33,137 nt of DNA. Origin: Acetobacteraceae bacterium. Lineage in GTDB: Bacteria > Pseudomonadota > Alphaproteobacteria > Acetobacterales > Acetobacteraceae. Position numbers and translations under genes: made by a program. Shown in pieces: positions 1-33,137 of this stretch. How positions within the stretch are numbered: the stretch's first letter is position 1; each line of letters opens with the position of its first letter. The notes below the pieces were generated by a model that saw only the letters and a program-made list of their open reading frames with translations, did no database searches and was not told where the DNA came from. The DNA is taken from positions 1 to 33,137 of the forward strand of contig JADLHF010000117.1 in NCBI GenBank assembly GCA_020848935.1. The letters are read 5' to 3'.

Positions 1-1
1 C

Positions 2-1396
<1,395 letters not shown>

Positions 1397-1416
1397 GAAC
1401 AGGGGCAGGTGACGCG

Positions 1417-2394
1417 ATGACCGATACCGCCAGCCAGGTGCTGTCGAAGGCGGGGGGGCAGAACGCTCCCCTGCTCGCTGCCGCGCTGCCGGTGGCCGAC
1501 GGCATGGCGATCTCCTCGGTGGGCGACTGGATCGCGCTGCTCAAGCCGCGCGTGGTGATGCTGGTGGTGTTCACCGGCTGGATCGGCATGATGATCGCGC
1601 CCGGCCATCTGCACCCGGTGCTGGCCGCCACCGCCATCCTGTGCATCACCATCGGCGCCGGCGCCGCGGGTGCCATCAACATGTGGTACGATCGCGATAT
1701 CGACCTGGTGATGCGCCGCACCCGCAACCGGCCGATCCCTGCCGGGCGGATTGCCCCCAACGATGCTCTGGCGTTCGGCGTGGTTCTGGCCTGCGCCTCG
1801 GTGCTGGTGATGGCGCTGGCCACCAACCTGTTCGCCGCCCTGGTCCTGGCCGGCTCGATCGGATTCTACGTCTTCATCTACACCATGTGGCTGAAGCGCC
1901 GGACGGCGCAGAACATCGTTATCGGCGGCGCCGCCGGCGCCTTTCCCCCGGTCATCGGCTGGGCGGCGGTCACCGGCGGGCTCGACATCCTTCCGCTGCT
2001 GATGTTCGCCGTCATCTTCTTCTGGACGCCGCCGCATTTCTGGTCGCTGTCGTTGTGGGCCCACGCCGATTATGCTCGCGCCGGCGTGCCGATGCTGCCG
2101 GTGGTGGCCGGGGCGCGCGAGACCCGACGCCAGGTCTTCCGCTACACCCTGGTGCTGGCTGCGGTCACGCTGGCGCCCTGGGCGCTGGGGCTGGCCGGCA
2201 TCATCTACGGCGCGGCGGCACTCGCCCTCGGGCTTGGCTTCGTGGTCTGTGCGGTCCGGGTGGTGCGCGATCGGCAGGATGATGCCGGCGTCAGCGAAAC
2301 CGGCGACGCCCCGGCGCGCGCCGCCTTCAAGTTCTCCATTGCCTACCTGTTCATCCTGTTCGCGGCCCTGGCTGCCGACCGCCTGGTGGGCTGA
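1417..2394 (+). CDS. ctaB: Protoheme IX farnesyltransferase (haem O synthase)
   Basis: Integral membrane prenyltransferase (UbiA family) that adds a farnesyl group to haem B to give haem O, the precursor of haem A for the neighbouring oxidase. The 325-residue product carries the first Asp-rich motif as NMWYDRDIDLVMRRTRNRP and the second conserved loop near DYARAGVPMLPV, with about eight or nine hydrophobic segments. I chose the ATG preceded by AGGGGCAGG; a GTG at 1393 overlapping the ctaD stop would add eight residues and cannot be excluded. Its position directly after ctaD is the usual alphaproteobacterial order. Confidence 0.95.
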   Translation: MTDTASQVLSKAGGQNAPLLAAALPVADGMAISSVGDWIALLKPRVVMLVVFTGWIGMMIAPGHLHPVLAATAILCITIGAGAAGAINMWYDRDIDLVMRRTRNRPIPAGRIAPNDALAFGVVLACASVLVMALATNLFAALVLAGSIGFYVFIYTMWLKRRTAQNIVIGGAAGAFPPVIGWAAVTGGLDILPLLMFAVIFFWTPPHFWSLSLWAHADYARAGVPMLPVVAGARETRRQVFRYTLVLAAVTLAPWALGLAGIIYGAAALALGLGFVVCAVRVVRDRQDDAGVSETGDAPARAAFKFSIAYLFILFAALAADRLVG

Positions 2395-2400
2395 ACCGCC

Positions 2401-2565
2401 ATGCCCCCCACTCCACCGGCCACCACGCCGCCCGGGCTCCATCAGGAGCTGCGCCGCCGCCGCCGCGGCCGCAACGTCGCGTTGCTGGTGGTGCTGCTGT
2501 CGGTCTCCGCCCTGTTCTACGCCATCGCCCTGGTCAAGCTGGCGAAGCCCGAGATTGGCGGCTGA
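2401..2565 (+). CDS. Small CoxF-like membrane protein of the oxidase operon
   Basis: A 54-residue protein lying between ctaB and ctaG with 6 and 1 bases of spacing. It has a Pro-rich start, a basic patch (RRRRRGR) and one hydrophobic segment (roughly residues 25-45), giving an N-in single-span topology. Alphaproteobacterial oxidase operons commonly carry such a tiny gene here (CoxF or a similar hypothetical protein), so an assembly role is inferred from position. No catalytic motif is visible. Existence as a gene is supported by tight packing and by the membrane-protein pattern after a basic stretch. Confidence 0.75.
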   Translation: MPPTPPATTPPGLHQELRRRRRGRNVALLVVLLSVSALFYAIALVKLAKPEIGG

Positions 2566-2566
2566 C

Positions 2567-3166
2567 ATGCCGACCCCCGCCCCCAATCCCCCTCGCCGCA
2601 ATGGCCTGATCGCCGCCGTGCTGGCTGGCGTGATCGGCGGCATGCTCGGCCTGTCGTTTGCGGCGGTGCCGCTGTATCGGCTGTTCTGCCAGGCCACCGG
2701 CTATGGCGGCACCCCGCAGATCGGCCCCGCGGCCAGCCCCGGCGCGGTGGGGCGCACCATCACCGTGCGCTTCAACGCCGATGTCAACAGCAACATGCCG
2801 TGGAAATTCTCCCCGGTGCAGCCGGCGGTCACCCTGCACCTGGGTGAGGAAGCGGTGGCCTATTATGCCGCCCGCAACCCCACCGCCGTGCCGGTCAACG
2901 GCGTTGCGACCTACAATGTCACTCCGGATAAGGTGGCGCGCTACTTCCACAAGACCGCCTGCTTCTGCTTCGACGAACAGACCCTGGCGCCGGGACAGGA
3001 GATGTCGTTCCCGCTCAGCTTCTGGGTCGATCCCGCCATCGCCGACGACCCCTCGACGCGGGATATCGGCACCATAACGCTCTCCTATACCTTCTTCCGC
3101 GCACTGGACGACGCGGCCATTGCCAAGGCGGGCCCGCATGTCGGCCCGCTCCGGGCGACGCCGTGA
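2567..3166 (+). CDS. ctaG: Cytochrome c oxidase copper chaperone CtaG/Cox11
   Basis: Membrane-anchored periplasmic chaperone that delivers copper to the CuB site of subunit I. The 199-residue product has one N-terminal membrane anchor (about residues 12-35, including the PLYRLFCQ segment typical of Cox11) followed by the CtaG beta domain. The copper-binding pair is Cys132 and Cys134 in ACFCFDEQ. Other family marks are MPWKFSPVQ and the C-terminal ITLSYTFF. The start follows the stop of the small upstream gene by one base, implying translational coupling. Confidence 0.95.
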   Translation: MPTPAPNPPRRNGLIAAVLAGVIGGMLGLSFAAVPLYRLFCQATGYGGTPQIGPAASPGAVGRTITVRFNADVNSNMPWKFSPVQPAVTLHLGEEAVAYYAARNPTAVPVNGVATYNVTPDKVARYFHKTACFCFDEQTLAPGQEMSFPLSFWVDPAIADDPSTRDIGTITLSYTFFRALDDAAIAKAGPHVGPLRATP

Positions 3167-3298
3167 CATGTGGCACCCCGACATTCGGTGCCTTGTCCTG
3201 CGGCGAAGGGCAGAAATCCACCATGGCCGTGCCGCTTTCCCGCTTGCCGCGGGGCGCGAATTGACGATGATGCGGCCACCTACCGGGACAAGCATTCC
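3167..3298 (+). other. Spacer ahead of ctaE
   Basis: This 132-base gap is unusually long for an otherwise tightly packed operon. It contains a short inverted repeat (GGCACC at 3172-3177 and GGTGCC at 3187-3192) and a TTGACG hexamer at 3261-3266, but I cannot pair the latter with a convincing -10 box. It may carry a secondary promoter or an mRNA structure adjusting subunit III expression; nothing firmer can be said. Confidence 0.35.
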
Positions 3299-4150
3299 AT
3301 GATCAGCGACTCGCACGGCGCCCCGACCATCACCAGCTCCGGGCTCAAGCAGCCGTACCATCTGGTCGATCCCTCGCCCTGGCCGATCATCGGTGCCTTC
3401 ACCGGCGCCTCCACGCTCGCCGGCATCGTTCTGGCGGCGCATTACGGCAATTACTGGCTGTTTGCGATCGGGCTGATCGGCACGCTGGGCGTCATGTTCG
3501 GCTGGTGGCGCGACGTGCTGAAGGAAAGCGCCACGCCGGGCATGCACAGCATGGTGGTCCGCATCGGCCTGCGCTACGGCATGATCATGTTCATCGCCAG
3601 CGAGGTGATGTTCTTCGTCGGCTTCTTCTGGGCCTTCTTCCATTATGCCCTGTTCCCCGAGCATGTCCTGGGCGCCGAGCACGCGGTTTGGCCGCCGCAG
3701 GGGGTGAAGACCTTCGACCCCTGGAGCCTGCCGTTCCTCAACACCATGATCCTGCTGCTGTCCGGCACCACCGTCACCTGGGCGCATCACGGCCTGCTGC
3801 ATGGCGACCGCAAGGCGCTGGTCCGCGGCCTGCTCTTCACGGTGCTGCTCGGGCTCTCGTTCACCTGCCTTCAGGCGGTGGAATATGCCGAGGCGCCGTT
3901 CAAGTTCTATGGCGGCGGGGTGTATCCCTCCACCTTCTTCCTGGCCACCGGCTTCCACGGCTTCCACGTGATCATCGGCACGCTGTTCCTGCTGGTCTGC
4001 CTGTGGCGCGCCAACCGCGGCGACTTCACGCCGGAACGCCATTTCGGCTTCGAGGCGGCGGCCTGGTATTGGCATTTCGTGGACGTGGTCTGGCTGTTCC
4101 TGTTCGTCTGCATCTACTGGTGGGGCGCCGGCGAGATCGCCACGCACTGA
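3299..4150 (+). CDS. ctaE: Cytochrome c oxidase subunit III
   Basis: Seven-helix structural subunit of the aa3 oxidase that stabilises proton uptake into subunit I. The 283-residue product starts with the family-typical KQPYHLVDPSPWPIIGA and contains WWRDVLKES, the acidic-helix motif ASEVMFFVGFFWAFFH, and the C-terminal helix AWYWHFVDVVWLFLF. Length and motifs match full-length CoxC. I chose the ATG at 3299 because homology-like sequence begins just after it; the same frame is open further upstream to 3170 but that stretch is Pro/Arg-rich and unlike the family. DUF983 follows after one base. Confidence 0.96.
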   Translation: MISDSHGAPTITSSGLKQPYHLVDPSPWPIIGAFTGASTLAGIVLAAHYGNYWLFAIGLIGTLGVMFGWWRDVLKESATPGMHSMVVRIGLRYGMIMFIASEVMFFVGFFWAFFHYALFPEHVLGAEHAVWPPQGVKTFDPWSLPFLNTMILLLSGTTVTWAHHGLLHGDRKALVRGLLFTVLLGLSFTCLQAVEYAEAPFKFYGGGVYPSTFFLATGFHGFHVIIGTLFLLVCLWRANRGDFTPERHFGFEAAAWYWHFVDVVWLFLFVCIYWWGAGEIATH

Positions 4151-4151
4151 C

Positions 4152-4511
4152 ATGGCGCCCATGCCACCCAAGTGGTGGCAGGCGGCGCTGCTGTGCCGCT
4201 GCCCGCGCTGCGGCAAGGGCAAGCTTTACAACGGCCTGCTGGCGGTAACGCCGGCATGCGCCGTGTGCGGGCTTGACCTGCGCGCCCACGATGCCGGCGA
4301 CGGCCCGGCGGTGCTGGTGATGCTGTTGCTCGGCGCCATCATCGTCGGCCTCGCCCTCTGGGTGGAATTCACCTTCGCGCCGCCGCTCTGGCTCCACGCC
4401 GTGCTGTGGCCGGTCGTGACGCTGCCACTGGCCATTCTGATGATGCGCCCGATGAAGGCCGCCCTGGTGGCTTTGCAGTTCCACCACCGCGCCAGCGAGA
4501 TGGGGCTGTGA
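4152..4511 (+). CDS. DUF983 zinc-ribbon membrane protein
   Basis: A 119-residue protein with an N-terminal four-Cys zinc ribbon (CPRCGKGKLY, then CAVCGLDL) followed by two hydrophobic segments (about residues 55-72 and 78-98). This is the DUF983 layout, regularly found between ctaE and SURF1 in alphaproteobacterial oxidase clusters. An assembly role is inferred from that context; the biochemical function is unknown to me. A second in-frame ATG three codons in (MPPKWW) is an equally plausible start. The stop overlaps the GTG of the next gene. Confidence 0.88.
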   Translation: MAPMPPKWWQAALLCRCPRCGKGKLYNGLLAVTPACAVCGLDLRAHDAGDGPAVLVMLLLGAIIVGLALWVEFTFAPPLWLHAVLWPVVTLPLAILMMRPMKAALVALQFHHRASEMGL

Positions 4512-5191
4512 CCGCGGGCCGGGCACGCCGCCTGCTGATCCCCGGCCTGTCCGCCCTGGCCATGCTTGCCGTGCTGCTGTTTCTCGGCACCTGGCAGGTC
4601 GAGCGGCTCGCCTGGAAGCGGGGTCTGCTGGCCGCAATCGCGCAGGCCGAACAGCGTCCGCCGGTGCCGTTGGCCGGCACGCCCGCCATGTTCACCCGCG
4701 TGCGCGCCCAGGGGCGGTTCGCCGCCGCATCGGGCCTGTATGGCGCCGAGGTCCGCGAAGTCGCCGGTGGCACGGTCGGCGGCGCCCATCTGCTGGGAGT
4801 GCTGCTGCGCGATGGCGCGCCTGCGGTGCTGGTCGATCGCGGCTGGGTGCCGGTGCCGCCGCCGCCCATCCAGGACGGCCCGGCAATCATCGACGGCTAT
4901 CTGCGCCCGCCCGCCAAGCCCGGCCTGTTCACCCCGGATGACGATCTCGCCGGCCGCCGCTTCTACACGCTCGATCCCGCCGCCATCGGCGCCGCACTGG
5001 GCACGCCGGGCCTTGCCCCTTACGTGCTGGTCGCCATGGGTCCGCCGCCACCGCCCGGCCAGCCGGACCCCGCCCGCACCATGCCGCGCCCCACCAACAA
5101 CCACCTGTCCTATGCGCTGACCTGGTACGGGTTGGCCGCGGCGCTGGCGGTGATCTTCGTCCTGCATGCCCGCAAGGTGCTGCGCCCATGA
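4508..5191 (+). CDS. SURF1 family oxidase assembly protein
   Basis: Inner-membrane assembly factor linked to haem a insertion into subunit I. The 227-residue product has the classic two-span hairpin: an N-terminal span (about residues 10-28) followed by GTWQVERLAWK, a periplasmic domain, then NNHLSYALTWYGLA leading into the C-terminal span. I chose a GTG start whose GTGA overlaps the DUF983 stop; an ATG-started frame exists further upstream but would lie inside DUF983. The stop overlaps the next gene's start as ATGA, so a carboxypeptidase gene is physically coupled to the oxidase operon. Confidence 0.92.
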   Translation: MTAGRARRLLIPGLSALAMLAVLLFLGTWQVERLAWKRGLLAAIAQAEQRPPVPLAGTPAMFTRVRAQGRFAAASGLYGAEVREVAGGTVGGAHLLGVLLRDGAPAVLVDRGWVPVPPPPIQDGPAIIDGYLRPPAKPGLFTPDDDLAGRRFYTLDPAAIGAALGTPGLAPYVLVAMGPPPPPGQPDPARTMPRPTNNHLSYALTWYGLAAALAVIFVLHARKVLRP

Positions 5192-6690
5192 ACACCGGCC
5201 CTGTCGCCGCCTATGCCCGCCTCGTGGCCCGCGCCACCCGCATCGCCACCATCGGCGAAGCCGCCGCCATGCTCGGCTGGGACGCCGCGGCCATGATGCC
5301 GGCCGGTGGCGGGGCCGCCCGCGGCGACCAGATGGCGGTCCTGGCCGGCCTCGCCCACGGCCTGGCCACCGAGGCACAGGTTGCCGACGACCTCGCCGAA
5401 GCCGAAGCCGCCGCCCTCACCGACAGCTGGGCCGCCGCCAATCTTCGCCTGATGCGCCACGCCCACACCCGCGCCACCGCCATCCCGCCCGACCTCGTCG
5501 AGGCCCAGGCCCGCGCCAACTCGGCCTGCGAGAAAATCTGGCGCGAGGCCCGCAAGGCCAGCGACTTCGCCATGGTCCGCCCGCATCTCGCCGAAGTGAT
5601 CCGCCTGGTCCGCGAACAGGCCGCCGCCCTGTCCCCCCGCCTCGGCCTGTCGCCGCTCGACGCCCTTATGGACGGCTACCAGCGCGGCATCACCGCCGCC
5701 GACGTCGCCCCGGTCTTCGCCGCCTACGAAACCTTCCTCGCCGACGCCCTGCCGCGTGCCGAGGACATCCAGGCCCGCCGCGGCACCCCCCTGCGCCCCA
5801 CCGGTCCCTTCCCCGAGGCGAAGCAGGAAGCCCTCTGCCGCCGCCTCTCCGCCCGCGCCGGGCTGGAACCCGAACACGCGCGTCTGGACCGCTCCACCCA
5901 CCCGTTCTGCGGCGGCATCCCCGCCGACGTCCGTATCACCACCCGTTATGACGAGGCCGACTTCGCCCAATCCCTGCTCGGCGTGATGCACGAGACCGGC
6001 CATGCCCTCTACGAACGCGGCCTGCCCGCCGCCCATGCCCGCCAGCCGGTCGGCGAGGCCGCCGGCATGGCCGCCCACGAAAGCCAGTCCCTCATCATCG
6101 AGATGCAGGCATGCCGCTCAGACCCCTATCTGTCCTGGCTCGGCCCGCAACTGCTGGAAACCTTCGGCGGCGACCCTGCCGCCTACGCGCCCGAGAACCT
6201 CGCCCGCCTCTGGCGCCGCATCGCCCGCGGCTACATCCGCGTCGATGCCGACGAAATGACCTATCCCGCCCACGTCATCCTGCGCTTTCGCCTGGAAGGG
6301 GCCCTGGTTTCCGGTGACCTCGCCGTCGCCGACCTCCCCGGCGCCTGGAACGACGGCCTGCACGCCCTGCTCGGCATCACCCCCCCGGACGACGCGCGCG
6401 GCTGCCTCCAGGACATCCACTGGTACGACGGCGCCGTCGGCTATTTCCCGTCCTACACCCTGGGCGCCATGGCCGCCGCCCAGCTGATGAATGCCGCCCG
6501 CCGCGCCATCCCCACCATGGATACCGCCCTGGCGCAGGGCGACCTCGCCCCGCTGCTCGGCTGGCTGCGCACCCATGTCCACGCCAAGGGCAGCCTGCTC
6601 GGTTTCAACGACCTCCTGGCCGCCGCCACCGGCAAACCGCTGGACCCCGCCGATTTCCAGGCCCATCTGACGGCGAGATACCTGTCATGA
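5188..6690 (+). CDS. M32 family carboxypeptidase (Taq type)
   Basis: Cytosolic zinc metallocarboxypeptidase that removes C-terminal residues from peptides. The 500-residue length fits the family. The signature motifs appear in order: [11 protein letters not shown] (DxRxT), HETGH with zinc ligands His268 and His272 and catalytic Glu269, then HESQ with the third ligand Glu298, and GCLQDIHW near the C-terminus (GxxQDxHW). No signal peptide. Its ATG overlaps the SURF1 stop, and its own stop overlaps the next ATG, so it is likely co-transcribed with the oxidase genes although no functional link is known. Confidence 0.95.
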
Positions 6691-7745
6691 CCGCCCGCGC
6701 CCGCGCCACGTCATTCTGCACCCGCTTCGGGCTGCGCGCGCCCATCCTGATGGCCCCCATGGCCGGTTCCTGCCCGCCGGGCCTGGCCGCCGCCGTGGCC
6801 AATGGCGGCGGCATGGGGGCAATGGGCGCGCTGACCAGCGATCCCGCCGGCATCGCCGCCTGGGTCGCCGCCTTCCGCGCCCAGAGCAACGGCACCTTCC
6901 AACTCAATCTCTGGGTCCCCGATCCCGCGCCCGTGCGCGACGCCGCTGCCGAAGCGCGGGTCCGCGATGTGCTCGCCCGCTTTGGCCCGGACGTGCCCGC
7001 CGCCGCCGGCGACACCAGGCTCCAGGATTTCGACGCCCAACTCGCCGCCCTGCTGGCCGCCCGCCCGCATGTCGTCTCCTCCATCATGGGCCTGTTCCCC
7101 GCCCCCGCCGTCGCCGAGATGAAGCGCCGCGGCATCGCCTGGTTCGCCTGCGCCACCACCCTGGCCGAAGCCCGCGCAGCCGAGGCCGCCGGTGCGGACG
7201 CAATCGTTGCCCAAGGCGCCGAAGCCGGCGGTCATCGCGGCAGTTTTTCCCCCGACGCCGCCGAAGCCCAAATGGTCGGCCTCGTCGCCCTGCTGCCGCG
7301 CCTGGCCGACCACATCGGCGTGCCGATCATCGCCACCGGCGGCATCGCCGATGCCCGCGGCGTCGCGGCCGCGCTGACCCTTGGCGCCAGTGCCGTGCAG
7401 ATCGGCACCGCCCTGCTGCGCACCCCCGAAGCCGCCACCGCCCCCGCCTGGGCCGCCGCCCTCGATGGTCTGGAGCCCGAAGCCACCATGCCCACGCGCT
7501 GGTTCAGCGGCCGCCTCGGCCGCGCCGTCACCACCGAGTACGTCCGCGCCACCGCCAGCCACCCGCCCGCCCCCTACCCGGTGCAGCGCGGCCTCACCAC
7601 GCCGATGCGCGAGGCGGCCGCGAAATCCGGCGACGCCAGCCGCATGCAGCTCTGGGCCGGCCAATCCGCCGCCCTCGCCCGCCCCGGCCCCGCCGCCGAC
7701 CTCGTCCGCCGCCTGTGGGACGAAGCGCAAACCCTCATCCCCTGA
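6687..7745 (+). CDS. Nitronate monooxygenase / 2-nitropropane dioxygenase-like flavoprotein
   Basis: FMN-dependent TIM-barrel enzyme of the nitronate monooxygenase family, which oxidises alkyl nitronates such as propionate 3-nitronate. The 352-residue product shows the N-terminal [10 protein letters not shown], the catalytic-His motif [11 protein letters not shown] (His183), and the phosphate-binding [12 protein letters not shown] followed by [16 protein letters not shown]. These match the class I-like branch; the actual substrate is not determined by sequence. It overlaps the carboxypeptidase stop by four bases (ATGA), so translation is probably coupled. Confidence 0.9.
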
Positions 7746-7753
7746 GAGGCGCC

Positions 7754-8002
7754 ATGCTCGAACTCCGCCCGTGCTGCGAATGCTGCGGCGCCAACCTGCC
7801 GCCCGACAGCCGCGATGCCCGGATGTGCTCCTTCGAATGCACCTTCTGCGCCGCCTGCACCGACGGCGTGCTCCGGGGCCGATGCCCCAACTGCGGCGGC
7901 GAACTGCTGCGCCGGCCGATCCGCCCGGCCGACAAGCTGGCGAAGTTTCCCGCCAGTACCACGCGCAAGGTCAAGCCGACGGGCTGCGTGGCTGTTCAGT
8001 AA
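7754..8002 (+). CDS. DUF1272 small zinc-binding protein
   Basis: An 82-residue Cys-rich protein. The N-terminal LELRPCCECCGANLPPDS and the following ARMCSFECTFCAAC and CPNCGGEL match DUF1272, whose cysteines form zinc-knuckle-like sites; function is unknown. It lies eight bases after the nitronate monooxygenase stop behind a GAGAGG-type ribosome site and is the last gene of this plus-strand run. Its stop codon abuts an AT-rich palindromic module. Confidence 0.9.
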   Translation: MLELRPCCECCGANLPPDSRDARMCSFECTFCAACTDGVLRGRCPNCGGELLRRPIRPADKLAKFPASTTRKVKPTGCVAVQ

Positions 8003-8098
8003 GAAAGCTTGTTCTTTTTTGAAAAAAAGAACCAAAAAACTTCTGATAAAAAGTCTTTTTGCTTCTTTTTCTTCAGAAAAAGAAGACCTTCCTTCTCA
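8003..8098. repeat. AT-rich palindromic module, copy 1
   Basis: Two AT hairpins in strongly GC-rich surroundings. Hairpin B has arms GTTCTTTTT (8011-8019) and AAAAAGAAC (8024-8032) with loop TGAA; hairpin A has arms CTTCTTTTTC (8062-8071) and GAAAAAGAAG (8076-8085) with loop TTCA. Between them the tails CAAAAAACTT and AAGTCTTTTTG face each other and can pair. It lies between converging genes (DUF1272 and FkbM), and the FkbM stop codon is in the loop of hairpin A. Confidence 0.85.
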
Positions 8099-8816
8099 TT
8101 TCCGCTTCCTGCTCCGCCGGGACAAACACGAAGATGAACACATACGGGTCCGATGCCGCGAAACTCGCCGGTGACGGCGACGCCACCTGCATCACGGCGG
8201 CATCGAACCCCGCCACCGGATGCCATGCCCCGTCCAGCGCATAGAATCCGCGATACCCCAGCCCCGCCAGGAATGCCGGCACCGCACGCGTGCTGCCCAT
8301 CCGATGCCGTTCCTCGATCTCCACCGTCAGCACCGGCATGCAGCGCCGCAGCGTCGCCTCCGCCCCGCGCAGCACCTCCTCCTCCGCCCCCTCGGCATCC
8401 ACCTTCATCGCGGTGACATCCGCAAGCCCCAGCGAATCCAGCGTCACCACCTCCACCTCCCAGCGCAGCACCCGCTCCACCCGAGGATCGGCGGCCGCGA
8501 TGGCGTCGTAATCCTTGGCCACCGACGCCCACTGCTCCTGCGCCACCCCGCCCACCACCGGCACCGCCAGTGAAAGACGGCCTGGACCGGCCCCCAGCGC
8601 CTGCGCCCGCAGCTCGACATGCCCCGGCACCACCCCGCCATGCGCCGCCCGCACCGCCGCCCCCAGCCGGACGAAGGCCGGCGGCAGCGGCTCGAACGCC
8701 ACCACCCGCACCCCCTCCAGCCCGGCCAGTGGCACGGTCAGCGCCCCGTCATGCGCGCCCACGTCGACGATGGTGCCGGGCCGGTGCAGCGCCCGCAGGA
8801 ACGCAAGCTCGTCCAT
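8073..8816 (-). CDS. FkbM family methyltransferase
   Basis: SAM-dependent methyltransferase of the FkbM type, acting on an unknown hydroxyl-bearing substrate, often a sugar or lipid. In the 247-residue product the SAM-binding motif is IVDVGAHDGALTVPLA, followed by VVAFEPLPP, and the family's KVDAEGAEEEVLRG motif is present. The start is the ATG beginning MDELAFLRALH, 13 bases after the CinA-like gene stop, consistent with a two-gene minus-strand operon. The last residues (RRKVFFF) are encoded by the palindromic module, so the C-terminus may have been replaced or extended by that element. Confidence 0.86.
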   Translation of the reverse strand: MDELAFLRALHRPGTIVDVGAHDGALTVPLAGLEGVRVVAFEPLPPAFVRLGAAVRAAHGGVVPGHVELRAQALGAGPGRLSLAVPVVGGVAQEQWASVAKDYDAIAAADPRVERVLRWEVEVVTLDSLGLADVTAMKVDAEGAEEEVLRGAEATLRRCMPVLTVEIEERHRMGSTRAVPAFLAGLGYRGFYALDGAWHPVAGFDAAVMQVASPSPASFAASDPYVFIFVFVPAEQEAEMRRKVFFF

Positions 8817-8829
8817 CAGCGCCGGCCTC

Positions 8830-9312
8830 TCATCCGGCCAACGCCGCCTCGAACACCTCCAGCCCCTTGGCCGCGAACAGCCACATGTTCTCCACCCGGT
8901 CATCCACCCCGGTATCGATCTGCAGCGACAGCGGCATCGGCCCCGCCACCGCAAAGCACGCCCGCCCCGCGGGATGGCCATAGCGGTTGCCGCCCGGCCC
9001 CGCCGCCCCGGTCTCCGCCAGCCCCCAAACGGTGCCGAACCGCGCCTGCACCGCCCCGGCCATCAACGCGGCCATCCCCACCGAATTCGGCGCCACGCTG
9101 GCCAGATCCTTGTCCGACAACTCCAGCAACAGGTTGCGCGACAGCCGCGTGTACACCACCACCCCGCCCTGGTAGTACGCCGAGGCCCCCGCCACCGCCA
9201 GCAGCGCCGCCGAGATCAACCCCCCGGCCGAGCTTTCCGCCACCGCCACCTTGTCCCCGCGCCGCTTCAACAGCGCGCCCACCCGCTCCGCCACCGGCAT
9301 CAACCTGTCCAT
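8830..9312 (-). CDS. CinA C-terminal domain protein (nicotinamide-nucleotide amidase type)
   Basis: A 160-residue stand-alone CinA_C/PncC domain. Family members deamidate nicotinamide mononucleotide to nicotinate mononucleotide in NAD recycling. Visible family elements are KVAVAESSAGGLISAALLAVAGAS near the N-terminus, YYQGGVVVYTRLSR, and the WGLAETGAAGPGGN substrate loop. The fused N-terminal MoCF domain of full CinA is absent. In place of the more common SCTGG the motif reads SSAGG, so activity is not assured. The start is divergent from the MBL-fold gene across a 155-base region. Confidence 0.88.
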   Translation of the reverse strand: MDRLMPVAERVGALLKRRGDKVAVAESSAGGLISAALLAVAGASAYYQGGVVVYTRLSRNLLLELSDKDLASVAPNSVGMAALMAGAVQARFGTVWGLAETGAAGPGGNRYGHPAGRACFAVAGPMPLSLQIDTGVDDRVENMWLFAAKGLEVFEAALAG

Positions 9313-9467
9313 CGTCCAGTCCCCTCATGGTTCCGCGCGGCACCGGCCACTGCGCCAGCGGCCCCGCCGCCGCAGCAGCGGCGAACGCTCCGAACCGACC
9401 CGCGCGCCAGCCCCAACCTTATGCGGTTCCGTGCTACATGCGAACCGCAGCCAGGGAGTGGAAAATC
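9313..9467. promoter_or_regulatory. Divergent intergenic region with inverted repeat
   Basis: Separates the minus-strand CinA-like gene from the plus-strand MBL-fold gene and should carry both promoters. It contains a perfect 7-base inverted repeat, GCGGTTC (9423-9429) and GAACCGC (9442-9448), about 20-45 bases ahead of the MBL start, overlapping CTACAT, a possible -10 box. The ribosome site AGGGAG precedes ATG 9468. An operator function is inference. Confidence 0.4.
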
Positions 9468-10415
9468 ATGTCCGGATTCGCCTCCACCAACGACATGGCG
9501 GACAAGCAGGTCTCGTTCGACGAGCTCGGCGATGGCCTCTACGCCTACACCGCCGAGGGCGACCCCAATTCCGGCATCATCGTCGGCCCCGACGGCGTGG
9601 TCGTGGTCGATGCCCAGGCCACCCCGAAGATGGCCGCCGAGGTCCAGGCCCGCATCGCCACCGTCACCGACACGCCGGTCCGCCAGGTCGTACTCTCCCA
9701 CTACCACGCCGTGCGCGTCCTCGGCGCCACCGGATACCCCGCCCACAGCGTCATCTGCTCCGACATCTGCCGCGCCATGATCGCCGAACGCGGCCAACAG
9801 GACATGGACAGCGAGATCGGCCGCTTCCCCCGCCTGTTCCGCGGCAAGGAGAGCATCCCCGGCCTCACCTGGCCCACCCACACCTTCCACGGCCGCATGA
9901 CCCTCTGGCTCGGCGAGCGTGAGGCCCAGATCATCCATATCGGCCGCGCCCACACCGCCGGCGACACCGTCGTCTGGCTGCCCAAGGAGAAGGTCCTGTT
10001 CGCCGGCGACACCGTCGAATTCGGCGCCACCCCCTATTGCGGCGACGCCCACTTCACCGACTGGCCCGACACCATCCACAAGCTCCGCCAGCTCGGCGCC
10101 GAGAAAATGGTCCCCGGCCGCGGCCGCGCCCTGATGAACGCCGCCGAGGTGAAGGAGGCGCTCGACGGCACCCAGGCCTTCACCAGCACCCTCTTCGCCC
10201 TGGTCCGCGCCGGTGTCGCCCGCGGCGACGACCTGCGTAGCATCTACCAGGAAGCCGTGGACAGGATGCGCCCGGAATTCGGCCACTGGGTGATCTTCGA
10301 CCACTGCATGCCCTTCAACGTCAGCCGCGCCTTCGACGAAGCCCAGGGCATCGATATCCCCCGCATCTGGACCGCCGAACGCGATATCGAGATGTGGCGC
10401 ACGTTGGAGAAGTGA
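9468..10415 (+). CDS. Metallo-beta-lactamase-fold protein with an incomplete metal site
   Basis: A 315-residue MBL-fold hydrolase-like protein without a signal peptide. The fold markers are clear: NSGIIVGPDGVVVVDAQ, SHYH, GRAHTAGDTVVWLP and VLFAGDTVE. The first-metal ligands His78, His80 and His162 and the bridging Asp181 are present, but the usual Asp-His after HxH is Val82-Arg83, and the last His (normally in PGHG) is Arg218 in VPGRGR. It therefore seems able to hold at most one metal. The C-terminal 90 residues are helical. It is followed by a palindromic module and then the FAD monooxygenase; the substrate is unknown. Confidence 0.85.
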   Translation: MSGFASTNDMADKQVSFDELGDGLYAYTAEGDPNSGIIVGPDGVVVVDAQATPKMAAEVQARIATVTDTPVRQVVLSHYHAVRVLGATGYPAHSVICSDICRAMIAERGQQDMDSEIGRFPRLFRGKESIPGLTWPTHTFHGRMTLWLGEREAQIIHIGRAHTAGDTVVWLPKEKVLFAGDTVEFGATPYCGDAHFTDWPDTIHKLRQLGAEKMVPGRGRALMNAAEVKEALDGTQAFTSTLFALVRAGVARGDDLRSIYQEAVDRMRPEFGHWVIFDHCMPFNVSRAFDEAQGIDIPRIWTAERDIEMWRTLEK

Positions 10416-10558
10416 CGAGGTAGAAAGAAGTTCTTTTTTGAAAAAAAGAACCAAAAAACTTTCGTTCCTTGGCACCGTACCTGTATCTCCGCCGGCGGCA
10501 AATTAACGAAAATCTTTTTACCTTTTTTCTTCAGAAAAAGAAGGCCTTCCTTCCTATC
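10416..10558. repeat. AT-rich palindromic module, copy 2
   Basis: Hairpin B (GTTC arm beginning at 10430, GAAC ending at 10451) is followed by CAAAAAACTTT, a GC-rich spacer of about 60 bases, then a decayed hairpin A (10521-10544) whose left arm has lost two bases. The right arm and the GGCCTTCCTTCC flank are intact. It lies downstream of the MBL gene and upstream of the co-directional FAD monooxygenase, with hairpin B on the side of the upstream gene. Confidence 0.8.
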
Positions 10559-10568
10559 CGGGAACCCG

Positions 10569-12119
10569 ATGCCCCACCAGCCCCCCCGCTACCCCTTCAT
10601 CCCCCCCAACGACCCCGGCGCCCGCCACCCCATCGTCGTGGTCGGCGGCGGCATGGTCGGCCTCACCGCGGCGCTCGATCTCGCCCGCCACGGCCAGCCC
10701 GTGGTCCTGCTCGACGACGACGACACCGTCAGCATCGGGAGCCGCGCCATCTGCCACGCCAAGCGCAGTCTCGAAATCTTCGCCCGCCTCGGCATCGGCC
10801 AGCGCCTCCTGGCAAAAGGCGTCACCTGGAACACCGGGCGCGTCTTCGCCGGCGACAGGCAGGTCTTTGTCTTCGATCTGCTGGCGGAGCCCGGCCACCA
10901 GTTCCCCGCCTTCATCAACCTCCAGCAATACCACCTGGAGGAAATCCTGGTCGAAGCCTGCCGCGAAGCCGGTGTCGATCTGCGCTGGTCCTCGCGCGTC
11001 GTCGCCGCCCAGGCGTATCGCGACCACGTCACCCTCGCCATCGAAACCCCCCAGGGCCGCACCACCCTGCACGCCGACTGGCTCCTCGCCGCCGACGGCG
11101 CCCGCAGCGCCGTTCGCGAAGCCATGGGCCTCGATTTCGTCGGCAAGATCTTCCGCGACCGCTTCCTCATCGCCGACGTGGTGATGAAGGCGCCGTTCCC
11201 CGCCGAACGCCGGTTCTGGTTCGATCCGCCCTTCCACCAGGGCGGCTCCGTCCTGCTGCACCGCCAGGCCGACGACGTCTGGCGAATCGATTTCCAGCTC
11301 GGCTGGGACGCCGATCCCGAAACCGAAAAAGACCCCGAACGGGTCCGCGCCCGCGTCGCCGCCATGCTCGGCCCGGATGTCCGGTTCGAGCTCGAATGGG
11401 TCAGCGTCTACACCTTCCGCTGCCGCCGCCTGGAGAAGTTCCGCCACGGCCGCATCTTCTTCCTCGGCGACGCCGCCCACCAGGTCAGCCCCTTCGGTGC
11501 CCGCGGCGGCAATGGCGGCATCCAGGACGCCGACAACCTGTGCTGGAAACTCGACGCCGTGCTGCGCGGCACCGCGCCCGACTCCCTGCTCGACAGCTAC
11601 GACGCCGAGCGCATCCCCGCCGCGGACGAGAACATCCTCGCCTCCACCCGCAGCACCGACTTCATCACCCCGAAGAACGAGGCCGCCCACGCCTACCGCG
11701 ACGCCGTACTGTCCCTCGCCCGCCACCACGCATTCGCCCGTCCCCTGGTCAATTCCGGCCGCCTCTCCCGCCCCGCCATCCTCGCCGCCTCGCCGCTGAA
11801 CACACCCGACGACGCGCCGTGGAACGGCGGCCTCCCCCCCGGCACCCCCGCCGCCGACGCTCCGCTCGAAGATGGCTGGCTGCTGGATCGCCTCGGCCCC
11901 GGCTTCACCGCCCTGGTCTTCGGCACCTCCCCCACCGCGCTGCCCGAAGGCATCACCGCGCTCCCCCTTCCCGCCGAAGGCCAGGCCGCCACCCGCTACG
12001 CCGCAACCGCCGGCGACGTCGTGCTGCTCCGCCCCGACCAGCACGTCGCCGCCCGCTGGCATCGCACCGACCCCGCCGCCATCGCCGCCGCCCGCCGGAG
12101 AGCCCTCGGCCATGCCTGA
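10569..12119 (+). CDS. FAD-dependent aromatic-ring-type monooxygenase (PheA/TfdB family)
   Basis: Class A flavin monooxygenase related to 3-(3-hydroxyphenyl)propionate and phenol hydroxylases, which insert one oxygen using NAD(P)H. The 516-residue product has the dinucleotide-binding IVVVGGGMVGLTAALDLA near residue 22, the DG motif WLLAADGARSAVREAMG, and the GD motif FFLGDAAHQVSPFGARGGN. A C-terminal thioredoxin-like tail is short. The DUF2783 gene overlaps its 3' end, and homogentisate dioxygenase lies about 2 kb downstream, so a role in aromatic catabolism is likely; the exact substrate is not readable from sequence. Confidence 0.9.
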   Translation: MPHQPPRYPFIPPNDPGARHPIVVVGGGMVGLTAALDLARHGQPVVLLDDDDTVSIGSRAICHAKRSLEIFARLGIGQRLLAKGVTWNTGRVFAGDRQVFVFDLLAEPGHQFPAFINLQQYHLEEILVEACREAGVDLRWSSRVVAAQAYRDHVTLAIETPQGRTTLHADWLLAADGARSAVREAMGLDFVGKIFRDRFLIADVVMKAPFPAERRFWFDPPFHQGGSVLLHRQADDVWRIDFQLGWDADPETEKDPERVRARVAAMLGPDVRFELEWVSVYTFRCRRLEKFRHGRIFFLGDAAHQVSPFGARGGNGGIQDADNLCWKLDAVLRGTAPDSLLDSYDAERIPAADENILASTRSTDFITPKNEAAHAYRDAVLSLARHHAFARPLVNSGRLSRPAILAASPLNTPDDAPWNGGLPPGTPAADAPLEDGWLLDRLGPGFTALVFGTSPTALPEGITALPLPAEGQAATRYAATAGDVVLLRPDQHVAARWHRTDPAAIAAARRRALGHA

Positions 12120-12306
12120 CCTGACCCTCACCGCCAACCTCGAAGACCCCGACGCCGTCTTCGAAGCCCTGATGGACGCCCACCGCGACCTCGACCCCGC
12201 CGCCTCCCGCCGCCTCGACGCCCGCCTGGTGCTGCTGCTCGCCAACCACATCGGCAGCGCCGCCATCGTGCGCCAAGCCATCACCCTGGCCCGGACCAGC
12301 GGATGA
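12112..12306 (+). CDS. DUF2783 small protein
   Basis: A 64-residue mostly helical protein overlapping the monooxygenase gene by 8 bases. The pattern DPDAVFEALMDAHRDLD followed by RLDARLVLLLANHIG matches DUF2783, a small family that I know mainly as a partner gene of MhpA-like flavin monooxygenases. Function is unknown. The overlap implies coupled translation and a stoichiometric relation to the monooxygenase. The gene ends the operon. Confidence 0.85.
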   Translation: MPDLTLTANLEDPDAVFEALMDAHRDLDPAASRRLDARLVLLLANHIGSAAIVRQAITLARTSG

Positions 12307-12363
12307 CCACGTGGCACCCGACGGCCGACTGCTTGCCGCGCCTACACCTCCGGGCCGTGGCAT

Positions 12364-12566
12364 TCACAGGGCGTTCGTGGAAGCCGCCTCCTGAACATGC
12401 GCGGAGTCCAGCCCATGGCGCACAGCTTGTCCGCGCGCATCAGCTTGCGCCGCGTACCACCCGGCTAGCTGCGGCAATGGACCGGTTCACCTCGTTACCC
12501 GACCACCCCAGCCACCATCACGGCCAGGGCGGCAACCGCTATGTCATCATCCGGGCCGCAATTGAT
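12364..12566 (-). pseudogene. Decayed 3' end of a GDP-L-fucose synthase gene
   Basis: No open gene exists here, but the minus strand reads INCGPDDDIAVAALAVMVAG, then VVG-stop-RGEPV, then a stop, PGGTRRKLMRADKLCAMGW and TPR. This follows the C-terminal pattern of GDP-L-fucose synthase (NxGxGEDxxIxELAxxVxxVVGY/F.GE, then KPDGTPRKLLDVSRLxxLGWxPR). The two in-frame stops (12495-12497 and 12465-12467) sit where Tyr and Lys or Arg codons are expected. A one-base shift after TPR then gives EAASTNAL, resembling the end EGIASTYAW. The upstream part of the gene is missing; the 219-bp inverted-repeat element begins exactly at its break. Assignment rests on remembered family motifs. Confidence 0.65.
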
Positions 12567-12783
12567 ACCAATCCTTGAAAGCAATGACCCATGAATCCAG
12601 GAAAGGGCAGGGCTTTGCCCCGCACCCACCAGAGGCCGAGGGCCTTTGGCATCCCATTGCTTTCCAGATGGATGAGGTCCAGGGGCTCGGCCCGTCGCGC
12701 GAAGGCGCGGGCCGGACCAGGCGGGTCTGGGCGGAGCCCAGGGCCTCCTGACCCAATCGATCCTTCATTTCGAGGATTGGTAT
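12565..12783. mobile_element. 219-bp element with terminal inverted repeats (MITE-like)
   Basis: The ends are inverted copies of ATACCAATCCTYGAAA (12565-12580 and 12768-12783, 15 of 16 matching). The interior has no credible gene. It is rich in short palindromes such as GGGCTTTGCCC and a GGCCCG...CGGGCC hairpin around 12687-12713, of the type seen in non-coding repeats of GC-rich alphaproteobacteria. The left end coincides with the truncation of the fucose-synthase remnant, which suggests insertion or rearrangement there. No target-site duplication is obvious. Calling it mobile is inference. Confidence 0.55.
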
Positions 12784-12914
12784 GACATGTTCGGACCCGA
12801 ACCAGCCGCGCGACCCGAATGTTGCTGCACCATCGTCCGCCATCTGTAGTATTCCGCCACCGATCCGCCTAAACTCGGCGCCGCTGCCCGGGACCCGGGC
12901 ACCTTGAAATGCGA
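12784..12914. other. Non-coding stretch with a GC hairpin downstream of FkbM
   Basis: No gene is visible. A perfect 15-base palindrome, GCCCGGG and CCCGGGC around one base (12886-12900), lies 15 bases past the stop of the minus-strand methyltransferase gene. It lacks a T run, so it is at best a weak or Rho-assisted terminator. Confidence 0.35.
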
Positions 12915-13790
12915 TCACCTGAAGCGCATCGCCCCCAGTATGATATCCGGCTTCTCCTTCAGATTCGGCCGATCGAGGGCGGTCGGGAACACCTCGTCGG
13001 TCGCTTCGAACCGGTACATCGCACGGCTGGCAAAGCTCAGCTCCACAATATCGGCAACTGCAACATTCGCGACGACATCGAACGCTCCGTAGTTGTTGGC
13101 GTGCACATGCACCAGCGCGAACCCGGCGAGGATCTTGCCCAGAACCCGCTCGGCCCGCTGCCGCCAATGCGCGTCGAGCACATCGGCAAAGCCATGGAAC
13201 TCGCCGACGATCTGGGAGAACCGCGACAGATCGTCCGCCGTCGCGGCATCGAGGGCATCCCACTCGGCGCCCTCGATGTCGATCTTCAGCACCAGGCGCC
13301 CGTCCACCGCCGGCGGCAACTTCGCCACGGTGTCACCCAGCGTCGCGCACCCCGCGCCCGACTGGCCACCAATCGCGGTGGGGAAGAACCGAAAGCGGGC
13401 ATGCGGCTCGGGGGGGCCGGCAACGCTATGGTCGTACTGGTGGACATCGATTCCGCGTTCGGCGATGGCGATATCCCACGAACAGTCGGGCCCGATGCCG
13501 AGCGAAAGGGCGCCGCAAACACCGGCGAAATCGTCCAGCATCACATATCCGCCATCGCCCAATCCGCCGATCCGAACCTTGTCGACCCCGACCGCCCGGA
13601 CCGGGGCCAGGCACGCCATCAGCTCCAGCACCGCCTGCTGGTCAGCCGCGCTGCCGGACTGCCGGGCGCGCCAGGACCGGGCATCGCTGGCCATCTGGTC
13701 GATCTCGGCGAACCAGCGCCGCGCCGGCGGTGCCAGGCACAGCAACCGCCGCAGGATCGAACCGCGAGGCGTCATAGTGTCCCCGGTCAT
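12915..13790 (-). CDS. FkbM-like methyltransferase
   Basis: A 291-residue SAM-dependent methyltransferase-like protein. Recognisable parts are VRIGGLGDGGYVMLDDF, ALSLGIGPDCSWDIAIAERG (nucleotide-binding region), and LVLKIDIEGAEWDAL, the FkbM signature, then VHVHANNYG near the C-terminus. I chose the ATG giving MTGDTMTPRG; a second ATG five codons later is equally possible. It stands alone on the minus strand beside a fucose-synthase remnant, so it may be a survivor of a surface-glycan gene cluster (inference). Divergent from hmgA. Confidence 0.8.
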   Translation of the reverse strand: MTGDTMTPRGSILRRLLCLAPPARRWFAEIDQMASDARSWRARQSGSAADQQAVLELMACLAPVRAVGVDKVRIGGLGDGGYVMLDDFAGVCGALSLGIGPDCSWDIAIAERGIDVHQYDHSVAGPPEPHARFRFFPTAIGGQSGAGCATLGDTVAKLPPAVDGRLVLKIDIEGAEWDALDAATADDLSRFSQIVGEFHGFADVLDAHWRQRAERVLGKILAGFALVHVHANNYGAFDVVANVAVADIVELSFASRAMYRFEATDEVFPTALDRPNLKEKPDIILGAMRFR

Positions 13791-14051
13791 GCAGATACTC
13801 CGTTCATTTCCGCGGGCCACCACCACCCTGGCCGACGACCGTAGCCGCAGCCCGGATGCCGCCGTCGGCGCGCCCCGTGCGGGCCGTGGTATCGCATGAT
13901 GGCCGTTGATGACACGCCGGCGCAACGGCGGCCCCCATCGACCTCCCTGCATTGTGACCCCCGACACCGCCAACCCGCTCCGGACCGGCCACGCGGCTTC
14001 CGCTCGGTTTCGTTTGAAACTACCATCGCTCGATCGCTCCAGGAGGAACCC
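13791..14051. promoter_or_regulatory. Divergent region between the methyltransferase and hmgA, with operator-like palindrome
   Basis: A 261-base region that must contain promoters for both flanking genes. At 14007-14020, 32 bases ahead of the hmgA start, is the palindrome GTTTCGTTTGAAAC (5-base arms, 4-base centre), standing out as AT-rich in GC-rich DNA. Its place suits an operator for a homogentisate-responsive repressor, but no regulator gene is present in the window. A strong ribosome site AGGAGG occupies 14041-14046. Confidence 0.45.
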
Positions 14052-15350
14052 ATGGACAAGGCGACAGGCACCGCCACCGCCGAGCGCCTGCAATCCGGCT
14101 TCGGCAACGAATTCGCCACCGAGGCCATCCCCGGCGCCCTGCCACAGGGCCGCAACTCCCCGCAGCGCCCCGCCCACGGCCTTTACACCGAGCAGCTCTC
14201 CGGCACGCCCTTCACCGTGCCCCGCACCGAGGCGCGCCGCACCTGGCTCTACCGCCTCCGCCCCTCGGCCAACCACCCGCCCTACCGCCGCATCGACCAC
14301 GCCAGCCTCGCCGGTCCCCTCGCACCCCCCAACCCCAACCGCCTGCGCTGGAGCCCGCTGCCCATCCCCGCGGCCCCCACCGATTTCCTCGCCGGCCTCA
14401 CCACCATGTTCGCCACCGCCGAGGGCGCCTTCGACCACGGCGTCAGCGTCCACCTCTACGCCGCCAACCGCTCGATGGAGCGCATCTTCTTCACCGCCGA
14501 CGGCGAACTGCTGATCGTGCCGGAACAGGGCGCGCTGCTGCTGGAAACCGAACTCGGCCGCCTGCGCGTCGCCCCCGGCGAGATCGCCGTCATCCCCCGC
14601 GGCATCCGCTTCCGCGTCGTCCTCCCCGCCGGCACCGCCCGCGGCTACCTCGCCGAGAACCACGGCGCGGTGCTGCGCCTGCCCGATCTCGGCCCGATCG
14701 GCGCCAACGGCCTCGCCAACCCGCGCGACTTCCTCACCCCCACCGCCTGGTTCGAACAGCGCGACGAGCCGGTCGAGGTGGTTCAGAAATTCCTCGGAAC
14801 CCTGTGGACCACCACGCTCGGCCACTCCCCGCTCGACGTCGTCGCCTGGCACGGCACCCTGGCGCCCTACAAATACGACCTCGCAACTTTCAACGCGGTC
14901 GGCTCGATCGGATTCGACCACCCGGACCCGTCGATCTTCACGGTATTGACCGCCCCCACCGCCACCCCCGGCCGCGCCAACCTCGATTTCGTCATCTTCC
15001 CGCCGCGCTGGCTGGTCGCCGAGGATACGTTCCGCCCGCCCTGGTTCCACCGCAACGTGATGAACGAGTGCATGGGCCTGATCACCGGCGTCTATGACGG
15101 CAAGGCCGAAGGCTTCCTCCCCGGCGGCTTCAGCCTGCACCCGATGATGTCCGCCCACGGCCCCGACGCCGCCACCACCGAACGCGCCGAGGCCGCCACG
15201 CTGGCCCCGCACAAGATCGACGGCACGCTCGCCTTCATGTTCGAAACCGCTGCCGTGCTGCGCCCCACCGCCCTCGCCATGGCCAGCGCGCAACTGCAAT
15301 CCGGCTACGACACCGTCTGGAACGGCCTGGGCAAACGGTTCGCGCCATGA
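14052..15350 (+). CDS. hmgA: Homogentisate 1,2-dioxygenase
   Basis: Non-haem Fe(II) ring-cleaving enzyme that opens homogentisate to maleylacetoacetate in tyrosine and phenylalanine breakdown. The 432-residue length is typical. The N-terminus has the family pattern [21 protein letters not shown] and [11 protein letters not shown]. The iron ligands are His333 and Glu339 in [12 protein letters not shown] and His369 in [11 protein letters not shown] strong AGGAGG site lies six bases before the ATG. The usual partners (maleylacetoacetate isomerase, fumarylacetoacetase) are not adjacent, and transcription ends at a palindromic module. Confidence 0.97.
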
Positions 15351-15357
15351 TCGATGC

Positions 15358-15499
15358 CGCGGGAAGGAAGGCCTTCTTTTTCTGAAGAAAAAGAAGCAAA
15401 AAGACTTCATTCACTTTCTTGTGGTACGCCGGTCCTACGCCAGGATCAACGAATGAAAGTTTTTTGGTTCTTTTTTTCAAAAAAGAACATTCTTCCTTC
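15358..15499. repeat. AT-rich palindromic module, copy 3 (reversed)
   Basis: Same module read from the other strand: hairpin A arms at 15373-15382 and 15387-15396 (loop TGAA), tail CAAAAAGACTTCATTC, a spacer of about 35 bases, then GAATGAAAGTTTTTTG and hairpin B (GTTC at 15467-15470, GAAC at 15485-15488, loop TTCA). Both outer flanks carry GGAAGG/CCTTCC. The spacer ends, ACTTCATTC and GAATGAAAGT, can pair. It separates converging hmgA and the amidohydrolase gene. Confidence 0.85.
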
Positions 15500-15510
15500 C
15501 TTCGCTATGC

Positions 15511-16374
15511 TCACTTCACTTTCAACCCGCCATGCCACCAATGCGCGAACGGGTTGCTGTGAATGATGCTGTCGATCGTCGCATCGGCAATCCGCGGCAG
15601 GTTCGTCCCCTCCACCAGCCGGTTGATCGTCCGCAGCCCCGCCAGCGACTCGCCAACCTCGGCATAGGGAAAATCCGTCCCCCAGAACACCTTGTTGCGG
15701 TCGTGGATGGTATATTCCTGGGCCGCCATCAGGATGTTGTAGAACTGCCACGGCCGGTAGTGCAGGGCGGAGACCTCGCAGTAGACATTCGGCTGCTTGC
15801 GCGCGATCACCACGCATTCCTCGTACCAGGGGTGCCCCATATGGGCCATCACCATCTTCAGGTCGGGGTAGCGCAGCGCCACCTCCTCCACATGGATCGG
15901 CCGCCCATACTCGGCCGGCGCATTGCGGGCATAGGTGGTGCCCATGTGCATGGTCAGCGGCAGGTTGTTCTTGACCATGAACCGGTAGAACGGGTCCAGC
16001 CGAGGGTCCTGCAAGGAAACCCCGTTGTAGATCGGCCCGAACTTCACCCCCACCAGCTTCAGGTCCTGGACCGCATGCTCCAGCAATACCATCGCATCCG
16101 CCCGGCGTGGATCGAGGGCCGCGAACCCCACGAACTTGTCGGGATACTTCGCCACCGCCGCCGCCGTCACCTCGTCATCGCCGTCCACTCCGGTGGAGTC
16201 CGCGTAGCGCAGCGAAAAGATGATGGCGCGATCGACATCCTTCATTGCGGCATACAGCGTGTCTGCATCCGCCCGGTAGCCGATCGCCCCCGGCCGGGCA
16301 AACTGCGTCTGCTCGCGCATCAGCGGCGTGACATGCCTGTCCTCGAAGATGTTGACGTGGCAATCCACGATCAT
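15511..16374 (-). CDS. Amidohydrolase family (TIM-barrel) protein
   Basis: A 287-residue member of the amidohydrolase-2 family, which includes decarboxylases and lactonases of aromatic-acid pathways. The N-terminal MIVDCHVNIFED has only the second His of the usual HxH. Later metal and catalytic signatures are MVMAHMGHPWYEE and the C-terminal WGTDFPYAEV with its conserved Asp. The product is unassigned: a decarboxylase of a hydroxylated or keto acid, or a lactone hydrolase. Its ATG overlaps the RraA-like gene stop (TGATG), so the two probably act in one pathway. Confidence 0.85.
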   Translation of the reverse strand: MIVDCHVNIFEDRHVTPLMREQTQFARPGAIGYRADADTLYAAMKDVDRAIIFSLRYADSTGVDGDDEVTAAAVAKYPDKFVGFAALDPRRADAMVLLEHAVQDLKLVGVKFGPIYNGVSLQDPRLDPFYRFMVKNNLPLTMHMGTTYARNAPAEYGRPIHVEEVALRYPDLKMVMAHMGHPWYEECVVIARKQPNVYCEVSALHYRPWQFYNILMAAQEYTIHDRNKVFWGTDFPYAEVGESLAGLRTINRLVEGTNLPRIADATIDSIIHSNPFAHWWHGGLKVK

Positions 16375-17027
16375 CACAGCACCCCGTACTTGGCGAACAC
16401 GTCCCCCAGCTTCATCCCGGCCTGCAAATCCGCCAGCGTGGAATGCTCGCCCTTCAGCTTCTCGAACGCCGCCTCGATCACCTTCTTCTCGATCGCCTTC
16501 GGCACCACCACCACCCCATCGGCGTCGCCGAACACCAGGTCCCCGCTGGAAACCTTCACCCCGGCCACCTCCACCGGCACATCCAGCGCGACGATCTTGC
16601 CGCGCCCCTTGCTGTCCAGCGGCCCGATCCCGCCGGCGAACACCGGAAACCCCATCGCCCGGATCGCGCGGATATCGCGCGTCAGCCCGTCCATCAGCGC
16701 GCCGGCCGCCCCGCGCGCCTTGGACGCCGTGCTCAGCAACTCTCCCCACGGCGCAATCCGTCCACTGGCGCCACAGGCGAACACCGGGATCTCCCCCGGC
16801 AACAGGCTGTCGATCAGCTTGATCTCCAGCTCATACGGATTGTCCCCCTCGGCCACATGATACTGGTCGGCGAACAACGCCGTGCGCGCCCGCCCCACCA
16901 TCACCAGGCTCTCATCCAGCGGCCGCACCCGCGGCGGCAGCGCCTGGTTCCAGGTGCCCAGCGCATCCATCACATCGGACAGCAGCGCAGCGAACAGCTT
17001 TTCCCGTATCATGGCCAGGTCGGTCAT
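16374..17027 (-). CDS. RraA-family protein (possible 4-hydroxy-4-methyl-2-oxoglutarate aldolase)
   Basis: A 217-residue RraA/DlpA-fold protein. The family motif lies in the middle: APWGELLSTASKARGAAGAL followed by MDGLTRDIRAIRAMGFPVFA, containing the GELL loop and the Arg-Asp pair that binds metal and pyruvate in aldolases of protocatechuate and gallate catabolism. The C-terminus GDLVFGDADGVVVVPK is also typical. RNase-E-regulator RraA proteins are shorter (about 160 residues), and the coupling to an amidohydrolase favours a catabolic aldolase or decarboxylase. The exact substrate is not certain. Confidence 0.85.
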   Translation of the reverse strand: MTDLAMIREKLFAALLSDVMDALGTWNQALPPRVRPLDESLVMVGRARTALFADQYHVAEGDNPYELEIKLIDSLLPGEIPVFACGASGRIAPWGELLSTASKARGAAGALMDGLTRDIRAIRAMGFPVFAGGIGPLDSKGRGKIVALDVPVEVAGVKVSSGDLVFGDADGVVVVPKAIEKKVIEAAFEKLKGEHSTLADLQAGMKLGDVFAKYGVL

Positions 17028-17078
17028 CCGTCATTCCCCTCGATGCGCCGCGATGATGCCGGGCCACGGCGCCCCGCT

Positions 17079-17097
17079 GTCAAGCCGCCGGCTTGAC
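17079..17097. promoter_or_regulatory. Perfect palindrome in the divergent rraA-like/epimerase promoter region
   Basis: GTCAAGCC and GGCTTGAC surround a GCC centre, giving a 19-base perfect inverted repeat midway between two divergent genes (starts at 17027 and 17147). Each arm also contains CTTGAC or its complement, which resembles a -35 box facing each gene, but I see no good -10 boxes. It could be a regulator-binding site covering both promoters. Confidence 0.45.
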
Positions 17098-17146
17098 GCC
17101 ACCGCCCCGCCGCCCTGGGATGGCACGGCATCAAGGAGGACACGTC

Positions 17147-18136
17147 ATGGCGGTGATGGTCACGGGCGGCACCGGCTTCGTCGGCATCAACCTGGTCGAA
17201 GCCCTCCTGGCCCGCGGCGAACACGTCGTCGTCGCCGCCCTGGACGACGTGCCGGCCGCCGCCCGGCGCGCCTTCGCCCGCCTGCCCGGCAAACTCGAAG
17301 CCGTGCGCTGCGACATCCGCGACGCTGCGGCCTTCACCGCCCTGCTGCGCAAACATCAGGTCGACCGCCTGTTCCCCTTCGCCGCCATCACCTCCGGCCC
17401 CGCCCGCGAGGCCGAAGCGCCCGAACTGGTGGTCGAGGTCAACCTGCTCGGCTTCATCGCCCAGCTCCGCGCCGCCCGCGATGCCGGCGTGACGCGCGTG
17501 ATCGCCCCCAGCTCCTCCTCGGTCTACGGCGACAGCTACTTCAGCCACGCCCTGCTCAACGAGGCCACCACCCCCTGCGTCCCCGCCGGCGTCTATGGCA
17601 CCACCAAATACGCCATCGAGCGCTGCGGCCTGCGCCTCGGCGAGCTCTGGGGCATCGACGTCATCGCCGCGCGCATCGGCTCGGTCTTCGGCCCGTGGGA
17701 GCGTGACACCGGCCTGCGCGACATGATCGGCCCGCACCACGACCTCGCCCGCCTCGCCGCCGCCGGCCAGCCAGCGGTGCTGCCCGCCGCCATCCCCGCC
17801 TCGGCCTGGGTCTACGGCCCCGACGTCGCGCGCGGCCTGCTGCACCTGCTGGACATGAAGAACCCCCCACACCGCAGCTTCAACATCTGCTCCGGCCAGA
17901 ACTGGGGCGATGTCATCACGCGCTGGGCCGACACACTCGCCGAACACGTCCCCGGCTTCACCTGGCGCCAGTCCGCCAACCCCGCCGAGGTCAACGTCCG
18001 CTTCACCGAACTGCGCCCCCGCGGCCGCATGGACATCGCCCGCATCCAGGCCACCGGGTGGAACCCCGAATTCGCCCCCGACACCGCCTATCGCCACTAC
18101 GCCGCCTGGCTCGCCGCCAACCCCGACGCGCTATAG
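17147..18136 (+). CDS. NAD-dependent epimerase/dehydratase (extended SDR)
   Basis: A 329-residue extended short-chain dehydrogenase of the nucleotide-sugar epimerase type. The NAD-binding motif is VTGGTGFVGINLVEAL at the N-terminus, the catalytic Tyr and Lys are in YGTTKYAIE, and the Ser-rich strand is APSSSSVYGDS. GxGFVG and YxxxK are intact, so it is probably active, but substrate-defining residues do not allow a specific call. AAGGAGGA sits seven bases before the ATG. It stands alone, convergent with the propionyl-CoA synthetase-like gene. Confidence 0.88.
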   Translation: MAVMVTGGTGFVGINLVEALLARGEHVVVAALDDVPAAARRAFARLPGKLEAVRCDIRDAAAFTALLRKHQVDRLFPFAAITSGPAREAEAPELVVEVNLLGFIAQLRAARDAGVTRVIAPSSSSVYGDSYFSHALLNEATTPCVPAGVYGTTKYAIERCGLRLGELWGIDVIAARIGSVFGPWERDTGLRDMIGPHHDLARLAAAGQPAVLPAAIPASAWVYGPDVARGLLHLLDMKNPPHRSFNICSGQNWGDVITRWADTLAEHVPGFTWRQSANPAEVNVRFTELRPRGRMDIARIQATGWNPEFAPDTAYRHYAAWLAANPDAL

Positions 18137-18148
18137 CCGCCCGCCGCA

Positions 18149-18203
18149 GCGCGAAATGGCCGACGCTTCCGGCCGTCTCGCGGGTCGGTATCGCGCGCGG
18201 GGC
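18149..18203. repeat. GC-rich REP-like stem-loop, copy 1
   Basis: Located between converging genes. Arms GCGAAATGGCCG and CGGCCGTCTCGC surround a 7-base loop, followed by GGGTCGGTATCGCGCGCGGG. A second, closely similar copy lies at 22599-22652. It may act as a bidirectional terminator for the epimerase and acyl-CoA synthetase genes, and is the only convergent junction here without an AT-rich module. Confidence 0.6.
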
Positions 18204-18225
18204 TGGCACGAATGGGTCGGGGGCA

Positions 18226-20115
18226 CTAGCCCTTGGGCTGCAACACCGCGCCGATCTCGTCCAGGACCGCCGGGTCGTCGATCGTCGCCGGCGCATTGGC
18301 CGGCTGCCCATCGGCAATCCGCCGGATCGAGGCGCGCAGGATTTTCCCCGATCGCGTCTTCGGCAGCCGCTTCACCACCCGCGCATCGCGGAACGCCGCC
18401 ACCGGCCCGATCCGCTCGCGCACCAGCGCCACCAGCTCGCGCACCACCACCGCCTCGTCGATGTCCACCCCGGCCTTCAGCACCACCAGCCCCAGCGGCA
18501 CCTGGCCCTTGAGATCGTCGGCCGCGCCCACCACGGCGCACTCGGCCACCGCCGGATGCGCCGCCAGCACCTCCTCCATCGCCCCGGTCGAAAGCCGGTG
18601 GCCCGCCACGTTGATGATGTCGTCGGTCCGCCCCATGATCGACACGTCGCCGTCTTCGTCGATCACCCCGGCATCCCCGGTGCGATACCAGCCGGGATAA
18701 TCGGCCAGGTACGCGGCACGATAGGCATCATCGTCGCGCCACAAGGTCGGCGCCGCCCCCGGCGGCATCGGCAGCCGCACCACCAGGTTCCCCGTCGTGC
18801 CGCGCGCCACCAGCTTGCCGTCATCGTCCAGCGCCTGCACGTCATACCCCGGCGACGCCCGCCCACCGGACCCCGGCTTGACCGGAAACAGGCCGAGCCC
18901 GCGAAACCCCGCGGTGATCGCCCAGCCGGTCTCGGTCTGCCACCAATGGTCCACCACCGGGATCTTCATCACCTCGGCCGCCCAGATCGCGGTCGGCGGA
19001 TCGCAGCGCTCCCCGGCGAGAAATAGCGTGTCCAGCTTCGACAGGTCATGCATCGCGAGCAGCTTGCCGTCAGGGTCCTGCTGCTTGATCGCCCGCAGCG
19101 CTGTCGGCGCGGCGAACAGCGCCCGCACGCCATGCTGCGCGCACACCCGCCAGAACGCCCCGGCATCCGGCGTGCCCACCGGCTTGCCCTCGTACATCAC
19201 GCTGGTGCAGCCGGCCAGCAGCGGCGCATAGACGATATAGGAATGCCCCACCACCCAGCCGACATCGCTGGCCGACCAGTAGACATCCCCGGCATGCACC
19301 CCGTAGATCAGGTTCATCGAGGCCTGCAGCGCCACCGCATGCCCGCCGCAATCGCGCACCACCCCCTTCGGCTTGCCGGTCGTGCCGGAGGTGTAGAGGA
19401 TATACAGCGGGTCGGTCGCCGCCATCGACACGGGATCGGCCGGCTCGGCCGCCGCCTCGGCTTCGGCGAAATCATGGTCCCGCCCGGCCACCATCGCCGC
19501 CACCGCCTGCGGCCGCTGCAACACCAGGCAGGCGCCGGGCTTGTGCGCCGAGAGCCCGATCGCCGCATCCACGATCGGCTTGTATTCCACCACCCGCCCC
19601 GGCTCCAGACCGCAGGACGCGCAGATGATCAGCACCGGTTGGGCATCCTCGATCCGCTTCACCAGCTCGGCCGCCGCGAAGCCGCCGAACACCACGGAAT
19701 GCACCGCTCCGATCCGCGCGCACGCCAGCATGGCAATCGCCGCCTCGGGGACCAGCGGCATGTAGATCACCACCCGGTCGCCCTTGCCCACCCCCAGCGC
19801 CCGCAGCGCCCCGGCCACCTTCGCCGTGCGGTCGCGCAGCGCCGCATACGTGAAGGTCTCCACCCGCCCGGTCATCGCGCTGTCCCAGATCAGCGCCGCC
19901 TGCGCCCCCCGCCCGGCGGTCACATGCCGGTCCAGCGCATTGGCACAGGTGTTCATCATCCCGCCGACGAACCACCTTCCATACGGCCCCAGCGCGGGAT
20001 CGAACACCCGGTCCCAGCGCCGATCCCAGTCGATCCCCTCGGCCGCGCGCGCCCAGTACCCCTCGGGATCACGCTGCCAATCGGCATAAACCTCGGCATA
20101 GCGGCTATCTGGCAT
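18226..20115 (-). CDS. prpE: Propionyl-CoA synthetase-like AMP-forming acyl-CoA ligase
   Basis: Activates a short-chain carboxylate, probably propionate, to its CoA thioester through an acyl-adenylate. The 629-residue length and sequence fit PrpE of the acetyl-CoA synthetase superfamily: LYILYTSGTTGKPKGVVRD with GGHAVAL close behind (about residue 237 on), HWWQTETGWAI, GWYRTGDAGVIDEDGD, GRTDDIINVAGHRLS, and the C-terminal lysine motif LPKTRSGKILR whose Lys is acetylated in related enzymes. The start ATG (MPDSRY) follows a strong CGGAGG site. Acetate use cannot be excluded. No methylcitrate-cycle genes are adjacent. Confidence 0.9.
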   Translation of the reverse strand: MPDSRYAEVYADWQRDPEGYWARAAEGIDWDRRWDRVFDPALGPYGRWFVGGMMNTCANALDRHVTAGRGAQAALIWDSAMTGRVETFTYAALRDRTAKVAGALRALGVGKGDRVVIYMPLVPEAAIAMLACARIGAVHSVVFGGFAAAELVKRIEDAQPVLIICASCGLEPGRVVEYKPIVDAAIGLSAHKPGACLVLQRPQAVAAMVAGRDHDFAEAEAAAEPADPVSMAATDPLYILYTSGTTGKPKGVVRDCGGHAVALQASMNLIYGVHAGDVYWSASDVGWVVGHSYIVYAPLLAGCTSVMYEGKPVGTPDAGAFWRVCAQHGVRALFAAPTALRAIKQQDPDGKLLAMHDLSKLDTLFLAGERCDPPTAIWAAEVMKIPVVDHWWQTETGWAITAGFRGLGLFPVKPGSGGRASPGYDVQALDDDGKLVARGTTGNLVVRLPMPPGAAPTLWRDDDAYRAAYLADYPGWYRTGDAGVIDEDGDVSIMGRTDDIINVAGHRLSTGAMEEVLAAHPAVAECAVVGAADDLKGQVPLGLVVLKAGVDIDEAVVVRELVALVRERIGPVAAFRDARVVKRLPKTRSGKILRASIRRIADGQPANAPATIDDPAVLDEIGAVLQPKG

Positions 20116-20187
20116 GGCATCCTCCGTCTGAAGCCATTTTGCCACGCCGCCACGCGGCGCGGCAAACCGGCGCATGTGCGGCAGCGC

Positions 20188-20320
20188 CAAGAAAGTAGGA
20201 TCTTCTTTTTCTGAAGAAAAAGAAGCAAAAAGACTTTCTGCCGATCACCCTGGCATAGCCTGCCGAACGAACAAAAGTTTTTTGGTTCTTTTTTTTCAAA
20301 AAAGAACACTTCCTTCGCCA
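20188..20320. repeat. AT-rich palindromic module, copy 4 (reversed)
   Basis: Hairpin A (20202-20211 with 20216-20225, loop TGAA), tail CAAAAAGACTTT, a GC-rich spacer of about 40 bases, AAAAGTTTTTTG, then hairpin B (GTTC at 20285-20288, GAAC at 20304-20307). It lies downstream of the minus-strand MFS gene and upstream of prpE, with hairpin B on the side of the gene it follows. Confidence 0.85.
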
Positions 20321-20381
20321 CCCGCAAACGACAAACGCCGGGGGCGTCCCCCCGGCGTCCGCCCAACCCAGCCTCCCGCCG

Positions 20382-22064
20382 CTATTTCGGCGTATCGGCG
20401 AAGATATCCCGATCCTTGGTCTCCGGCAGGAAGATCATCCCGATCACGAAGGTCCCCGCGGCAATCACCACGGGATACCACAGCCCGGAATAGATGTTCC
20501 CGGTCGCCGCCACGATGGCAAAGGCGGTCGGCGGCAGGAACCCGCCGAACCAGCCATTGCCGATATGGTACGGCAGCGACATGCCGGAGTAGCGGATGCG
20601 GGTGGGGAACAACTCCACCAGCAGCGCCGCCATCGGGCCATAGACCATGGTCACCAGGATCACCAGCACCGTCAGGATGGCGACCGTCATCACCATGTTG
20701 GTCTTGGCCGGGTCCGCCTTGGCCGGATACCCCGCCGCGCGGATCGCATCGGTGGCCGCCTTCTCGAACGCGGCGTTCTTCGCCGCCGCCTCCGCCCCCG
20801 CCGCCTTGCGATCGAACGCGGCGACCTCGGTGCCGCCGATGATGATCTTCGCCACCGACCCCGCCGGCGCCTCGATGTTGCTGTAGTTCACCGCATTGCG
20901 CGCCAGGAACGACTTGGCGATGTCGCAGGACGAGGTGAAGCTCGCCGTGCCCGTCGGGTTGAACTGGAACGAGCATTCCGCCGGGTTCGCCACCACCGTC
21001 ACCGGCGACGTCTCCAGCGCAATCTCCAGCGTCGGGTTCACCGCGTTGGTCAGCGCCTGGAACAGCGGGAAATACAGGATCGCGCCCAGCAGGCAGCCGC
21101 CGAGAATGATCGGCTTGCGGCCGACCTTGTCCGACAGCCAGCCGAAGAAGATGAAGAATGGCGTGCCGATCGCCAGCGACCCGGCAATCGCGTAGTTCGC
21201 CGTCACCGGGTCCATCCTCAGCGTCTGGGTCAGGAAGAACAGCGCATAGAACTGCCCGCCGTACCAGATCACCGCCTGGCCCGCCGTGCCGCCGAACAGC
21301 GCGGCCAGCGCGATCTTGGCGTTCTCCCACCGCCCGAACGCCTCGGCCAGCGGGGCGGTCGAATGCGTGCCTTCCGCCTTCATCCTGGTGAAGGCCGGCG
21401 ACTCCTCAAGCTGCATCCGGATCCAGATCGAGATGCCCAGCAGCAGGATCGACAGCAGGAACGGCACCCGCCAGCCCCACGCGGCGAAAGCCTCCGGCGA
21501 CATGGTCAGCCGCAGCGCCAGGATCACCAGCAGCGACATGAACAGCCCCACCGTGGCGGTGGTCTGGATCCACGAGGTGTAGAACCCGCGCCGCCCATGC
21601 GGCGAATGCTCGGCCACATAGGTCGCCGCCCCGCCGTATTCGCCGCCCAGCGCCAAACCCTGCAACAGCCGGAAGGCAACGAAGAGGATCGGCGAAAGGA
21701 TGCCCAGTGTTCCGTAGCCTGGCAAAAGCCCAACCAGGAAGGTGGCCAGGCCCATGATGGTCATGGTCACCAGGAAGGTGCGCTTGCGCCCCACCAGGTC
21801 GCCCAGCCGGCCGAAGAACAGCGCGCCGAACGGGCGCACCGCGAAGCCGGCGGCAAAGCCCAGCAGGGTGAAGATGAACCCCGCCGTCGGGTTCACGCCG
21901 GAGAAGAAGTTCGCCGCGATGTTCGCCGCCAGCGAGCCGGCCAGATAGAAGTCGTACCACTCGAAAACCGTACCCAGCGACGAGGCCACGATGACCTTGC
22001 GCTCCTCCCTGCTCATCGGCCGCACCAGCGCGTCCGAACCCGGCAGATATTCCGTCGTCGCCAT
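20382..22064 (-). CDS. MFS transporter, metabolite:H+ symporter type, with large extra loop
   Basis: Inner-membrane proton-coupled importer of the MHS (ProP/KgtP/ShiA-like) family. The 560-residue product has the family signatures SSLGTVFEWYDFYLAG in helix 1, FGRLGDLVGRKRTF after helix 2, RLLQGLALGGEYGGAA and a second GWLSDKVGRKP. Typical members have about 430-450 residues. Here an insert of roughly 110 residues (about 345-456) lies between the helix at YFPLFQAL and the helix beginning MVMTVAILTV, containing Cys364 and Cys380 and an Ala/Lys-rich helix. I chose the ATG behind GGGAGGAA. The substrate is unknown, probably an organic acid or betaine. Confidence 0.92.
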   Translation of the reverse strand: MATTEYLPGSDALVRPMSREERKVIVASSLGTVFEWYDFYLAGSLAANIAANFFSGVNPTAGFIFTLLGFAAGFAVRPFGALFFGRLGDLVGRKRTFLVTMTIMGLATFLVGLLPGYGTLGILSPILFVAFRLLQGLALGGEYGGAATYVAEHSPHGRRGFYTSWIQTTATVGLFMSLLVILALRLTMSPEAFAAWGWRVPFLLSILLLGISIWIRMQLEESPAFTRMKAEGTHSTAPLAEAFGRWENAKIALAALFGGTAGQAVIWYGGQFYALFFLTQTLRMDPVTANYAIAGSLAIGTPFFIFFGWLSDKVGRKPIILGGCLLGAILYFPLFQALTNAVNPTLEIALETSPVTVVANPAECSFQFNPTGTASFTSSCDIAKSFLARNAVNYSNIEAPAGSVAKIIIGGTEVAAFDRKAAGAEAAAKNAAFEKAATDAIRAAGYPAKADPAKTNMVMTVAILTVLVILVTMVYGPMAALLVELFPTRIRYSGMSLPYHIGNGWFGGFLPPTAFAIVAATGNIYSGLWYPVVIAAGTFVIGMIFLPETKDRDIFADTPK

Positions 22065-22322
22065 GGCGTTCCTCCCCCCCTGTATCGCCGAAACGCTTCC
22101 GGCGATGAGTCGCTCCTGCGCGAAAAGATGAACGAAACGCCATGATTCGGAAATCTCTTTTTGCTGCACTCCCCTAGCGAATGGCCGGTCGTTGCGTGAT
22201 TACGTGACAAAGAATTTAGCCGCAGCCGCAGCTTCGCCGCGATTGCGCCGCCTCCGCGCCATCGCCGTGCGGTCAACTCCGCCTCGTCCGGCAATCCGGC
22301 CGGAACGCGGAGAACTCACAAG
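22065..22322. promoter_or_regulatory. Divergent leader region of the MFS gene and small secreted protein
   Basis: 258 bases without a gene. Close to the MFS start is an inverted repeat, ATCGCCG (22084-22090) and CGGCGAT (22100-22106), which would form a hairpin in the MFS leader just upstream of its ribosome site. On the plus strand TTGCGT with TTTAGC 17 bases later (around 22192-22220) is a weak candidate promoter for the secreted protein. Confidence 0.35.
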
Positions 22323-22589
22323 ATGCGCAGCGTCCTTGCTTCCACCTTCGCCGCCCTGCTGACCCTCTCGATGGCGCTGCCGGCGGCGGCTCAGCCGAAT
22401 GTCACGTCCCCCGCCGCCATGGCCAACCCCACCGCAACCTCGACGGCCAAGCCGGCCACCGCGGCCAAACCCGCCCACACAAGCGCCCGCGCCCGCGCCA
22501 TGCACAAGCCGGCCACCGCCAGGCCCGCCGCCACCCGGACCGCCACCACCCCGGCCACGCCGGCGATCCCGGTGCCGAAGAGCAACTGA
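22323..22589 (+). CDS. Small secreted Ala/Thr/Pro-rich protein
   Basis: An 88-residue protein with a clear signal peptide: basic start MRS, hydrophobic core LASTFAALLTLSMAL, and cleavage site AAA before QPN near residue 23. The mature part is low-complexity Ala, Thr, Pro, Lys and Arg (repeated KPAT-like units), without cysteine or a known domain, so it is basic and likely unstructured in the periplasm or outside. GGAG lies about ten bases before the ATG. No family recognised; codon-bias artefact is possible but the signal peptide argues for a real gene. Confidence 0.65.
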   Translation: MRSVLASTFAALLTLSMALPAAAQPNVTSPAAMANPTATSTAKPATAAKPAHTSARARAMHKPATARPAATRTATTPATPAIPVPKSN

Positions 22590-22598
22590 TCCCGCCCC

Positions 22599-22652
22599 GC
22601 GCAATGGCCGACTCCTCCGGCCGTTTCGCGGGTTGGCATCGCGCGCGGGCCT
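22599..22652. repeat. GC-rich REP-like stem-loop, copy 2
   Basis: Near-duplicate of the 18149-18203 sequence: AATGGCCG, a 7-base loop, CGGCCGTTTCGCGGG, then TTGGCATCGCGCGCGGG. Nine bases past the secreted-protein stop, it may end that transcript. Two copies in 33 kb point to a dispersed repeat family. Confidence 0.6.
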
Positions 22653-22681
22653 GGCCGGTGGCCGCGCGCAAGGCTAGGACC

Positions 22682-22738
22682 CATGCCAGCCCGCGTTGAC
22701 CCATCCGTCATGGGCAAACCTTTATGCGGGCTGGCATG
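22682..22738. repeat. Nested inverted repeat
   Basis: Perfect 13-base arms CATGCCAGCCCGC (22682-22694) and GCGGGCTGGCATG (22726-22738) enclose a second stem, CCCAT and ATGGG (around 22701-22715). Together they would make a long branched hairpin in RNA or a cruciform in DNA. It lies in the gene-free stretch before the large flavoprotein gene. Function unknown. Confidence 0.55.
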
Positions 22739-23054
22739 ACACCAGCCGCCACGGACAGCGCCTGCCAACCCGCCGGCCCGGCCGCCTTCACTCCCCCCCT
22801 GAAGCGCGCCCGGGCCCAAGGTTGCAGCGGACGGGGATCGGGCATGCGCCCGGCCCCCGTCTTGATTCCGGCCAAAGGTTTGCACCTGCACCGGCCACCG
22901 CCTATATCCCGGCCATCCCCCAAAGCCGGCACGGCGCGGGCCCTCGCGGTATCGCCACGCCCGCCGCGCCCCGACTCCCACCCCGCTCGCGCCGTCGAGC
23001 GCCGTGCGCTCCTCTCGGCTCTGCCGAACGCCTCTTGCCAGGATGGCCTGACCC
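22739..23054. other. Gene-free leader of the large flavoprotein gene, with strong hairpin
   Basis: About 315 bases without a convincing gene. It contains a 32-base near-perfect hairpin at 22830-22861: GACGGGG pairs with CCCCGTC and CGGGC with GCCCG, separated by one two-base mismatch on each side, loop ATGC. No clear promoter boxes are visible. An AGGA at 23040-23043 may be the ribosome site for the ATG at 23055. Confidence 0.4.
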
Positions 23055-26000
23055 ATGCAGCCGCCCCCGGACGTCGATTTCGCCATCCCTGCCATCCCCG
23101 CCGACCTCGCCAGCCTGGCCACCCGCGAAGACCTCGTCGCCCTCGACCACCGCTTCCTCGCCCACCTCGCCGCCGACCCCGCGCTGCACCATCGCCTGCT
23201 GGCCGCCCGCGCCGCACCGCACGCGCTGGACGCCAAGGAGGAGGGCGAGCTGATCATCGCCCTCGCCGCCCCGCTGGAATCCTTCGTCGCCGAGCTCTTC
23301 GCCATCCAGCCGGACCTCGACGCGATCGCCGCGCAGACCGCCGGCCTCGATCCCGTCCATGCCTGCAAGCGCCTGTTCGTCCAGCGCCAGGCGCTCAGGA
23401 AATACCCCAACCCCACCGGTTTCGACGCCCCGGCCCTGCGCGCAGCCCTGCACGCCCGCATGGCCGAACCGCTCACCGAGCCCGCCTTCGCCCGCCACGT
23501 CGCCGCCTGGCAGGAAGCCGGCGACGCCGATGCGCTGGACCTGGCGATGCGCTACGCCGCCTGGGCCACGCTGACCGGCGCCGGCCGCGCCGCCCATGAT
23601 GGCGGCACCCTGTTCCGCACCCCCGCCCGCGTCGATCCGAACGCCCTGGTCCCGGTCGAGACCATCGAGCGCGACGGCGTCACCATGCTGCGCCTGCCCG
23701 AACCCGCCCCGCCCGGCTACCATCACCGCGCCCGCGACGGCTTCGCGCTGACCGACCCCGGCATGTCCGTCCAACAGGTGCTGGACCAGTCCAACTACTG
23801 CATCTGGTGCCACACCCAGGGCAAGGATTCCTGCTCCAAGGGCCTGCGCGATCGCAAGGCGCAAGGGCAGGGCGGGGTGACGTTCCAGAAATCCGCCTTC
23901 GGCGTCACCCTGGCCGGCTGCCCGCTGGACGAGAAGATCAGCGAGATGCACACCCTGCGCGCCCGCGGCAACCTGCTCGGCGCCTTCGCCACCGTCGCGG
24001 TGGACAACCCGATGATGGCCGCCACCGGCCACCGCATCTGCAACGACTGCATCATGGCCTGCATCTTCCAGAAGCAGGAGCCGGTCGATACCCCGCAGGC
24101 CGAAACCCACATCCTGCGCGATGTCCTGGCCCTGCCCTGGGGCTTCGAGATCTATTCCCTGCTCACCCGCTGGAACCCGCTCAACATCCGCCGCCCGCTG
24201 CCCGCCGCCGACACCGGGCGCAAGGTGCTGGTGGTCGGCCTCGGCCCCGCCGGCTTCACCCTCGCCCATCACCTGCTGAATGACGGCCACACCGTCGTCG
24301 CCATCGACGGCCTGAAGATCGAACCCCTCGGCTTGGACCCCAGCACCCCGATCCGCGACGTCGAAACCGTGTTCGAAAACCTCGACGACCGCGTCCTCGC
24401 CGGCTTCGGCGGCGTCGCCGAATACGGCATCACCGTCCGCTGGAACAAGAACTACCTCAAGCTGGTGCGCCTGCTGCTGGAACGCCGCCAGCACTTCGCC
24501 CTGTTCGGCGGCGTCCGCTTCGGCGGCGGCGGCACCCTGTCCATCGACGACGCCTGGGCGATGGGTTTCGACCACATCGCGCTGTGCATGGGCGCCGGCC
24601 GCCCCACCGTGATCGACATGCCCGGCAACCTCGCCCGCGGCGTCCGCCAGGCCAGCGACTTCCTGATGGCGCTGCAACTCACCGGGGCGGCCAAGATGTC
24701 GTCGGTCGCCAACCTGCAGATCCGCATGCCCATCGTCGTCATCGGCGGCGGCCTCACCGGCATCGACACCGCCACCGAAAGCCTCGCCTACTACATCCGC
24801 CAGGTCGAACGCTTCGCCCTGCGCCACCGCACCCTGGTCGCCGAGCGCGGCCTGGCCGCCGTCCAGCACGGCTGGTCCGCCGAGGATGCCGAGATCGCCG
24901 CCGAATTCCTCGCCCACGCCGCCGAAATCGCCGCCGAACGCCACGCCGCCGCCGCCGCCGGCCGCACGCCGCAATTCACCAGGCTGCTGGACTCCTGGGG
25001 CGGCGCCACCCTGGCCTACCGGCGCAAGCTCGTCGAAGCCCCGGCCTACACCCTGAACCACGAGGAAGTGGCCAAGGCGATGGAGGAGGGCATCCGCTTC
25101 GCCGAGGGCCTTTCTCCGGTTGCCGTCGAAACCGACCGCTACGGCCACGCCGCCGCCCTGCGTGTGAAGCGTGCCGACGGCAGCGAAGCCAGCCTGCCCG
25201 CCCGCGCCGTCCTCGTCGCCGCCGGCACCCAGCCCAACACCGTGCTCGCCCGCGAAGACCACCGCATCAAGCTCGACGGCCGCTACTTCGAAGCCATCGA
25301 CCCGGCGGGCAACAAGGTCGAACCCCAGCGCGCGCTGTCCAAGCCCGACCGCGCCGACGTGCTCATGCACCGCGACGGCGAAAGATTCATCTCGTTCTTC
25401 GGCGACCTGCACCCCAGCTTCTTCGGCAATGTCGTGAAGGCCATGGGCGGCGCCAAACAGGGCTATCCCGTCGTCTCCAACGTGCTGGCCGCCCACGCGC
25501 CCTCCGCCATCACCGGCCCCGCCCTCATCGCCAAATGCCGCGAAGCCCTCACCGCCACCGTCCACGCCGTCCACCGCCTGACACCGACCATCGTCGAGGT
25601 CGTGCTGCACGCCCCCGCCGCCGCCCGCGCCTTCCGCCCGGGCCAGTTCTACCGCCTGCAGAACTACGAAACCCGCGCGCTCCGCCTGGAGGAACCCGGC
25701 ATCGGCACCACCGTGCTCGCCATGGAGGGCCTGGCCATGACCGGCGCCTGGACCGATCCGGACAAGGGCCTGGTCGCGGTCATCGCGCTGGAAATGGGCG
25801 GCAGCTCCGACCTCTGCGCCGCGCTGCCCATCGGCGAGCCCGTCGTCCTGATGGGTCCGACGGGAACGGCCACCGAAATCCATGAAAACACCACTGTCGC
25901 CCTGATCGGCGGCGGGCTGGGCAACGCCGTGCTGTTCAGCATCGGCGCCGCCACCCGTGCCGCGGGCTCCAAGGTGATCTACTTCGCCGGCTACAAATCC

Positions 26001-26546
26001 CTGCGCGACCGCTACAACGTCGAGAAGATCGAAGCCGCCGCCGACACCATCGTCTGGTGCTGCGACGAAGCCCCCGGCTTCACCGCCACCCGCCCACAGG
26101 ACCGCAGCTTCGTCGGCAATATCGTCAGCGCCATGGCCGCCTACGCCACCGGCGCCCTCGGCCCCCAGCCCGTCCCGCTCTCCGCCGCCGCCCACATGAT
26201 CGTCATCGGCTCCGACCGCATGATGGCCGCCGTCGGCGCCGCCCGCCACGGCGTGCTGAAACCCTTCCTCGATCCCGCCCACACCGCCATCGGCTCCATC
26301 AACTCGCCGATGCAATGCATGATGAAGGAGGTCTGCGCCCAGTGCCTCCAGGCCCATATCGACCCCGAAACCGGCGCCCGCAGCGTCGTCTTCTCCTGCT
26401 TCAACCAGGACCAGGCGCTCGACCACGTCGATTTCCCCTCCCTCAACGACCGCCTGCACCAGAACGGCCTGGCCGAAAAACTCACCGCCCAGTGGATCGA
26501 CCGCGCCCTGCGCAAACTCGACGCCCGGACCCTGGCGGCGGAATAA
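23055..26546 (+). CDS. 1163-residue multidomain iron-sulfur flavoprotein (GltD/NfnB-like plus PyrK/NfnA-like fusion)
   Basis: A very large cytosolic oxidoreductase. Residues 1-240 are helical and unrecognised. Residues 245-340 hold cysteines 249, 252, 260, 289, 329, 332 and 336 (CIWC, DSC, AGC, CNDCIMAC), as in the iron-sulfur entry domain of glutamate-synthase small-subunit proteins. Then come two Rossmann motifs, VLVVGLGPAGFTLAHHLL (about 391) and IVVIGGGLTGIDTATES (about 560). From about residue 840 a ferredoxin-reductase/PyrK-like half begins (RPGQFYRLQN, IGGGLGNAVL). It ends with a 2Fe-2S-type cluster: Cys1088, 1094, 1097 and 1115. The order matches NfnB joined to NfnA, so electron transfer between pyridine nucleotides and another carrier is plausible; substrate and bifurcation are unproven. 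Confidence 0.85.
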   Translation: MQPPPDVDFAIPAIPADLASLATREDLVALDHRFLAHLAADPALHHRLLAARAAPHALDAKEEGELIIALAAPLESFVAELFAIQPDLDAIAAQTAGLDPVHACKRLFVQRQALRKYPNPTGFDAPALRAALHARMAEPLTEPAFARHVAAWQEAGDADALDLAMRYAAWATLTGAGRAAHDGGTLFRTPARVDPNALVPVETIERDGVTMLRLPEPAPPGYHHRARDGFALTDPGMSVQQVLDQSNYCIWCHTQGKDSCSKGLRDRKAQGQGGVTFQKSAFGVTLAGCPLDEKISEMHTLRARGNLLGAFATVAVDNPMMAATGHRICNDCIMACIFQKQEPVDTPQAETHILRDVLALPWGFEIYSLLTRWNPLNIRRPLPAADTGRKVLVVGLGPAGFTLAHHLLNDGHTVVAIDGLKIEPLGLDPSTPIRDVETVFENLDDRVLAGFGGVAEYGITVRWNKNYLKLVRLLLERRQHFALFGGVRFGGGGTLSIDDAWAMGFDHIALCMGAGRPTVIDMPGNLARGVRQASDFLMALQLTGAAKMSSVANLQIRMPIVVIGGGLTGIDTATESLAYYIRQVERFALRHRTLVAERGLAAVQHGWSAEDAEIAAEFLAHAAEIAAERHAAAAAGRTPQFTRLLDSWGGATLAYRRKLVEAPAYTLNHEEVAKAMEEGIRFAEGLSPVAVETDRYGHAAALRVKRADGSEASLPARAVLVAAGTQPNTVLAREDHRIKLDGRYFEAIDPAGNKVEPQRALSKPDRADVLMHRDGERFISFFGDLHPSFFGNVVKAMGGAKQGYPVVSNVLAAHAPSAITGPALIAKCREALTATVHAVHRLTPTIVEVVLHAPAAARAFRPGQFYRLQNYETRALRLEEPGIGTTVLAMEGLAMTGAWTDPDKGLVAVIALEMGGSSDLCAALPIGEPVVLMGPTGTATEIHENTTVALIGGGLGNAVLFSIGAATRAAGSKVIYFAGYKSLRDRYNVEKIEAAADTIVWCCDEAPGFTATRPQDRSFVGNIVSAMAAYATGALGPQPVPLSAAAHMIVIGSDRMMAAVGAARHGVLKPFLDPAHTAIGSINSPMQCMMKEVCAQCLQAHIDPETGARSVVFSCFNQDQALDHVDFPSLNDRLHQNGLAEKLTAQWIDRALRKLDARTLAAE

Positions 26547-26550
26547 CCCC

Positions 26551-26922
26551 GTGGAGGAGCCGGTCTTCAGCGGCCTGCTGACCCTCTCGGGCCGCCGCAG
26601 CCGCCGCTCCTACGTCATGGTCATGCTCTGGTGCCTGGCCTTCTCCGCCGCCTTCCTCTACGCCGCCGCGGTCGAACAGGAATCCTGGGTCTGGGATCTC
26701 TACGTCGCGATCGCCATCGTGCTCTTCGTGCTGCACATGATCGCCCTGGCCCAGCGCCTGCGCGACGTCGGCATGGCCGGCGCCTTCGCCCTGCTCACGG
26801 TCACCCCGTTCATCGGCATGTTCGTCATCCTGCTGTTCGCCTTCCGCCCCGGCCATCGCGGCCCCAACAAATACGGCCGGGACCCCCTGCACGACCCGCT
26901 GCTGGGCCAGGATTTCCGGTAG
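26551..26922 (+). CDS. DUF805 membrane protein
   Basis: A 123-residue inner-membrane protein of the DUF805 (YhaH-like) family. The N-terminal LLTLSGRRSRRSYVMVMLW is the family signature (usually F.GRxxRxxYW), followed by three hydrophobic segments, LAQRLRDVGMAG between helices two and three, and GPNKYGRDP near the C-terminus. It starts with GTG four bases after the flavoprotein stop, so co-transcription is likely. Function unknown. Confidence 0.88.
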   Translation: MEEPVFSGLLTLSGRRSRRSYVMVMLWCLAFSAAFLYAAAVEQESWVWDLYVAIAIVLFVLHMIALAQRLRDVGMAGAFALLTVTPFIGMFVILLFAFRPGHRGPNKYGRDPLHDPLLGQDFR

Positions 26923-26926
26923 CGCG

Positions 26927-27673
26927 ATGGCCGCGCATTGCCCCGCCTGCATGCCGCGCCGCGCGGCACTCGCCCTCGGCCTGGCCACCCTGGCCACCCC
27001 CGCCGCCGCGCTCGACGCCATCGAACCCCGCTTCCGCCGCAGCCCCGCGCCCGACGGACGCCGCCGCGTCGCCCTCACCCTGGATGCCTGCAACGGCGGC
27101 TTCGACCGCCGCATCGCCGACGCCGTCGTCGCCCACCACGCCCGCGCCACCATCTTCCTCACCGCCGACTGGATCCGCCAGAACCCCGCCGGCCTCGCCT
27201 TCCTCCTTGCCCACAAGGAGAATTTCCGCTTCGAGAACCACGGCCAGCACCACCTCCCCGCCGTGCTCGGCACCGGCACCATCTGGGGCCTGCGCATCGC
27301 CGGCACGCTGGACGCCGTCCGCCGCGAGGTCACCGAGGGTGCCGCCGCCATCCTCGCCGCCACCGGCACCACGCCGCACTGGTACCGCGCCGCCGCCGCC
27401 CGCTACAGCCCCGCCGCCATCCCCGCGATCACCCGCCTGGGCTTCGCCATCGCCGCCTTCACCCTGAACGGCGACGCAGGCGCCTCGCTCCCCGCCCACA
27501 CCGTCGCCGCCCGCGCCAGCGCCGCCCGCGACGGCGACATCCTGATCGGCCACATCAACCAGCCCCACCGCCCCAGCGGCGAAGGCTGGGCCCGCGCCAT
27601 CGCCACCCTCGCCGGGTCCGGAGTCATCTGGTCGGACCTAGACGCGATGCGTCCGATACTTATGTCCCCTTAA
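26927..27673 (+). CDS. Polysaccharide deacetylase-like (NodB fold) exported protein
   Basis: A 248-residue protein whose N-terminus (PRRAALALGLATLATPAAA) looks like a signal peptide; an ATG eight codons into the reading frame (MPRRAAL) may be the true start. The NodB-type motifs are VALTLDACNGGFD in place of TFDDGP, FENHGQHH giving HxxxH, YRAAAARYSP and the late DILIGHINQPH. The second Asp of motif 1 is Ala, a substitution seen in some subfamilies, so catalysis is uncertain. It probably acts on a cell-envelope glycan. Four bases separate it from DUF805. It ends at a palindromic module. Confidence 0.85.
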   Translation: MAAHCPACMPRRAALALGLATLATPAAALDAIEPRFRRSPAPDGRRRVALTLDACNGGFDRRIADAVVAHHARATIFLTADWIRQNPAGLAFLLAHKENFRFENHGQHHLPAVLGTGTIWGLRIAGTLDAVRREVTEGAAAILAATGTTPHWYRAAAARYSPAAIPAITRLGFAIAAFTLNGDAGASLPAHTVAARASAARDGDILIGHINQPHRPSGEGWARAIATLAGSGVIWSDLDAMRPILMSP

Positions 27674-27755
27674 TGAATGAAAGTCTTTTGGCTCTTTTTT
27701 CCAAAAAAGAACAAGCACTTCTTCTTGAAAAAAACATAAGAACTTTCATCCACCC
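27674..27755. repeat. AT-rich palindromic module, copy 5 (degenerate)
   Basis: Starts ATGAAAGTCTTTTGG, then a damaged hairpin (CTCTTTTTT and AAAAAAGAA, 27692-27711), then CTTCTTCTTGAAAAAAACAT and AAGAACTTTCATCC. The outer ends ATGAAAGT and ACTTTCAT are inverted repeats. Overall it resembles a rearranged copy of the intact modules, directly after the deacetylase stop. Confidence 0.7.
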
Positions 27756-27825
27756 GCCCCCCTCGGGGTATTGCGGCCCCCGCCGCACCGGCGCAACATT
27801 TCGCCGGCAACAAGGAGGCCCGGCC

Positions 27826-27963
27826 ATGGATTTCATCGAACAGCTCTTCGGCATCTCCCCCGACGGCGGCGACGGGTCGCTGGAGGTTCTCTGGATCGTC
27901 GCCATGATCGCCGTCGCCGGCGTGTTCGTCTGGCGCCGGCGTGCCGTCCGCCAGAAAAGCTGA
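27826..27963 (+). CDS. Small single-span membrane protein
   Basis: A 45-residue protein: MDFIEQLFGISPDGGDGSLE, a hydrophobic span of about 20 residues (VLWIVAMIAVAGVFVW), and a basic tail RRRAVRQKS, suggesting the tail faces the cytoplasm. A strong AAGGAGG site eight bases before the ATG supports translation. No family assigned; I recall similar short proteins in related genomes but cannot name one. It lies between two palindromic modules. Confidence 0.7.
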   Translation: MDFIEQLFGISPDGGDGSLEVLWIVAMIAVAGVFVWRRRAVRQKS

Positions 27964-27965
27964 CC

Positions 27966-28097
27966 GGAAAGGCAAGGAAAGATGTTCTTTTTTGGAAAAA
28001 AGAACCAAAAAACTTTTATTCACTTAGTTTAGCTTAAATGAATAAAAGTCTTTTTGCTTCTTTTTCTTCAGAAAAAGAAGACCTTCCTTCCTACGCC
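27966..28097. repeat. AT-rich palindromic module, copy 6 (best preserved)
   Basis: Hairpin B (GTTCTTTTTT 27984-27993, AAAAAAGAAC 27996-28005), tail CAAAAAACTTTTATTCA, a 16-base centre, TGAATAAAAGTCTTTTTG, and hairpin A (28057-28066 with 28071-28080, loop TTCA). The centre is a perfect 11-base inverted repeat, ACTTTTATTCA (28012-28022) and TGAATAAAAGT (28039-28049), followed on each strand by T-rich tracts, as in a bidirectional intrinsic terminator. It lies between converging genes. Confidence 0.9.
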
Positions 28098-28723
28098 TTC
28101 CTCAGCTGGAACAGCGCCTGCTCGCCAAACAGATTGGCCATCGCGGGAAACCGCCGCCACGGCGAACGCTGCCCGTCATCGTCCACCGCCAGCCAGCGCT
28201 CCACCACGTACCCCTCCTGCTCCGCCAGCGCGAAGAAGTCGCGGATCGTGCAGGGATGGATGTTCGGCGTCTCGTACCACGGCCGGTCCCAAACCTTGGT
28301 GTTCGGCATCCGCCCGGTCCACAGCAGCTTCCAGCGCAACTGCCAGTGGCCGAAATTCGGAAAGCTCACCAGCGCATGCCGCCCGATCCGCAGCATCTGG
28401 CGCAGCACCTCGCGCGGCCGCTCCACCGCCTGCAAGGTCCGGCTCAACACCACGTAATCAAAGGAATCATCGGGATACTGCGCCAGGTCGGTGTCGGCAT
28501 CGCCATGCATCACCGGCAGCCCGTGCGCGATCGCCCGCGTCACCTCGGCCATGTCGATATTGATCCCGCGCGCATCGCAGCCATGGGTGCGGTACAGATG
28601 GTCGATCAGCGTCCCGTCGCCGCAGCCGATATCCAGCACCCGCGCCCCCGGCGCCACCATCCCGGCAATCAGCCGCAGGTCGAGGCGCATGTTCTTGGCG
28701 ACATAGCGCACCGCCTCGCTCAC
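28091..28723 (-). CDS. metW: Methionine biosynthesis protein MetW
   Basis: A 210-residue class I SAM-methyltransferase-fold protein that works with MetX in methionine synthesis. Recognisable parts are [17 protein letters not shown], the acidic [37 protein letters not shown] and [15 protein letters not shown], all typical of MetW. The GTG start overlaps the metX stop as GTGA, so translation is coupled. The family partners MetX physically or functionally, often when MetX is a succinyltransferase. The gene ends at the edge of a palindromic module. Confidence 0.94.
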
Positions 28724-29874
28724 GCCGCCAGCCCCGCATGCTCGGCGCACCCGCCCAGGAACCCCGCCAGCGTGCGATGGAAATCCGGCTCGTCCAGCAG
28801 GAACGCATCATGCCCCTTGTCGGACGCGATCTCCACGAAGCTCACATTCGCCCCCGCCCCGTTCAGCGCGCGGGCCACCGCCCGGCTCTCGGCGGTCGGA
28901 TACAGCCAGTCGCTGGTGAAGCTGATCAGGCAGAACCGCGTCCGCGTCCCGGCAAACGCCGCCGACAGGTTGCCGTCATACTCGGCCGCCAGGTCGAACC
29001 AGTCGCAGGCCCGCGTGATCGTCAGGTACGAATTGGCGTCGAACCGCCGCACGAAGGTACTGCCCTGATGCTGCAGATAGCTCTCCACCTCGAACATGTC
29101 GTTGAACACCGCCAGCGACCCCCCGCGCATCCGCCGCCCGAACTTGCGCGTCAGCGCCTCCTCGGACAGGTACGTGATGTGCGCCACCATCCGCGCCACC
29201 GCCAGGCCCCGCGCCGGAATCGCCCCGCTCTGCCAGTACCGCCCCTGCTGCCAGTCGGCATCGGCGAAGATCGACTGCCGCCCCACCTCGTTGAACGCGA
29301 TGTTCTGCGCCGAGTGATACGGCGCCGTGGCGATCGGCACCGCCGCGAACACGCTCTCCGGATAGCTCGCCGCCCATTGCAGCACCTGCATCCCGCCCAT
29401 CGACCCGCCGACCACGGCAAACAGCCGCGCGATGCCCAGCTGCTCCACCAGCCGCTTCTGCGCCCGCACCATGTCGCGGATCGTCACCGGCGGAAAATCC
29501 GTCCCCCACAGCACCGCCGGATCGTCGTCGCGCCCCGCCTGCGTCATCACCGTCCGCGGCCCGGTCGAGCCCATGCACCCGCCCAGCACGTTGGACGAGA
29601 TGACGAAATACCGGTCGGTGTCGATCGGCAGGCCCGGCCCCACCACCACGTCCCACCAGCCGCCCTTGCCGGTCACCGGATGGCGCTCGGCCACATACTG
29701 GTCGCCGGTCAGCGCATGGCAGATCAGGATCGCATTGCTGCGCGCCGCATTCAGCGTGCCATAGGTGCGATAGGCAATCGCCACCCGCGACAGGCTGCTG
29801 CCGCAATCCAGCATCAACGGCCCGTCCAGGACAAGGTGCTGATGTTCAACCGAGGGAAGCGGGGTCTGGTCCAT
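28720..29874 (-). CDS. metX: Homoserine O-acyltransferase MetX
   Basis: Alpha/beta-hydrolase that acylates homoserine with acetyl- or succinyl-CoA, the first step of methionine synthesis. The 384-residue product carries [44 protein letters not shown], the nucleophile elbow GGSMGG (Ser158), and the catalytic His355 in DKGHDAF. The acetyl or succinyl choice cannot be read securely; association with MetW in proteobacteria often goes with succinyl use. The start MDQTPL has no strong ribosome site, and an upstream ATG at 29898 in the same frame is an alternative. Confidence 0.94.
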
Positions 29875-29893
29875 TTCGGACCAGCATATGCGG

Positions 29894-29955
29894 CCCATGC
29901 CGCCCGCGCGCAACCATGCCGCCCGCAACCATGCCGCCCGCAACCATGCCGCCCG
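29894..29955. repeat. 15-bp tandem repeat in the metX/chorismate mutase promoter region
   Basis: Three perfect tandem copies of CAACCATGCCGCCCG (29911-29955) are preceded by a partial copy (CCATGCCGCCCG ending at 29906). They occupy the middle of the 173-base divergent region. Each unit contains ATG, and read as protein would give the repeat MPPAT. Copy number may vary between strains. Confidence 0.8.
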
Positions 29956-30047
29956 TCACCGGCGCGGCTTTGCACGGCGGCGGGGTTCCGCTAGGACTGC
30001 CGCACCACGCGCCCGCACCCCGAACGAACCTGGCAAATCCCCGCACG

Positions 30048-30977
30048 ATGACGTCCCCGGCCTCCTCTTCGCCCGCGCCGGCCGCCCCAGCGGAAGGGAC
30101 CGCCCCCGCCGCGCCCGCTCCCGCCGCGCCCGCTCCCGCCGCCCCCGCCCGCACCTTGGCCGCTCTGCGCGCCGAACTCGACACCATCGACAACGCCATC
30201 CACGACCTGCTCCAGCAGCGCGCCGCCGTCGTCGAACAGGTCGCAACCCAGGGCGGCAAGGGCGGCGTCGCCATCCGCCCGGGCCGCGAGGCCGACATCA
30301 TCCGCCGCCTCCTCGCCCGCCACGCCGGCCACCTGCCCGCCCGCCTGATCGTGCGATGGTGGCGCGAACTCTTCGCCGCCACCACCAGCATGCAGGGCAG
30401 CTATGTGGTCGCCGTCTGCGAAACCGAACCCGGCAGCCCCTTCGTCCAGTCCGCCCGCGAACATTTCGGCGCCCTCACCCCGCTGCGCGTCCACCCCTCG
30501 CCGTCCCAGGCGATCGCCGAGGTCAGCGCCGGCACCGCCATCTCCGCCGTCCTGCCGCTGCCCGCCGAGGGCGACACCACCGCGTGGTGGACCGCCCTGC
30601 TGCACCGCGACGACCCGCGCATCCACGTCATCGCCCGCCTGCCGTTCTGGGCCCCCCGGCCCGAGGGCGCGCCACAGGTCCAGGCCCTGGTGGTCGCCGC
30701 CGTGGCGCCGGACGCCAGCGCGCGGGACCGCTCGCTGATCGGCCTGGAACTGCACGAGGACGCCAGCCGCGCCCGCCTCACCGCGGCACTCACCGCCGCC
30801 GGCCTGGCACCCCTGGCCACCATCCTGCGCCGCGACCCCGCCGCCACCCTCGCTTTGGTCGAAGTCGAAGGCCTGGTCGGCGAAACCGATCCCCGCCTGG
30901 CCCGGCTGGACGGCGTCGCCCGCCCGCCGGTCGTGCTCGGCGCCTACGCCGTACCCGTCGAGGGAGACTCCGCATGA
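30048..30977 (+). CDS. Chorismate mutase with a prephenate-dehydratase-like C-terminal region
   Basis: Converts chorismate to prephenate for phenylalanine and tyrosine. After an Ala/Pro-rich N-terminus ([15 protein letters not shown]), an AroQ-type helical domain spans about residues 37-115: [34 protein letters not shown] and [14 protein letters not shown]. The remaining 190 residues resemble the split domain of bifunctional P-proteins ([20 protein letters not shown]) and end with an ACT-like stretch ([16 protein letters not shown]). The dehydratase TRF motif is not visible, so this part may bind an effector instead. I chose the ATG giving MTSPASSS; upstream ATGs lie in the tandem repeat. It overlaps the next gene as ATGA. 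Confidence 0.82.
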
Positions 30978-32092
30978 CCGACTCGCAGAACCGCGCACCC
31001 GCCGCGCCCCAACCCCGCGCCGCCGTGATGGCCATCCACGCCTACGTCGCCGGCGAGGCCAAGCTCCCCGGCGTCAACCGCATCATCAAGCTGTCCTCCA
31101 ACGAGGGCGCCTTCGGCCCACCCCCCGCCGCCATCGCCGCCTACACCAAGGTCGCCGCCGAAATCCACCGCTACCCCGACGGCGGCAGCACCGCCCTGCG
31201 CCGCGCCATCGGCACCCGCTTCGGCCTCGACCCCGCGCGCATCGTCTGCGGCACCGGCTCGGACGAGCTGATCGGCCTGCTCTGCCACGTCTATGGCGGC
31301 CCAGGCACCGACATCCTGATGTCCATGCACGGCTTCACCATGTACCAGATCGCCGGCACCTTCGCAGGCAGCCGCGTGCTGAAAGTGCCGGAAAAGAACC
31401 TCACCACCGACGTCGATGCCATGCTCGCAGCCGTCACGCCGGAGACGAACATCGTCTTCATCGCCCACCCCAACAACCCCACCGGCTCCCTGCTGCCGCA
31501 ATCCGAGGTCGAACGCCTGCGCGCCGGCCTGCGCCCCGACATCCTGCTGGTGCTCGACTCCGCCTACGCCGAATACGTCGAAGCCGCCGACTACGATGCC
31601 GGCCAGAAACTCGTCGATGCCGCCGAGAACACGGTGATGCTGCGCACCTTCAGCAAGGTCTTCGGCCTCGGCGGCATGCGCGTCGGCTGGGGCTACATGC
31701 CGCCCGCCGTCGCCGACGCGCTGAACCGCGTGCGCGGCGTCTTCAACGTCAACCTCGCAGCCCAGGCCGCGGCCGTCGCCGCCCTGGAAGAACCCGGCTG
31801 GGTCGAACGCTGCCGCGCCCACAACACCGAATGGCGCGCCAGGCTCGCCGCCTCCCTGGCAGCGGTCGGCATCAAGGTCTGGCCCACCGAAGGCAATTTC
31901 CTCCTGGCCGACTTCGCCACCGCCGCCGCCGCCCAGGACGCCGACGCCTTCCTGAAGTCCCGCGGCATCATCGTGCGCGGCATGGCCGCCTACGACCTGC
32001 CGCACTGCCTGCGCATCACGGTTGGAACCGCCGAGGAATGCACCCTGGTCACCGAGGCGCTGACCGCCTTCACGACATCCCCCCATGCCTGA
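30974..32092 (+). CDS. hisC: Histidinol-phosphate/aromatic aminotransferase (class I/II, PLP)
   Basis: A 372-residue HisC-family aminotransferase. Visible features are [15 protein letters not shown] near the N-terminus, [40 protein letters not shown], the Asp/Tyr of [10 protein letters not shown], and the PLP lysine Lys228 in [16 protein letters not shown]. Lying between chorismate mutase and prephenate dehydrogenase, with overlaps of 4 and 8 bases, it probably transaminates aromatic keto acids (or imidazole-acetol phosphate, or both). The hisC symbol reflects family only. Confidence 0.9.
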
Positions 32093-32987
32093 ACCGCTGT
32101 CCCAGCGGCCCCTCTTCAAACGACTGGTGCTCGTCGGCATCGGCCTGATCGGCAGCTCCGTCGCCCGCATCGCCATGGAAAAGCGGGAGATCGCCGCCGA
32201 AGTGGTCGCCACCGCCCGCACCCAGGCCACGCTCGACCGCGTCATGCAGCTCGGCATCGCCGACCGCGCCGAGCTCGATCCCGGCCGCGCCGTCGAGGGC
32301 GCGGACTGCGTCATGCTCTGCGCCCCGGTCGGCGCCTATGCCGCCCTGGCCGAAGCCATCGCCCCGCATTTGGCGCCCGGCTGCATCGTCACCGATGTCG
32401 GCTCCACCAAGCAGAGCGTCATCCGCGACGTCGGCCCGCTGATCCCCGCCGGCGTCCACTTCGTCCCCGCCCACCCCGTCGCCGGCACCGAATACTCCGG
32501 CCCCGATGCCGGCTTCGCCACGCTGTTCCAGGGCCGCTGGTGCCTGCTCACCCCGCCGCCCGGCACCGATGACGCCGCGGTCGAAGCCATCACCGAACTC
32601 TGGCGCCGCTGCGGCTCGATGGTCGAAACCATGGAGCCCGCCCACCACGACCGCGTCCTGGCCATCGTCTCCCACCTGCCGCACCTGATCGCCTTCACCA
32701 TCTGCAACACCGCCGAAGGCCTGGAAGGCGAAAGCCGCCAGGAAGTGCTGAAATTCTCCGCCTCCGGCTTCCGCGACTTCACCCGCATCGCCGCCTCCGA
32801 CCCGGTGATGTGGCGCGATATCTTCCTCAACAACCGCGAAGCCCTGCTGGAAATGCTCGCCCGCTTCATGGAGGACGCCCAAGCCATGGCCCGCGCCGTG
32901 CGCTGGGGGGACCCGGGCTTCATCGAGGACAGCATCGAACGCGGACGGGTGATCCGCCAGAGCCTGATCGAACTCAAGCAGGTTTAA
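32085..32987 (+). CDS. tyrA: Prephenate (cyclohexadienyl) dehydrogenase
   Basis: NAD(P)-dependent oxidative decarboxylation of prephenate or arogenate in tyrosine synthesis. The 300-residue product starts with the Rossmann motif [17 protein letters not shown], then [21 protein letters not shown], and the catalytic His130 in [12 protein letters not shown], with [19 protein letters not shown] in the helical C-terminal dimer domain. It overlaps the aminotransferase gene by eight bases and ends the operon at a palindromic half-module. Cofactor and substrate preference are not determined. Confidence 0.94.
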
Positions 32988-33030
32988 GCAAGCGCTTCTT
33001 TTTGAAAAAAGAAGCAAAAACTTTCATTCA
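32988..33030. repeat. AT-rich palindromic module, copy 7 (half module)
   Basis: One hairpin with arms CTTCTTTT (32995-33002) and AAAAGAAG (33007-33014), loop TGAA, then CAAAAACTTTCATTCACT. It has A-type arms in the position and orientation that hairpin B has elsewhere, right after the tyrA stop; the second hairpin is missing. Confidence 0.8.
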
Positions 33031-33045
33031 CTAAGGACTCCAACC

Positions 33046-33077
33046 CGTAGGTCGGATAAGCGAAGCGCCATCCGACT
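33046..33077. repeat. GTAGGTCGGATA-type palindromic intergenic repeat
   Basis: GTAGGTCGGATAAGCGAAGC followed by GCCATCCGAC forms a hairpin with arms GTCGGAT (33051-33057) and ATCCGAC (33070-33076). I recognise this as a widely dispersed intergenic repeat type in proteobacteria (from memory). It is unlike the other repeats in the window. Confidence 0.65.
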
Positions 33078-33091
33078 CTTTCCAACAACCC

Positions 33092-33137
33092 GCCGTCATC
33101 CCGAGCGGAGCGAAGGACCCACGCTTTCGTCCCCGAA
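33092..33137. repeat. CATCCCGAGCGGAGCGAAGG-type intergenic repeat, cut by window end
   Basis: CGTCATCCCGAGCGGAGCGA followed by AGGACCCACG belongs to a short repeat type that I recall from intergenic regions of many unrelated bacteria. It lies 15 bases after the previous repeat and runs toward the window end, so its full extent is unknown. Confidence 0.5.

Follow-up and report, generated by a model that had tools for sequence, protein, structure and literature searches.

A dispersed, sequence-conserved 3′-end element of Acetobacteraceae, probably a bidirectional intrinsic terminator with two triplex-capable hairpins

Many gene ends in the genome of an Acetobacteraceae bacterium (GCA_020848935.1) carry a copy of an AT-rich palindromic module, which is best explained as a dispersed, sequence-conserved, bidirectional 3′-end element of this family, probably acting as an intrinsic terminator in both directions by means of two hairpins predicted to be triplex-capable. 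The module was analysed in the window, the whole stretch of 33,137 nt in contig JADLHF010000117.1, where the first-pass annotation had reported seven AT-rich copies, each at a gene end, all of which were located. Three observations go beyond that annotation: a mirror rule that couples the two parts of each half of the module, the spread of the element across the family, and a module carried by relatives between two genes that overlap in the source genome.

The module consists of two half-units that face one another and are separated by a variable spacer. In each half, a hairpin is followed by a single C and then by a purine tail of n nt; the hairpin has a base of 4 bp, usually NTTC/GAAN, topped by n inner bp and a 2-nt loop. 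The facing tails of the two halves pair to form a central stem, whose 3′ arm leads, on either strand, into two U-tracts, the nearer being the complement of the distal tail and the farther the distal hairpin's first arm. Tails belonging to the same module paired better than tails of different modules (202 of 20,000 permutations were as good), and 44 of the 52 pairs in the source genome were of B/A or B/C composition. The predicted folds of the lone strand presented z values from –1.3 to –5.8 and favoured, for most intact modules, one long hairpin over three hairpins, which counts against our preferred explanation. Such a long hairpin was nevertheless rejected as the selected structure, since the arms of the B halves differ in length or base from those of the A or C halves with which they are joined, and since each half is self-complementary. 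Of the 52 pairs, 44 were parsed for locus-specific spacer stems and 41 scored; these stems surpassed shuffled sequences only slightly (mean z –0.8) and were also rejected as the main terminator stem, and this result likewise weighs against the preferred explanation. No match to Rfam reached the gathering score within the window.

When genes were called by a codon-model gene caller trained on the same genome, three copies were flanked by a convergent gene pair and the other four followed a single gene, as initially described. Five of the seven (modules 1, 2, 3, 4 and 6) are full pairs, the tails of their half-units facing inward. Module 1 (8000-8095) presents a B half (+) and then an A half (–) without a spacer; it is placed between converging genes and encloses the stop codon (8073) of the leftward gene at 8073-8816 (–). 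Module 2 (10422-10554), also B then A, with a decayed 3′ arm in its A hairpin, separates the co-directional genes at 9468-10415 (+) and 10569-12119 (+). Module 3 (15362-15500) is found between hmgA (14052-15350, +) and the gene at 15511-16377 (–), and reads A then B on the + strand, as does module 4 (20193-20313), which lies downstream of the gene at 20382-22064 (–), with the B half closest to the gene and 69 nt from its stop. Module 6 (27973-28091), B then A, is located between the gene at 27826-27963 (+) and metW (28091-28723, –), and its central stem has the 11 bp originally claimed. The atypical copies are module 5 (27672-27755), after the gene at 26951-27673 (+), in which a B half (27672-27719, –) stands back to back with a decayed half identified by eye and the tails point outward, and module 7 (32988-33032, +), a lone half of the short hairpin type D after the gene at 32085-32987 (+). 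The copies had been described as directly downstream of a stop codon, which has to be amended for copy 1, containing the stop of the leftward gene, and for the more distant copy 4. The order B then A, attributed to the intact copies, applies to modules 1, 2 and 6 and is reversed on the + strand in modules 3 and 4, while the claim that the B position is turned to the ended gene in copies 2, 4 and 7 does not suit copy 7, which has no B half.

The proposed count of the module across the genome and its enrichment at 3′ ends were assessed in another 40 contigs from the source genome (C1-C40), picked without regard to content and taken whole or for their first 20 kb, which comprised 495,983 nt and 76 modules. 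Considering gaps of at least 60 nt, a module was present in 22 of 40 convergent, 36 of 126 tandem and 2 of 63 divergent gaps, a distribution far beyond chance (Fisher: convergent versus divergent, 1.3e-9; tandem versus divergent, 1.2e-5), the two divergent cases counting against the preferred explanation. None of the 76 was intragenic, a module being scored as such when flanked on each side by more than 40 nt of a predicted gene. Of the 36 modules in tandem gaps, 32 stood closer to the stop of the gene just ended, and the median distance from the stop in these gaps was 7 nt. The B half was closest to the ended gene in 17 of the 21 tandem B/A or B/C pairs of the source genome, which supports the polarity claimed from the window. 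The same trend appeared in five other genera, where 21 modules were counted against 28 convergent gaps, 41 against 98 tandem gaps and 6 against 41 divergent gaps. The density of 83 modules in 529,120 nt corresponds, by extrapolation, to an estimated 700 or so copies in the 4.6 Mb genome, i.e. several hundred.

A run of at least five T within 150 nt of the stop was found at 85 of 86 gene ends with a module versus 5 of 134 without one; therefore, nearly all gene-end U-tracts sampled in the source genome come from modules. A stem plus U-tract occurred at 80 of 86 module ends, versus 17 of 134 ends without a module and about 40 of 86 composition-shuffled module ends. This succession of stem and U-tract, together with the position just after genes and on both sides in convergent pairs, is that of a bidirectional intrinsic terminator, with which the module shares, where genes converge, an A-tract, a stem and a T-tract on each strand. 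Unlike ordinary terminators of this kind, it presents an AT-rich stem, a sequence conserved between copies and genera, and two further flanking hairpins. The initial view of a dispersed element at transcription ends is upheld by its placement, by the almost complete lack of other gene-end U-tracts and by the constraint on the halves; termination, or mRNA stabilisation, would be its putative role.

The halves obey a mirror rule, by which the purine tail copies the pyrimidine arm of its own hairpin in parallel (T→A, C→G, G→A) and has the length of the stem minus 4; tail length followed this rule in 236 of 239 halves with 2-nt loops (the stem parser handled 251 of 299 halves). In stretches outside the discovery set, the rule was obeyed by 49 of 52 hairpins located ignoring the tail, and asymmetric arms there were copied in parallel in 17 of 18 cases and antiparallel in none of the 18. 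Among distinct arms, 11 of 12 fitted the code, while 20,000 permutations averaged 1.5 and reached a maximum of 7. Moreover, the correspondence TTTTCCT→AAAAGGA, predicted beforehand, was found in 70 of 72 copies in a previously unsampled genome (G211), in 2 of 2 in G249 and in 1 of 1 in G260; one prediction missed, a single TTTGTCT arm carrying the tail A7. The rule matches the code of an intrastrand triple helix and suggests that each half can adopt this fold, with three code-matching blocks of 5-8 nt and loops measuring 5 and 2 nt. A triplex tolerates U facing a C-G pair; C+.G-C triads require protonation, which counts against the triplex part of the explanation. Intrastrand triplex motifs have been defined by three blocks of 6-15 nt and loops of 1-6 nt (PMC4666352), so that the 5-nt block type falls below the published minimum.

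The recommended search of related genomes revealed matches to a model of one half in 107 of 299 Acetobacteraceae genomes. Among cultured carriers, Pseudoroseomonas cervicalis bears two full modules, both on plasmids, and Acidiphilium multivorum bears a half. In 11 orthologous modules, the halves presented 8 mismatches in 748 positions (1.1%) and the spacers 75 in 451 (16.6%), i.e. spacers are 15-fold more divergent than halves in these old, shared copies. In relatives, a module sits between the two genes that overlap in the source genome, which tells against a strong terminator, because the second gene would be cut off unless it had its own promoter. The constraint on the halves bears on the unlikely alternative of a selfish MITE- or REP-like repeat without a role in termination, surviving only just after genes and keeping its halves as spreading ends. 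The copies must indeed have been dispersed, and of 33 orthologous gene ends with a module in the source genome or in one of seven relatives, 21 differ in carrying it (the pairs are not independent); moreover, the spacers share a decayed, lineage-specific palindrome, seen in 15 of 49 in the source genome and 0 of 31 in three relative groups, as defined from the same data in which it was counted. However, halves are preserved in old copies while spacers diverge, the modules abut stop codons and are almost the sole gene-end U-tracts, and mobilisation by a RAYT was rejected, since the Y1 transposase (PF01797) is absent from the genome, which is 95% complete. In comparison with MITEs, the halves are inverted, and a clean target duplication was not seen in the few presence/absence pairs compared. 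Like REP and BIME, as described in PMC3733652, the modules are palindromic, extragenic and dispersed, frequently form inverted pairs and lie mostly near gene ends; unlike them, they coexist with no RAYT gene and lack the foot tag, neither GTAG nor CGTC being found by eye in 50 aligned halves, and CGTC repeats are given as absent from Acetobacteraceae in the account of PMC3733652.

It is also rather improbable that the module works mainly as DNA, with H-DNA or a cruciform at gene ends absorbing supercoiling, blocking the polymerase or binding a nucleoid protein, and RNA structure being secondary. The mirror code suits H-DNA as well as RNA, none of the sampled modules lies inside a gene and few occupy divergent gaps, and solitary halves in tandem gaps presented no orientation preference (22 versus 21), which disfavours a purely RNA-strand role. 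Nevertheless, arms of 5-8 triads are short for H-DNA, and the covariation of the tails and the facing U-tracts are expected of an RNA terminator. A switch in which the tail pairs antiparallel with the first arm of its hairpin in a shifted register, as an alternative fold without a triplex, was already disfavoured and is highly improbable: several C-containing arms allow such pairing by eye, e.g. TTTTTCT with the tail AAAAAGA, but G-containing arms (TTTTTGT with A7, TTTTTTGT with A8, TTTGTTT with A7) and TTTTCCT with AAAAGGA (70 of 72) do not fit, and each type would need a separate register. It is barely credible that the module is a DNA uptake signal residing in terminators, like those of Neisseria and Haemophilus. 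The module resembles the uptake-sequence terminators of Neisseria and Pasteurellaceae described in PMC1852404, in which a repeated, conserved word, set in inverted pairs of preferred order at gene ends, makes up many of the genomic terminators. Uptake words, however, are short (9-12 nt), non-palindromic and also common inside genes, whereas the half-units here are self-palindromic, longer than 40 nt and made of a hairpin with a coupled tail, and none of the 76 sampled modules lies inside a gene.

Among known triplex motifs, the PIT, BoxC or TM-ECO elements (PMC4666352) share with the module a high copy number, intergenic location, three blocks (pyrimidine, purine and third strand), short loops and occasional inverted pairs. 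TM-ECO is G/C-rich, has 9-nt blocks and 23 copies in E. coli MG1655, and neither strand bias nor terminator activity is reported in that account of it. The module differs in being A/T-rich, with 5-8 triads and an estimated several hundred copies, in lying at gene ends with U-tracts and in having a code that covaries across genera; its halves do not follow the G/C-rich CCCTCNCCC type of the TM-ECO/PIT consensus. Stems shorter than 8 nt were excluded from the A/T versus G/C comparison of PMC4666352, whose main text leaves Acetobacter, Gluconacetobacter and Acidiphilium unmentioned, and PIT motifs without terminator activity in E. coli, as given there, count against the preferred explanation. No description of the element was found in the open-access papers searched, including by exact sequence strings.

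In the preferred explanation of a bidirectional terminator, RNA polymerase would stop at the U-tracts of the module, and the code may owe its conservation to an intrastrand triple helix formed by each half, as RNA or DNA, with the Hoogsteen block, the pyrimidine arm and the purine arm arranged outward from the module centre, U.A-U and C+.G-C triads, and a triplex that would cap the transcript end or stall the polymerase. RNA triple helices with U.A-U major-groove triads are present in ENE elements and telomerase RNA, and ENEs protect RNA 3′ ends by gripping a downstream poly(A) tail; unlike in ENEs, the third strand in the module would be a U-tract just 5′ of the hairpin. As a more tentative proposal, many Acetobacteraceae might end transcripts with a standard part, a bidirectional terminator in which the hairpin of the transcribed distal half takes up that half's own preceding U-tract in its major groove, the resulting RNA triplex (U.A-U, C+.G-C) clamping the RNA 3′ end or pulling the U-tract out of the polymerase. 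If true, this would be a natural RNA triplex backed by covariation across many genera. To our knowledge, no agreed role has been assigned to the triplex motifs catalogued in bacteria, and the module provides a high-copy case of the triplex type at gene ends, strongly constrained and with a covariation code that yielded a correct prediction. These findings suggest that a single repeated part supplies almost every gene-end U-tract in this GC-rich genome, which is relevant to annotation and could serve as a genetic tool.

The seven AT-rich modules described in the window by the first-pass annotation proved to be real. The window (C117 among the 301 contigs of this 4.6 Mb genome) was used to build a half-unit profile, which was refined once and applied to the window plus 40 contigs (529,120 nt), revealing 83 modules composed of 135 halves, 52 facing pairs and 31 singles. 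Each half comprises a hairpin with a 4-bp base, an inner run and a 2-nt loop, then one C and a purine tail. Four main hairpin types were recognized, A (CTTCTTTTTCT-GA-AGAAAAAGAAG), B (GTTCTTTTTT-GA-AAAAAAGAAC), C (CTTCTTTTTGT-GA-ACAAAAAGAAG) and D (CTTCTTTTT-GA-AAAAAGAAG), and a B half was joined with an A or C half in 44 of the 52 facing pairs. A second architecture, in which back-to-back halves with tails outward form one long palindrome, was observed at 27672-27755 of the window and in the sampled stretches L008 (1465-1548) and L013 (5965-6047). A rare TTTCTTT-arm hairpin occurred in three successive copies spaced by 130-138 nt (G000:C238:28096-28387), the sole matches to this arm pattern in a pattern search of this genome. 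The GGAAGG flank of the window modules was a loose purine tract with a rhythm of about 4 nt, with no fixed terminal repeat.

The purine tail was a parallel copy of the inner pyrimidine arm, in which T is rendered as A, C as G and G as A. Among parsed halves (251 of 299) whose loop spans 2 nt, tail length equaled the stem minus 4 in 236 of 239, and the code fitted 317/330 hairpins of the discovery set and, by eye, 11 of the 12 window halves, the exception being module 5, the back-to-back pair. Asymmetric arms of the discovery set fitted in parallel in 130/138 cases and antiparallel in 31/138, the latter attributed to the all-A coded tails of G-containing arms. A hairpin search that ignored the tail was then run on 20 new stretches, drawn from 15 genomes (13 not sampled earlier) and picked at hits of a B-half covariance model (B-model); 49 of 52 hairpins fitted exactly, with asymmetric arms parallel in 17/18 and antiparallel in 0/18. 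Among distinct inner arms, 11/12 fitted, against an average of 1.5 and a maximum of 7 in 20,000 permutations, and no code-type hairpins were found in 280 kb from four family genomes without B-model hits.

New hairpins were located by pattern search without tails, which were predicted in writing before being read. TTTTCCT arms were followed by AAAAGGA in 70/72 cases in G211 (itself not sampled earlier, though its congener G303 was), TTTTCTT by AAAAGAA in 2/2 in G249, and TTTTGGT by A7 in 1/1 in G260. For types glimpsed earlier, counted by eye in the genomes listed in full, TTTCTTT was followed by AAAGAAA in 22/24 in G260, and TTTGTTT-group arms by A7 in 25/29 (G078), 30/33 (G249) and 22/24 (G279). 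TTTCCTT in G187 was unreadable. The prediction failed for a single TTTGTCT arm in G078, which carried A7 instead of AAAAAGA; this hairpin was mismatched, and the tail there corresponds to the purine arm.

Homopurine mirror repeats are the hallmark of intramolecular triplexes, and U opposite a C-G pair, as set by the G-containing arms, is tolerated in pyrimidine-motif triplexes. Antiparallel tail-arm pairing was ruled against by the G-containing and CC-containing arms. Read outward from the module center, the strand order was Hoogsteen block, pyrimidine arm and purine arm. By the classification of PMC4666352, the outward reading is class IV and the inward one class II. According to that paper, intrastrand triplexes of the pyrimidine motif are found in RNA, whereas those of the purine motif cannot form there; therefore, an RNA triplex would correspond to the outward reading. 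The left and right tails of one module paired better than tails across modules (mean -5.2 vs -4.5 kcal/mol; 202 of 20,000 permutations equally good), and most intact modules folded alone were predicted to form one long hairpin. Since most pairs mix types, yet each half is self-complementary, the half-hairpin appears to be the selected unit.

The proposed location at 3' gene ends was borne out beyond the window. With genes called by a codon model fitted to the sampled sequence (start positions approximate), none of the 76 modules in the 40 other contigs lay within predicted genes, and among gaps of at least 60 nt modules occupied 22/40 between convergent genes, 36/126 between tandem genes and 2/63 between divergent genes. 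The divergent cases were L029 7993-8124 and L038 4637-4684, where a small gene may have been missed. In tandem gaps, modules lay a median of 7 nt from the stop of the ended gene and 75 nt from the start that follows. TAA and TAG were over-represented at stops within 12 nt before a module (17/68 and 24/68, together 41/68) relative to genes without one (18/345 and 70/345, together 88/345). In five other genera, 21 convergent, 41 tandem and 6 divergent modules were found, the respective gaps of 60 nt or longer numbering 28, 98 and 41, in sets of 43-120 kb each for gene calling (poor in G119), four of which were mostly picked at known hits; the one unselected set, G085, held a single module in its 120 kb, indicating that carriers are not all module-rich.

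In gaps of 60 nt or longer, the first 150 nt after the stop contained a run of at least 5 T at 85/86 gene ends with a module, which is unsurprising because these runs belong to the module itself, and at 5/134 without one, which shows that module-free gene ends here almost never carry a T-run. Ordinary GC-stem terminators with T-runs occurred at some gene ends in four other sampled family genomes, three without B-model hits and one with four. A transcript through a module would present one half as a hairpin followed by an A-run, then the central stem and the first U-tract, the second U-tract sitting within the next hairpin. A stop at either U-tract would fit, and the first could dock on the distal hairpin once completed. 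The suggestion that B lies on the side of the ended gene held in 17/21 typed tandem pairs of this genome, so the distal half is usually of the A or C type, which is longer (7 triads vs 6). Solitary halves in tandem gaps had no orientation preference (22 vs 21), which argues against a strand-specific role.

The covariance-model search of relatives extended the element to the family, with the B half in 107 of 299 genomes and 38 of 102 genera (E ≤ 0.001), some genomes having one or two matches only and several having full-score matches; in a class-wide draw, 2/385 genomes matched, both Acetobacteraceae. By one conserved protein, the closest named records were uncultured MAGs, several titled Rhodospirillales or Acetobacteraceae, followed by isolates such as Limobrevibacterium, Siccirubricoccus and Belnapia. 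Two same-clade MAG records, L079 and L082, are titled Asaia bogorensis (GC 67-68%, 81-84% identity to the window's protein), a title that may be wrong. Halves were found in 7 of 80 named loci gathered by a protein. Pseudoroseomonas cervicalis carried full modules on two plasmids, one directly after a gene with co-directional genes on either side and the other between converging genes, and an Acidiphilium multivorum plasmid carried one half overlapping a small annotated hypothetical gene.

In 26 orthologous module pairs with matching flanks (3 unparsed left out), the most diverged pair per locus gave 11 independent loci, with site differences of 8/748 in halves, 75/451 in spacers and 73/574 in the outer 20 nt, loci picked partly via module similarity and profile detection and thus biased towards conserved halves. 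A decayed palindrome occurred in the spacers of 15/49 modules of this genome and another in 8/18 of a sister group (orthologs counted), both derived from the data in which they were counted. The window genes at 5188-6690 and 6687-7745 overlap by ATGA, and a module lies between their counterparts in the relatives G005 and G003 (L072, L074). Among three close sister genomes compared pairwise, the module was present in both members at 21 orthologous gene ends and in one at 4, and between this genome and seven others in both at 12 and in one at 21; these counts, which rest on non-independent genome pairs, indicate that modules are mostly stable in the short term and variable in the long term.
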